Shown here: piece after piece, positions 1 through 64,000 of the stretch
Position numbering within the stretch: position 1 is the stretch's first letter
How the letters are laid out: each line of letters begins with the position of its first letter
Source: Strigamia acuminata
Lineage: Eukaryota; Arthropoda; Chilopoda; Geophilomorpha; Linotaeniidae
NCBI GenBank assembly: GCA_949358305.1
Contig: OX442314.1
Location: forward strand, 49,546,581 to 49,610,580
Length of the DNA stretch: 64,000 nucleotides
Direction: 5' to 3'
The notes under the pieces: model-generated
The model's database searches: none
Seen by the model: the letters and a program-made list of their open reading frames with translations, nothing else
Told to the model about the DNA's origin: nothing
Program-made: the position numbers and the translations under genes

Positions 1-1990
1 TCATAGACATTAATCTCGAATCCTGTTTTCGGTTTTGCCCCGTTAACGGGCCGTTAACGGCCCGTGCGGGCCGTTGCGGGATCGTGACGGGACCGTCGAC
101 GGCCCGTTAACGGCCCGTGCGGGCCGTTGCGGGATCGTGACGGGACCGTCAGCGGCCCGTTAACGGCCCGTGCGGGCCGTTGCGGGATCGTGACGGGATC
201 GTCGACGGCCCGTTAACGGCCCGTGCGGGCCGTTGCGGGATCGTGACGGGACCGTCAGCGGCCCGTTAACGGCCCGTGCGGGCCGTTGCGGGATCGTGAC
301 GGGATCGTCGACGGCCCGTTAACGGCCCGTGCGGGCCGTTGCGGGCCGTTGACGGGCCGTTGACGGGCCGTTAACGGGCCGTTAACGGGCCGTTACGGCG
401 TGAATCGAAAAAATCAACAACCGACAACACGTACATGAAAACGCGTACAACATTCATAGACATTAATCTCGAATCCTGTTTTTGGTTTTACGCCGTTAAC
501 GGGCCGTTAACGGGCCGTTAACGGCCCGTTAACGGCCCGCGTGAGGTCGTACGGGCCGTCGGCGAGCCGAAGTCCGGGAACGAAGGCCGTGACGGGATCG
601 TGACGGGACCGTCAGCGGCCCGTTAACGGCCCGTGCGGGCCGTTGCGGGATCGTGACGGGACCGTCAGCGGCCCGTTAACGGCCCGTGCGGGCCGTTGCG
701 GGATCGTGACGGGATCGTCGACGGCCCGTTAACGGCCCGTGCGGGCCGTTGCGGGATCGTGACGGGACCGTCAGCGGCCCGTTAACGGCCCGTGCGGGCC
801 GTTGCGGGATCGTGACGGGATCGTCGACGGCCCGTTAACGGCCCGTGCGGGCCGTTGCGGGCCGTTGACGGGCCGTTGACGGGCCGTTAACGGGCCGTTA
901 ACGGGCCGTTACGGCGTGAATCGAAAAAATCAACAACCGACAACACGTACATGAAAACGCGTACAACATTCATAGACATTAATCTCGAATCCTGTTTTTG
1001 GTTTTACGCCGTTAACGGGCCGTTAACGGGCCGTTAACGGCCCGTTAACGGCCCGCGTGAGGTCGTACGGGCCGTCGGCGAGCCGAAGTCCGGGAACGAA
1101 GGCCGTGACGGGATCGTGACGGGACCGTCAGCGGCCCGTTAACGGCCCGTGCGGGCCGTTGCGGGATCGTGACGGGATCGTCGACGGCCCGTTAACGGCC
1201 CGTGCGGGCCGTTGCGGGCCGTTGACGGGCCGTTGACGGGCCGTTAACGGGCCGTTAACGGGCCGTTACGGCGTAAATCGAAAAAATCAACAACCGACAA
1301 CACGTACGTGAAAACGCGTACAACATTCATAGACATTAATCTCGAATCCTGTTTTTGGTTTTACGCCGTTAACGGGCCGTTAACGGCCCGTTAACGGCCC
1401 GTTAACGGCCCGCACAGGCCGTGACGGGATCGTGACGGGACTGTCGGCGGCCCGTTAACGGCCCGCACGAGCCGTGACGGGATCGTGACGGGACCGTCGG
1501 CAGCCCGTTAACGGCCCGTACGACTCCATGCGGGCCGTTGACGGGATCGTGACGGGACCGTCGGCAGCCCGTTAACGGCCCGCACGGGCCGTGACGGGAT
1601 CGTGACGGGACCGTCGGCGGCCCGTTAACGGCCCGCACGAGCCGTGACGGGATCGTGACGGGACCGTCGGCAGCCCGTTAACGGCCCGCACGGGCCGTGA
1701 CGGGATCGTGACGGGACCGTCGGCGGCCCGTTAACGGCCCGCACGAGCCGTGACGGGATCGTGACGGGACCGTCGGCGGCCCGTTAACGGCTTGTACGGG
1801 CCGTTACGGGATCGTGACGGGACCGTCGGCGGCCCGTTAACGACTCGCACGGGCCGTTAACGGGGTCGTTACGGGACCGTCGGCGGCCCGTGCGGCGGCC
1901 TCGCCAACCTCGTGCGGCCCGTTAACGGCCCGTACGGGCCGTTACGGGGCCGTTGCGGGATCGTCGGCGGCCCGTTAACGGCCCGCACGG
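1..1990. repeat. GC-rich satellite with higher-order repeats
   Basis: The stretch is made of CCGTTAACGG and GGGCCGTTGCGGGATCG words in a tandem sub-repeat of about 53 bp. A unique-looking spacer starting CATAGACATTAATCTCG recurs at about 2, 455, 971 and 1328, which defines higher-order units of about 453, 516 and 357 bp. Unit length differs mainly by the number of 53-bp sub-repeats. From 1400 on the sub-repeats diverge to a GCCCGCACGGGCCGTGACGG type. The sequence is CpG-rich and full of GTTAAC palindromes. No coding potential is credible here: ORFs are repeat translations. It may continue left of the window. A centromeric, pericentromeric or subtelomeric role is possible but not shown. Confidence 0.9.
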
Positions 1991-2565
1991 GACAACGGGC
2001 GCCAACGAGCGCCGGTAGTCCCGGTAATTTGTTTCAAAATAAATATTTGTCACCGTCTCCCCTCCCTCCTCCTCCTCCCCCTCCTCTCCCTCTCGAGGCC
2101 AGACACGGCCGCTCCAAAATACGAACCACGACGATGCCTCCGTACCGATAGACCGAGTGGGTCGCGCGACAGACAATGCGCGCAAACTACCGTCGGCGCA
2201 CGGTGTGCACGGCGCAACACCACGGAAGTAACTACCGGTGCGCCCCTCGTGCGTGCGAGGCAACCCCGAGCTCGCTTAAAGAAGCCACGCAACAACAACC
2301 GAGTTCGTTTATCTATTTATTTATTTTTTATTCGTCTAGCATTTTAAACGAATCGATGAAAACAAATGAAAACAAACAAACAAATTAATAAACAAATCGA
2401 ATACATAAAAAAATAAAATAAAATAAAATAAAATAAAATAAAATAAAGATGAAATGAAATGAAATAAAATGAAATATTGGCCGTTTCGATCCTCGATGTC
2501 GCCTTTATCTGCCTATCCATCTATTCTGAAATGAGAGAAGAAAAGATGAGTATTCGAAGAGGCGC
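1991..2565. other. Intergenic, low-complexity
   Basis: No gene was seen. It contains a pyrimidine tract near 2050-2090 and an (AAAAT)n microsatellite at about 2406-2450 that passes into GAAAT repeats. Confidence 0.6.
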
Positions 2566-3345
2566 TTAGTGGAGAATTCGCTCACTGTCCCGTTTCTTCG
2601 ACTCGCGGGTAACCGCCGGTGCGTCGGAGGAGCCACCAGTGTTGGGTGGCGGCTAAAAAAAAAAAAAAAAAAAAAAAAAACGAATGTTTGTCGAAATACG
2701 GGGAAAAAAAGGTGCGTACATGCACGGTGAACGTTTTCCACCGACTGACTCACTCACCATGCGCATCAGCATTCTAACTATAGCGCGGTGCGCGTCCAAC
2801 GCCAAACGCGAGAACACGGGGCCTCCAGCCGGGAGCAACTCGACTCCATCGGCGACGTCTCGGTCGTCGCTCTCTTCCTCCTCTTCCTCTTCATCTTCTT
2901 CTTCTTCCTCTTCTTCTCCTTCTCCTCCCTCTCCTCCTTCTTCGCCCTCTCCCTCCTCCGCCACTGTCTTTGCCGGAGCCTCCAGCCCGCCCGACAAGGG
3001 AGCGGCGGACGACGTAGATGGGACGGCGTCGCTCGACGACGAGGCGACGACGCGCGCTGGCGACGATTCTCCGTCTTGACGCGGCTGGAAAATGGAGGGG
3101 GAATAGGCGAATGAATAGACGAATGAACGACGACAATCTTGACGGGATACCTTTTTGGTTGGCGCCGGATCGCCCGCTTCCCCGGGACGCTTTACCGTTC
3201 GCTGCGTCTCCGGCGACTGTGGCTGCGTCGGCGTCTCCGACGTCCCCGGTGACGGTGGTTGCGACGGTAGCTGCGACTGCGGCGGCTGCAGCTGCGTCAG
3301 CGCCTCGTTCTCGCTCCCACTCTCGCTCTCGTTTTCGATCGGCAT
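2566..3345 (-). CDS. Small three-exon gene for an acidic, proline-rich protein of unknown function
   Basis: Three exons fit together in phase on the minus strand. Exon 1 is 3345-3151 (65 codons, ATG at 3345). A 66-bp GT-AG intron follows (3150-3085). Exon 2 is 3084-2758 (109 codons) and ends at a GTGAGT donor. A second intron ends in a long T tract plus AG at 2653, and exon 3 is 2652-2566 with a TAA stop. The product is about 202 residues: a Ser/Pro/Gln-rich N-terminal third, a KKV-type basic patch, a long Glu/Asp run near residues 120-145, then a short helix-like stretch and a Lys/Arg-rich end. The start ATG sits directly after a TCTCTACAG acceptor-like sequence, so a 5' untranslated exon may be spliced on. 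The family is not recognised. It is probably nuclear by composition. The exon model is inferred and no expression evidence exists. Confidence 0.5.
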
Positions 3346-4159
3346 CTGTAGAGAAGGAATAAATTAAATTAAATTGAATTAAATCGAAGCGCGAGCGCGG
3401 TAAAACCGAAAGAAGAAGGGGTGGAGGTGAGGAAAAGAGACCGAAGGACGAGCGAGAGGGGGGCGCTATAGTTTCACCGCACGACTCGTTGCACTATACG
3501 AATTGCCCCGAAACAAACGCCTATTTATTTCTTTATTTTTTTTTATTTATTCATTCATTCGTTAATCTCGTCCACTCGTTAAGTTTTATCAAATTCGTTA
3601 AACTCGTTCGTCCATTCGTCAAATTGGTCGTTTCGTCTAGCGACGAGAACAACGGCGACGCTAACGTTTACGCGAGTAACTCGGTGAGTTCGTGCATTCT
3701 GCGCACGCAAAACGCGAACGCGGCCAATTGACAAAATAACATTTTACAAGTAATGGTTTAATAATTTACCTCCGTGTGCGAAGCGCGTGTCGCGTCCATT
3801 GTGTCTGTCTGTCTGATTTTGGCGAATGAACCGACGCGACGCCCGGTGATAACAATGGCGATAATGACACGCGACGTAGCATACTTCTAGCTAAACAACA
3901 ATAATAATAATAATTCATTAAAAAAATAAAATGAAATAGAATAATTAAATAAACAAACAAAATAATAAATAGATAAATAAATAAATAAATAAATAAATAA
4001 GTCGAAAATAAATAAACTAGCGGCGGGACGGGCCGAGGTCAGAGATTTTGCTCCGTTCTCGCGTCTGTCTATTCCGGGTAGAGGGAGGGAGCGAACGGGC
4101 GCGCGCCGGACATCGCTCGGAATTAAAAAACGGGTAACGGGGGAAGACAGACAGTCGAA
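3346..4159. other. Intergenic with microsatellites
   Basis: No gene was seen. Short runs of AAT (about 3896-3915) and AAAT (about 3961-4002) repeats are present, and the sequence then enters the 0.6-kb tandem array. Confidence 0.6.
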
Positions 4160-5105
4160 ATTTGATTCCCCGGTCGTGGAATCGACTCCGCGACCCGTGC
4201 TTTAACGGTTAATTGGATTATCTTCGTCGTGACTTATCGGGATAAAAATTTTATAGAAAATCGGCCGTATCGTATTTTATTTTCATCTTCCGAGGGTCTC
4301 GCGTCGTCGTTGTGGACGGGAGTCTTCCCGAACACGTTCGACGGGCTTCGCGAATGCTTTCAGATCGGACGCGGAACTCGGGCCCGCCGCTCGGTCGAGC
4401 GGCGCCAGTACCCGCCGAGCGGCGCGGTATCCGATCAAATAACTCCCTTGCTTCGTCACGGTCTCGGACTGGCCTTCGGGCCGGTCAAAATAACAAATAA
4501 ATGAATAAATCGAAAATAGAACGCCCCCGTCCCGGCGAGACTAGGGGCGGGTGGCGTCGTTGAGCGGCGGCAGCGGCGGCGGTAGCCCCGACGACTCGCC
4601 CCGAAAATAAGCTCCCGCACCAGCATTCCTTCGTCCGTCTAAACCTCGCAGCGCGTGCGGTCGCGTGCATTCTACTCGTGTCCGGTGTGGCGATCGGTAC
4701 AGAGTAAAAAAAAGATCACCCGAAAAAGAAAGACGATTAAAGTTTTAATTCTCCGGTCGTGGAACCGACTTTGCGGTTCGTGCTTTAACCGTTAATTAGG
4801 TTATCTTCGTCGCAACTCGTCGTAATAAAAATTTCACAGAAAATCAGCCGTTTCGTATTTTATTTTCATCTTCCGGGGGTCTCGCGCCGTCGTTGTGGAC
4901 GGGAGTCTTCCCGAACACGTTCGATGGGTTTTGCCGACACTTTCAGATCGAATGCGGAACTCGGGCCCGTCGCTCGGTCGAGCGGCGCCAGTACCCGCCG
5001 AGCGGCACGGTATCCGATACCCGTCTTTTTTAAACCTCCCTTGCTTCGTCGGTCTCAGACTGGCCTTCGGGTCGGTCAAAATAAATAAATAAATAAATAA
5101 ATGAA

Positions 5106-5156
<51 letters not shown>

Positions 5157-8100
5157 GTAGGTCGGGAAATAGAACGCGTTCGTCCCGGCGAATAGTGGCA
5201 GCTGGGGTCGTCGAGTGAGTGGCGGCGGCAGCGGCAACCTCGATGACTCGCCCCGAAAATAAAGTCCCGCGTCGGCATCCCTTCGTGCGTCCTTCGTCCG
5301 TCTAATCCTCGCAGCGCGTGCGGTCGCGTGCATTCTACTCGTGTCCGATGTAGCGACCGGTACGAGGTAAAAAAAATATCACACGAAAAAGAAAGACGAT
5401 TAAAATTTTAATTCTCCGGTTGTGGAACCGACTTCGCGGTTCGTGCTTTAATCGTTAATTAGATTATCGTCGTCGCAATTTATCGGAATAAAATTTTTAC
5501 GGAAAATTGACATTTCCGTATTTCATTTTCATCTTTCGGGGGTCTTGCGCCGTCATAATCGGAGCGAGTCTCGCTCGATGCGTTCGACGGACTTTGTGGG
5601 AGTTTCCAGATCGCCAGCGGAACGAGGGGCCGTGGCTCGTCCGAGCGGCGCAGTACCCGTCGAGTGGCGCGGTACCCGAGTTCTTGCATCCAACGGTGGA
5701 CACATCTTTGTCGAGAGCACCTCTCGGTCTCAGACCGGCCTTCGGGCCGGTCAAAAAAAATAAACAAATAAATAAATAAATAAATAAATAAACGAGTCGG
5801 CGAATAAAGGCGGTTGGGGTCGCTGGACGGTGGCGGTGGTGGTGGCAGCGGCAACCCCGACGACTCGTCGCAAAAGATAAGCTCCCGCGCCGGCATCCGT
5901 TTGCTCGTCTAAACCTCGCAGTGCGCGTGCGGTCGCGTGCATTCTACTCGTGTCCGATGTGGCGATCGGCATAGATCACCCGAAAAAGGAAAGACGATTA
6001 AAATTTTAATTCTCCGGTCGTGGAACCGACTTTGTGGTTTGCGTTTTAACCGTTAATTAGGTTATCTTCGTCGCACTTTATCGCAATAAAAATTTTATAG
6101 GAAACCCGCCGCTCCGCATTTTATTTTCACCTCCCGGGGGTCTTGCGCCGTCGTATTCGATGGCAGTCGCCTTCGGTGCGTTCAATTGACCCCGTGAGTG
6201 CTTTCGGATCGAGACCGATGTGAGAGGTCGACATTCACGCCCCGACGATCGGTGCGGACCACTGGCATTTTTTCACCCATCCGTTTATCGGTCGTCGGTC
6301 CGATGCACGCTCCAGCCAGTGATTTTGTCGACGGGTCTCCGAGAGCGGTCTCGGTCTCAGACTGGCCTTCGGGCCGGTCAAAATAATAAATAAATAAATA
6401 AATAAATAAATGGATCGGAAATAGGTCGCACCCGTCCCGGCGAGAATAAGGGTGGGTGGCGTCGTTGAGCGACGTCAGCGGCAGCGACGTCAGCGGCAGC
6501 GACAGCCCCGACGACTAACTCGCCCCGAAAATAAGGTCCTGCGCCGGCATCCGTTCGTTCGTTCAAACCTCGCAGCGCTCGTGCGGTCGCGTGCATTCTA
6601 CTCGTGTCCGACGTGGCGATCGGTACGGAGTAAAAAAAAAAAAGATCATCAGAGAAAGGAAGACGATTAAAATTTTAATTCTCCAGTCGTGGCACCGACT
6701 TTGCGGTTCGTGCTTTAACCGTTAATTAGGTTATCTTCGTTGTGGCAGATTCGAATAAAAGTTTTACAAAATAATCGTCGTTTTACATTTTTAAATCATT
6801 TCCCAGGGACCGTGTACCGTCGCAGTCGATGCGAGTCCCGGTCATCGCATCCGATAGACATTGCGGACGTTTTTCAGATCGAGACTGGAGTACCTGTTGA
6901 GTACCAAATGGCCGGTCGGTCGTTGGTGTGGTTCCGTCTCCTAAAATGTTCGTCGCCATTTTCTGTTGGTCGAGTCGCCTACCATCCAATGGTCGGTCGG
7001 TGGGTCTCGGTCTCAGACTGGCCTTCGGGCCGGTCAAAATAACAAATAAATGAATAAATCGGAAATAGAACGTCCCCGTCCCGGCCAGAATAGGGGCAGG
7101 TGGTGTCGTTGAGCGGCGTCAGCGGCAGCGACAGCCCGGACGAATCGCCCCGAAAATAAGGTCCTGCGCTGGCATCCGTTTGTTCGTTCAAACCTCGCAG
7201 CGCTCGTGCGGTCGCGTGCATTCTACTCGTGTCCGACGTGGCGATCGGTACGGAGTAAAAAAAAAAAAGATCATCAGAGAAAGGAAGACGATTAAAATTT
7301 TAATTCTCCGGTCGTGGCACCGACTTTGCGGTTCGTACTTTAACCGTTAATTAGGTTATCTTCGTCGTAATTCGTTGGAATAAAAATTTTATAGAAAATG
7401 AGCCGTTTCGTATTTTATTTTCATCTTCCGGGGGTCTCGCGCCGTCGTTGTGGACGGGAGTCTTCCCGAACACGTTCGATGGGTTTTGCCAACACTTTCA
7501 GATCGAACTCGGGACTCGGGCCCGCCGCTCGGTCGAGCGGCGCACAGTACCCGCCGAGCGGCGCGGTATCCGATATAAAAGGACCCTTGCTTCGCCACGG
7601 TCTCAGACTGGCCTTCGGGCCGGTCAAAATAATAAATAAATAAATAAATAAATAAGTCCGAAAATGGAACGTATCCGTCCCGACGAATAGATGCGGTTGG
7701 GGTCGTTGAGCGACAGCGGCGGCAGCGGCAGCCCCGACGACTCGCCCCGAAAATAAGCTCCCTTACCGGCATTCCTTCGACCGTCTAAACCTCGCAGCAT
7801 GCGTGCGGTCGCGTGCATTCTACTCGTGTCCGATGTGGCGATCGGTACGAGGTAAAAAAAATATCACACGAAAAAAGAAAGACGATTAAAATTTTAATTC
7901 TTCGGTCGTGGGACCGACTTTGCGGTCCGTGCTTTAACCGTTAATTAGGTTATCTTCGTCGTAATTCGTTGGAATAAAAATTTTATAGAAAATGAGCCGT
8001 TTCGTATTTTATTTTCATCTTCCGGGGGTCTCGCGCCGTCGTTGTGGACGGGAGTCTTCCCGAACACGTTCGATGGGTTTTGCCAACACTTTCAGATCGA

Positions 8101-8245
8101 ACTCGGGACTCGGGCCCGCCGCTCGGTCGAGCGGCGCACAGTACCCGCCGAGCGGCGCGGTATTTGATACCCGTCTCTGTAAAAGCAGCCGTGCTTTTTC
8201 GGTCTCAGACTGGCCTTCGGGCCGGTCAAAATAATAAATAAATAA
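4160..8245 (+). repeat. Seven tandem copies of a ~0.6-kb unit
   Basis: The word CCGGTCGTGG with conserved flanks recurs at 4170, 4753, 5417, 6014, 6683, 7308 and 7902, giving spacings of 583, 664, 597, 669, 625 and 594 bp. The last copy is cut at about 8245. Each unit has the same order: a block with the core TTAACCGTTAATTAGG, a TCTTCCGGGGGTCTCGCGCC block, a variable middle, a hairpin followed by an AAATAAATAAA microsatellite, and a block ending CGCGTGCATTCTACTCGTGTCCG. Copies at 7308 and 7902 are nearly identical. Copies at 6014 and 6683 have a different middle block, so two subtypes exist. Short ORFs in the units are not conserved as proteins. Confidence 0.85.
4467..8227 (+). other. Seven copies of a conserved C(TTCG)G hairpin with an A-rich tail
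   Basis: Hairpins lie at 4467-4486, 5058-5077, 5733-5752, 6360-6379, 7016-7035, 7606-7625 and 8208-8227. Each has an 8-bp stem of the form GACYGGCC / GGYCGGTC closed by a TTCG loop, directly followed by AAAATAA-type repeats. Stem changes keep pairing: the fourth pair is T-G in most copies and C-G at 5733, and the third-last pair is G-C in most and G-T at 5058. It resembles the 3' hairpin plus microsatellite tail seen at LINE/SINE ends, or an RNA 3'-end signal. The function is unknown. Confidence 0.6.
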
Positions 8246-9475
8246 GTCGAGAATGGGCCACCGCCGGCCGGTGGGGCCAATCGTCGCGGGTGGGTGGGGC
8301 AGGCAGCCAACCGTCCACCGATCGATCGATCGATTGATTGATCGACCGACCAATCAATCGGTTTTCAGATTTCGGGTTTTCACGGGTCCCAGGTTTTTCA
8401 GGTTTTTCAGATTTTTCAGATTTCAGATTTCAGATTTCAGATTTCAGATTTCACATCGAATAATGTACGGAGTCTCTTCGGTGCCATTCTCATTTTGACC
8501 GTTAAGGACAGACAGACTGCTCCTCGACCAGGACCGACTAATGCGACAACTAGACCCGTCGCCCGTCGCGCGAGCCCGCCTCATTTTTTTCGCTCGTTTA
8601 TTCACGCTTAGTTTTAAGAAAAATTTTCAAATTTTACAAATGTACACAAATAAAAAGACCGTTTACTTTTCGCTCCAATTGTTTATTCTTTATACGCCTT
8701 TACAACTCTTACGAGAAGATAAATAGAAAGCGAGAAAATATAATCGATCAACCACGCCGTCGGCGCCTAACCCGAACCCGTAGTCCCCGCTTCGTTCTTC
8801 TCCTCCCCGTTCACGGGACGGGCCGAACACCGAACACCGAGCGCCGAGCGCTGCGCGGGCACCTGGTGGCGCAACCGGGCAACATGACGCGGCACGATTC
8901 AAAACGCCGATCGTTTATTCGTTTCATTTTATTTTGTTTCGTTTCGTTTCATTTTATTGTTTCACTTTGTTTTATTTTGTTTCATTTTTTCTTTTTAATT
9001 CGCATCGCCGAGCGTCGCGTCGCAGCGCCGTGACATCGAGGTGAACAGCGGATCAAGCTTTTTCCCGCCATTGTTGTGCCCTTCTCCTTCTTCGCGACGC
9101 ACACGCGTACATATATCGGTTCGCTGGACTCCGTAGAGTGGGAAAAACAAACAAACAAACAAACAAAAAAAAAACGAACAAACGAGTAAGTAAGGCTATC
9201 CAATCGCATTATTTCTTAAAAAAAAAACAAACAAACGAGAGAAGAAACGGAACGGGCGAATAAAAACGGCGTGCCATGCGGGACAGCGTGCGTGAGCACG
9301 GAGGAGGGGGGAAACCCCGTCGATATCAAACGACTAGATTCAACGTTGGTTTTGTGGTTACTACTCGCGGCGCTATTATTTGTCCGTCCGTTCGTCCGTT
9401 AATCGGTCTAATGAATTAACCAATTAATTGATTAAACGACCAATTCGTTTATAAGTAGGCGATTGATCGACGAAA
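8246..9475. other. Intergenic upstream of the zinc-finger gene
   Basis: No gene could be supported. It holds GATC/GATTGATT words near 8320, a TCAGATT repeat at about 8395-8450 and a GTTTCATTTTATTTT-type repeat near 8920-8990. No clear TATA box is seen close to 9476. Confidence 0.5.
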
Positions 9476-10701
9476 ATGGACGACGAGCAACGAGGAGTGG
9501 GCGAAGAACGGACGGGAGTGAACCCCGAGGGCGGAGGTGTCACGGAGACCCACGCGGAAACAGGCGCCGAGGAGGTGGTGCACGTTTTGTCGTCGCCGAA
9601 CGGAACAGCGGGAACCGAGAGCGCGGACCCGGGCGCCAGCCAGTCGTTTCCGAGCACGTTGTCCGGATTGGAAGGTGTACGCAAACCCCGTCCAATGTAA
9701 GTACCACGGCGCGACCGGGTTCGTGCGGGATACCATTTACATTCGTTTTCGTTTTTCGATAGACGACTCGACAGCGACAACGACGACGACAGCGACAATG
9801 GCAATGGCAACAACGGCGGTGGCGGCGACAACGGCAACGGCGGCAACGAAGCCAACGACGGCAACAGCGGCGGTGACGGGGCAACGGGGCGCGAGGTCGA
9901 AGCCATGCAAGCCAAGATCAACACCCTGGAAGTTGAACTGGAAGAATTGAGGTCGAACCTCGCCAACCACGGCGAAAGACTGGGGGCTCTCGAGGCGATG
10001 CTCCCAGTCCCTCCCAGCGGGTCGCAGTCGCAACAAACAGACTTTGGCTCCTACGACTCTGCGAAGGTGAGCAACGGCGCCCGCCCGTGTCGTCGATTCA
10101 CTCGTTTTTTCTTCTTCTTCTTCTTCTTCTTCTTCTTCTTCGTTCAGGACAAGCCCGTTCACAGCAGGGTGGGGATGTGTTGGCTGTGCCGCAGGAAGCG
10201 CGCGAACTACGCCTACGACGACGACGACGGCGACGGCGACGACGACGACGGCGATGGGGGCGGATGGAAACCGGCTGGCCCACTCAAGGACATTGGCGAT
10301 CACTGGCGGAGTGTGCACACCGTAGCCAGAGACTTTGAGGCGGCCAGGCAATTGCTGCGCGGCCACATCGGCACATTCGACGGCTTTTGCCAGGTACGTA
10401 TGTATGCATGTGTTTCCTCGCGCGGTCTCTCGGTGTCGTCGCTGAACAAATCGTATGTTTTTGTTTTTTTTGTTTTTTTTACCCGACAGGAACTGTTTTC
10501 GACGACGGAGCACGCGTCCGACTGCCCTTTGTGCGACACGCAGCCGGATGACCTGAGGCAACATCTTTGGACGAAACATAAATTTTACGTACCGATCGCG
10601 ACGATAAGGTCGAGCATCGACCAAAGGGGATGCGACGAACCGAAACTACCGGCGCCGAAACGCCCGGCGCCGCAACGTGTCCCGGATCAACCGAAACGAC
10701 G
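9476..10701 (+). CDS. C2H2 zinc-finger protein with coiled coil (5' four exons; runs into assembly gap)
   Basis: Four exons join in phase. Exon 1 is 9476-9696 (ATG, GTAAGT donor), exon 2 is 9763-10066 (GTGAGC donor), exon 3 is 10148-10393 (GTACGT donor) and exon 4 is 10490 into the gap at 10702. Introns are 66, 81 and 96 bp. About 327 residues are visible. The N-terminus is acidic, and exon 2 starts with a Gly/Asn/Asp-rich run and continues with a coiled coil (leucine-rich, NTLEVELEELRSNL). Exon 3 encodes a C2H2-like finger (CWLC ... HWRSVH) whose loop is stretched by an Asp/Gly insert. Exon 4 encodes a second finger (CPLC ... HLWTKH) and a Pro/Lys/Arg tail. A DNA- or RNA-binding nuclear role is inferred from the fingers only. 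The exact family is not recognised, and the 3' end is missing. It may even be joined to the CENP-A-like ORF behind the gap. Confidence 0.65.
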
Positions 10702-10901
10702 NNNNNNNNNNNNNNNNNNNNNNNNNNNNNNNNNNNNNNNNNNNNNNNNNNNNNNNNNNNNNNNNNNNNNNNNNNNNNNNNNNNNNNNNNNNNNNNNNNN
10801 NNNNNNNNNNNNNNNNNNNNNNNNNNNNNNNNNNNNNNNNNNNNNNNNNNNNNNNNNNNNNNNNNNNNNNNNNNNNNNNNNNNNNNNNNNNNNNNNNNNN
10901 N
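10702..10901. other. Assembly gap (200 N)
   Basis: Exactly 200 Ns, probably a placeholder of unknown true length. The reading frame cannot be carried across it. Confidence 0.99.
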
Positions 10902-11231
10902 GCGCTTCTTGCACCCCGCGCCGCCGTCGTTCCCCGCCGTCGCCGCCAGGGCACAAAAGCGGAGCAGGAAATACTAAAGTACCGGTATCAACGATCGACC
11001 GATCTGTTGATCCGGAGGTTGCCTTTTGCGCGGCTGGTGCGCGAAATTGGCGGGGATTCTACAAATACGAATCTCCGGTGGAATGTGCGGGCGTTAGAAG
11101 CGCTGCAGGAGATTGGCGAAACCTACTTGGTGGAGTTGATAGAAAAAGCGAATTTGTGTATGATTCACGCCAAGCGCAAGACGCTTTTTCCCGCCGATTT
11201 CCGACTGGTGCAGAGAATTACGGGAGAGTAA
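10902..11231 (+). CDS. CENP-A-like centromeric histone H3 variant, histone-fold part (5' end in gap)
   Basis: The frame opens at the gap edge and ends with TAA at 11229-11231. It encodes the whole histone fold of an H3-type protein: alpha-N ([11 protein letters not shown]), alpha-1 ([18 protein letters not shown]), loop 1, alpha-2 ([16 protein letters not shown]) and alpha-3. Features favouring CENP-A over canonical H3 are one extra residue in loop 1, a Trp right after loop 1 (LRWN, as in human CENP-A FNWQ), LFPAD where H3 has IMPKD, and strong divergence elsewhere. Relative to H3 there are two extra residues before YQRST. The N-terminal tail is lost in the gap. CENP-A replaces H3 in centromeric nucleosomes and seeds the kinetochore. 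A partial paralogue sits at 62002-62451. A divergent testis- or germline-type H3 is the alternative. Confidence 0.75.
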
Positions 11232-11316
11232 TTTTTAAGTTATTTTTTTATTTTTGTGCTTTTTAATATTAAGTATTCTCCGAGCATAAACTTAAACTCG
11301 GCACGACAGGACGTGA

Positions 11317-11547
11317 TCGAAATACACGACACGACCGCCCGAGACCCGAATCTCCTCGTGGCGCTCACTGGTGCTACAGGCGCCGGTACTGGGAATGAGG
11401 AAGTCCGTCGGCGAGGAGTGGACCACTGCGGACGAGAATTTCTTGTTCGGTTCCAATTTCATGCTCGATTTGTACGAGGTGAAAGAGAATTTGAACAACG
11501 AGTTTTGCACGGCGGGGTCCCTAGACAGATTTTTTTTTCTAAATTAA
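11317..11547 (+). other. Exon-like open frame downstream of the CENP-A-like gene
   Basis: The frame between a TGA at 11314 and the TAA at 11545 encodes about 76 residues with protein-like composition (SWRSLVLQAPVLGMRK, then GEEWTTADENFLFGSNFMLD). An AG acceptor-like site lies at 11308-11309. The sequence is still GC-rich like the genes to its left. It could be the 3' exon of another gene or a gene remnant. The family is not recognised. Confidence 0.25.
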
Positions 11548-11604
11548 ACTTGTGAAATTAATTTATTGTCTAAAATTGAATTATTATAGGTCTAAAATTG
11601 GATT

Positions 11605-11700
11605 TATACAGGGTGTCCCGCCGAACCACCTGCAAAGTTGTAGAGCACCTTTTAATTAGTCTAGAACTGTTCTTAAAAAAATTATCTCTTACTGAAAAGT
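11605..11700 (+). repeat. Dispersed repeat end starting ACAGGGTGTCCC
   Basis: The words ACAGGGTGTCCC and AAAGTTGTAGAGCACC recur at 43884-44105 as ACAGGGTGTTTC ... AAAGTTGTAGAGCACC. This combination is familiar from interspersed repeats of arthropod genomes. Element boundaries were not found. Confidence 0.4.
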
Positions 11701-11934
11701 TTGTGACGGTTACACTGTCATACACTTTGCTAGTATAGGACGATTATTTCACCAATAGATGGCGCTGATGCGTTTTAGCGGTAATTTCAAATTTCGACAA
11801 TTTTTGCGTGAATAAAATATAAATTATTATTTATATTTTATTCCATTACGACTTTAGACACTTTTAAATACTTTTGGATGTTTAAATACTAGTTGATTTA
11901 TTTGTCACATAATTCTATTGAATTATGTGCAAAC

Positions 11935-13075
11935 TTTACACCTGGTGAAGCCACCCTTCATCACCCACTGTGAGTTGGACTCCTTTTGGATTATAGTCAA
12001 AAGGACTTAATCCAAAATGTGTCTTGCATATCCAGTTTCTGTAGTGGACCTAGTAGAAGACTGTGTCCTGAGTATCCACTTCCTATGATCTAGGATTGGA
12101 TGAATTAGACTGCCTAGTGATCCCATTGGATCACTGAACAGCTATTCTCCTCACCGAGTATATATCCCCTTGCCAAACGGATATAGCTCGCTCTTGTTCT
12201 TGTTTTGTTTAATACTGATATTTACTTGAGCACATATTATACTTCTCTGCGTTCGGACAATCCGTTGTAGAAATACTTTGTATTTAGTGTAAGTATCTAG
12301 AGTGGGTAGAAGACTCACAGACACACTGCCCGCCTCTTCATGCCAACATTCCGTTGTAGAAATGTAGTAACTAGAGTGGAGAGATTCACAGACACATTTA
12401 AGTGTAGTATCTAGAGTGGGGTACAACCCACAGACGCACTCCCTCCAGCTTCATGCCAACATTCCGTTGTAGAATGCAGAATCTAGAGTGGAGTAAAATT
12501 CACAGACGCATTGGTAATGTAGAATCTAGAGTGGAGTATTTATATTTCACAGACGCATTATCAGAGTAATCGACGCGGAGTAATTTCCCGGTTACTCTCC
12601 CGCCAGCCAGAACCGAGTGGAGTAATTTCCCGGCAATGGATAACCTTTCCTGCGAGATATTTCGATTCAATTCGTTGTTGGTTTGATGGAACATTTGAGC
12701 AAGGCTTAAATGTTGATTGCACTCGGGGCAAAAATAGCTAGGCGCTATTTTAATTATTTCTTTATTTTTATAGTTATTTATCCAGCTTCGCGAACACAAT
12801 ATCATGTTTAAATTCAATGGAATTTACATGAATATTTATTCCGATTGTTTCATCATTCTTATGATCGCGCTGTGTAATTATTAACAATATAATAATTACA
12901 CGTGTGATGATTGTGCCAAAGTCAACCGCACCTCTCGGATATAACCCACCCAAGCCTAACCATTACACACCATTTTAGAACCAATCCAGGACCATTTGGA
13001 AGCCCGAACCATACTCAGACGACATCTTTTACGTCACCGTAATAAGAAAGTTACACATTCTTATTACAAGACTGA
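11935..13075. repeat. Hairpin-rich repeat with a degenerate ~40-bp tandem array
   Basis: From about 12288 to 12570 the motif TCTAGAGTGG ... CACAGACGCA repeats about six times, each copy able to form a small hairpin (for example GTGGG-GTACAA-CCCAC). Around it are longer perfect hairpins: GTGATCC-CATT-GGATCAC near 12118, an 11-bp stem starting GTGTAATTATT near 12871, and a 10-bp stem GTAATAAGAA near 13040. An AATAAA lies near 13181. It is probably part of an LTR-type element, because copia coding remains follow at 13499. No boundaries could be fixed. Confidence 0.45.
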
Positions 13076-13317
13076 AAACCGCAAGTGATATTATTTCAGG
13101 GCTTTTGCCAACCCATTGTATATTTAACATGAAGTTATTTAGCCAGTTGTAGGCATAGGTTTTATATAAGTCTTCCATTCGTAATAAATTGTTATATGAT
13201 TTGAGAAATCACAAGCCTCCGTACTTTTACACTTTCACACGAGTTCTCGCTCTAATTGTTAAGCAATTTGTATCTCGCCAAGTCACAAGTTTTGAGAAAA
13301 AAAGGTTTGAAATGTTG

Positions 13318-13489
13318 GTCTACTCAGCTTTGTAACTTAAAACTATTGAGGCAACCTAGCTAATCCTCAATTAGGACACTTTATTGGGTCATACTTATAA
13401 GTAGAAGAGAGGAAACACAAAAGAAAGGAAATAATTTATTTTGGAAATACATTCCAACATGATAGTTTTCGGTTACAAAGCTGAGTAGA
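13318..13489. mobile_element. MITE-like element with ~28-bp terminal inverted repeats
   Basis: TCTACTCAGCTTTGTAAC at 13318-13335 is matched exactly by its reverse complement at 13472-13489. With two mismatches the inverted repeat extends inward through AAAACTAT. The total length is 172 bp with no ORF. No clear target duplication was seen, so a foldback remnant is also possible. Confidence 0.45.
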
Positions 13490-13498
13490 AGTAGTCAA

Positions 13499-13711
13499 TT
13501 ATTGGAATTGACTTAAGATGTTAACCACATATGACATGTCCGGGCTTGTCCTCGAAGCTATAAATGCCAGACATCCCAATAAATTTCGTTGAGGCTTGTT
13601 TTCCATTAATTCGCATGGTGGCGTCAACTGGCGCGGAACTGCAAGCCTACTAGAAGGAGAAGTGAAATAGTTTGGTGTCAAAGAACCTGTTTTGAGTCCA
13701 ACACTTTTCAT
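13499..13711 (-). pseudogene. Ty1/Copia pol remnant (end of RT / start of RNase H)
   Basis: A 70-residue frame carries NLLGCLAFIASRTSPDMSYV, which matches the copia block of the type GxLLYLAxxTRPDI-xxxVxxLSxF. It is short, lacks flanking domains and has no partner ORF, so it is a dead fragment. The element would read on the minus strand, which places its 3' LTR to the left, in the hairpin-rich region. Confidence 0.6.
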
Positions 13712-14102
13712 TGTTCTACAGTTTTTATTTTATTTGAAATATCTTTAAAAATTTGGTTGCTTTTTGTTAAATTCTTGTTGACTTTTAGTGAATAATTTGC
13801 TAACTTTTAGCGAATTTTGTCGATTTCAGTGTATTTGTACCGATTTTAGTCAATTCTGCCGATTAAAGAAAGGGAATTAGGCATAAATAGGGATAAAATA
13901 GAAGAAGAATTTATTAAATTTTACACGAATAAATTTAAAATTAATTTTGCAAAAAAAATAAAAATAAAAATGCAGGAAAAATTCTAAAAGTCCTCAATGA
14001 AGATGGACTACCCACTGAATTTTACAAAACTTTTGCCCGCAAAATTGCCCCCACACTAGTAAAATCTGGAATGCCGATTCAAGCTTAACATATGAAATTT
14101 AG
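13712..14102. other. AT-rich intergenic
   Basis: No gene was seen. A degenerate TTTTAGTGAATTTTGTCGA-like repetition occurs around 13780-13860. Confidence 0.5.
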
Positions 14103-14843
14103 TTACCGTAAGTAAAACCCGGATCGCAGCACCTGTTCCTTAATCGACTTATACTCGGGTTCCTTCTCCAAATAGTACTCGCACGAAATTCCACACGATT
14201 TTTTCTCTTTTCTCGCTTTTTTCACCTTTTTCACCTTTTCAACGACGATTTTTTCCACTTTTTTATCAAATTTAGGCCTTTTCTCTCTTCCCAATTCCTC
14301 GTCGTCGCTCGATTCCATACATGGGAACTTCATTAGACCTTTCTGCATCTGCGCAGACGCAAGAATATCCAACTCGGGTTCCTTCTCGCAAGAAATTGCA
14401 GACGATTCTTTCTCTTTTCTCGCCTTAATCGCCCTTTTCGTTCTTTTCGCCTTAATCGTTCTTTTCGGAACGATAGTTTCAATTTTGTCATCTTCTTTCA
14501 GCCTTTTCTCTCTTTCTAATTCCTCGTCGTCGCTCGATCCAAACCAATCGAGCATGCACTGGTCTTTCTGTAGCTGCGCAGACGCACGAACATCAACGAA
14601 AACGTTCTTATTCTCCAATTTCACGATCTTTTCCTTCGGTTGTGGGTTTCGTTTTCGTTTTCTTACCGTCGGAGCGAATTTGTCTCGGGGTCGTTTGACG
14701 TCTTCGACGAGCACTTTATCGTTGTCGAAGTCGACGATCAGTTGTACGCCTGTACCGTCATCGTTTTCATATTTATCGATTATATCTCCAAATGTATCGC
14801 TAATTTGTCTAGAACAGTCGGAAGATTCAGATTCAGAATCCAT
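14103..14843 (-). CDS. Single-exon gene, 246-residue charged protein with internal duplication
   Basis: ATG at 14843, stop at 14103, no intron needed. The protein is Lys/Glu-rich and likely nuclear, with RKRKRNPQPKEK as a strong nuclear-localisation-type patch. The C-terminal half is an imperfect tandem duplication: ASAQLQK ... SSDDEELEREKR ... ISCEKEPE (about residues 88-160) is repeated as ASAQMQK ... SSDDEELGREKR ... ISCE ... EKEPE. The SSDDEE blocks look like casein-kinase-2 sites. Upstream lie a TATA-like GTATTTAAACC, a CCAAT box and an ACGTC-N5-AACGT dyad, an arrangement shared with the gene ending at 17036 and the one at 62002. The short string ISDTFG resembles INDTFG of the gene at 16527. 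The family is not recognised. Confidence 0.6.
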   Translation of the reverse strand: MDSESESSDCSRQISDTFGDIIDKYENDDGTGVQLIVDFDNDKVLVEDVKRPRDKFAPTVRKRKRNPQPKEKIVKLENKNVFVDVRASAQLQKDQCMLDWFGSSDDEELEREKRLKEDDKIETIVPKRTIKAKRTKRAIKARKEKESSAISCEKEPELDILASAQMQKGLMKFPCMESSDDEELGREKRPKFDKKVEKIVVEKVKKVKKARKEKKSCGISCEYYLEKEPEYKSIKEQVLRSGFYLR

Positions 14844-14931
14844 TTTTTACAAATAAATGTAAGTGAATTTTGTTTGCGGCACGAACTGCAGTGTTGAATC
14901 GTTGCAAGTGGTTTATTACAAATGAATCAAA

Positions 14932-14999
14932 GGTTTAAATACTACAAGGATTTTACACTGAGCCATGATTGGCCGACACATAAAACGTCTAATCAACGT
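14932..14999 (-). promoter_or_regulatory. Promoter module: dyad, CCAAT, TATA-like box
   Basis: Read toward the gene (minus): an exact ACGTT-N5-GACGT at 14999-14985, GGCCAAT at 14974-14968, and GTATTTAAACC at 14942-14932. The gene ATG is at 14843. A further 9-bp inverted repeat, AACGTCGTA/TACGACGTT, lies just upstream. Confidence 0.6.
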
Positions 15000-15163
15000 C
15001 GTATCGTCAATACGACGTTGTGGACAAGCGCCCTCTGGCGATGTATTTGCGAACGTAACACATATTCTCCAACAAATTTCGATAGATTTTGATGGCTTTT
15101 GATGGATTTTGTTGAATTTGTCAGTGAATTGTGAATTTTTATTAATTAAAATTGTAAATTGCA

Positions 15164-16132
15164 GGGTTTAGGAATGGTAACAACTATTACATTACCTGTA
15201 CACAACCGGTCATTGGATGGTGTTGGTGTAAGTATAGACGAGGTAAATGTACGAGTAGGAGTCGGCTTTATCTTTTCTGTTGGGGAAAAATTGTTCGTAA
15301 TCATTTTATTAAGTGAATTAAGATGGACGATTTATTTGTTAATGTTTTCGACTTAGATAACGAAGATAAGGTTCTACATTTACTTTGGGACATTCAAAAG
15401 ACTAAATCTCTTCCACACACTTGGAGCACGTTGCTCGACTAGTGAGTGACATTTATTTGCTAATTTAATCGATTTATTTAATTAAAATTTTTTTTTTTTG
15501 TTTTGTTTAGTTATCCTACATTTTCTGATTACGTTAAAACCATTTCGGTGCGTTACGATGCAGCACCAATATTATTTTGGTGAAAATACTTCATTCACAG
15601 AAGAATTTAGTTGCGCTGGTTGCTACAGGTAATAAAATTAAATTCAAAAAAATATTTAATTAATTAACTATTTATATTTCAGAAAAATAAGTGCAACGAG
15701 AATGCAAGGAACAAATCTCCTTTTTGTAGCCATTAAAGAACCGTGCTCGGAGAACATGGCGACGGTTTCGTTTGTACCAGCATTTTGCCTCCAAACCAAA
15801 ATCCCGAAAGGGGTATTGTTCACAGTTTTGAATTAATTTGACTTGTTTTGAATTATTTTTAATTAATTTGACTTGTTTTGAATTATTTTGAACTAATTTG
15901 ACTTGTTTTGAATTATTTTTGACTTGTTTTGAATTATTTTTGATTGTTTTGAAATATATTTTAAATATTTTTTTTTTGATTTTGTTGAAATAAATATATT
16001 CTAATTTATATAGGTTTTGCCAAATTGGTTTTCTAAAGACAGAGTTCATAGCTTCAGTGTAGCAGAATTCGCAGACATATCACGTAACCTTATTTCAAAA
16101 AATTTAAATTTTAAAGATATTATTTATTGCTA
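15164..16132 (+). pseudogene. Rearranged exons of a calcium-channel alpha2-delta (CACNA2D-type) gene
   Basis: Several exon-like blocks match alpha2-delta subunits. 15164-15265 (after an AG) encodes LGMVTTITLPVHN ... GVGVSIDEVNVR, like the end of the Cache-type region (V-TT-LPVFN ... GVxGxDVxLEDI). 15323-15441 encodes MDDLFVNVFDLDNEDKV with a GTGAGT donor. 15511 on begins a further exon. About 15548-15638 encodes CVTMQHQYYF ... CAGCYR, like the Cys-rich C-terminal CITEQTQYFF ... CGNC, and joins to 15682-15809 (QGTNLLFVAIKEPC, like NTNLIFIMVE). 16014-16132 gives a last block ending in TAA. The frames of the middle blocks do not join cleanly and middle exons are absent, so this looks like a shuffled copy, not a working channel subunit. 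A second partial copy is at 49644-50143. Confidence 0.5.
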
Positions 16133-16526
16133 AAATAAAAATAAACAATTAAATATTGTATCAACGAAATTAGAATTTGCAAAATATAAACATGATATTT
16201 TCGTATTCTTTGGTGATTAATAGAGACCGGATAAATGCATAAATGCATGCAATATATTTTTATTCAATATATTAATATATTAATCACTGATTAACCTAAC
16301 AAAAGATAAAAATAGCGATTGAGCACGAAAATTTAAATATATAAAAATAAAGAAAAAGAAAGAAATAAAACTACCATATTTAGTATAGAATACATGTAAG
16401 AATGCAGTCTTACAGTAGCAGTCAACGGAAACTGTTAAATCCGGTGCCGCTGTGTTTGTTCCGACTGCGTGGTTAGGTTTTTTTAAATTATTTTGAATGT
16501 ACTTGAATTTTAACAAAATTTATATT
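16133..16526. other. AT-rich intergenic
   Basis: No gene was seen and no repeat was identified. Confidence 0.5.
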
Positions 16527-17036
16527 TTATCTCAACTGTATGATACTTTTGCCACTCGCTCGAATGGTCTCTACGTGTTTTGGCAATGGGTGAGTGGCTA
16601 CACCTTCCTTGACCATTTCTCTGAATCCTTCTAAAACCGATGGACCTTCAAAAGTAACTTTGCAATGGAATGGCTCACTTTGAGTGGTGAAATTAAAAGG
16701 TTTTTGGATGTCGAATTGAACTTTCTGCAAACGGGGTTGTTGAAACGCTCCAAATGTATCATTTATATATTCATGCACATCAATATCACTTTTATTCTTT
16801 TTCTTATTTCTTTTTGCGTGTTTAAATTCCGTTACCAAACTCAAACTCTGCAGAAGATTTCTATGCAGAGATTTATTCATTTTATAGCCATAATTGTTTC
16901 TCTCGCTGTGCAGTCTCATTAATGACCGTACACAGAGCCCAGTCAGCTGCATTTCTTTGTAGTTTTGATAATTCAAAGCACTTGTAACCGCCTTTAAAAT
17001 AAATTTTTTTTCAAGATTGTTTGAAAATCTCGCCAC
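16527..17036 (-). CDS. Single-exon basic protein of unknown family, start unclear
   Basis: A 169-codon frame is open up to a TAG at 17081, but no in-frame ATG occurs before the Met in YKEMQLTG (about residue 29 of the frame from 17036). So either translation starts there, a short upstream exon is missed, or the 5' end is damaged. The protein is basic (KRNKKKNK), with a C-terminal part (QSEPFHCKVTFEGPSVLEGF) that looks like folded beta/alpha structure. INDTFG resembles ISDTFG in the gene at 14103. The promoter-like region behind it is collinear with that of the 14103 gene and of the gene at 62002. Possible fast-evolving or decaying paralogue set. The family is not recognised. Confidence 0.4.
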   Translation of the reverse strand: MARFSNNLEKKFILKAVTSALNYQNYKEMQLTGLCVRSLMRLHSERNNYGYKMNKSLHRNLLQSLSLVTEFKHAKRNKKKNKSDIDVHEYINDTFGAFQQPRLQKVQFDIQKPFNFTTQSEPFHCKVTFEGPSVLEGFREMVKEGVATHPLPKHVETIRASGKSIIQLR

Positions 17037-17139
17037 AATAAAATTAGTATGAAGATTATGCGCGGCATGATAATTCGTCTAACCTTCGTAAAACGTGTTG
17101 TTCCAGCAAAATCAAAGTGATCTTTATTTCAATTCAACT

Positions 17140-17201
17140 GGTTTAAATACAACAATGGTCAGTTCTCATTGGCTGACCACAACAAAACGTTCGTCGGACG
17201 T
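17140..17201 (-). promoter_or_regulatory. Promoter module: dyad, CCAAT, TATA-like box
   Basis: Toward the gene (minus): ACGTC-N5-AACGT at 17201-17187, then GGTCAGCCAATGAG with CCAAT at 17172-17168, TGACCATT, and GTATTTAAACC at 17150-17140. The order and spacing match the module before the gene at 14103, and the dyad-to-TGACCATT part matches 61823-61870. Confidence 0.6.
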
Positions 17202-17375
17202 ATTGCAATCCGCGCGTTACGTCCACGCGCCTTCTGGGGACGTAACACGAGTGCCTCGAACCCGAAAAACTCCACAAAATCATTTCTCCTTTCTAGTTTT
17301 ACAAAACCAGGAAGAGGTAAACAATCGGAAAAAAGAAATTACGCCTGTGTTTGAGAAACACAGCACTGATTTTTA

Positions 17376-17511
17376 ATGAATTTAAATCAGTTTTTACGAA
17401 TTTTTAACGAATTTAAGTCGGTTTCCAACGAATTTAAGTCGATTTTTAACGAATTTATGTCGATTTTTACCGAACTTAAGTCGATTTTAACAAATTTAAG
17501 TCGATTTTTAT
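17376..17511. repeat. Degenerate ~24-bp tandem repeat
   Basis: GAATTTAAGTCGATTTTTAAC recurs about six times with substitutions. No coding sense. Confidence 0.6.
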
Positions 17512-18329
17512 GCTCTCAAATGTAGGAAATAGACATTTTAGGCAGAAAAATGCTCATTTTATGCACTAAATCGTAGAAAATAAACATTTTAGGCAATAAA
17601 AATGGCCATTTTAGGAAAAAATGACCCCTAACCCCGTTAACTGAAGTCGACATTGACTATCAGATGTCCCAGACAGGTGTCTGGTCGATATTTAACTGTT
17701 CAAATGGTATTGCCGTGCAAAACTTGCAGTAATTGCACATTTTGTGTCTGGCTTCAAACATGCACTGCGTTTTTTTTAACACAACCATCTGTGCGATGGC
17801 TGAAAAGGGTTCATTTTGTTGTCAGCATTTATGTAATTCTTCTACTGTTTCACTGCAGAAATAAATAATTTTATTTTTTCATTCGCAAACAACGTGTAGC
17901 TTAATTTTCTTTTTATAAACGACTAGCTTGTTTGTATTGATGAAGATGGAGAAAATTCAAGTATGAATTCGTATTTGCTGCGAGATTTCATTAGAGATTT
18001 GTTCTGTCCAGAATAGATCCCTGTTTTTCGACTGGAAACCCCGTAGCCACAACTATTTTGACTCGAGACACGAAAACGTTCGCTCGTTGAAGTAACGACG
18101 CGAAGGCGATAATTTAACCCGAATTGTACTTCAAATGCGGTTCTTTCTCACAGCATTTAACCTAAATTTTACAATTTTTGACATTTTTATAGAAATTCAT
18201 ATACAATTTTTTGTTTTTTAGGCTCTGTTTGATATCTGCGTGTTCGAATTTTCTTCCCATGTGACGATGCCGGGTGAACTTCGAATTGTTCGTATTGAAT
18301 CGTAGTGAAATAGAATTAGAAGTATTTTT
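17512..18329. other. AT-rich intergenic
   Basis: No gene could be supported. A GGAAACCCCGTAGCCACA word near 18035 recurs as GGAAACCCCGTAGTCACA near 26166, which suggests another dispersed repeat family. Confidence 0.45.
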
Positions 18330-18451
18330 TGTAAATGATTGCTTTGTTTGTGGGGGTGTAAAATCCAACTCTCTACCTCCACGTGGTCACCCCTGGATAA
18401 ACTGATGATTTGAAATCTGTCAGTGGAACCAGAAGAGAGCTCTGGTCATAT
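18330..18451 (+). repeat. Dispersed ~120-bp repeat, copy 1
   Basis: The block around AAATCCAACTCTCTACCTCC through GAACCAGAAGAGAGCTCTGG recurs at 43760-43885 in the same orientation with few differences. It has no ORF. It could be a SINE or a MITE fragment. Confidence 0.6.
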
Positions 18452-19589
18452 ATTTCCTTTGCTTTTCAAATTTCTTGAATTTGATATTTTTGTATTGTCG
18501 ATGGTCATGACGGAGTTTTCATCTCAGCTCGTTTTTTTACGAATCTTTTTTAATTTCTTGCCATCCAATCTTCTGTTTTCCGAATTCCAATCGGTATGTC
18601 ATCGAGTTGTCATCAGGCAATGATTTATGATCTTTGGTCTTCAATTTTTCCATATTTTTCCGTTTTCGTGTTCGGTGGATATAAGCCTACATTTTCACTT
18701 GGCTTTGATTTTGATTCAGTTGTGCGAGTAGATTGAAGATTTTAAAATTGAAACTATGGATGATTTTACTTATTTTACCGCACCTTTGACAATTTCGGTG
18801 TTTCATTGAGTTTCATTTGGAAATTTCATTCGATTCGGGCACATTTCAGTCGTTTATTTCCAATTTTTCTGTTCTTTTGATGCCTAGTTTTTCTCTACTT
18901 TTGCTGAATAATTATTATTACGCAGCAACTTAATGGCCGTTGATCAAAGCGTGTTATTTCTTTTCTTGCAAAACAGCGGTTGAATTGTGACAACACGTAG
19001 GCACTAAATTTGTAGATAATTTTGGTCTTGTAAGCCTGCATTGCGATGAATGTAGCCTTTGCCAATTGACATTCTGCATTCATTTGTGAATGTTTTAGTG
19101 CAGACATATGGTAAAAGGCACATGTGCCTGAGCAAGTGATAGAATTGATTCATTTTAACTCGTCGTCGTTGACTTTTAGGTTTTGTCATCTTATTATTAG
19201 TTTATAACTTATCTTAACTGTGGTTAGACCCGAACCGCTAATTTTTCATTGGTAAACAGTTGTACAGTCGTGGACAAAAATAACTTCCCTTCAGTTTAGC
19301 TGTTTTAAGTTTATCTAGCAGGTGGCAAAAAATCAATTGAGATTCAATGACACCAATTTTGACACGGTCTCTCGTCTTGCTCTAACAACAGTATTAAAAG
19401 ATAGACCGGGCAAATAATGATAGATAGGGAGAGCGTCAGAGCGTCGAAGAATATTTTCAATATTTTCTTCTACGCTAGTGCAAACCGCGTCTTCAAGTCA
19501 GGAATGCAGAAATAAATGAACAATTGAGACAACATATAGTCTCAAAAATTTCCAATGTTCAGCAGTCCTTGGCTAAAAATGTTAGCGAA
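18452..19589. other. AT-rich intergenic
   Basis: No gene was seen. Only short, unsupported ORFs occur. Confidence 0.45.
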
Positions 19590-19905
19590 TTATGACCGAC
19601 TAACAGGCTTCTTCTTCAACATTGCAAATACAAAATAAGGTGCAATGAACAAAATGGCGGTTGTATAGACAATCATGAGATATTTAAATGAGTCTTTGTC
19701 TGCTGCCACAACTTCTGTCACTTCTATATCTTTTACTACCACTTTGGGTACGGGTCGAAACTGCAGTTTCAAGTTCACTTTGAATTTAGTGTTATTGCAA
19801 AGACCGACTTCCTCCCTAAAAACATCTGGATTTGGGGCACAGTCAAATTTGCTCCAAAGTTTGTGATATATCCAGTCTAAATAAGTGGGGTCCTCGTTGG
19901 GCTTA
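19590..19905 (-). CDS. C-terminal exon of a membrane protein (partial, unknown)
   Basis: A frame of about 100 codons follows an AG acceptor-like TATCTTATAAG and ends with TAA at 19590. The peptide has an acidic/aromatic start (NEDPTYLDWIYHKLWSKFDC), a beta-strand-like part (FKVNLKLQFRPVPKVVV), and one transmembrane segment (YLMIVYTTAILFIAPYFVFA) followed by KKKP near the C-terminus. This is the layout of a type I membrane protein end. Upstream exons were not found, so it may be an isolated exon. The family is not recognised. Confidence 0.4.
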
Positions 19906-20050
19906 TAAGATAAAAAAGTTGGGGTAAATTATGCATCTTATGGTCGTGTTCCGACCGGATTTGTCCTTTGTGGTTTGTCGTTTTGTTTGCTTTTAAAAAT
20001 TATTTTTCTTTTCTTTTTAATTTTAAATTTTAAATAATTAATAAATAAAT

Positions 20051-20150
20051 ATAAAACTGGTTTAAACTGCAATTTTCTGTGCAAAAACAGGTTTAAACTG
20101 CAATTTTCTGTGCAAAAACTGGTTTAAAGTGCAATTTCATGCGCAAAGAG
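20051..20150. repeat. Three copies of a ~36-bp tandem repeat
   Basis: Units contain GGTTTAAACTGCAATTTTCT followed by GTGCAAAAAC. The last copy is diverged. Confidence 0.7.
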
Positions 20151-20269
20151 TTAATTTTTTGAATCGTTCTCTCGTCGACCATGTCACGTCGGGGGTCCGT
20201 CCTTCTTCAATGCTTTCTACATAAAAATATTTTCTTTTTGTAATGAAATTTATTTTTGAACCGTGCGTG

Positions 20270-20545
20270 ACATGTTACCAATAATTCGTCCAGTCCTGCA
20301 TACAGTTTTCTTTTGAATTCTGGTACTTTATCGTCGTGTGTCTTGTGGTAACTGTAGAAGCGATCCATTACTCTATTTCGTCAATCCTGGACGATTCCAT
20401 TTAGCGTTGTAGACTGAATGGCATTTTCTTCTGCCAGAGTTGTCGTGTGTATTTCATCTTCTTCTTCTAACTCTATTTTTAGTTGTGACAGTTGTTTGTT
20501 GATATAATCTTGTAGATGTTGGTCTTCAATATTAACAATTTCACC
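20270..20545 (-). pseudogene. Broken exon-like remnant
   Basis: On the minus strand an AG acceptor (TTTTTACAG) is followed by a Glu-rich frame (QLKIELEEEDEIHTTTLAEE) that stops at a TGA after GIVQD. The same frame then reads on with MDRFYSYHKTHDDKVPEFKR. It looks like a coding sequence with a premature stop. The family is not recognised. Confidence 0.3.
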
Positions 20546-20637
20546 TGTAAAAATATAAAGTATGTATTAATGTATTGTATACATCAACAAGCATCTGATG
20601 AAACCAATCCAAACAATCAATGAGTAGTTTTTGGCTT

Positions 20638-20931
20638 TCAAATTCGATTGCATGACCGTATTTTGACCACATGTTTCTTATTGAGATACAGTTTTAAACA
20701 TATAATCCGGAATGTAGCATTGGATGGCCTTTTTGCGAGTTCAGCTTTCCTTAATAGCTCCAAATCTTGAGGATCCGTCATCTCGATGCATTCTATATTG
20801 TGATTAGGTGATGACGGTTTGGCAGATTTAAAATAATCCTCTATTTTATTCGGCAGCTTATACGAAGAGATGTTTTTGAGAATTATCCGGCTACACCTTT
20901 TCTTTGTGACGGTGACGACCACAACTCCCAT
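20638..20931 (-). CDS. Hypothetical 97-residue ORF
   Basis: ATG at 20931, with a basic product including MTDPQDLELLRKAELAKRPS. It has no homology I can name and no promoter features. It may be an exon or chance. Confidence 0.25.
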   Translation of the reverse strand: MGVVVVTVTKKRCSRIILKNISSYKLPNKIEDYFKSAKPSSPNHNIECIEMTDPQDLELLRKAELAKRPSNATFRIICLKLYLNKKHVVKIRSCNRI

Positions 20932-22500
20932 TTAACAATGGTACCGGGAAGAGATCGCAATAAATAAACAGTGAATACAATATGAGATAAATACAAGACA
21001 ACAGAACTGTCAATACACTACAGTTTATTGTTGGCAAACAATATGAATGAGTTAAATTTTACATGGGACTAATGCCGACATTTGGCAAGTTAAATCAGCT
21101 ATTAAACTATACAAAGAATTGGCCAACTGGCCCTAGAATAATATCAATACGGGTCTGGAAAACGGGAGCGGTTTCCCCATCGCTCGACCTGTTATAGATG
21201 TCATCTAAGCCGGATGGCTATTTCCCTGGAGTCCGATACGGCTTCGCTGGTTCCTTGGTTCGCTTGTGTAAATTATCGCACGTCGATAAATCGAATGATC
21301 TGAGCCATGCGGTTGACTTTGTCTGCACCGCCACAACTGAGGTTGGATATTGGTGTAAGTAAATGTGTTCATTTACTTATCAATATTCCGAGTATGAATT
21401 ATATTTAATTCATAAGTGTTGTGAGTTTTCTACTGGATATTTCGTCGATAAGTTGTCGTCAACTTATTGGTCACATTGAGTTTCAATGTATTCGTGTTTT
21501 TAAGTCTTCTGACTTGATTAGTTAACTTGTTGCCAAGTTAATATTGTTCTGTCGTAAATGTAAAGGATAAATGTTAGACTTCCCTTCGCAACACACAATT
21601 GCCGTCGATAGAAAACGCCTTGCCATGCAGAACGGTATCAAGCGTTCCCTGCGCCGCAACACGGTCGTTCGTCTAGCGATTGACGGTATCACGTACACAG
21701 GAGTCGATAGCTCGCGGCTCCGCACAGCAGTTTAGTCCTTCGCGGTACTAATAACAAAACGACTGCTTTGGCACCGAATACCATGAGAATCAGCTTGCCA
21801 AACACTTGGTGCTACTCGTGGTTACTGTGAAACAGACTGCTTTGGCACCATCAGGTGAAGGAACCAACTCTCAACAGTCCCGGTGCTTACTTGCGGTTAC
21901 GAGATGCGTTCATACCGAAAATGACCACTCAGTCCTGCCCGGAGGATACTGATTTGCACAGAAGGCAGGTTCTCCTCGGCGAGACCGTAAATTGAAACAT
22001 GTATGCAACATAACAATCCAATACGTCGGCTTCAATTGCCGGTGGTTGCATGATTCGGTAGAATCATGCCGCGGTTCTTTGTGAATAAATCAGCAAAGAA
22101 CCAAAAGGTTTTTCATGGACAACGAATCATATTTCATAAGTAACAATACCAATCAGAAATAATCAAACAGAGCCGCGGAATGGCCGGTTGTTTGGGTTTA
22201 TATAACCTGGCTGGATTAAGGATTTAATCCAATCAACCAATCGGAACATGAGTTCCACGAATCCCTCCAATCCCGTATCACCGGAAGTGGATACGGAGGA
22301 GCAGTATGCTAATTCACACCACAACCGGAACTGGATACCCAGGACCGGAAATGGATCCACCAATCACATTGATCGGTTGATCGATGGATTACCAAATCTC
22401 CATTTCTGCTGAACTAGAGATTCCAATCACTTTTAATGTGAACAATAATCATTAATATATATTTATATTAATCTTAATAAAGTGTTGTTTTATACAAATA
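20932..22500. other. Hairpin-rich non-coding region
   Basis: At least nine perfect short hairpins with unrelated stems were found. At 21356-21541: TAAGTAAATG-TGTT, TATGAATTA-TATT, ATAAGTTG-TCGT, ACATTGA-GTT, AAGTC-TTCT and TTAACTTG-TTGC, each closed by its own reverse complement. At 22048-22296: GCATGATTC-GGTA, GGTTCTTTG with a 12-nt loop, GGATTAA-GGAT, GGAAC-ATGA and CCGTATC with a 10-nt loop. Most loops are 3-4 nt. The word GACTGCTTTGGCACC repeats near 21770 and 21835. An AATAAA lies near 22477. It may be an LTR or leader of an unidentified element. No ORF was found. Confidence 0.55.
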
Positions 22501-23076
22501 AATATATTCTTATATTTATTTACTAGCTTCTCAACTCGCATTTCGAATTTACCGCCGAAATGTAATCGCGCCATCTAGTGGCGACTTGGAGCATTGACAA
22601 ATGCGGGTTTTGCCGAAAACTTACTAAAATTCAGCCGTGTTATTAATAAATAGCACTTATAAACCGTCATATCTTTAAAAAATACCACCCATGGTCTTAG
22701 CAATTGTTTATACTTTAAATTCTATGCCATATGTGGAGCTACCTCCTCTGGCCAAGAATCTGGTTATGTGTAGTCTATAATTGCTAAATCTTCATCAAAT
22801 AAGTATTTATTTCCCGTTTTTTTGTCCCAAGAGACTACAGCAACTTGCTCGGTGTTTGTCAACCATCCTTCGAGAGGAAGGTTTGTAAAAAAATTCGTGT
22901 CCCAAACCAATTTTTACTGTTAGTCTTTGCAGCCAATCATCCAGTTTCTGAGATTTGTTTGGATCTGGTAGACAGACAAATGACCAATCCTCTGCATCTG
23001 GATTGTGAGACCCCACAGTTCAAAACCACGCAGGATTAGCCACCCATCGTTTGGAAGTTTTGCTTGTATGCTGATT
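22501..23076 (-). other. Unassigned; possible transposase tail ORF
   Basis: The ORF at 22807-23016 (FVCLPDPNKSQKLDDWLQRL) is weakly reminiscent of a transposon-associated domain. It could be the downstream part of the transposase remnant at 23077-23447. Nothing else was seen. Confidence 0.25.
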
Positions 23077-23447
23077 TCAGGCAGCCATAACGTTAACAAG
23101 AAGTGAAAGAGACGCTAGTAATGTCACTTCCTGTAAACATTCGCTTCTTACCCACAATTCCTCAGCTCGCAGTCCAGTGGTATGTAGGTCTATGGTGCAA
23201 CATACTTTGTAAAAAAAAATGCGCAAAGTGAAGTTGATAGATTTCTCGAAGTGCTGCAAGTTAAGGTCACATTAGGAGCAGGCACTAAGTTATTTTCGAC
23301 AATAGGCCTAAATGTACCAGTAGACTCTTGGAGGCAGAGAAAAACCGTGTCCAGCACATCTCCATCTGCAGAAATTGCATATTGAATAGTATAATTATGT
23401 GTTGCCTTTCCAGTTGACGACTGCAAAATCGAATGTTTTGTGTTCAC
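23077..23447 (-). pseudogene. Pogo/Tigger-type DDE transposase remnant
   Basis: The frame at 23447 contains THNYTIQYAISADGDVLDTV followed by FLCLQESTGTF. This matches the start of the DDE_1 catalytic core of pogo-superfamily transposases (pattern H-YTI ... ISADG-L-P-FLCLQEP-G-F). The continuation lies in another frame (23259-23077) and lacks the downstream catalytic residues. It is a dead fragment. Confidence 0.55.
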
Positions 23448-23867
23448 TCTTTAGGGAAATTGTACGTGAGGAAATAAGTTCATAATTGAATCCACATTAA
23501 TCCATATTAAATATTGTTGATTTACAATACTTCTTAAGTTTATTTCGAAATTTGAGTTGAAAATCTGTAGCTGCATTTTAGATGCTTTCTGGTTCTGTAT
23601 TTTCTAATCTGTTGACCAATTTTGTAATTTTTCTGCTCGATAGATGACTCTATTAAATGTGATTTTGCGTGGATTGGGTGCCAATCCAGTAATATACTGG
23701 ATAAACCAAGGTAAACAGCAAATCTTTAATTCATTGGTAAAATGGCAAACTACATGTATGAATCCCAACATGGTACTCTCAGACAACAATCCTCTCGAGA
23801 CACATGCAAAACTCCAATTATTACATTATCCCCCCCCCCCCCCCCCAAAAAAAAAAATTGACTTTCT

Positions 23868-25100
23868 AACTCTTGATCTGGGCTATCCTGCCAGAGCTGA
23901 ACTCGATTCACGTGGGTCAGGAACGGCTCGGATTTACCCTCTACCTTCTCCAGCAGCAGAATATTGTCATCGTAAAGCTCTTTGATCACAAATATCCCCT
24001 CCGTCAAAGGCAAAAACGGGTTCATCTGAAACAAGTTTGGATCGGGCAGCTTATGAGCCCTAATGCTGACTCTTTCGCCGACCTCAAAACTAACGCTCCT
24101 TCTCTTTCTATCGTAAAACCTTTTCTGCCTTGCTTGGGCGAGGGCCACTCTCTTCCGCTGCCAGACCCCCCATGTGAACGAGTCTACGGTGTAAGGCGTT
24201 CACTCGGTCCAGAGGCAGGAACTCTTCAGCCTTCAAATCAGAGTCTGGCTCCCCGGGCAATCTGGTACCCATTGCGCGGACCAACTCGAAGGGAGAAAAA
24301 GCCAGTTGAAGCATTGATGGCTGAGTTGAATGCAAACTCAACTTCGGGGAGAAATTTATCCCATTCGCAATGATCTAACCGGTTTATGGACATGGCAATC
24401 ATTTTTTTAACCTTTTGAATCGGTCTCTCACTGCGATTGGACTGAGGACGAAAAGTTGTTATATGCTTTACTTTGATTCCCATCGCCTCGCAGCCCTCTC
24501 CGAACTCCCTTCCTGCAAAACACCTCGCATTATCCGTGATCACTTCCCGAGAGAACCCAAATTTGCACACAGTGCGTGTGAAGGCACCTAGCGTTATGCT
24601 TGCGGTAACGTCTTTAACCGGGATCAAATCTACCATTCTAGAGAGGGACTCCAGGACTATGAAAATGTAGCGAAACCCTTCCGCTGAAGAAACAAAACGA
24701 CCTATATGATCCACGTACAGTCTTTCCAAATTTAGCTGCCTTGACCGGATGCAACAAGCCCACTGGATTTAACTTGGGAAGTTTAAACCGTTGGCAGACT
24801 TTGCAGCACTTGCACCAATCTCTGACCTCCGAATTTACTCCGGCCATTACGCCTGCCGTTCGAATCGTAACACTGTCGCTGCCCGCCTTCTATGTCCGCT
24901 TGTACGAGAGGAATGGAGACACTTGAAATATTCCAAGCCGAGAGTCTTAGGCAAAATCACCTTTCGGCTCGAAAAGACGTTGAGGCTATCCTTGGCAGGA
25001 ATGAAGTACAAAACTTCTTGCGCCCTTGGTCGAGTTTCATTCGGTCTAGCCACCTCTTCTCCTTCCCGAATTCCAGGTCTTCACCTGACAACTTACTAAT
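23868..25100 (-). pseudogene. Ty3/Gypsy integrase remnant with frameshifts
   Basis: Consecutive minus-strand frames at 25053, 24847, 24729, 24341 and 24148 together give an integrase. They show the zinc-binding end (WCKCCKVCQRFK), the first Asp (YVDHIGRF), the second Asp (VITDNARCF), an SER in place of the usual NGxxER-type triad glutamate (PQSNRSERPIQKV), and a C-terminal chromatin/DNA-binding part (VGERVSIRAH). At least four frame changes separate the pieces. Downstream, 17 C (23830-23846) and 11 A on the plus strand read as a T-run then G-run on the coding strand, in the position of a polypurine tract. TGGCGCCCAA (minus, 25202-25193) matches a tRNA-Lys-type primer site, and a near copy is at 23683-23674. 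An old, recombined element. Confidence 0.7.
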
Positions 25101-27507
25101 CATCCGGTTCAAAAAAAAAATGAGTTATTTGCCATCGTTCATAGTTACCATTATTGTAATGAAAGGTGACTATTGTTAGAGTATAAATTACATTGGGCGC
25201 CAACCCAGTAATATACCGGATAAACAAAGGTGAACAGCCAATAAAAAATATAGATATTTGTTTGCTTTCCGGAAAAAGCAAGCAATAAACTTGAATGTTG
25301 AAATAAACCAGCATAAATATTTATTTTTTGACATGAAGATACATTTTCTTAGAAAATACAAACAATAGTATCACATCATTTCAATGATTAAAATTATCAA
25401 ACAAATTTAAAACCAAACTGAACTATATTTCCTGGTGGTAGCACACAGACCACAGTTAGGAGTAATCAGGCTCAGCCAATGGGAAATAGGCCCAAGTTAT
25501 AGTGAGCCAGAGTATATGTAAAAACTGCATTTGCAGAGTAGTAAGACAAACAAAAATTTATTTATTCTAGTGCAGAAATCATTTATCACATTTGCAGACA
25601 GGCCATTTTGCCTTTTTGCAATACAGCAAATGAAACTAGCGTTGCCTAAAAAAATTGAAGTAAACCAAACATTTTCGAATAAATTATGATCTTACTGTGA
25701 CTGTATTATACTGTACCTCTCATCATGCTGAAGAAGATTCATCTTGTTGCAAATTGCTTGAAATTTGGACATTGCACTGTTGTAACGCCTCTTGTATACG
25801 TTTATGTTTAATGCCACAGCAGCATCCGTTGTAGCGATCAAAATGTAAATGTCGTCGAAACTCGAAACTCATCATCTTCAACTAATCGCAAAGGTTGCCA
25901 ACGCTTACTGTAAAAATTCGTTTTTATCATTCATTGGCGATTAAAATGGATTTTTTTTTAAAAAAAATTTTATGTCATAAATTGTAATAGTGTGAATTAA
26001 AATTGGAAATATTTAATGCTTGATGATTTTGAAATTTTTTTTTAATTCATGTTAAATTGTAGTCAACCGAATGAATATAAAAGTTGTCGTGAGGAATTGT
26101 CCTCTCTGTTGCTACTGTGTTAAGGATTGTTTCTACGTCAAGCGGTTGACGGTGTTTTCTCTCGGGAAACCCCGTAGTCACATCCTCGCCGTTAACGAGT
26201 GATGTTCCATGTCGATTCGGGCCGAGAAAATTCGTTGGAATTTGATTTCGAATTGGTCACTGGTATACTTTATTGGCTAATATGTTGTTCGGCATGATTA
26301 TATTCAGTATTTGGGTATTGGTTGAAAAGAAAATTGTTTTTCTGTTTTAGCATTTTCCGCCATGGTAGCATACAGGCAAGTGGCTTCAAGATGTTAGTTA
26401 TTTCCTTTTGTGCATTTTTTGTCAAGAATGCATTTGCTTTCATAATAACTATCATGCTGGCGTTGATCCACTCCTTTTTTTCCGGGGTCAGTACAAGACT
26501 TTAATGAGAGGATTTGCTACTATGGTTAATGCTATTTCATGCTGTGGTTTTGGGTGGTAATTGATCGCGGGTTCATCGTCCGTGAGCGAATTTATTTCTT
26601 GTTTGTTCTTCTGGGATAAATCGCCTGCAACAGTCTTTTAGGGAGTTTAGGTGGTATCTTTGATTTTGCCGTTCATGAAGTTGTTATAACGTGTCTCTAA
26701 TTTTTTACTCGAAACTGCCGATGAGAAATAAATTTAAATTTAAATAGATAAATATTTTTAAACAAATTTAGAAATTTTTTTTTTAAAAATTACATTATTA
26801 AAACTAAAGACCCTGTATGCCTCCTGACGAAACCCTGGATTGAATTTTCTAATGCTATAGCCCAACTGTATCAACTTTCGGTCTTTGAGATCAGAAAACA
26901 CGACATTTGCTTCTTCACGTTTGGTCGATTTTTTAATCGATTTTTTGGTCGATTTTTCGGTCGATTTATTGGTCGATTTTTTGGTATTTTCTTCAAATGT
27001 AAGAAGTGGTCCACTAATTCTCCAGCAACGTTGGAGATTATGTTGATTGCAACCTGCCCCACAACTTCTTTATAAATGTTAGTAACGGACATGTTCCAGG
27101 CTGAAACTGAATTGAACATGTCATTAAGAAAATGTGAAAAGAGCTATGAGATATCGTAGTTTGGCTCTTACAAACTCAAGCAAGTTCCAAAAACAACTCA
27201 CTTCCTAGGTAAAAAAAAGTTCTGCAGAATTCGACATGCTATGCAATAAAGTATTTTGCAGAAAAAATTATCAAATTCTGTATAATTTTGCAGCAAAATG
27301 ATAACCTTTTCTTCAGAAAAAGGCAAAACCTTTTTATCCTTGTTTGAGTTGCTCTATCTGCCATTGAGTGAACATGTGGCCAATTTATTAGGGCTAAATA
27401 CCAATCTTGCTACTTGTCTAGCAAAGATTGAGGGAGAATTGCTAAATGATTTCTCATTTTCAAGTTGCAATTTACCTAACATCACACCATTTCCAATTTC
27501 AACCTGA
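25101..27507. other. AT-rich intergenic, repeat remnants
   Basis: No supported gene. The ORF at 26871-27119 (minus) encodes a repeated NRPK tetrapeptide at its end, produced by a GGTCGATTTTTT tandem repeat. The ORF at 27298-27507 (plus) is unassigned. Confidence 0.4.
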
Positions 27508-27622
27508 AAATGAATATAAAAGAGATAAAATGAAATAATGAATGTAAAACAGATTAAAGGAAATAATGAATATAAAACATTAAATGAAATAATAATGTAA
27601 AACAGATTAAATGAAATAATGA
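27508..27622. repeat. ~37-bp tandem repeat
   Basis: ATGAAATAATGAATGTAAAA and ATAAAACAGATTAAATG words alternate about four times. Confidence 0.6.
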
Positions 27623-27732
27623 AAAGTCATTCAAAAGAAATTTCTAAGTTTTTAACTTCTTCTTCTTCAATATCAGATTCAATCGGGTTCAATGGGTTGT
27701 ACAAATTTCCTGCAGCTTCTAAAAATGCTAGT

Positions 27733-28318
27733 TGTGACTGCTATGGTCTCGCCAGTGTAGTCAGGGGACTGATAACACCGGGTAGGGACGCATACTTCAC
27801 GTAAATAACGGGGAATCCCACAATATTGGTTGGTTGGCCTTTATTGTGTTGTCTAGGGGTATGGGGAATCCCGTTACCCGTTGCAGGGGTGCCACGAAGG
27901 CACGCCGCACCGGCAACCGACCCGTCACACACTGGGCGCGAGCCCAATGGGTGACGTGGTCGGTTCAACGTTACATTCATGCTGTACTTACCTACAGCCC
28001 GCAGTGACCACTCATGGAGGCTGTATTGGGTGGAAAACCCAGATACTGAGCATCGCTGTGGTGAATGGGAAGGAGTGCAGAGTCCTCTCAGCCGGGACAC
28101 GCCTTGTCCCCTCGTCTACTACAACACCCTGGAACCCTGTCAACACACGACCGTCCTGGTCGGTGTCCGCACTCTCTCTCTCCGCAACTCCTCCCCACAC
28201 CACTTAGCTCCCTCCTTCCCCCGGGCTAGATCACCTTGCCCAATCAGGGGGTGATCTTGGGGCCGTATGGCGGTGTGTGGCAGTGACGTAGGTCACCCCA
28301 GGTGGCCTGACGGTCACA
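27733..28318 (-). repeat. 3' LTR of the giant Gypsy element
   Basis: 586 bp, TGTGAC ... GTCACA, same sequence as 41310-41895. It is the 3' copy because gag-pol runs on the minus strand. Confidence 0.95.
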
Positions 28319-28332
28319 TCTCCCCCCCTCCG
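28319..28332 (-). other. Polypurine tract of the giant Gypsy element
   Basis: On the minus strand CGGAGGGGGGAGA directly precedes the LTR, the expected primer for plus-strand cDNA. Confidence 0.8.
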
Positions 28333-29062
28333 AAAAAGGTAAGGAACACAGGGGCCACACACAACACCAACGGGGCCATGCGAACCGAGGCAAACACAAC
28401 ACGAGACTTCCTTTGCCGAATGCGGACTGATGCCGTTGGTTCGAAAGTTACGGCACCGTCGTGCATCGGGCTAACGGTTGGTGTCACTCGTCCGGAGACT
28501 GCAGCACCGCCCGCCCCCGATGGTAGCAACACGGGACAACGGAACTCACCCAAGCCTGGATTGGCCGAAAACAAAAATCAACTATTGAAAATTATACAAA
28601 TTTAAAAAACAATTCACCGAGTCTGAGCGTAACAGACCCGGGATGAAAGAATAGTAATGACGATTAAACAAACAAAAAAAAATGTGTAAATCAAACAAGG
28701 ATGGGAGAGGTTGGTCAATCCTCTCGAAAAAAAAAAAATTTTTACGTTAAACAAATCGTATCAAAGAAAGAATTAATAAAAAAAAAAACATATATTACAA
28801 AAATACCAGCCGGGACCTGACCTAGGTCCATGGGCCGGGAGGTCCTCAGATGAGAAACTTCAGATGGCTTTTCCCCTTCACCGGTCGCTCATGGGAGTGG
28901 TGCGGCGTCGGTGACGCACGAGGCGCAACGCTTCCATGGCCGGACGTCCATGTTTCACCGGTTGCGGCAAGATCCTAGGGAAACAAATAAAAGGTCGGGA
29001 CCGAAATGGTCCGTCGTCTGTACAATTAGTAGCACACCACCGAGGCAGCTACCACGGCCTTT
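28333..29062 (-). other. Element 3' untranslated region
   Basis: It lies between ORF3 and the polypurine tract and is A-rich in parts. No further ORF is supported. Confidence 0.6.
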
Positions 29063-31057
29063 TCAGGGGCCTGGCGCATCCTCCGATGGTCGGTCCTCGT
29101 GCGAGGTTTCTTGCGAGACCTCGTCGCTGACGACAATTACTTCAGGTGACTCGAAAAGGGGCGGAGAGAAACTCTCCGCCTCCCTAACTGCCATGCGCGG
29201 TTCGGGGAGTGGTGCCAGCCTGGCTCCTTCCTCCGTTACTGCGGATGATGTTGACGCCGAAGGAGAAGTACGAGACTTCTTGGCCTTCCTTCCCTTCCTC
29301 CGTCGGGAACGGTGTGGTCTGCCTGGCGTCCTCGGGATGTCACCTGGAACGTCGCTGTCTTCGCACGGGGAGGAGAGGAGCATGGCGGCGTCCGCCCTTG
29401 CTTCCGTTTCCTCTTCCGATTGAGACTCCGGGGTCATCTGACCTTGTGGGGTACCGATCTCTGGTGAGAGGGTCTCCATGAACTCCTCAATCGTAGCAGG
29501 GGGTTTCCTTGAAGGTTGCTCGCCCCAGAGCGGCTCGAGCAGTGCTTCCATGTCCTCTGCCTCGTTCGCCAGCTCGGCGGGAGTGACGTCGACTTTGGCC
29601 ACAGGTCGAATCGGCCACATCTGTACACTCATGGGCGGAGGGAGAAGCATGTACCACTTCTGCACGGATTCGCCCAAGCAGGCCTTCAATGCCCGCACGA
29701 TCTCATCCCATCGGCGCAGCCGTGATGTTTCGGCCGCGGTTGCCGGGATTTGGAGCGACATGTACATTTTCAGGCGAATCACGGCCAAAGCGGTTGCCGT
29801 TCAGGCCTCGTTCCTGAACGCATCCACAAATGCAACATGAAGGCTCCTCCACCGATTGAGTTCTGCTAACCAGAGGTTCATCACCTCAGGGGATGCTGCG
29901 GCTAAGCGTGGCACTCCGCTGATGATACCCTCTCTAGTGATGTACGGGGTACCTTGCGGTTCCCAGCGTATACCTGGTAGCGGGTTGCAGAGATCCGGTT
30001 CGAGGATCGCCACAGTACCCTGATCCAAGGGGGTCGCGGTCGTCGCCGACTCGCCACCCTCCCGCGTCGTTCCGCTCGTCGCTGGTCCCAGTATGGCGGA
30101 CCGCTGCTGTTCGCGGGCACCAAGGGACAAGCCCTCTAGTCCGCTCACATACAGCTGTCTCGCCACTGGCTCGGTTGTCGGCACTACTGGCGGCACAATA
30201 CTCGTATTTGCCTGCTGGGTGTCCGACGTTTCCACGGGAGGTGGCGTCATCGGGCCTCGTCTCGGCCTCGGCTCCATCTCCACGGCTTGCGAGTAGGTGG
30301 GTGGCGGTTCGGGGTGGCCGGAAACCGTCTCCGTCTCCATAGGTACATCTTGGGTGACGGTTCCTCCTGAGCTCTGCGAACCCTCATCCCACGCGGTGTC
30401 GTCCCGCACCAAGCGCGCCTCGGCCTCAGCCTCGGCCAGTGCTTGCCTCTGTGCTGCTGCGGCGCGCGCTCGTCTCGCATTCTCCTTAATACGCTTGCGC
30501 GTGTGTTTGGACTGGTATCGCTCCTGGTCCGGAGTCGCGTTGGGGACTTGCTTTCGCCAGTCCTCCATGGCAACACGCAGCTTCTCGGCCTCTACCTCTC
30601 CCCACTTGCTGCCTGGCTGGTTGACGTGCTGGCGCTTCGGGGTGGGCTGCGTTAGCCCTGCCGCTGCTGCGCCACGCGTCCTGGGCCTAGACCTCGTCGG
30701 CTGGGCGGCTCGAGAAGGACCTGGGAGCGGGTTGTCGAAGTCCACCACGGGCGTGTAGTCGTCTGGGGGAGCGTCACGGGAGAAACCGGCGTTAGCCAGT
30801 GTATCCAGACGTGTCTCCCAGTTCGGGGTGCTTGCCCACGATATCACCGACCGGCGAGAACGATCACCACCCGGGACAGACTGGTGCAGTTGGAACCAGC
30901 GCTGGAGCGGAAATGCGGAGTGCACGAGACCGAAACCCAAACAGTTCTGGCACGGCGCCTCACACGTATTCGGCTGGACTATCCAGCACTGACCCACGCA
31001 AATGGGGCAAATGCACCACCACTCCCACTTGCGACCCTCGCGATCTCCCGAATGTCT
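29063..31057 (-). pseudogene. ORF3 of the giant Gypsy element (env position, not env-like), one in-frame TGA
   Basis: The frame opens at 31057 immediately after ATAG, whose TAG is itself an in-frame stop and whose AG fits a 3' splice site (TTGATTTTGTTATAG). It runs about 660 codons to 29063, interrupted only by a TGA at 29803-29801. There is no ATG near the start, so translation probably relies on splicing from an upstream exon. The N-terminus is Cys-rich (CICPICVGQCWI, then CEAPCQNC), like a zinc-binding module. Then come Pro/Arg-rich linkers, a basic helical or coiled-coil stretch (HTRKRIKENARRARAAAAQR), a PPPTYSQAV late-domain-like motif, and, after the TGA, a folded-looking part (LRRWDEIVRALKACL), an acidic tail and a Lys/Arg block (RRRKGRKAKK). 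No signal peptide or membrane segment is visible, so an envelope protein is unlikely. The function is unknown. Confidence 0.6.
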
Positions 31058-33090
31058 CTATAACAAAATCAATAAAGTAAAATTAATACCAATAATTAAA
31101 GTAGAAGAAAAATCACTCAAGGAGCAGCTGGCAACAGTGGAGTTGAGATAAGTGACGCGAGAGCGCGGTAAAACCTGCTTCTCAGCGTCCGGTCAGCGCG
31201 CATGCGTGAGAACACATTGCGTCACTGGTTCACAATATCGGCGGAGTCTTCGAGCGAGCGGAAGTTTGCTTCGAAGTTACGCCTGATAACGTCCCATCGA
31301 AAAACTACGACTGGTGAAGCAGTTGCACGTTTTCAATGTGAGATGCAGCGGCAGTGCGATGAGTGTTTAAACTGCTCGCCGCCGTTTCTTCCTGACCACT
31401 AGGGAGGATCATAGGACCACAGCCGTTACGGAGATTGCAACTGTCATGGCGGAACGTTCTGAGCCAACGTGCCGCAATGAGCCGATCATCCGTGCCGTCT
31501 TGGTTCCCAGAATCCCCAAGTGAGATTGAAGATAATAATGAAAGCCAATTCAACACCAGCAACAGGCGATCGGTGGATGGTCGAAACCGTTCCGGCCGTG
31601 CGCCGCCGCTGGCTGAAAAACAACTCGAAAAACGGAGGAAAGGGAAAATTTAGAAAGTAAAAAACTAAGCTAGATAAATTAAGACCTGATCCTCAGAAGA
31701 AATGTTTGAAATTTTTTAAGACTTGAGATGGCGAAGCAGAAGGAGAAAAAGAATAAACTTCCACTTGCCGTAATATCTCGTAAACAACAAGCTATCAAGG
31801 AAAAAGAAGCAAGAAACCCAACAAACAGTAAAACTAAAAGCAAAGGGAATTAAAGAACAAGTTGGGATTGGAAGATCACACCGCGCCGCCGAGGGATTAG
31901 GGACTAATCCCCCCTCGTCGCGGTTGACCTTTCCTCGCTTTCCGCATTGTTTCTGCGGCTTGCGGTCAATGACTGGAGGGGCGTCGCTAAGCTGACTGTC
32001 TCCACCAAGTCTGACCACAAGTCGGATCTTATACTGGTAACGCGCGAGATCTTTGTTGGACCCAGATACCCATAAAAACGGCATTGGTTCCTCACAAGAT
32101 TCGCCACCGCATCCCGCTAAACTAACGAAAGGTGTGGGAAAACGGTGATAGAATGAGAGAAAAAAAAGAAAAACTATTCGTGAGACTCAAAGAAAAAAAA
32201 GAAAATAAACTGCCCATGTAAAAAAAAATACAAGAAGGAAAAAGGAAAAAAGGAAAAATAGAAGGAGAAATGATGATCGCGGTGGCGAACAAAAAGTGAA
32301 ACTGATCGCCGCCCGAACACGATCCGTGCGGAAAAACGAGGAAAAACCACGCTTTTCTCACACAAATGTTTGTGGAATCAAGTCAAGAACACAAATTGAG
32401 ATTTCTCCCTAAGTGTTTCTGTGACTTAGTTCAGATGCGGTGCAGTTTTGTGAAAAACTCCCAACCTGCATCCGCGCCTGCTAACGGCGGCCGAAGCTGC
32501 CGCTTGCATTGCGATGAACGTAATTCGAGACGGAATGAGGGGAGAGGGGCAAGGGATGAGCGAGTGTCAACAAGTGATGTTAAATAAGAACGGACAAAGT
32601 CCAAAACGAACCAGTCTTACCTTCATTGCGAAGAAAGATAACTTCTCGGCGAAAAATTTCGGCGCAAACGAGAGGGAAAAACTGATGTTGACAGTGTAAA
32701 ACACTTAACACAGAATGGGGAAACAGGATGTGAAAACCCTCGACCAAGTGCCTTTGGGTCTAAACAATACCCGACCCCTGCCCTGTGATTGGAGACCTAG
32801 CTCCCCCTCCTCCCCTTTATTGGGGCAATCCCAATATTCCATCGAAAAATATTCCATGGGGACATAAGATAAGAAAAATAGCACAACAAAATTGGTTTAT
32901 TGCAGGAAACCATTTCCACCAGATGTCCACATGAGTTGGAATTAATATTTCAGCAAAATAACTTGCTTGAAAAATAGCGGCCACGATGTTTCCATCGTTG
33001 CCATGGCTACGCGTCCACCGGAAGATGCCGTGACGTCACTCCAGCGACTCAGTCATCAACACGTGGTTTCACGGAAACGTGAAAACGCGG
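31058..33090 (-). other. Spacer between pol and ORF3
   Basis: It contains scattered short ORFs, the longest at 32084-31716 with no recognisable domain, and A-rich tracts near 32160-32280. It may hold the intron for ORF3 expression. No donor could be assigned. Confidence 0.4.
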
Positions 33091-36000
33091 TTAATGGTCA
33101 TCACGGAATCTCAACGGCTTGTTACGTAGCCGTTTACCTAAAACCGGGCGTCGCGGAGAAATCCTCATCGGTTTCTTCCTCGCACGCTTCGTTTTACGTT
33201 TAACTCCGGTTACTTCGGTAGGCGGAGCCACAGGAGTTGGCGGCGGGCCCTCAGCTGCAGGTTCGATGACCCCAACAGGTGGAACCGTTTCCGCCGCATC
33301 CTCGGCTACCGGCCAGGTGGGTGTGGACTCGGGTGGTATATACCGCCTCAAGTTCACAATATTTACCGGACCTTTACATTTCAGCGTAATCGGCGTTGCC
33401 ACCGTGTACACCAAAGGACTGATGACCTTTGTGACAACGTACGGGCCTTCGAATCGATCTTCCAACGACGCAGCATAACGGAGCGCTTTAACCGACAGTG
33501 GGTGAGTTCGAAGCAATACCAAATCATCCACCTCAAATGTATCGTCGCTACGATGTTGATCGTAATAAGACTTCTGTTTCTGTTTAGCCAGCGACTTATT
33601 TTTGAGCGCTGCCTTCAACAACACATCCATCCTAGAGACCAACATTCTCACCGTGTCGTACGGCTGCTCGGGGTCGAAGGGTGCATCCAGAGCCACACCG
33701 CGACTATCCCAAAACGGACGTAACTCACGGAGATACGTTAGCATTGCTGGTGATAAACCCGTTGTTGCCGATGGGGCCGTGCGCAAGGCGAAATTAATGC
33801 TATTGATGCATCGGTCCCACTGGTCATGTTCGGACGTGAAAATCTGAAGCATAATTTTAATGTTCCGATTGACTCGTTCGGTGTAATTAGTTTGCGGGTG
33901 GTATGGTGACGTCCTTAACGGAGTGACACCTGCCTCCCTGCACAACTCATTGTATACCTCTGAAATAAATTGTTTTCCGTTATCACTTACGATGAACCGA
34001 GGGCATCCATGATTATGAAAGAAACGCAACAACACGGGCACGACACTTGAAATTTTCGCCGTCCGCATCGCCGTAGTCTCAACCCATCCAGTGGCATAGT
34101 CCACAATCACCAGAATATACCTGTTCCGGTCTCTCGTCATTGGTTTCGGGCCCATGAAGTCGACTCCGAGTCTTTCGAATCGGCCTATCATTGGTGAAAC
34201 TGGCATCAGGAGTCCGGTTGGTTTCCTCTGCACAGGCTTGCAGCGCTGGCAACGGTCACACCTTGCGATGTAATCCCGCACACTGCGTCTGAATCCAGGC
34301 CAGAAAAAACTCCGACGTAATCTCTCAGTTGTAACATCGACACCGCCATGTCCAGACAATGGGTGATCGTGCACAACCTTGAGACAGTGGTCATGCAACG
34401 AAACTGGCACCACGATTTTCAGTCCGGAGCCGTATTCCGTGTTTTCCAGGAACATATCTGTCTTCAACGGGGCGTTTATATACAACACTCCGTTTGAAGC
34501 TAACATAAAGTCAGTCTTGTACTGTAGCATGAGCGGTGAGAGTTGGGATAGGGACGTCTCGTCTCCTTTCTCCATCTTCAACCACTTAATTAGGATCGCA
34601 CAATCGGCGTCGGCCAACTGACCCGTCCGTATCTCATCGAGAGACATAGTTAGATCAGCCGACCCAGAGGCCAAAAGTGAGTGTGACAGCAAAAGTGCGT
34701 TCGCTTCTCCGGGTAGAGCCTCTGATGTCGTTAAGTCGTCATCTAGGCTCACTCGTGAGAGCGCATCAGCCACCTTGTTGTCTACACCTTTTCGGTATTT
34801 AATAATAAAATCCTCCTGCTGAAGTTTCATAGCCCATCGAGCCAAACGACCGGACGGATTCTCGCATGACATAAGCCACTTAAGAGCCATATGGTCTGTT
34901 TCGACTACGAACTTTGAATACTCCACGTACGGCTTGAACTTATTAACAGCCCAAACCACTCCTAGGCATTCGAGCTCTGAAGCGCTGTAGTTAGCCTCTG
35001 CACCCTGGAGAGTGCGGCTAGCGTAGGCGACAGGTCTCACCTTCTCTTCGTCATCAGCCTGCATGAGGACTGCACCGAGACCGCCTGCACTAGCATCGGT
35101 GTGAATGATGAAAGGGCGGGCAAAATCAGGCAAAGGTAGCACGATCCCATTAGCCAGCTGATGCTTCAGAGTCGTGAAAGCATCTTGGCACTCCTTCGAC
35201 CAACTCCATGCTATATCCTTTTTGAGGAGCAGGAAGAATGGTTTCGAAGTAATGTTCAGATCTTTCAGTAATGGCGCGTAGAATCCAACCATACCGATAA
35301 AACGTTGCAACTGCTTTACGTTCTTCGGCGGCGGATACTCCACGATCGCTTGCACCTTGCTTCCGTTTGGACTGTATCCTATAGGTGTCATGGTGAAACC
35401 AAGGAAATCCCAGTCAGCAGGGCAAACAAACGATTTAGATGGGCTAGCCGTCAGGTTTACCTTCTCCAATCGGGCCAACACATCCGCCAAATGCATCAAG
35501 TGTTCATCAAATGACTTGCTGTAAATGACAATGTCATCCAGAAAAGCCAGAGCCCACTTGAACTTCGCTTCCCCCAAAACCTCGTCCATCATGCGTTGAA
35601 ACGCACTGGGTGCATTACACAACCCGAACGGCATTCTAGTAAATTGGAACGTGCCCTCAGGGGTGGCAAAAGCCGTTTTGCACTTGTCTCCGGGCTTCAA
35701 CTTAATTTGGTAGTAGCCCTTAGTCAAGTCTAGAGTCGTAAAATAAGTACTCCCCCCCAGACACGCCAAAATCATAGAGATTGACGGCATTTGATAGACG
35801 TCTTTCTCAGTGACCTTGTTCAGTTGTCAGAAATCGATACAAAGACGATAGTTACCACACTTCTTCTTCACGATGACCGGTGGGTTCTTGTAGCTGCTTT
35901 CGCATCTCTCAACCTCACCTTTGCTAAGTGACTCTTCCACCAATTGGCGAAAAATTTCAGCTTTAGCGGGGTTCATCGGTCGATCTCTGCATTTAAAAGG

Positions 36001-36726
36001 TGGGTTGTCACCGGTTGGGATCTTATGTTCCGCATCCGGGTGACAACCAGCTTTATCGCTAAAGGTACGGCTGTATTCGTCAATTAAATAGGACAACCTC
36101 ACCTTCTGCGAATCATCCAGTTCACATTTCGACATTAAACGTTCCGCAAGCGTAGGCCCAGCAGATTCGCCAGCTATCCGTGAGGATTCGGCGAGCTCCC
36201 ACTGGTCCACGACAGGGACCGCTAAGTCTACTCTATATGGTTGGGGGTCAAAAGGAAATGTCTCCTCCGGGTTATCAAGGTGAAACCAATCATTCCGGGG
36301 CAATCTAATCACGATGTTGTTCCCCTTAATCCAGTTGCACCCGAGGAGGATGAAACACGAACTAGAGGGTAACACCGGGAAACGGATCTTTTGACTCCCA
36401 GTTCTCCAGCACAGAAGCAACTCGAGTATCCCAACTGGACTCGTTACTCTGTCACCAGTCATAACCCTAATAGGATTCTTACAGGGTTCAATCAGGTGCA
36501 TGAGACTAAACCTGTCGGCCATAGCGCTACTGATATAAGGACCCGTTGCGCCGCAGTCAACCAAAGCCTTTGTCTCATGGCCGTTCAAGCAAACATTGAT
36601 GTAGGGAAGAGGGCAATTCCAATCCCTAACAGCAACGTGTACTATATCGAATACCTCAACCTCGGGAAGTCCCGAGAAGGGGTGTGGTTCTGAAGGTGAG
36701 ACGTCTGCAAAGATATCATCATCCAA
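33091..36726 (-). pseudogene. Gypsy pol: protease, reverse transcriptase, RNase H, integrase (one in-frame TGA)
   Basis: One frame covers the whole of pol, broken by a single TGA at 35829-35827 inside the RT block that normally reads LxxDFRxLN. The affected codon is the Arg position, so a CGA-to-TGA transition would explain it. Domains in order: an aspartic protease with VDCGATG (DCG replaces the usual DTG/DSG), RT with LDLTKGYYQI and the catalytic FLDD, RNase H starting FIIHTDASAGGLGAVL, the integrase HHCC finger (H ... H ... CDRCQRC), integrase Asp/Asp/Glu (GVDFMGP, VSDNGKQF, TERVNRN), and a basic C-terminus. The 5' end overlaps gag in the -1 frame, which suggests -1 frameshifting to make Gag-Pol. 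A clean loss by mutation, or stop-codon readthrough, could each explain the TGA. Confidence 0.9.
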
Positions 36727-36782
36727 ATCAGTCCCACTGGGTGCTAAGAAGGAAGCGGCTTGCTTGCAGACTTCGGATGAAT

Positions 36783-38375
36783 TTAATCCTCCGGAGCCTG
36801 CTCCAGCTCGTTTTCCGACTCAGTCGTTTCTTCGGTTATACCTTTCGTGAAGAACACAGCTTTCGCCAGTTTCTCAGTCAGGTGGGCCACGCGTTCAGCA
36901 GCCTTACCGGCGAATTTGTGTTTAATTGTGCAATGACGCTCAAAATGCGGTCCGCCACAATGCCAACAACCTGCGCCAGTAGGTGCGATTGCATGATCCT
37001 TCAGCAGGTTAGACGCGGGTCGGGTCGCGGCCGTCTTTGGGGTTTCCGTAGGCTTCCCACTAGGGGTCGCCACAGGCTTACCCGTCGGAGGCTTCAACCA
37101 ACTCCGCGTTCTATCTCCGCTTTTCAGGTCAGCAAACTTCGGCAACGCCTGGGCCGGTGGTGAATGCCAATGTGGTATGATTACGCTGGCCGGGTCACGG
37201 AACCTTTCCATTGCCAAAGCTGCTGGGGCGAAACGTACACAGGAGCGTTTCAATCCTAGCCAGGAGTGATCCCATGCCAAGGTGTTCGCTGCCATAGTGC
37301 ACGTTTCCGGGGTCATAGCTGCCAAAGCATAGTTAATTTTATACTCATCCGCTATCGGCACCTGCATCTGGTTAAACAACGCGTCCAGGTCTGTCCAAAT
37401 CTGCAAAGCCGTCACATCCTTCGCCTGCTTGATGGATACTACTTTTGCGAGTAGTTGGCTGTCGGAAGGTGCGAACCGGGTCTGGAAGGCGACTTCGAAC
37501 TCATCCCACGTTTTTACGGGCATCGTCGATTGCCACCAAGATAGGGCGTCACCTGTAAAAAATCTCGACAAGAAACGCCTAGCCACATAATCGAGCTGCA
37601 GCTCGGCGAAGGACAGATTCGATCTCAGCTGGATGAGAAACGTCCTTGCCGCCGTGCGATCGCCCGAGAACGGGTCCATGCGTATCTGCGCAACATGTTT
37701 GGTCAATTGCTCCACATCTGGTAAACCTTTAGATGTGGGGATGTTGGACTGCGTTATAACTTTATCTGCCGGCACCTCAACCCCGAGATGCATTGAGACG
37801 TCCGCGGCGAGAGGCGGAGTGGTCCACCTCCTCACCTTTTGGCCGGGCATCGCTTGCATCATTCGCGGATTGACAGGTAGGGAGTCGCTTGGTGCAACCG
37901 AATTTAATTCATCGGAGACGGAGGCTACCGAACTGATGTCCGAATCTGCCCCCGAACCGAGCACACTAGCGCCTTTCCCACCAGCAAACTTGCTTTTCAT
38001 CTTGTAGTACTTCGCTTCGAGCGCCTTCAACTCACTAGTGTGAGTTAATAGCTCCTTCGAGCGAGTATCTCTCAACACCTCATTCTGCCTTTCGGCGTCG
38101 AGAAACGCTTGGCGAGTCTCTGATGCCATATGGTCAGAATGTTCAGCCTCTCTACGCGCGGCAGCGGCATCGTTCAGCGCCTGCTGTCGCGTCGCAAGGA
38201 GATCTTTTATTGCCTCCTCGAGGTCGTGCTGTGACGCGAAGTCACCCGTATCCACCCCGAGCAGGTCGGCCAATTTCTCGGCCAACTCCGGATTCAAATC
38301 GAGATCCATTGCCTTCTTAGTCAGAGACCTGGATCGACGTTTTGGTGAGCGTGATTGAGACCGTGTCTTAACCAT
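36783..38375 (-). CDS. Gypsy gag, 530 residues
   Basis: ATG at 38375 (MVKTRSQSRSPKRR) was chosen because the frame upstream has no other ATG. The N-terminus is basic, followed by a long helical/coiled-coil part (about residues 30-130), then a capsid-like region with FSGDRTAARTFLIQLR and ALSWWQSTMPVKTWDEF typical of Ty3/Gypsy capsids, a Pro/Lys linker, and one zinc knuckle, CWHCGGPHFERHC. Its spacing is C-x2-C-x3-H-x4-C, one residue shorter than the canonical knuckle. It is fully open. Gag forms the particle that packages the element RNA. Confidence 0.85.
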   Translation of the reverse strand: MVKTRSQSRSPKRRSRSLTKKAMDLDLNPELAEKLADLLGVDTGDFASQHDLEEAIKDLLATRQQALNDAAAARREAEHSDHMASETRQAFLDAERQNEVLRDTRSKELLTHTSELKALEAKYYKMKSKFAGGKGASVLGSGADSDISSVASVSDELNSVAPSDSLPVNPRMMQAMPGQKVRRWTTPPLAADVSMHLGVEVPADKVITQSNIPTSKGLPDVEQLTKHVAQIRMDPFSGDRTAARTFLIQLRSNLSFAELQLDYVARRFLSRFFTGDALSWWQSTMPVKTWDEFEVAFQTRFAPSDSQLLAKVVSIKQAKDVTALQIWTDLDALFNQMQVPIADEYKINYALAAMTPETCTMAANTLAWDHSWLGLKRSCVRFAPAALAMERFRDPASVIIPHWHSPPAQALPKFADLKSGDRTRSWLKPPTGKPVATPSGKPTETPKTAATRPASNLLKDHAIAPTGAGCWHCGGPHFERHCTIKHKFAGKAAERVAHLTEKLAKAVFFTKGITEETTESENELEQAPED

Positions 38376-41309
38376 GAGTGAAGAGTGAAAATTTCTGTCC
38401 ACTCGCACTCAGCAAACCAATCCAATGTCAGGTGGTTAGCTGCAGCCAGTCACAGTCGCCTACAACTAGGTCAACTCAGGACTTTACAAATGCTGTCAGC
38501 TCCACCTTCCAAGGGTAGCGACCAGTTAATGACCTTCCCTGGTGGGCCTTGGGCAATCCCAGGTCCATCTAGGGTATTTTTAGACTTCCAGGACAAAAGG
38601 CCATGACACGAGGGACAAAAGGATGCCATAAACGTCATTCTGTTTCCCCCAAACCACATGCCTTTTTGTCTCTCCGCAGTGATTCGGCAGCAATAGTCCA
38701 GGTAGGGGTCACTGTTGAGACAACACGACTCCCAGCCATAAAACTATCACCCTGCAGGGGCATCTCGCCTCCTGTTCTGCACAGCAACCTGTCACAAATA
38801 TAAATAAATGTAGAAACTGGCAAAAGTAATAAATTTTGGTACTTCTCAGCGCCCCAAAAGATTAAATTAGCGGTTATATTTTGGTTTTTTCTAATCCACG
38901 CCCCAAAACAAAAATTTAGCGAACACCTTTCTGGTACTTATCCACGCCCCAGAAGATAGAAAACGGCGAACACCTTTCCGGCATTTATCCACGCCCCAGA
39001 AGATAGAAATGGGCGACTGGAAGTTCTCTGACACTCCCAAACTAACAAACCAATGCATGATTCGTCTTTCCCTTCGTGTTCTAAATTATTCACGCCAGAA
39101 CCAAGTAGAAAAAACTGCGTATATCGATTTTTCGTGGCATTTTCCATCGCGCCCCACAGCTTCGATGCTAAGGCGTACGTTTTCCTTTGCGCTGGTGTAT
39201 ACGTCTGCCACCAGTTTTAACCCCTGCTGAAAACGCTAAAACGCGTGTTTCAGGCTTCCTTTGGCATAGCTAGCTCCAGCACCAAAATCACACCCGAAAC
39301 ACCATCAAGATCGCGATAATCCTGATGAGGCAAAAATGTCGACTCGTTCGCCTCAGACTAAGAGTGAAGGGAAATCGGCGAACAGAGCCAGAGTCAGATC
39401 GGAGGTATTGCAACTGAACACGGTCCAGCGCCAGGGAAAGTTAGGTCCAGTCCCCGGGAGCCTCACTCCTCACCAACCCGGATATGAAATTAGAGTAGAA
39501 ATAGGATAAAAGAAGGGTTCAAGAAAAATGTGGCATGTTTCACAAAATTGGGAAGAGGGATCCACACACAGCACATTGAAAACAAAGATTAAAAAAGGTG
39601 TTGGGCTGGATTCACAGTCTTTTTTCAAAGCTGTTAGCCACCCAATCCGTGTTTGCAAGAATTCCACGCGCGGTTTGAAAGCAAAGCACCTTCGGGCTCG
39701 TCACCTAAGCAGTCCCCTGCGAAGGCCGCCCCCCCGCTATCCGAGACCCAATTTTCACGGCAAGGCAGTGAAATCGGTACAATGTGTCGTAAATGCGCAT
39801 ATAAAACACATCGCCAAAATCACACCAAGCCGTGTCCACCAGTGCTCGGGACAGGGCTGGAAACCCAGTCTCCGTGCGTTTCCCTTAAGTACGCGTGTCT
39901 GTGATTCAAAAGATTACTCAAACCGCTGCAACCAGGAATGTACCTCTGGCCAGTAATGAACAGAGCTCCCCTAAATTTACCGCATTAGTTTATCGTCGTC
40001 CGGGCAAGGCACAGGGCTGAACCGGGATATACTACACCCAGCAGCATGCCTGCCCACCACAACAACACCACATTCACGTTTCCCGCCAAAAAACACACTC
40101 GGAAAAAGCACCAAATCTGCAAATCCAGGGAAAGAAATAAAAGAACTTAATTTACCATTCGTCTGGCGTGGTGCCGACCCTCTAAGACACTCATTACATC
40201 TGCGTAACCTCAGGAATGTCATGGGTAACACGTTGCCGGCTTGTTCAAGCCTAACCCCTACACACCCCACTTTCAATATGCCCCCAAAACGATGAAGCTG
40301 TACATCTCCAACGCTTCAGACCACAAATTCTGAGCACCTACAAATGGTTTCTCTCCCAATTGCACACCAAAGAAATAAATTATAAAATAATATAAAAAAA
40401 ACGGTATAAGACTCATGTGTTGGCTGGCCATTATTATCCCAAGATGATTAAAGGAAACACCAAGGTCAAACTCAAGTCAACCAAACACACAAGAAAAATA
40501 CACTTCAAATTAAAAAAAAATGGTATGGCATCAAGCTAATGTGCTGGTTGGCTGTTGTCATCATAAAGTGGGCCTTAATTGTAACAGAAAAGAAAGAACA
40601 AATCAATCAAACTCCAGCCAGGCCAGCAAAAAAGAAAAAACGCCATAAAATAATATAAAATTGCACAACACTTCTCAAAAACCTGAACAATACCCAGCCC
40701 AAATTCAGAGAAGAGTGTGACAGAAGAATAACAAGTGTTTCTCACCCCGACCCCAAAAATAGACACACAGTGCAAGTGAAAACAAAGACAAAAGCACTGC
40801 GGGGTCAAGTCAGTGCGAGGGGAGAAAAACACAAAAGAATGGACATAATGGCATGCGTTGCTATGACCGCCTAAAGTGGAGAGCAAATCCCCCCAGCCAC
40901 CCAGAGAAACGAATACCAAAATGTTTTGGTTGGTTGCAGTGCGTCTGAAAATAAATTTCAGAGCCCCCAACCATACCAGCACTGAGAAAAATACAATCCA
41001 AGAAACCTTCAAATGAAAAAGCATTCAGCCCCCCACGACTAAGCCTCTCACGCGACTCAAAGTGACCGACAAAAACACCCTTCAAATTCCTCAGCTCCTC
41101 AAAGAAAGTAATTAACCCACATTCCAAAATAAAAACAAGAGAAAAACAATACAATTGAGCCCCCACCAAAGAGCAAAGCAACGAGCAACAAAAACTGGGG
41201 TATAAAGCAAAACAAAATGCAACCAAAATTTGGTACACAAAGCAAAACAAAATGGCGGAAACACAAAAAAAAAATTTTCCAAGTTCAAACCTCGGACAGG
41301 GCCCTCAAT
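38376..41309 (-). other. 2.9-kb leader of the giant Gypsy element
   Basis: An unusually long 5' untranslated region with a ~57-bp tandem repeat at 38840-39015 (CCACGCCCCAGAAGATAGAA) and a diverged ~120-bp repeat at about 40385-40570. The sequence next to the 5' LTR (minus: ATTGAGGGCCCTGTCCGAGG) does not begin with TGG, so no standard tRNA primer site is evident. Minus-strand ORFs here are Phe-rich and not credible. Confidence 0.5.
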
Positions 41310-41895
41310 TGTGACTGCTATGGTCTCGCCAGTGTAGTCAGGGGACTGATAACACCGGGTAGGGACGCATACTTCACGTAAATAACGGGGAATCCCACAA
41401 TATTGGTTGGTTGGCCTTTATTGTGTTGTCTAGGGGTATGGGGAATCCCGTTACCCGTTGCAGGGGTGCCACGAAGGCACGCCGCACCGGCAACCGACCC
41501 GTCACACACTGGGCGCGAGCCCAATGGGTGACGTGGTCGGTTCAACGTTACATTCATGCTGTACTTACCTACAGCCCGCAGTGACCACTCATGGAGGCTG
41601 TATTGGGTGGAAAACCCAGATACTGAGCATCGCTGTGGTGAATGGGAAGGAGTGCAGAGTCCTCTCAGCCGGGACACGCCTTGTCCCCTCGTCTACTACA
41701 ACACCCTGGAACCCTGTCAACACACGACCGTCCTGGTCGGTGTCCGCACTCTCTCTCTCCGCAACTCCTCCCCACACCACTTAGCTCCCTCCTTCCCCCG
41801 GGCTAGATCACCTTGCCCAATCAGGGGGTGATCTTGGGGCCGTATGGCGGTGTGTGGCAGTGACGTAGGTCACCCCAGGTGGCCTGACGGTCACA
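41310..41895 (-). repeat. 5' LTR of the giant Gypsy element
   Basis: 586 bp, identical by eye to the copy at 27733-28318. Confidence 0.95.
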
Positions 41896-42001
41896 TAGTG
41901 TTGAGTCCCTTTTTTCTATTTTACAACTTTTCATGAACATTATTTAGCTAAATAACCTGGAAATATTCTGTTGTTTAGTGATTGTTTATTTAAAACGAGA
42001 T

Positions 42002-42671
42002 TTACCTTTTATCTATACCTGCAAAGAACACTTTCTTGCGAGAATAATTTGGTAAAACTTGTTTTGCATGCCGCCATGTACTTTCGGTTGTGTTGGTGTG
42101 GGCACCGGTTTCTGGATCTTTATAGTTTATTGAATGATTTACAGTTAAATGTTGGAAACCTTTCTCTTCCAGACAATTGTATGCTTTCCAACAATCGGAA
42201 ATAATGGTCGTTTTTGGCAGTATATATTGCTGTATAATTTTTAAAAGGGTGTGGGTGTCTCTTTTTTCCACAGTGACCAGAAATAGTTTTCCTGTCTCTC
42301 GTTCAATTCCACCAAACACCCATTGGTCTTCGACTCTGTGTCATAAAGGATTAGCAGAAATTAGGTGGTTGTATCATAAAGAAACAATAATAAGTGGAAG
42401 CTCTGTAGTATTTTCTTCTGCCAAATTTTGATTCATCAATTTCTACGATCGATCCTTCTTCTCCAATTTTTTGCGACTGGTTTAGTAACGCGTCAAAGAC
42501 AACCTCTCTGCTAGTAACATGAAATAGATTTATTACATGTAAATTGGGTTTTGGGCACGTGTAAACGGGTGGCATCAACTGGTTTGAGTGTCCGGGCAGG
42601 CCAAGGAATAGGGCTGGCGTCGCGGCAGGTTCCGGTCGGTGCCGTATCACCATGCCGGAACAACTGTACAA
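42002..42671 (-). pseudogene. Merlin (ISXO2/IS1595-like) transposase, frameshifted
   Basis: Two frames join into the catalytic domain. 42671-42351 carries EEGSIVEIDESKFGRRKYYR, and 42319-42002 carries FGGIERETGKLFLVTVEKRD, then TTIISDCWKAYNCL, LTVNHSINYKDPETGAHTN and TESTWRHAKQ. These are the hallmark blocks of animal Merlin transposases with their DDE-type residues. The frame break near 42330-42350 and missing N-terminus mark it as dead. TGTTGAGTC words occur at 41898 and 42749, but clear terminal inverted repeats were not found. The giant Gypsy element sits right at its left edge. Confidence 0.75.
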
Positions 42672-43009
42672 ATAAATTGGTCAAGGTAAATCCGAATGTT
42701 TGAAAATGGTTCGGCAATTGGGGATTTTGGAGGCGGCAATATGTTGAGTCACCAGGTTACTTTGTAAAAAAAAGGGTTAAGTCTACGCACTTATTTGAGG
42801 GAGGGAAACTGTTTTTACATATTTCCTGTTTCTCATCTTATTTGGACAGTCAACAATTGTGATAATAATTTAACAAATGTCATCTAGTAGAAACATTATA
42901 GGCCTATTTATTTATTTATTATGAAAAGATAATTTGTAATGAAAAATTTATTTTTTTATTTTATTTTATATTTTACAACTCAAATCAGAATAACAAATGC
43001 CACAAAAAA

Positions 43010-43474
43010 CTAAAATTTTCTTTTTGTGGTCTGAACTTTTTGGGGTGTCGGAGGAATGATGTCATCATCACTATCATCATCAATGTGAAATTTCATGTCG
43101 ATCACTATTTTATGTGTCGCAGAAAAGACATCATCATCATCAGTTTCTTTCGTCTGCTTAGCAGATTTCTTGATTAGCTTTCGACTTGATCTCTTCTTCT
43201 TCAACTTATTCTTCAAGCTGATTGCTAATTTCTCGTTGATCTCCTCAACAAGTTGAATTCCAAGCTTCTTCCTAGCAGCTAAATCAACACTGTTAGCATG
43301 CTGTTTTCCATAAAATGTTTGGCTTTTGATTCCTTTCGTTTTCTTGATACGGAATCCAGATGAGGATCCATCCAAGTGGTCGAAATTCAGAAATTGTTTG
43401 GCGCGTCCATAATTTCTTTCTCGCTGACCACGACGACTTTTCGGAGTTTCCAACGCGATTACACGAGGCGCCAT
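43010..43474 (-). CDS. Single-exon basic/acidic protein, 154 residues, unknown family
   Basis: ATG at 43474 (MAPRVIALETPKSRRGQR) was preferred because a TATA box lies only about 50 bp upstream. The product starts with an Arg-rich segment, has a helical middle (AARKKLGIQLVEEINEKLAI), a strong nuclear-localisation-type block (LKKKRSSRKLIKKSAK), and a tail with two Asp runs (ETDDDDVF, DDDSDDD) ending PQKVQTTKRKF. This is a composition seen in chromatin-associated proteins. An exact ACGTC-N5-AACGT dyad and a TATATATG box lie upstream, as for the other single-exon genes here. The family is not recognised. Confidence 0.5.
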   Translation of the reverse strand: MAPRVIALETPKSRRGQRERNYGRAKQFLNFDHLDGSSSGFRIKKTKGIKSQTFYGKQHANSVDLAARKKLGIQLVEEINEKLAISLKNKLKKKRSSRKLIKKSAKQTKETDDDDVFSATHKIVIDMKFHIDDDSDDDIIPPTPQKVQTTKRKF

Positions 43475-43522
43475 ATCGGAATGGAAGTAGAAAAGTAATT
43501 GATTCATTAATTTTAAAAACCT

Positions 43523-43563
43523 GCATATATACACAGCAGATTCATCGAACGTCGGTCTAACGT
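43523..43563 (-). promoter_or_regulatory. Dyad plus TATA box
   Basis: Toward the gene (minus): ACGTT-N5-GACGT at 43563-43549, then GTGTATATATGC at 43534-43523. Further ACGT words lie upstream (near 43575, 43597, 43607). Confidence 0.6.
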
Positions 43564-43759
43564 GACGGATCAAACGTTTATTTTGAGAAACCAAACGTAC
43601 ACAACACGTATACACTTTTTATTTCGCAATTGAACGAGCACCAACTCCAAGTTCTGTTGGAGTATTTCGGTTTGCGAGAGCTCCTACTTGATTGGGTGTA
43701 TGTGGATTTGTTTATAGGACTCGCGAATCTCTTTCTTGTACTGGTAACAATTCTTGTTT

Positions 43760-43885
43760 TTTGTAAATGATTTTTTTGTTTGTGGGCTTATAAAATCCAA
43801 CTCTCTACCTCCACGTGGTCACCCCCGGATAAACTGATGATTTGAAATGTGTCGGTGGAACCAGAAGAGAGCTCTGGTCATATAC
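43760..43885 (+). repeat. Dispersed ~120-bp repeat, copy 2
   Basis: Second copy of the block at 18330-18451. It is followed directly by ACAGGGTGTTTC, the start of another dispersed repeat. Confidence 0.6.
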
Positions 43886-46690
43886 AGGGTGTTTCGTTTA
43901 AGACGTCCCAGTCAATTTCCTGAATAAGTATATGCTTTTTTAGAAAACCAAGCAAACTAGCCTATAGCAAAGTAGGGATGACGAATCCAAGGTGTAATCA
44001 AATTTCATGCCAGACATGCAACAATGCACTTTTCATTCGGAAAGTCGTTAGCTGGTTGAGATAGAGCAAAATTTCCAATTACAAAGTTGTAGAGCACCAT
44101 CAATTTAGTATTATCCAACTTATCTTAGTCACCTTTTCTCTTTTCATTTTTCTCGACCCCGACATCAATGATCGATAATTTGTCTGAGAGTCAAAATTAT
44201 TAATTATAAATCAATCAATAAATCAATGAGGGTTTTTGTTCGTGAAATATAATTAGCAAAATTGATTCTTTTTTTAATTTAATGTAATGGGTATCTTTCG
44301 TATTGAATAAAATGTTGACAATTTGCTGAGCCTGTAATCGACCAACACTTAACTTATCCTTCAATGTCACGATTACTTGGTGATATCGTACAGAGAGAGT
44401 GTAGCTGCACAATCAGAACACATGTAACTTACACGATGTCAACATGCTTGAACGCCATACAAGCTGCAGTTAAGGCTAAATGCGTGCACACAATAAAGTT
44501 GCATTCGAAAAGCGAGCTTAAAAGTGCAGTTAAGCATTTTTCATTCAGCCTGTAAAGCGTAATTGAACACTGCATTATTTTTTTACACTGTTGTGTTAAG
44601 AAACGTTTATTTTCAATGTTGACCAACTCATTTTATTCTACACTTTACAGTCTTTTCTTTCTCTTAAATGCACAAGTACAATTTGAAGTACTAGTGGCAG
44701 ATTGTTGGTATCGTGAGCAAAGTTTTTTTAAAAAAAAAAATTAATTTTGCTATTTTACTTTCTTCAAAACTTATTTTTATTTCCCAATTTTTTTTTATGC
44801 CTGGTTGACAGTCGGGGCAATTTTGTAAATGTATTTCGGAAACCCTCGCGATAAAAGGTAGAAAGGAAGCCATAAATATTTGTTAGTTCAAAGATTGGTT
44901 GTGTCATTTATTACGTATGGCCGTGTTTTTCGTATTGTAAACCCCGTATATTATAACCGTCACGATGGCGGTAGCACGTCGAAAATTGGAGGCACACCGG
45001 CAGGTTGTATTTGCTCGTATTCTCGATGGTTTAGATTGTCAAACAAGTCTGAAATTGATTCGAAGATTCATTTTTGCAGCACTGACAATAATATGGGTTT
45101 AAATTCGAAACTGCTAAAATCTGAATTCAAAGGATTAATTAGTTTGAAGATTGGTTCTATTATTACTTATTGTCCGTGCTTTCTCGAATTAAAACCCTGT
45201 ATTATCTTTATGCGGGGTTTACAACCGTCACAATGGAACTTACACGTTGGAGGCACGCCGGCATTTGGTTGTATTCCGATGGTTTTTTCTCATGAATTTG
45301 TATGAGCGTTTTACTTTTCTGCAATTTTAGCTCGAGTATTATTACCGGTGCTCTTGTTTTTTCGGTTAAAAACGAGAGAAATTTCCAAATTTGGTTTTGA
45401 TTGAAATTTGTCATGACAATTTTGAACTCCAATGCACAGTAATTTAAAATAATTTCGGAAAGGTTTGAATTTTTTTAAATGTTGCTTATTGAACCAAGAT
45501 TGAGCTCTGGTCAATCGCTAATTTTCTGTAAAATTCTTTAATCATCTTAATTTTTTCACACAAAATTTTACGTTTTTTGCGCTGTTACTCCACATCTACT
45601 GCAAAATTGTGGAGAGCAACTCAATTTGGATGTTAGAAATGTAGAATTAGAAGTTTCTGTCGAGTACTGTAAGACTGCATTCTCACATGCATGCAGCATG
45701 TACTTGCCATTGTATTGTAAGCCCGCATTCCTTGATGAATGTGGCATTTACTAAAGCTTTAAACTTTATATTTTTCTACTTCAATTTTCATCACTCTTAA
45801 TGAATCTCCTGCGACTCTTACTAAGTCAAAAACAATCTAAAGGCTTGCCCTTTATGCTGGCACGGTGTTTGACTTAGGTTTACGCCATGCAAGTCGCGAT
45901 CTGTGGGACGACTTTCTTCAGTAAGCAAAGTTACGACGTCCAGATTGACTTTATATGCGACATTAATACAGCATCACAGTAAGTTTTATCTCGTTAACTT
46001 AAACGATTTTACATTAATCAAATAAGGCAGAAAATGATGCCTAGAAAGTGTCAATGGGAGGGACGTAATTTAGGGATGATCAGGATGTCCCAAATTAACT
46101 ACATTTTTCCATATATAATTTAAAACATGAGATTGAGAATAAAATATAAATAAATTCAAACAATAATTCAATAAAATTTATGAAAACACTAAATAAAAAA
46201 AAATGCGTTTCATATAGAGACAAAACAATACAAAAAATGTAAACAAAACATCACCTACTTTCTCCTGAAACTTGTTCTCGGTAAGTTGTCGTTAAACAAA
46301 CGTTTAATAATTAATAACAATTTACATTTTTCTTGGAGATCACATCACATCTTTTGGAATGTTTTTGCTGAGGCAACTTTGTATCATAACACTGTGTCAC
46401 ACTGTTGTTAACATGTACTATTTAATTCCTTAAAAGTGCATGTAAATAGAATAGACGAGATGGCGGCCACCAGTCGCATTTTAATGTCGCTCCCGATTCT
46501 TGAAGAAATCTACTCAAAACTTGACGAATAGAGCGATTGTTTCAACGCCATTTCAACCGGGGAAACTTTTCCTGACCATTGTGTCACCTGGTCTTTTCAC
46601 CATTGTTGCTGGCGATTTTAATTGTAATTTCCTCCCCGCCATTACCCGCAATCCCATCACTGCTCACATGTCGAGTTTTTAGCCATAGTG
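43886..46690. other. AT-rich intergenic with small duplications
   Basis: No supported gene. A block with AACCGTCACGATGG and GGAGGCACACCGGCA near 44955-45010 is repeated in diverged form near 45220-45275. ORFs are short and unsupported. Confidence 0.45.
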
Positions 46691-47008
46691 GACGGGGTAA
46701 AGGAAATTGTTTGGCTACGCCGTCTATTTGAAACGGACTTGACATTGTATCATTTTGATGTGTTTCAGCCCTGTATCTTATCAGATAGTACAGCAGCTAT
46801 ACAATATAGCAAGAACGGGGTTGAGAACCGTTCAAATAAGCACATAGAAATCAAGTATTATTATTTGAGGGAATTGTTCCAGAACCAGGTTTATGATATC
46901 AAACATATTACAGGGGAAGATAATGTTGCGGACCTGTAAACTAAATGGTTAGCACGTCCTCGTCTCTCACGTCTTTGTGAGTTCATTTTTGAGATAAACT
47001 CCAATTAA
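46691..47008 (+). pseudogene. Ty1/Copia RNase H and pol end, one stop
   Basis: EIVWLRRLFE, then LSDSTAAIQYSKNGVENRSN, KHIEIKYYYLRE and ITGEDNVADL are the copia RNase H end blocks. A TAA replaces the codon after ADL (at 46937), after which the same frame continues TKWLARPRLSRLC to a TAA at 47008. The 5' part of pol is missing. Confidence 0.75.
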
Positions 47009-47078
47009 TTTTTGTAAAGGGGAAGTTTCAGTTTTATCTTTCCTTCAGTCATACCATACATTTGCTCATAGGGGGAAT

Positions 47079-48420
47079 TGTAGAGAATTGATCAATTGTT
47101 TGGTATTACGTCGCACTACCGTAATACCGCAGTCAGTTCGTGGTTTGTGGTAACATATATTGTTGTGGTTTGCTTAAAAGAGCTTGTTTTGTTTAGTGTT
47201 TTGATTTGGTGCTTATTCCTGTTTGGTTTTACCAAAAACCAATTTGGCTATTGATTTGTCCTATCGTTTTGTCGTGTATAGTTGAATGCAATTAGCCTCA
47301 AACCATGTTATCTTTTAGTGTTCACATTCCCCATGAATAAAAATAGCAGCCAACTTAAGGTTGAGATTTGGCCACTCGTGGATTAATAGGGATTAATAGG
47401 GAGAACGTAATTTACTTTCTCCATTTCTTTTGTCTCATTATCCTACTCCTCTACTGAAGAAGTTTCTTCTTAAACATTGCGTGTCGTGCATGTTTTTGGG
47501 GGAGCGATGTGGGTGTATCACGGGAAACTCTTCACTCAACTGAAATTATAAGAGTTTCTCCAAACAACATATTAACTTTAACTTAATAATAGAAAAGTGA
47601 CAATTACAATAAATAAAAGGTAATATAAACACTCAACATAAAGGCTAAAAGACTTTTTACTTACCGTTGGGCGTCGCTCCAAAAAAGTGAAAAAAGTGAA
47701 ATTTTAATGGAAAAAAGTGAAATTTCAATGGAAAAAAGTGAAATTTCAATGGAAAAAAGTGAAATTTCAATGGAAAAAAAGTGAAATTTTAATGGAAAAA
47801 AGTGAAATTTCAATGGAAAAAAAGTGAAATTTTAATGGAAAAAAGTGAAATTTCAATGGAAAAAAGTGAAATTTTAATGGAAAAAAGTGAAATTTCAATG
47901 GAAAAAAGTGAAATTTCAATGGAAAAAAAGTTAAATTTTAATGGAAAAAAGTGAAATTTTAATGGAAAAAAGTGAAATTTCAATGGAAAAAAGTGAAATT
48001 TCAATGGAAAAAAGTGAAATTTCAATGGAAAAAAAGTGAAATTTCAATGGAAAAAAAGTGAAATTTTAATGGAAAAAAGTGAAATTTCAATGGAAAAAAG
48101 TGAAATTTCAATGGAAAAAAGTGAAATTTCAATGGAAAAAAGTGAAATTTCAATGGAAAAAAAGTGAAATTTCAATGGAAAAAAGTGAAATTTCAATGGA
48201 AAAAAGTGAAATTTGAATTTCAATGGAAAAATGTGAAATTTCAATGGAAAAATGTGAAATTTCAATGGAAAAAAGTGAAATTTTAATGGAAAAAAGTGAA
48301 ATTTTAATGGAAAAATTGAAATTCCAATCAAAATATCAAAATCGAGTCGCCCGCGAGCCGCGATTAATAGCTGCGGCTCAGAGTGCCATCCTGTTTTTCT
48401 CTCTCCAATTAATTCACCCA
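47079..48420 (+). repeat. Copia-associated repeat (probable 3' LTR) containing a minisatellite
   Basis: A purine tract (ATAGGGGGAAT) precedes TGTAGAGAATTGATC at 47079, the expected LTR start after copia pol. A 9-bp perfect hairpin (GGTATTACG) lies at 47102-47128. From 47399 to 48420 the sequence is collinear with the reverse complement of 52995-52640, apart from the minisatellite. The 3' LTR boundary could not be fixed. Because the two copies face each other, long foldback-type termini are an alternative. Confidence 0.45.
47684..48315. repeat. 21-22-bp minisatellite, about 29 copies
   Basis: The unit is GTGAAATTTCAATGGAAAAAA with T/C alternation in TTTYAATGG. About 29 TTYAATGG units were counted. 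Long ORFs on both strands are translations of the repeat. Confidence 0.95.
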
Positions 48421-48503
48421 GTCCGATTGGAGATGGCTGCCATGCAGCCATTGCATTGGGAAATGCACAAAATTACACCCCTCGACAACAATAAAGCTTA
48501 TAT

Positions 48504-49007
48504 TGTTACGAGGCGGACGATCACACTGTGAACCAGTTGTCGCCACCTCGCTTCCTAAACGCTTCCTAAACGATTCGATTTAATTCAGTAAACCCTCATT
48601 AGAGTTCGCCTTAAGCGAATTATGTCATTAATTCACCCATTGAATAATAGTAGATTAACCCAAGTTTACTTGGTTGATGAAGAGAGCTGAATTGTCAGTT
48701 CTCCCCAGGTATCACACCGAGAGGTTGTCGAGCAGTTATTGCTGCGGCATCTTGAGGTTCTTCACCCGCCCGATTGTTATTCATGCTTACTAGATTTAAG
48801 ATAGTTTTAAGATTTAGTCTTAAGTTGTTTTATTTGTGATTGAATAAAAGTATAATTTATATTTTCATAATAAACAATGAGTCCTCTTTATTCCTCTCTT
48901 ATCTGCAACTAGTTTAGAAGTTAATTCAATGCAATTCAAACCCCTAGTTTAACAACTAAGCTCAAGTAATTTACGTGGTTAATTAGTAGTCTTTTAGCCA
49001 CGTAACA
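48504..49007 (+). repeat. Solo LTR, 504 bp
   Basis: It starts TGTTACG and ends CGTAACA, flanked by the 4-bp duplication ATAT (48500-48503 and 49008-49011). It contains an AATAAA signal near 48844 and several short hairpins (for example the outer TTACGTGG/CCACGTAA at 48971-49005). No internal element sequence remains. Confidence 0.85.
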
Positions 49008-49643
49008 ATATCTAACTAAACCTGTGTCTCTTGTGTATTTCCTTTACTCCCTTGACTTGCGGTTCGGTTTTTCCGACTCCCTCGACTTGCAGTTCGGTTT
49101 TTTCAACTCCCACCTTCGCTTTTCCGAATTCATCAAATTTCTTACACAGCTGTGCCAGTTGGAAATTTAGGTTATCCAAACAGTCTTTCACTCTTTTCAA
49201 TTTCCTTTCAAAATACTCCATATAACTTCAAATTTTTTTTATATATTGCTTCTCACCATTGAACGACCCTTTCCTCTTTCCGTGCCTGCTCCCAGTTTTC
49301 TTCATCAACATCAATTGCCGTACATTTTGTAACAAAATAGTCACTTATCATTACGACACTTTCGAATCTTTCGTCGCAGAGGATGCTGCAGCAGGAGAAT
49401 TCAAAATTGTTTTCTTTGGGGCTTTCTTTAAAACTTCCGAATATGTTTGGGTCCTCGGAGGACATATTACTTCTGAAAAAGAAGAAGAAACATTAGAAAC
49501 ATTATTTATCATATTTTTTATCTCTTTTCTATGTTTGACAATGTTTGTGTATTTTTTCATTCTTAAAGAGGCACGGATCACAAGCTTTCTATGTTTCCCT
49601 AGTCCCATACAAAGATCACTTGATCGATCATGTTTGATTTGCA

Positions 49644-50143
49644 TTATGCAATCATAAAATTAAAGAAGCTGAGAGGGCGTTTAGGATGGGAAACAAGAGG
49701 GATATTAAGGTCGGAGGAGTTCAAGGGCAAGTACAGTCTGCTCAAGCAAATTTCACCAAATTTACCTTTCTGGGTATATTCGAGTCGAACCGCCTTCCGT
49801 TCCCAAAAAAATGGTTTTAACGTAATCAGAAAATGTAGGATAACTAAACAAAACAAAAAAATTAAATTAAATAAATCGATTAAATTAGCTAATAAATGTC
49901 ACTCACTTGTCGAGCAACGTGCTCCAAGTGTGTGGAAGAGATTTAGTCTTTTGAATGTCCCAAAGTAAATGCAGAACCTTATCTTCGTTACCTAAGTCGA
50001 AAACATTAACAAATAAATCGTCCATCTTAATTCACTTAATAACTCGTACATTTACCTCGTCTATACTTACACCAACACCATCCAATAACTGGTTGTGTAC
50101 AGGTAATGTAATAGTTGTTACCATTCCTAAACCCTGCAATTTA
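49644..50143 (-). pseudogene. Second calcium-channel alpha2-delta fragment
   Basis: The minus strand of 50143-49866 repeats 15164-15540, including the Cache-type exon end, MDDLFVNVFDL with its GTGAGT donor, and the exon starting after TTTGTTTAG. Here the third block continues past the point where the first copy jumps, giving TIFLGTEGGSTRIYPE, which resembles the GGITRVYP block of alpha2-delta proteins, and then a stop in that frame. Another frame stays open to 49644. It lacks the rest of the gene and is best seen as a duplicated fragment. Confidence 0.5.
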
Positions 50144-50199
50144 GAATTTTTAGAAGAAAATACAAAATTGTTTTATATTAATACAATGGCATCGATTTA

Positions 50200-51250
50200 A
50201 ACACCCCCCATTTTGGCTTAATTTCCCTCCTAAGTTGATTTTAATTTTCCCCCAACCAAAACCCCTCCTGGAAACTAAAGAACCCCCCTAACTTTACTTC
50301 CCCCTATTAATGTATTTGACAACTTTGATTCATACTAGAAATCATGTATACTTTAACAAGGAGAGCACATGTATAAGACAATCACAGATTGTTGCAATAT
50401 TAAACGTGAAGGATTGTTATATCATGCTGAATGAGATCCTAAAATAATTTCATTCCATAAACAGCCAACAATGTAAACAATGAGCTCAAAGTTTGCACTA
50501 TTTTCTCTGTGTATACATCCAATCTGAGCAATCAGGCCTAGTGTATGAATACTGTAAACAACAGTTGCTAGGTAAAAAATAGTTCCAAGATCCAAGTTGA
50601 ATTTCATCATTTGATATTCAATTATGTCATTTCATCATTTGAGATTCAATGATGTCATGACATCAGAACTTTGTTCACCAACATGACTGTCTTCATGAAG
50701 ACAATTACCATGTTTACATGTACCCAGTTATCTAGATAAGTGAAAATGCAAATTATACTTTTCTGGAAAACTGATCATGTAAACAAATCAGTTTTCTAGA
50801 AAAGACAGACTTATCTGGAAAACTAAACTCCAGTTGTACGAGCTAGATTTTGGGCGTTTTGCGCATTGAAAACTGCATGTAAACACCCGTGCATGCAAAA
50901 ATTCAAAAACTTGGATTGAGATATCGTTGGATCGTTGTAGTAAAAATACGTTAGGCCTATTTACCAACGACATTTGGTACCGAAATCAATGTGAAATCAG
51001 CTAAAACCACCATTTTTGGCATCAGAATTTGCATATTAGGCACCATTGCAAAGATTCGAGCAAAAACCTCTTTCCTAACCACCATTTCATTTGTTTGGCT
51101 GAAATGGATGAACAGCCATTTTGTTGTTCCAGATAATCAAAGGGCAGTATGGGTAATTCTCGTATGACGTCATGTTTACCAGAAAACTAACGTCATGTAA
51201 ACGCAAACGGTTATCCAGATAAATAAAATTCGAATATTCACTTATTTGGA
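50200..51250. other. Intergenic with diverged ATCTGGAAAACT / CATGTAAAC repeats
   Basis: Words such as TTATCTGGAAAACT and CATGTAAAC recur in both orientations between about 50650 and 51250, which suggests an old inverted repeat or nested insertions. No gene was seen. Confidence 0.45.
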
Positions 51251-51254
51251 AAAC

Positions 51255-51552
51255 TGTGACCACCTTCGGGTCGTGTGCAACAATTGAGCCAAGCACGCGC
51301 AAGAGGAGGGGATGCTCGCCCAGGCATGCTCCGCCCAAGCGTGATTGGTTGACGCTGTTGCTGGGCCAAAACTTGCTGCAAAACACAATGTTATTTAGGT
51401 AATATTGTGTCTTAATTTGAACTATGGCAGTAGGTATATGTTTTATATCACCTTACATTGAAATAGAACATAGAAAAAAATTATTTGTTCTTGATCTAAG
51501 ATGATTTGGAAATATAGTGCTCACTCAAATAGGAATATTTGAGGTCATCACA
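51255..51552 (-). repeat. Solo LTR, 298 bp
   Basis: TGTGACCACC ... GGTCATCACA with the 4-bp duplication AAAC on both sides (51251-51254 and 51553-51556). It is homologous to 63150-63465, where a polypurine tract shows the element reads on the minus strand. Confidence 0.8.
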
Positions 51553-51644
51553 AAACGTACCGTTTCATAATAACATCGTCTGCAACTCTACAGCGTAAAA
51601 TCAGCGCTGTATTTCTGCTTAAAAATGACAATCAATGAAGAAAG

Positions 51645-51775
51645 CACTAACACAGATTAATCAAGACACCTCACAGGCGAGCCAAACACCCCGTGTACAG
51701 AAACAGAAACACCACTCCTTCCAAATCAGAAAACCAACACCAAGTTTTACACGCTCTACATGATAGTTGTAAATA
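51645..51775 (+). repeat. Dispersed repeat, uninterrupted copy
   Basis: The block ATTAATCAAGACACCTCACA through CAACACCAAGTTTTACACG recurs at 53080-53137 plus 59521-59592, where the intact Gypsy element splits it. Confidence 0.75.
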
Positions 51776-52639
51776 TTTAAATAAATAATAATCAAAGACA
51801 GGAATAAAATTCCGTTTTTTTTTATTTTTGCATTTTCCAATAAATATTTCATGTTTTCGTGTAACTGACAGATTTTGTATCTTGTCTAAGCTCAGAACAC
51901 GTTCTGGATCAATTAATTAATTTTTACAAACGTAGGAACGACGTTTACAAACTTTAGCACCACGTGTCGTAAATATTGTAAGTAAAGATCACATTTAGCA
52001 CCTGACAGAAGGAGCAACGTCGAGAAAATAGATAGCCTTAATAAAAGAATCTCGTCCGGTAATAAAATACTACGGATTATCGTTTTGGCTGTAACAACCT
52101 GCTACTTCTGTTTCCTGAGCTGGATTTACTTCAACTACAGAAGATCCGATGTACTTCAACTACAAGTAATTTCAAGTAATTTAAAATTAAAAAGTACTAA
52201 TTTTTTTTTTTTTTAAAAATTGGAAATTATTTTAAATTAAAAAATTGTAAACTGAATTGTGTGGTTTTGGTTTTAATTATTTCTTTTTTTTATAAATTCA
52301 AAGTCCACGCGTACGTCGTCGCGTACTTTGAGCCACAATTCGCCACCATGTCTGGAGCACTGACAATCTTTAAAAAAATATTAATATATTTAAATATTTA
52401 TATGTATGTGTGTGTTTAGTATATCTTTTTGGTCGTTCTCCATTTCACCGTATGATTTAATAAACAAAACCCATCAACTCGTCTATACATATATGGATGG
52501 GCACAATCAGCTGATCTCTTTGCATCGAATCGGCCGCTGGTCAAATTATTATTGGCATAGATATTTCTTTTTTCAGAAGATAAATCAAGGTTGCGATGCG
52601 ATTCGATTCAATTTGATTACGTTAATTTCTCGCTCCCCC
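51776..52639. other. AT-rich intergenic
   Basis: No gene was seen. The ORF at 52406-52699 has no support. Confidence 0.5.
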
Positions 52640-52995
52640 TTTGCAGTATGTGTGAATGCAAGAATTAATTGGAGAGAGAAAAACAGAATGGCACTCTGAG
52701 CCACAGCTATTCCATTGCAATTTCGATTTATTCCATAGAAATTTTACTTTTTTTCATTGAAATTTCACTTTTTTCCATTGAAATTTCACTTTTACCTTTT
52801 ATTTATTGTAAATATTGTCACTTTTCTATTATTAAGTTAAAGTTAATGTTGTTTGGAGAAACTCTTATAATTTGAGTAGAGTGAAGAGTTTCCTGTGCAT
52901 CACTCTCCCAAACGCAATGTTTAAGAAGAAATTTCTTCGGTGGAGGAGTAGGATAATGAGACAAAAGAAATGGGGAAAGTAAATTACGTTCTCCC
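52640..52995 (-). repeat. Second copy of the copia-associated repeat with a short minisatellite
   Basis: Its reverse complement matches 47399-47620 and 48370-48410. Only about three minisatellite units remain between the flanks, against about 29 in the first copy. Confidence 0.75.
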
Positions 52996-53137
52996 GCCTC
53001 ATAAGAGAACACCGAAACAGACTCTGCGACGACAGTGCCGGAGCTTGTGCTGGTGCTGGTGCGGGGAGAATAGAGCACTAATACAAAGATTAATCAAGAC
53101 ACCTCACAGGCGAGCCAAACACCCAGTGTACAGAAAC

Positions 53138-53401
53138 TGTGATATACGTCGTTGACATTCACTCTATTCGTTTTGATGGCCTAAATTCCGTGCCTTTTGA
53201 GGCACAGTTGGAAGGAAACATGATCACGCTGTGAATTTCGAGTCAAGACTGATTTATTGTGTCTAGAATATGTGTCGTCAAGTTTGTGTTGCTAGGTTGA
53301 AACCTAGCAACTTAAGAATCAAAGTATTGTTTTAATTAGAGTAACAATTGGTGTACGAAATAAATGAGATTCAAAATCGAGATATAAGTAAATACATAAC
53401 A
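53138..53401 (-). repeat. 3' LTR of the intact Gypsy element
   Basis: 264 bp, identical by eye to 59257-59520. Confidence 0.96.
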
Positions 53402-53415
53402 CCCTTCCCCCCTCA
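53402..53415 (-). other. Polypurine tract of the intact Gypsy element
   Basis: GAGGGGGGAAGGG on the minus strand directly before the 3' LTR. It overlaps the last codon region of gag-pol. Confidence 0.8.
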
Positions 53416-56400
53416 TTTTGGAACATAATCCTTGAGATATTTCGGTTGGTTCTTGAGCCTGTCTGATCTGCGAACGGGCGTGGCCGCTGGTGGAAGGCGG
53501 GCCTGAGCAACAGGAGTCTGAGAGCTTCGTTGGAGCTCAACCAAGCGCTGGGTCAGCACGGCCGGGTCGAGCTGATGAGCCGGTCTAGGAGTCTGGCGAT
53601 CGGCCACGTGAGCTGATACAGTGGCCGTGCGATATACTGGCTCCATAGATGCTGACGGTTGATTTCCGGTCGTAGGTGGTGACCTAATAGCAGATGGCGA
53701 TGATGGCTGCAATGGTAATGGTGATAACAATGGTTGATGAGGCGAATTGAGTGAAGTTGTGTTGGGAGAAGGGTCGAACATAGCCGGTGAATACATAGGC
53801 GCGCTACCCTCCGACGTATGAGGTGATGTGAACGCGGATGATGATGATGAAGAAGGACCCGAGTCAGTTCCCCGTTCTGCAAGCAAGTTTGCTCGCGCTG
53901 CAAAATCCGAAATTGGATTAAAATGGGGTGATGAAGGTTGAACCAGGGCCGATGCCGCTGGAGGTGTCTGTGGGATAAGGGGCAGGGCAGCTGCCGGGGC
54001 AAGACTGGCCGGAGGGCCTGGTGTTTCCCCCCGAAATTTTCGTAGATGATTCAAATGCCGGACGATTAGATTACCGGCATCTGTACGAATTTCGTAAACC
54101 AGTGTGCCACGCACGGCGACAACCGAGCCCCTGGCCCATTTAGGGGCTTGCGCGAGAAATACGCGATACCAAACTGGTTCACCTAAACGCAAACGCAAAG
54201 CAGAAGGCAGGGCGACGCCAACTGGGTCGGGCTCTCTGGGAAAAACCCAGGTTTGAACCAATTGGTGCCAAACGTCAGCTATTTGACGGTTAAAAAGGCG
54301 GACGGATGGGGAAATTCCGTCGACACCAGAAGGCGTGGCGTGCTGCGTAAGCAAGATGCGGGGAATGACTAGGTCCCATGCTGTAGATGAAGCTCGTGCT
54401 AGCTGCTCCTTGGTCCATCTAACAGCTTTTTCAGCCCGGCCGTTAGACTGTGGGCTGTACGGAGGTGAAAACAGGTGTGTGATGTGATTGGCTCGAGTAA
54501 ATTCGCCCATCTCGCTGGAGCTGAATTGAGGGCCATTGTCGGTGACCAGGACCCGGGGCAGACCATGCGTGGCAAAAAGACGCCTAAATACTGTAATGAT
54601 TGCCGCGGATACAGTAGTCCGCATGGCTGCAACCTCAATCCACGCAGAAAATGCGTCGACAACTACCAAAAACATGGTGCTGTGGAGAGGTCCGGCCAAG
54701 TCTGCATGGATTCGGACCCAGGGGCCGTCGGGAACTGGCCAGGGCACTAAGGGAGCCCGTGGAGACAAGGGGCGCGTTTGCTGACAAGGATTACATTGCG
54801 CCACAAACTGCTCAATGTCACGGGACATCCCTGGCCACCAGACAAATGGTCTGGCCCGGCGCTTCATTGCGACAATTCCAACATGATGGAAATGCAAAGA
54901 TTGCAGCAAATCCGGGACCAGAGACCGAGGCAATACTACACGATCATGCACCAACAAAAGCCGGTGTGCAGAAGACATCACACGCCTGCGCTGCCAGTAA
55001 GATGATGGAACAGCTACTGGGCGTAACGCGGGCCACGATGCAGCTATGTATGCTGCTAAGACCTGAAGGAGGGGGTCGGCTAACGTCGCCTGAACCAAGC
55101 GCTCCCTGGAAATGAATGTAGAATGAGATGTGGAGAGGCTTCGAATGTCCGCCGGGTATGCAGCGTCTGACTCAACCCCGAGCGCATCCGGATCAGGAAG
55201 AGGCAAACGGCTCAGGGCATCCGCCTCCCTCAAGTGAGTGCCGGGCCTGTGAAATAAGTCATAATGGTAAGTGCTTAACAACAAGGCCCACCTCAACAGC
55301 CTAGGGCTGATGATGTTTGGGATGGGCTTGTTTGGTCCCAGTATCCCGAGGAGGGGTTTGTGGTCGGTATAAATAGAAACAAAAGTGCCAGCCAAATGGC
55401 TATGGAACTTCTTCAAACCGAACACAATGGCCGCTGCCTCCTTGTCCAGCTGAGCATAGTTCTGCTCAGCCGACGACAAGGTACGTGAGGCATAGGCAAC
55501 AGGACGCTCGGAGCCATCACTCATTTTGTGTGCCAATACAGCACCTAAGCCATATGGCGAAGCATCGCAGATTAGCAACAAAGGCTTCTGTAAATCATAG
55601 TAAGTGAGGACTTCCGGCGACGCTAAGATCTTTTTTAGTTGTTGGAAAGCGGCCTGCTGCGTGGGACCCCACACCCACTCCGCTTCCCTCTGCAGAAGAG
55701 CGTAGAGGGGAGCGGATAGGTGCGCCATCCTCGGGACATAGGAAGCGTAATACACCACCATGCCAAGAAAGGACTTGAGTGTCGTGACGGTCGCTGGAGC
55801 TGGACAGTCCAAGACTGCCTGGACCTTAGACATTGCAGGAGCTATGCCATGTTGTGTTAATAAATGGCCCAGGTATTGAACACTAGTCCGAACCGACTGA
55901 CACTTGTCACGTGAGACCCTCAAGCCCTTGTTGGCAAGTCGATCGAAAACTAAAACTATGGTGTAAAAATGTGATTCAAGGGTCGGGGTTGCAATTAATA
56001 TATCGTCCTGATATACTAACACACCAGGCAGACCACGAAATATGCCGTCCACGATGCGTTGGAAGATGCCGGAGGAGGGCGCAGTGCCAAATGGCAAACG
56101 TGTAACGGCCATGAGACCCCTATGAGTATTGACCGCCACTAATAAAGATGATCGGGCGGTCAAAGGGATCTGCTGATACGCCTGCCTCAGGTCCAAGAGT
56201 GTGAAGTACATGGCATTGGCCAGTCCGGCAAGGAGGTCGGCAACCAATGGTAGAGGATAGGGGTCGGGAAGAATGAACCGATTGACAGTTGCTCTGTAAT
56301 CTCCACACAAACGCAAACCCCCATTGGCCTTGGTGACAACGACCAATGGGGTGGCCCACTCAGAATACTGGATGGGCCGAAAAACCCCCTGGCTAATCAA

Positions 56401-58476
56401 CTGGTCAATAGCCACATCCACCAAAGGTCGCTTCGCATGCGGAATGGGTCGTGGGCGAAAGAACACTGGGCGCGTGCCCGGTTGAACATGCAAATCAACG
56501 GGAGGCCCCGTGTAAGTCCCAATGCCGGGCTGGAAAACAATTGCATAATTCTTATGAATGTACCTCACAATTGACTCGGGAGACTGAGGCGGCGGAGGCA
56601 AATCCATGTTGGATGTTTGAAAAATGTTGGCATGATCAAAGTGCGGTGAAGTGCTGAAACTGTGATTCAAAGGCGAGGTTAAATGAAGTGAAGTTGACAA
56701 TGAAACCTCGCCCTCGTTATGAATTAGTGAATTAATGCACAATGCCTCGTCCACGGCATACGCCAAACCCGGGATTAACCCAAAACGTGCGATAGAGTCG
56801 CGTCCCATAATTGGTGGACCAGGGCTCCGAGTGACCACCACGGGCATCCGGTGAGTGGTGGCATGGACGGTGACCGAAACCAAAACTACACCCAATAACT
56901 CAATCAACGCATGAGGGTAGGCAAATAAATTAATGGCGGCAGGGTACCGCCTTACCACCTGACCAGACTGTTGTTCAATGGCGGTCAAGACATCGGATCC
57001 CACGACGGTGTACTCGGAGCCTGTGTCCAACTGAAAATGAACAAAAACATGGTTAATATGAGCCTCAACCATGATGGGTGGGAGCAGACACTTATCGCTC
57101 TTGAGATAGTATAGTGGGTAATCCATGCTTAAATTCGATTCATTAACAAACCCTTGATTGGCATTGGCATTATTCATGTGAGATGAAGGTGAAAGGTTTA
57201 ATGGTTGCATATTGGGTTGTTGACCGCCAAGAATGCCAGAAACTGGTGTAGGCACAGCAGCTTGACCACCGGGTGGATGATAAGAGTCGGGTGGAACGTT
57301 GGCTGTCCATTGGTAATCCGACATTGGCTGTGTGGCCACAAAGTTCATCGGGGAGGTCGACTGACGAAAACGAGGAGAGGGTCGCTGAGGAAAGGTCCCC
57401 GCTGGTTGGGGAGAGGATGACCCCGGGCCAAATTGGGTGGCTCGAAGAACATTCTGAGGCGAAGGTTGACCGTTCCTACATACAGCGGCGATGTGTCCTG
57501 TGCGACCACATGTGCGACAGACAGCAGCCTGAAAAGGGCAGACTGCTCGGGAGTGGGCTTGGCCGCAACCGTTGCACATAAACCTTGAACCCGAAGATGA
57601 GCCAACGTTAAACCTCTGGAAAGATTGACCAGACTGTCCAAGTCTCCCCGGTGGTCTTGCTACTTGCGCGGTCAGAGTGGCGCCTGGCATACGAGCGCCG
57701 TCCCATGGTCCCCGCTGTTGGGATCTGCCAGCAGATTTGGAAAAAGGCAACCTGGGCTTAGGGGAGAATCGGTTAGAAGATGTACCGCTCTGCAGCTGGA
57801 AAAGAGCCGCTTGGGGGGCTTGGATGGTGGAAATCTGCTGCATGGGCATTACGGTGGAGGACCTATAGATGGCGTTGCCCTGGGTGGCGGCTTGAAAGCC
57901 GATGGCCATAGATGAGGCTTTGTCTAGAGTAAGATTCTCCTCCCCAAGCAACTTCTGCCGCAGTGGTTCAATTCCAACTCCCCTGATGAGTTGGTCAAGC
58001 ACAAGTTGCTCTATTTGCTCGGTCGTGGTCGCTCCCGTCCGTTCTGCGAGACCCCGGAGAGCAGCGATGTAGTTGGACATGGTCTCTTCCGGGGCACGCA
58101 GACGTGAGCCCAACAAATGCCGCTGGACAACCGGGCGAGGTGCGGGGGTGAAGTGCTCCTCAAGTTTCGTAGTGATGTCCACAAAGGTTTGTTTATTCAA
58201 CTTCTTGGGGGCAAACAGATTGTGGGCCAGTTGATACGTGGCAGGGCCCACGACAGACAAGAGAAACGCACGCTTTTTGTCGGCTGGAATGGCATTCAGA
58301 GTCACCAACTCCTCAAAGTGCTCGAGATATAACGACCAGTCTTCAGCAGTAGAACCCAAAAAGGGCACTGGAGTGCCTAAGAGCGCTGGTGGAATGGCAG
58401 ATGCAGGTGGATCGGCCATTGGTGGTAATGAGACTGGAAGAATTAATTCTTTGTTGTCCACTAAATCTGCAAGCAT
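53413..58476 (-). CDS. Gag-Pol polyprotein, 1687 residues, uninterrupted
   Basis: A single ORF with ATG at 58476. Gag part about 1-300 (capsid-like: TAEDWSLYLEHFEELVTLN), then two zinc knuckles at about 301-333 (CNGCGQAHSRAVC and CRTCGRTGHIAAVC), protease with LDTGSEYTVVG at about 484, RT with LLDLRQAYQQIPL, RLPFGTAPS and the catalytic YQDD, RNase H starting LLLICDASPYGLGAVLAH, integrase HHCC finger (FHHVG ... CNPCQQ), catalytic residues in HADLAGP, VTDNGPQF and SNGRAEKAV, then a C-terminal Ser/Pro-rich tail. Gag and Pol are fused in one frame, so no frameshift is needed. The layout fits the K02A2.6-like group of animal Gypsy elements. All key residues are present. Confidence 0.95.
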   Translation of the reverse strand: MLADLVDNKELILPVSLPPMADPPASAIPPALLGTPVPFLGSTAEDWSLYLEHFEELVTLNAIPADKKRAFLLSVVGPATYQLAHNLFAPKKLNKQTFVDITTKLEEHFTPAPRPVVQRHLLGSRLRAPEETMSNYIAALRGLAERTGATTTEQIEQLVLDQLIRGVGIEPLRQKLLGEENLTLDKASSMAIGFQAATQGNAIYRSSTVMPMQQISTIQAPQAALFQLQSGTSSNRFSPKPRLPFSKSAGRSQQRGPWDGARMPGATLTAQVARPPGRLGQSGQSFQRFNVGSSSGSRFMCNGCGQAHSRAVCPFQAAVCRTCGRTGHIAAVCRNGQPSPQNVLRATQFGPGSSSPQPAGTFPQRPSPRFRQSTSPMNFVATQPMSDYQWTANVPPDSYHPPGGQAAVPTPVSGILGGQQPNMQPLNLSPSSHMNNANANQGFVNESNLSMDYPLYYLKSDKCLLPPIMVEAHINHVFVHFQLDTGSEYTVVGSDVLTAIEQQSGQVVRRYPAAINLFAYPHALIELLGVVLVSVTVHATTHRMPVVVTRSPGPPIMGRDSIARFGLIPGLAYAVDEALCINSLIHNEGEVSLSTSLHLTSPLNHSFSTSPHFDHANIFQTSNMDLPPPPQSPESIVRYIHKNYAIVFQPGIGTYTGPPVDLHVQPGTRPVFFRPRPIPHAKRPLVDVAIDQLISQGVFRPIQYSEWATPLVVVTKANGGLRLCGDYRATVNRFILPDPYPLPLVADLLAGLANAMYFTLLDLRQAYQQIPLTARSSLLVAVNTHRGLMAVTRLPFGTAPSSGIFQRIVDGIFRGLPGVLVYQDDILIATPTLESHFYTIVLVFDRLANKGLRVSRDKCQSVRTSVQYLGHLLTQHGIAPAMSKVQAVLDCPAPATVTTLKSFLGMVVYYASYVPRMAHLSAPLYALLQREAEWVWGPTQQAAFQQLKKILASPEVLTYYDLQKPLLLICDASPYGLGAVLAHKMSDGSERPVAYASRTLSSAEQNYAQLDKEAAAIVFGLKKFHSHLAGTFVSIYTDHKPLLGILGPNKPIPNIISPRLLRWALLLSTYHYDLFHRPGTHLREADALSRLPLPDPDALGVESDAAYPADIRSLSTSHSTFISRERLVQATLADPLLQVLAAYIAASWPALRPVAVPSSYWQRRRVMSSAHRLLLVHDRVVLPRSLVPDLLQSLHFHHVGIVAMKRRARPFVWWPGMSRDIEQFVAQCNPCQQTRPLSPRAPLVPWPVPDGPWVRIHADLAGPLHSTMFLVVVDAFSAWIEVAAMRTTVSAAIITVFRRLFATHGLPRVLVTDNGPQFSSSEMGEFTRANHITHLFSPPYSPQSNGRAEKAVRWTKEQLARASSTAWDLVIPRILLTQHATPSGVDGISPSVRLFNRQIADVWHQLVQTWVFPREPDPVGVALPSALRLRLGEPVWYRVFLAQAPKWARGSVVAVRGTLVYEIRTDAGNLIVRHLNHLRKFRGETPGPPASLAPAAALPLIPQTPPAASALVQPSSPHFNPISDFAARANLLAERGTDSGPSSSSSSAFTSPHTSEGSAPMYSPAMFDPSPNTTSLNSPHQPLLSPLPLQPSSPSAIRSPPTTGNQPSASMEPVYRTATVSAHVADRQTPRPAHQLDPAVLTQRLVELQRSSQTPVAQARLPPAATPVRRSDRLKNQPKYLKDYVPK

Positions 58477-59256
58477 ACGTTATTGTATTTCACACTGCAT
58501 GAATGCAGGATAACGGTGGGTGCGACACGCCGAGCAAAAGGTTGGGCTAATCGACGCACGCTGGAACGACGCACGCGTAGTCAACGCACACTTGATCAAT
58601 GCACTGTTGGTCGACGCACCTGGCATCGCAAATCGTGTCGGCATACAACATCGTGTTGATTTGACACACACGTGGTAGGCGCTTATCGTTCGTGTCATGT
58701 CCAAACCAACCATATGAAAGAAAAGTTCACCAAAACTGTACTTAAATTGCTAAGCAAAATGTCTTATCTGGATTTAGAAGAACGAGGATGTCCGAGGAGT
58801 AGTCTGGATCAAGCAAAACTTTGCGAAACATTTGCCCTCATGTGACATGAGTTCTGCACTCGAATCCGTATGTTTGCCGTTCGTCCAACGTTCGAAAACG
58901 CACAGTCGACGTCCGTCCGGGGCTCGAAAACGTCTGGCCGACGCTCGTTCGGCACTCGAAAATGTATGGTCGATGTTCCACACGAACACGGCTGTGCACT
59001 CGTAAAAATTTCGCAATTACTTGTTCCAGTGATGTGTCCTTGTTATCCATTTGATGCGGCTTGTTGCATGTCATTAATTGTTAATCCAGTTGATGAAGTG
59101 ATTCAGAAGATGTAACCACAGTCGAACACATATTAAAAGATTCAAACATAAACTTGAAATTCGATTTAAGACAACGCGGAAATTTCTTATCTGTAAGTTT
59201 TGTCCATTTCAAAACATTGTAAAAATGAAGATCTAAATCACTGTTCACGACGCCAA
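58477..59256 (-). other. Leader of the intact Gypsy element with tandem repeats
   Basis: TCGACGCAC-type repeats lie at about 58500-58625 and a ~35-bp CTCGAAAACGTCTGGCCGACG-like repeat (shown in part) at about 58860-58985. The minus strand next to the 5' LTR reads TTGGCGTCGTGAACAG (59256-59241), a candidate tRNA primer site beginning TGG one base in. Confidence 0.6.
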
Positions 59257-59520
59257 TGTGATATACGTCGTTGACATTCACTCTATTCGTTTTGATGGCC
59301 TAAATTCCGTGCCTTTTGAGGCACAGTTGGAAGGAAACATGATCACGCTGTGAATTTCGAGTCAAGACTGATTTATTGTGTCTAGAATATGTGTCGTCAA
59401 GTTTGTGTTGCTAGGTTGAAACCTAGCAACTTAAGAATCAAAGTATTGTTTTAATTAGAGTAACAATTGGTGTACGAAATAAATGAGATTCAAAATCGAG
59501 ATATAAGTAAATACATAACA
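59257..59520 (-). repeat. 5' LTR of the intact Gypsy element
   Basis: 264 bp, identical by eye to 53138-53401. Confidence 0.96.
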
Positions 59521-59592
59521 GAAACATCGCTCCTTCTAACTCAGAAAACCAACACCAAGTTTTACACGATTTGCTCTATACGATAGTTGTAT

Positions 59593-60413
59593 TGTGACAG
59601 TGCAGCAAGTTTGCATAAGAAGAGTTTGAAAATTCGCACTCACAACATTCTGCTTCAATCATAAGTTATATTAAATGTAAATCCAACGTGTTAGCCATCA
59701 GACCTCTAATTGTGAAAGCAACCATCAAATAGTTTGCTTTTCTGCCCCAAGCAACACATAAGTTGATTTCTAAAAGGATCAGAAGAACCAAAGTCACCAC
59801 TGGAGCTTTTTCAGCTTGACTCAAGATTGAGAGTTAGATTTAACACCCCCACAGAAAACTAAAAAGTGAACGGATAAACCCAAAAAATTAGCCCTAAACC
59901 TATTGGGAAGCTAAGCTGATGCAATCGTAAAAGCCCGTTTCTTTTTTCATAAATAGTACTCAGTAATTAATTAAATTCACAAATGCCCAGACTGGATTGT
60001 ATGTTAAACCAACAGAAAAGCAAATAAATAATTTTGCAATCGAAAAGGAGATGGGCAAACAGAAAATGGAACGTAAAATACACATTATATTCGATTAACT
60101 TAAGAAAACATCAAATTATCGGACCAAAACCCAACCTTCATCCAGTTCTTTGGTGATGTAAAAATTAAATTCTTCCGTCAATAGATCGAAAAAAATGAAA
60201 ATTGAGAACACCATCGAATCGAGAGAAAACAAGCCCAGGTGGAATACCGAACAGAAACACGCGGCTGTTGCCACGCCGACGGAAAAGCATCACTATTGGT
60301 TGAAATGCATCACGCGCCTCAAAATTAATAACGTTTCTTCCCACCAGAGCGACGCAGCAACACTGAGAGGGAATTTTAAATTTTTATCAATAATAAATTT
60401 TAGACGAATGCAC
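59593..60413. other. AT-rich intergenic
   Basis: No gene is supported. The ORF at 60195-60458 overlaps the promoter region of the next gene and has no recognisable domain. Confidence 0.45.
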
Positions 60414-60451
60414 ACGTTCAGTCGACGTGTATCACTTATCATCTATAAATA
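60414..60451 (+). promoter_or_regulatory. Dyad plus TATA box
   Basis: ACGTT-N5-GACGT at 60414-60428, then TATAAATA at 60444-60451. The gene ATG is at 60523. Confidence 0.65.
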
Positions 60452-60522
60452 CGGCTAAACCGAAATATGAATCACATTTTCGCGCTTCATCCTCATCGAA
60501 CTCACTCAATATTCCTAGAGAA

Positions 60523-60744
60523 ATGGACGCAAAACAAACCGATATTTTTCACAGAAAACTCTTTCACGTAGATGAAATACTAAGACAAAGCATAACTAAG
60601 CTCAGTCACATACAGAAGCTCGAGAAACGGCAGCAGTTAAATCGTTTCGTGCTCATAACGAACACGATGGAGAAAATGGCGCGCAAGAAGGACGAATACG
60701 AGAATAAAGTAAAAGTAATGAACCGTAAGTCATTCCATTTCTAA
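60523..60744 (+). CDS. Small SERTA-like domain protein, 73 residues
   Basis: ATG at 60523 follows a TATA box by about 75 bp. The protein is nearly all one domain: ILRQSITKLSHIQKLEKRQQ followed by LNRFVLITNTMEKMARKK. This fits the SERTA pattern (SxxKL ... LxRxVLIxNTL). SERTA proteins bind cell-cycle and transcription regulators such as CDK4 and E2F/DP complexes, so a nuclear regulatory role is inferred. A GTAAGT near the 3' end could act as a donor, but an AATAAA at 60770 right after the stop supports a single-exon gene. It is a tandem paralogue of the gene at 60975. The domain call is from the motif only. Confidence 0.55.
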   Translation: MDAKQTDIFHRKLFHVDEILRQSITKLSHIQKLEKRQQLNRFVLITNTMEKMARKKDEYENKVKVMNRKSFHF

Positions 60745-60769
60745 AAACACAATTAATCAATTTTATTCC

Positions 60770-60775
60770 AATAAA
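60770..60775 (+). terminator. Polyadenylation signal
   Basis: AATAAA 26 bp after the stop of the small SERTA-like gene. Confidence 0.5.
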
Positions 60776-60878
60776 ATATTATTAATAATATCACATTTCA
60801 AAAATAAAAAGAAATAAAATTTTAATTTGCGCGCATGGTGGCAAAAATGTCAAAAGATGTTCTTACGACGTATATCGC

Positions 60879-60916
60879 ATGTTCGGAAAACGTGACGAGA
60901 TTATATAGTATAAAAA
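60879..60916 (+). promoter_or_regulatory. Degenerate dyad plus TATA box
   Basis: ATGTT-N5-AACGT at 60879-60893 differs from the dyad at two of ten fixed positions. TATAAAAA is at 60909-60916 and the ATG at 60975. Confidence 0.45.
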
Positions 60917-60974
60917 CAGATACCACCACGTCAAATTAAAATTCAATGATCGTGTTTCCCGCTTTCCAACCAGA

Positions 60975-61586
60975 ATGAACGCACTTGCTCGTTATTACAA
61001 AAAGGAAACACGTCTTGCAGATCTAATCGTAACACTTAGTAAATCCAAACTCGAACATCTTCGATCGCTAGAATCACGCGTGTATTTAAGTCGGTGTCTC
61101 CTCATCGTTAACACATTAGCAGCGACGGCGCGAACGAAATATCGTTGCAGAAACCATTTGAAAAAGCATAAACGAAGAAACCGTCGACTCAAAAGAGAAA
61201 AACAAGAGAAAAGTCAAGTTGAATTCAACATTCCGGCGTCACCCGCCGTTGCCAAGCCCGGCAGGGAAATCCTGACTGCAAAACGATTGCTAATTCAATG
61301 TTGTAAAAAATTGCAAAGCACCGCCAACTTACATCGCAACACTATAAATACGTTCAGAAACAAGCTAAGTCGGGCGATTAAATCGGTACACGAAAAGCCA
61401 TTGGAGAAGGATGAAACAGAACCGTTGCGTAAACGACAAAAACTTCAAGACGAGCTCTCAGAGGCCGAGCATCTCGCCACGTTACAACAGTTTTTCACGG
61501 AATCAGTTATTTTTCTTGCTAGTATGTTTTTCCTGATTTCCTCATTCTTAATAATTGTTTATGTTGTATTTAAAGCCTATTATTAA
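60975..61586 (+). CDS. SERTA-like protein with C-terminal membrane anchor, 203 residues
   Basis: ATG at 60975, about 60 bp after TATAAAAA. Residues about 15-55 repeat the SERTA-like pattern of the upstream gene: DLIVTLSKSKLEHLRSLES, then YLSRCLLIVNTLAATARTK. A very basic segment follows (HLKKHKRRNRRLKREKQEK), then a second helical region (GREILTAKRLLIQCCKKL), another Lys/Arg patch, and at the C-terminus one hydrophobic segment (VIFLASMFFLISSFLIIVYV) ending KAYY. The arrangement is that of a tail-anchored membrane protein, unusual for SERTA proteins, which are normally soluble and nuclear. It may sit in the nuclear envelope or ER. Function is inferred from motif only. It probably arose by tandem duplication with the gene at 60523. 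Confidence 0.5.
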   Translation: MNALARYYKKETRLADLIVTLSKSKLEHLRSLESRVYLSRCLLIVNTLAATARTKYRCRNHLKKHKRRNRRLKREKQEKSQVEFNIPASPAVAKPGREILTAKRLLIQCCKKLQSTANLHRNTINTFRNKLSRAIKSVHEKPLEKDETEPLRKRQKLQDELSEAEHLATLQQFFTESVIFLASMFFLISSFLIIVYVVFKAYY

Positions 61587-61822
61587 TCAGTGATTGTGAT
61601 TAATAATCACAATCATTATTCTTAAAGTCAGTGAAACTCGCAGTGTAAAATATTATTAGTAAGAATTATTCAATTCTTTATTCTTATGTCCATTAAATTT
61701 GAGTTAAGATTGATAGAAACTTGGTTCTTTATTATTGTATAATTAGTCTAGTTTAGCATCCTCCATCTTGTTTTCCAAGTGAAAAACCAAGATCGCGACA
61801 TTATTTATGCCAAAGTTTTGAT

Positions 61823-61920
61823 ACGTCCGGTAAACGTTCTGTGGTTACAGCCAATAGGAGCTGACCATTCATGTAATGATCATACGTCGGTCCAACGTTG
61901 TCACACACAGGGTATATAAA
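61823..61920 (+). promoter_or_regulatory. Two dyads, CCAAT and TATA box
   Basis: Exact ACGTC-N5-AACGT at 61823-61837 and again at 61884-61898, CAGCCAAT with CCAAT at 61851-61855, GAGCTGACCATT just after it, and GTATATAAACC with TATATAAA at 61913-61920. The first dyad through TGACCATT is collinear with the promoter at 17140-17201. Confidence 0.7.
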
Positions 61921-62001
61921 CCGCCAGAAGAGTCCAAAAGCACATTCTGGCTTTCACCGACTGCCTCGCGTACCCAACACAAGCTCCGCCAAAAACTCTC
62001 C

Positions 62002-62451
62002 ATGAAAACTAAAAATAAAACCCCGCGCCGCTCGGACCGGCCGCAGCCGCAGATCCCCGACTATCCTCAGCCGCATCCCCAAATGCTACTCCCGCCGCCC
62101 TCCGATGACAGCCGATGCTCCAGCAAGTCGTACAAGTCCGCCGCCCAGAAATCGAGTAAATCGAGCGACCCAAGCTCGTCCCGGCAAGCGTCGGACGAGG
62201 ATAACACTTGGGTATCGAAACACCGGAACAGAACCGACAGCGCTTCGTGTAATGCGCTTCTTGCATCCCGCGCCGCTGTCGTTCCCGGCCGTCGTTGTTT
62301 CCGACCGGGCACAAAAGCGGAGCAGGAGATACGCAAGTATCAAAATTCGTCCGAATTGTTGATCCGGAAGTTGCCTTTTTCTCGAGTGGTGCGCGAGATC
62401 TTGCGGCGATCCGGGTTTTTACTTAATAAATCGAGGAGACTTATCAAATAA
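62002..62451 (+). pseudogene. Truncated CENP-A-like histone H3 variant
   Basis: ATG at 62002 is the first after the TATA box. The ORF starting at 61876 lies upstream of the box and is not used here. The 149-residue product has a Pro/Ser/Lys-rich tail of about 95 residues ([15 protein letters not shown] start), then [22 protein letters not shown] and SRVVREI, which are alpha-N and alpha-1 of an H3-type fold. It then leaves the fold and ends [15 protein letters not shown]. Loop 1, alpha-2 and alpha-3 are missing. In the +1 frame the DNA continues about 60 codons to about 62580 with DAVQDF and GMILHRVKEKL, faintly like EALQEI and [10 protein letters not shown] of the copy at 10902, so a frameshift is likely. 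DNA identity to 10902-10985 is high, so the copies are related. It could be a pseudogene or a tail-only protein. Confidence 0.6.
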
Positions 62452-62663
62452 TCGTCGTAGAGATGCCGTACAGGACTTCTACTCTGTGGCCAAATGTTTG
62501 TCTAGGGGAATGATTTTACACAGAGTAAAGGAAAAATTAGATAGTTTTAATCGTTCAAAATACAAAGGAGGTATTATTTAAAATGTTTGGGGTCGATCTG
62601 GCTTCTTCTTCAAATGTACACTCACAGTTGACCGTTGGCTCCAAGATGGCGTCGATGGCGTCG

Positions 62664-63465
62664 TGTGAGCGCGGGATTTTAGCGGAGTAAACTCGACGCT
62701 AAAATACGTTGCTGAATATACTAAAAATCCTCGTGGAGCACGCTCGACACGAGAATACGTCTTGCACACAGCGGTTCGATTATTACGGAGCAAGCTCGAC
62801 GTAACAATCGGTCTTTACACAAATCGCTTTGTGGAGTTAAACTCGACACAAAGCCTTCAAATTGACAGAGCAAGCTCAATGTCAATTCCACACAGAAATG
62901 GCTTAAATTACGCGTAGTAATTTAAGCAAGAAGGGCGCTATTCTGTACAGTTGGTACAGACCAGCAATGAAACTCAATTTGTCCAATATCACAGATCACA
63001 CTTAGCAGTTTTTGGCATAAGTTTGACACAGTTGTGAACAGTTTGGAGGCAGAATCAAGAATGCGGGAAGAGTGGGCCAAAACCGTTTGGCTCACTTCTA
63101 AATCTGCTCAGAAAAGCTGCGCAGATGACGAGTTGCACAAAGATCACACACGGCCGCCTTCGGGTCGTGTGCAACAATTGAGCCGGGCACGCGCGAGGGG
63201 AAGGGATGCTCCGCCCAGGCACACGCCTAGCAGCATCATCAAAGCAATGCACGCTGCAGCGCGATTGGTTGACGCTGTTGCTGGGCCAAAACTTGCTGCA
63301 AAACACAATATTATTTGGGTAATATTGTGTCTTGTTTTATATTTTATTAATGTATGTTTTATTTCAATTTACATTGAAACAAAACATATAAGCTTGTTGA
63401 ATATGTTTATAAGACAATTTGGAAATATGGTGCGCACTCAAATAGGAATATTTGAGGTCACCACA
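62664..63465 (-). repeat. Probable 3' LTR of a third LTR element (left boundary uncertain)
   Basis: The right end is firm: GGTCACCACA at 63465 is followed by a polypurine tract. 63150-63465 is homologous to the solo LTR at 51255-51552. The left end is placed at TGTGAGCGCGGG (62664) only because it starts TGTG. It could be near 63149 instead. The rest of the element lies beyond the window. Confidence 0.5.
62676..62960. other. Array of seven perfect or near-perfect hairpins, five sharing a loop
   Basis: Stems and positions: ATTTTAGCG 62676-62705, CTCGTG 62730-62753, CGATTATTACG 62777-62810 (one mismatch), GCTTTGTG 62826-62854, AATTGACA 62860-62887, GCTTAAATTAC 62901-62927, TCTGTAC 62942-62960. 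The first five loops are GAGTAAACTCGA, GAGCACGCTCGA, GAGCAAGCTCGA, GAGTTAAACTCGA and GAGCAAGCTCAA. Each loop can itself pair GAG with CTC, leaving a GA (or AA) bulge on the 3' side. The last two hairpins have 5-nt loops. No ORF spans it. It probably lies inside the LTR of the element whose polypurine tract is at 63466. Confidence 0.7.
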
Positions 63466-63480
63466 CTTCCCCCCCCTTTT
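63466..63480 (-). other. Polypurine tract of the third LTR element
   Basis: AAAAGGGGGGGGAAG on the minus strand, touching the LTR. Confidence 0.75.
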
Positions 63481-63637
63481 AAGAAAGAATCTTATTCTTT
63501 TCCAAAAAGAGACAGGTAAGTATAGGAATAAATACACAAGGTTTCAAAGTAAAAATGGAACAGGGTATTTATTCTTTTTTATTACAGTAAAAAAAATAAA
63601 AAAGGAATTATTTTCAATGAATGGGCATGTTCCCTAA

Positions 63638-64000
63638 TTATTTAGGCAGCATGTCCGTTGAATGATCGTTTGGATCTTTGTGCTCTGTGACGGTGCACAA
63701 AGGTCGGCCGGCGTTTGGTCCTGACCGGAAGCCAGGGTTGATGTGGAGCCACACTTGCTTTATGCGGTCTACACCATCCCTTCGTCCAAAACCCATCTCG
63801 AAATACTCCTGCGGGTCTTGAGGCGTAATTCGGGCGAACACCAGGCGTTGATGCAGGATCCACGGCTGTTGTTCCTTGATGTGGTTTTCCAGCCACGCGA
63901 GGACTCGATTGCATAAATCCTCGCTGTTCTGGAGAATCGTTTTCGTCGCGCTCGTTATGTAGCAAAAGGCGTATAATGAGCGCAAACGTTGATAGGCGGT
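63638..64000 (-). CDS. 3'-most ORF of the third LTR element (partial)
   Basis: The frame is open from the window edge to a stop at 63638, so the 5' end is missing. About 120 residues are seen, including LAWLENHIKEQQPWILHQRL, FARITPQDPQEYFEMGFGRR and VWLHINPGFRSGPNAGRP. It has none of the protease, RT, RNase H or integrase motifs. Its position just before the polypurine tract is where env, or ORF3 of the giant Gypsy element, would lie. The helix-rich pattern near a Trp faintly recalls the C-terminal part of that ORF3, but no homology is claimed. No membrane segment is visible. Confidence 0.45.
   Translation of the reverse strand, partial: TAYQRLRSLYAFCYITSATKTILQNSEDLCNRVLAWLENHIKEQQPWILHQRLVFARITPQDPQEYFEMGFGRRDGVDRIKQVWLHINPGFRSGPNAGRPLCTVTEHKDPNDHSTDMLPK

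Follow-up and report, generated by a model that had tools for sequence, protein, structure and literature searches.

Transcription factors with ACGT cores include CREB/ATF and HINFP, and ACGT is likewise found in the half-site of the element described here; we know of no described ACGT dyad with an N5 spacer. Searching the literature for the motif in four written forms yielded no paper, and searches for comparable promoter motifs of retrogenes or germline genes turned up nothing fitting, judged by titles and the opening lines of abstracts. Three further described systems come close. In LTR-mediated retroposition, template switching takes place between the RNA of an LTR element and a host mRNA (PMC5408686). 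The early zygotic genes of Aedes aegypti have a common upstream motif, VBRGGTA, and the Drosophila TAGteam is also named in that work (PMC3311545). Drosophila further has germline CenH3 paralogues, such as Cid5 (PMC8200288).

Here we analysed a 64-kb stretch of DNA (the window) together with 237.5 Mb of genome sequence, in which the window's contig, C1, accounts for 67 Mb. The results suggest one common on-switch for intronless nuclear-protein gene copies and several mobile elements. The window holds six exact matches to ACGTC-N5-AACGT, all where a preliminary description had placed them. One hundred dinucleotide shuffles gave a mean of 0.23 matches and at most 1, a chance rate above the ~0.1 per 64 kb quoted before. 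With one mismatch permitted there are 11 matches against 3.9 expected, and the relaxed dyad ACGTY-N5-RACGT returns the identical six sites. When spacings of 0 to 20 were scanned in the window, spacing 5 gave 6 matches, spacing 15 gave 4, and every other spacing gave one or none. The sites and their neighbouring features are as follows.

14103..14843, minus strand: intronless ORF of 246 aa, charged, with a sub-threshold Pfam match only
14855..15070 (ends approximate), minus strand: LTR-like promoter block, with CCAGAGGGCG, dyad, CCAAT, TATTTAAA and AATAAA ordered as in an LTR
14985..14999, minus strand: dyad site, ACGTT-N5-GACGT in the gene direction, aligned to the same position as site 17187
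16484..17073, minus strand: CENP-N retrocopy, intron-less and 5'-truncated, with an ORF of 141 aa at 16527-16952
17071..17107, minus strand: 37-bp leader, 86% identical to the stretch immediately preceding the gag ATG of the LTR element L117
17109..17276, minus strand: LTR segment, 72.5% over 171 bp against the LTR of L117
17187..17201, minus strand: dyad site ACGTCCGACGAACGT, with TATTTAAA 37 bp away and CCAAT in between
43010..43474, minus strand: intronless ORF of 154 aa; promoter and ORF are duplicated together, on C1 at 37.7 Mb and on C8 at 10.7 Mb
43549..43563, minus strand: dyad site, ACGTT-N5-GACGT in the gene direction, 17 bp from TATATA
60414..60428, plus strand: dyad site, ACGTT-N5-GACGT in the gene direction, 15 bp from TATAAAT
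60523..60743, plus strand: small SERTA-like ORF of ~73 aa (Pfam E 0.0025, below the cut-off)
60857..60871, plus strand: decayed dyad ATGTTCTTACGACGT; of 6 copies compared, 5 have it intact
60975..61586, plus strand: SERTA-like ORF of 203 aa; it has a membrane tail at the C terminus and by eye is related to 60523
61823..61837, plus strand: dyad site within a U3 fragment of an LTR, with CCAAT after it
61884..61898, plus strand: second dyad site, with TATATAAA 14 bp away
62002..62451, plus strand: CENP-A copy, intron-less, its histone fold cut short

The sites lie upstream of intronless genes, as had been claimed, but the distance of about 200 bp given for five single-exon genes is exceeded at 17187, where the ORF with Pfam support, at 16952, is 235 bp away. 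On the gene side, a TATA-like box begins 14-17 bp from sites 43549, 60414 and 61884 and 37-43 bp from sites 14985 and 17187; at 61823 the closest box is 75 bp off. The variant at 60857 upstream of gene 60975, described before as having two changes, differs from the relaxed dyad by one mismatch. The six sites are not independent events, since several of the genes lie in segmental duplications and three of the sites have one LTR origin. Rfam and tRNA scans gave no hits in the window. Its gypsy-type elements and CENP genes led us to reject a giant-virus or proviral source; the reverse transcriptase relatives are only 33-49% identical and, among those named, come from mixed animals.

Sites 14985, 17187 and 61823 correspond to one site in the U3 of one LTR-retrotransposon family. 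Site 17187 is placed there by homology to the terminal repeats of L117, a complete element with identical 244-bp LTRs, and site 14985 by element order and alignment, its BLAST matches to LTRs being short only. Site 61823 aligns with L053, a CENP-A copy that matches the L117 LTR at 82% over 82 bp. The regions of sites 43549 and 60414 are multi-copy and, by BLAST among the loci analysed, matched none of the LTRs identified here. The promoter block at 14855..15070 occurs at 11 places genome-wide, 10 of them on C1, and for window segment 43744-43870 C1 holds 36 of the 40 matches scored among 462 candidates. The CENP-N copy lacks the introns present in its parent on C3, and LTR and leader are joined at its 5' end. 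It has also been amplified along with a segmental duplication. The CENP-A parent, on C6, likewise bears introns, and longer copies of 191-220 aa lie close to the window copy. Three of the copies (L052, L053, L055) have in full the divergent H3 fold and extended N-terminus that set CenH3 apart from core H3, the window copy being cut short; database matches of the CENP-A query are general H3 and CENP-A entries. Retrocopy status is shown for the CENP-N and CENP-A copies only. Core-histone H3 loci served as negative controls (~3 kb each), and five of six lack the relaxed dyad; at the control L064 it lies ~450 bp from the gene.

Scanned genome-wide, as the preliminary description had proposed, the N5 spacing gives 2801 matches, a 4.7-fold excess over the ten spacings N6-N15 (5934 in total, mean ~593). 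A TATWWAA box lies within 10-40 bp of 208 of the 2801 motifs, compared with 42 of 725 for a reversed-pattern control, and in the other orientation of 97 of 2801 compared with 31 of 725; the raw share near TATA shows no excess above this control in either orientation, and the signal is therefore in the distances and the ORFs behind them, not in the raw count. Sites were sampled from 100 of the 2801 matches, giving 74 sites, 68 of them distinct. Right-polarity TATWWAA boxes within 90 bp number 6 after the motif and 4 on the other side in this sample, so that the majority of the sampled matches are not close to a TATA box. The 68 distinct sites carry G after ACGTC in 66% and A before it in 60%, as in 11-bp direct repeats, which are a different thing from the promoter sites.

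Among the TATA-linked sites, 54 of 95 distinct 15-mers have the start of the box at 12-20 bp from the motif (P 1.5e-8), with the two orientations alike (forward 24/44, reverse 30/51). Each distinct 15-mer was counted once, and one found in several contexts was kept in a single context. The 44 forward 15-mers come from 100 of the 208 forward places, all on C1, and forward distances therefore come from C1 only; the 51 reverse ones come from 97 places. Hand-chosen representatives (39 and 45) gave 50 of 84 in the same range (P 6e-9), or 36 of 50 when only TATATAA boxes were counted (P 4e-10), and the forward list gave 17 of 30 after automatic clustering (P 0.0014). The range of 12-20 bp was not preset; it was prompted by the sites in the window and by the initial sample.

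We also looked for open frames behind these promoters. Loci were chosen one per family, with families already recognised as mobile elements left out, before any downstream sequence was seen, and 16 of 18 chosen forward loci and 5 of 8 chosen reverse loci were read. Of the 16 forward loci, 12 have an ORF of 100 aa or longer whose start is no more than 260 bp from the TATA box (7/8 and 5/8; P 1.3e-7), as do 4 of the 5 reverse loci, together 16 of 21 compared with ~15% by chance (15% at 2986 random points, 14% at 196 TATWWAA points); L142, L150, L151, L156 and L161 have none. By database match, 10 of the 16 ORFs are recognisable nuclear proteins, the Pfam and PDB names having been assigned only after the ORFs were found: Elongin C, SRPK, RRM/SR proteins, TFIIA-gamma, FLYWCH, PRP38, transportin-3, PUF60 and PABP2. 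At L027 the identity is PRP8 domain IV. Elongin C and SRPK each occur twice among the 21 loci, and these copies are not independent. At the matching place, one SRPK-like paralogue has ACGTC-AATCC-AACGT and the other ACGTT-AACCC-GACGT, changes that therefore preserve the Y/R dyad. The nuclear character proposed for the targets is supported for many of the genes, also far outside the window. A database search with the 43010 protein found no relative.

A promoter element common to the TATA-linked loci is supported, because the distance to the TATA box is fixed, 16 of 21 loci have ORFs and 10 of those 16 have nuclear names. The claim made in the preliminary description, a promoter dyad of a co-regulated set, is partly supported: it has in its favour fixed spacing, fixed TATA distance, intronless genes and recurrence beyond the window, and against it that most matches are without TATA and that the raw share is about that of the control. 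We consider it probable that ACGTY-N5-RACGT works as a promoter-proximal element within a transcription programme specific to this lineage, present in LTR U3s and in intronless nuclear-gene copies, with its spread aided by LTRs. A dimeric factor would bind the two ACGT half-sites, one helical turn apart, with the dyad 12-20 bp ahead of a TATATAA-type box, or 34-43 bp ahead where a CCAAT box lies between. Several LTR-retrotransposon families carry the element in their U3, and it also precedes a large number of intronless copies of genes for nuclear proteins (splicing, transcription, kinetochore), which are often truncated and locally amplified and are over-represented on C1. The CENP-N copy, in which an LTR and a leader precede a 5'-truncated mRNA copy free of introns, and the CENP-A copies with their LTR U3 fragment would be products of LTR-aided spread. 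The set may be regulated in common and may be expressed in the germline or early embryo.

An alternative order of events, in which an ancient host element of germline or early-zygotic genes was later gained by LTRs and the regulon was not LTR-built, is the best-surviving competitor, though we think it rather unlikely. Many element-bearing gene promoters have no LTR homology to the families found here. The 60975 ORF has 10 long genome matches (7 on C1 including itself, 3 on C8), and two C8 SERTA paralogues, L038 and L039, have a dyad with one mismatch 104 bp before the ATG, as the C1 copies do; in the alignment, however, the C8 dyad falls in a different column from the C1 site. The intron-bearing CENP-A and CENP-N parents also speak against a host origin, as the exact relaxed dyad is absent from the 3 kb examined, with best matches of two and one mismatches, respectively.

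Less probable still is that the motif is a passenger in LTR U3s and segmental duplicates that landed upstream of genes, and has no regulatory role of its own. The preliminary description had named membership of all six sites in one transposon family as grounds for rejecting its own claim, and this holds for half of them, the three that share one U3 position. The window also lies within duplications ~75-81 kb apart, and the element is present in further LTR families: L104 and L108, which resemble LTRs of different families, have the motif 16 bp away from TATA. However, the 95 distinct 15-mers include many unrelated promoters that have the TATA distance in common and otherwise no visible sequence likeness, intact ORFs stand behind most of the sampled loci, and the 43010 family is under constraint (Ka/Ks 0.15-0.17). 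That CpG-rich 11-bp direct repeats (AACGTCGNNNN) make the N5 excess, with the promoter cases as chance members, describes the bulk of the sampled matches but is very improbable for the promoter subset, in which C or T follows ACGTC in 18 of 30 families and the TATA distance is peaked.

If the preferred reading of an LTR-spread promoter element is correct, one element common to retrotransposons and retrocopies can assemble a co-regulated, intronless set of nuclear machinery that includes extra centromere-protein copies. Its genome-wide predictions concern where the dyad lies with respect to transcription starts, whether the genes are co-expressed, and whether activity is lost without the dyad. 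More tentatively, a lineage-specific dyad and its factor may drive a "shadow" set of intronless genes for nuclear machinery (splicing, transcription, nuclear import, kinetochore) along with LTR retrotransposons, concentrated on one contig that could be, or include, a sex-linked, ampliconic or germline-specialised region, the regulon having arisen from retrocopies by LTR capture.

The CENP-N copy resembles the products of LTR-mediated retroposition in that an LTR and leader are joined to a 5'-truncated, intron-free copy of a host mRNA (PMC5408686). Unlike those, it was amplified together with a segmental duplication, and a BLAST search with L117 over 15100-17300 gave matches solely at 17071-17276, with no 3' LTR found in 15100-16484. 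Like the early zygotic genes of Aedes (PMC3311545), the genes here are short and often intronless and have a TATA box and a common proximal motif, as judged on open frames, whereas VBRGGTA is unrelated in sequence to the dyad. As with the Cid5-type paralogues of Drosophila (PMC8200288), additional CENP-A copies stand beside a parent; here, in contrast, the copies are intron-free, have LTR-derived promoter pieces and are accompanied by a CENP-N retrocopy.

All six exact matches to ACGTC-N5-AACGT placed in the window by the preliminary description (14985, 17187, 43549, 60414, 61823 and 61884) are present, and their number is above chance. Its proposal that a set of nuclear genes shares one regulatory element was strengthened in the 237.5-Mb assembly searched (157 contigs; the window is C1:49546581-49610580), with the amendment that LTR retrotransposons carry and spread the element and that the bulk of raw motif matches is something else. 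The gypsy-type elements and CENP genes found mark the source as an animal-like eukaryote.

Genome-wide, the motif has 1389+1412 matches versus 5934 for spacings N6-N15, ten together, so that N5 stands at 4.7 times the mean of the other spacings. The form ACGTC-N5-GACGT occurs at 1568 places versus 424 for the reversed control. Repeats, element ORFs and 11-bp direct repeats make up most of the sampled motif matches. Direct repeats 11 bp long, of AACGTCGNNNN, are common across the genome (e.g., loci L024, L028 and L082) and account for much of the N5 excess in the raw counts.

A TATWWAA box lies 10-40 bp after the motif at 208 places in the forward orientation (reversed control, 42) and within the same range at 97 places in the reverse orientation, for which the list is complete (control, 31). 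Scaled to motif totals, 2801 versus 725 for the control, there is no excess of TATA linkage, which counts against a naive enrichment claim. The motif-TATA distance is peaked: it is 12-20 bp for 54 of the 95 different 15-mers (9 of 31 positions; P 1.5e-8), and a second group (23/95) has it at 34-40 bp, several members with CCAAT in between. Among 68 sites sampled independently and without bias, five TATA boxes lay at 12-22 bp versus 0.8 expected (P 0.0017), this range having been picked after the window sites had been seen. Contig C1, 28% of the assembly, holds 50 of the 97 reverse places and 23 of 45 representatives (P 0.001). Several window repeats gather on C1, chiefly at 30-60 Mb: the 14850-15070 block has 10 of its 11 copies there, and 43495-43870 has 36 of 40 matches (best 40 of 462 candidates).

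Downstream sequence was read for 21 TATA-linked promoters. At 16 of these loci an ORF of 100 aa or longer begins no more than 260 bp from the TATA box (P 6e-10 at 15%; the loci are not all independent), and none was found within that distance at L142, L150, L151, L156 and L161. Database matches name ten of the 16 ORFs.

ORFs behind TATA-linked promoters, by locus
L141: Elongin C (PDB, 8e-28)
L144: SRPK (7e-45)
L145 and L147: RRM/SR (database match)
L146: FLYWCH (database match)
L148: TFIIA-gamma (database match)
L152: PRP38 (database match)
L153: transportin-3 (database match)
L154: PUF60 (database match)
L160: PABP2-like (database match)
L149: Elongin C paralogue, by eye (Skp1_POZ match below cut-off)
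L159: SRPK paralogue, by eye (Pkinase match below cut-off)
L155: unnamed; FLYWCH-like on visual comparison only (no match in Pfam)
L143, L157 and L158: ORFs left without a name

Locus L027, outside the 21 and from the first sample of the genome, carries the dyad 15 bp away from TATTTAA together with an ORF for PRP8 domain IV (E 5.5e-65). Between the SRPK paralogues the dyad is kept despite base changes (ACGTC-AATCC-AACGT and ACGTT-AACCC-GACGT).

Genes in the window
14103: charged gene product
16527-16952: CENP-N match (Pfam E 7e-11; PDB CENP-N E 1.6e-4)
60523 and 60975: SERTA-like genes (E 0.0025, below cut-off; pairing of both by eye)
62002: CENP-A copy (introns of the C6 parent are absent from the copies)

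The CENP-N parent on C3 has introns that the window copy lacks; this copy is truncated at its 5' end, and a second one, 100% identical, lies 74.8 kb away. CENP-A copies near the window gene reach 191-220 aa, and that at 62002 is cut short. An additional CENP-A-like copy at 10899-11048 adjoins a masked stretch reading N. For the gene at 43010, a search for relatives outside its own genome found none; copies of its promoter and ORF together as one block lie at C1:37.7 Mb and C8:10.7 Mb, and Ka/Ks in this family is 0.15-0.17. Other families gave Ka/Ks values of 0.33 (SRPK), 0.66 (Elongin C), 0.5-0.64 (CENP-A copies) and 0.22-0.61 (SERTA copies), a spread by which constraint is clear in some families and weak in others. 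Residues 158-202 of the SERTA-like protein at 60975-61586 form a C-terminal membrane tail, which alone is covered by 47 of 57 genome matches. Elsewhere, at the loci read, this tail closes ORFs of about 100 aa, and its matches are often paired on the same strand about 12 kb apart, like terminal repeats of a long element.

Three of the six sites, 14985, 17187 and 61823, trace to LTR sequence. The complete element, L117 (C8:2512950-2515500), is of the gag-only LTR type. Its two LTRs, 244 bp each, are identical, its gag has 393 aa and zinc knuckles, and a target duplication of 4 bases can be read in the sequence. For a related LTR, L109, the best 40 of 231 candidate matches include nine sets in which copies on the same strand lie 1-2 kb from each other. 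The promoter with the 17187 site matches the L117 LTR at 72.5% over 171 bp and continues into a 37-bp leader with 86% identity to the stretch preceding the L117 gag; judged by sequence, the CENP-N promoter is an LTR of this family. A U3 fragment of such an LTR is present in the CENP-A copies (82% over 82 bp in the copy at L053), and in the window copy the portion upstream of the 61823 site is replaced. The 14985 block has its parts ordered as in the family LTR, with the site in the same alignment position and the C/T and A/G states opposite. Across 21 aligned rows, the ten fixed motif columns have a mean conservation of 0.885 versus 0.767 for all columns, and a count at the motif position gave the exact motif in 7/21 and the relaxed dyad, ACGTY-N5-RACGT, in 9/21. 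LTR family blocks also conserve CGCCAGAGGGCG (e.g., window 17240-17255 and 15020-15035), which we take to resemble a CTCF core. Window 14999-15023 holds a longer inverted repeat, AACGTCGTAT-N5-ATACGACGTT, which overlaps the 14985 site, and a GC-rich tandem repeat of CCGTTAACGGC-like units occupies 46-1891.

We infer that a dimeric factor would occupy the two ACGT half-sites, one turn apart. Once bound, it would aid TFIID at a TATA box set at a fixed distance, and about two turns would separate the two preferred motif-TATA distances. LTR elements bear the same site and, probably through template switching, supplied the promoter of at least the CENP-N copy. In their small size, intron absence and TATA boxes, the motif genes may recall early zygotic (PMC3311545) or germline genes (PMC8200288).
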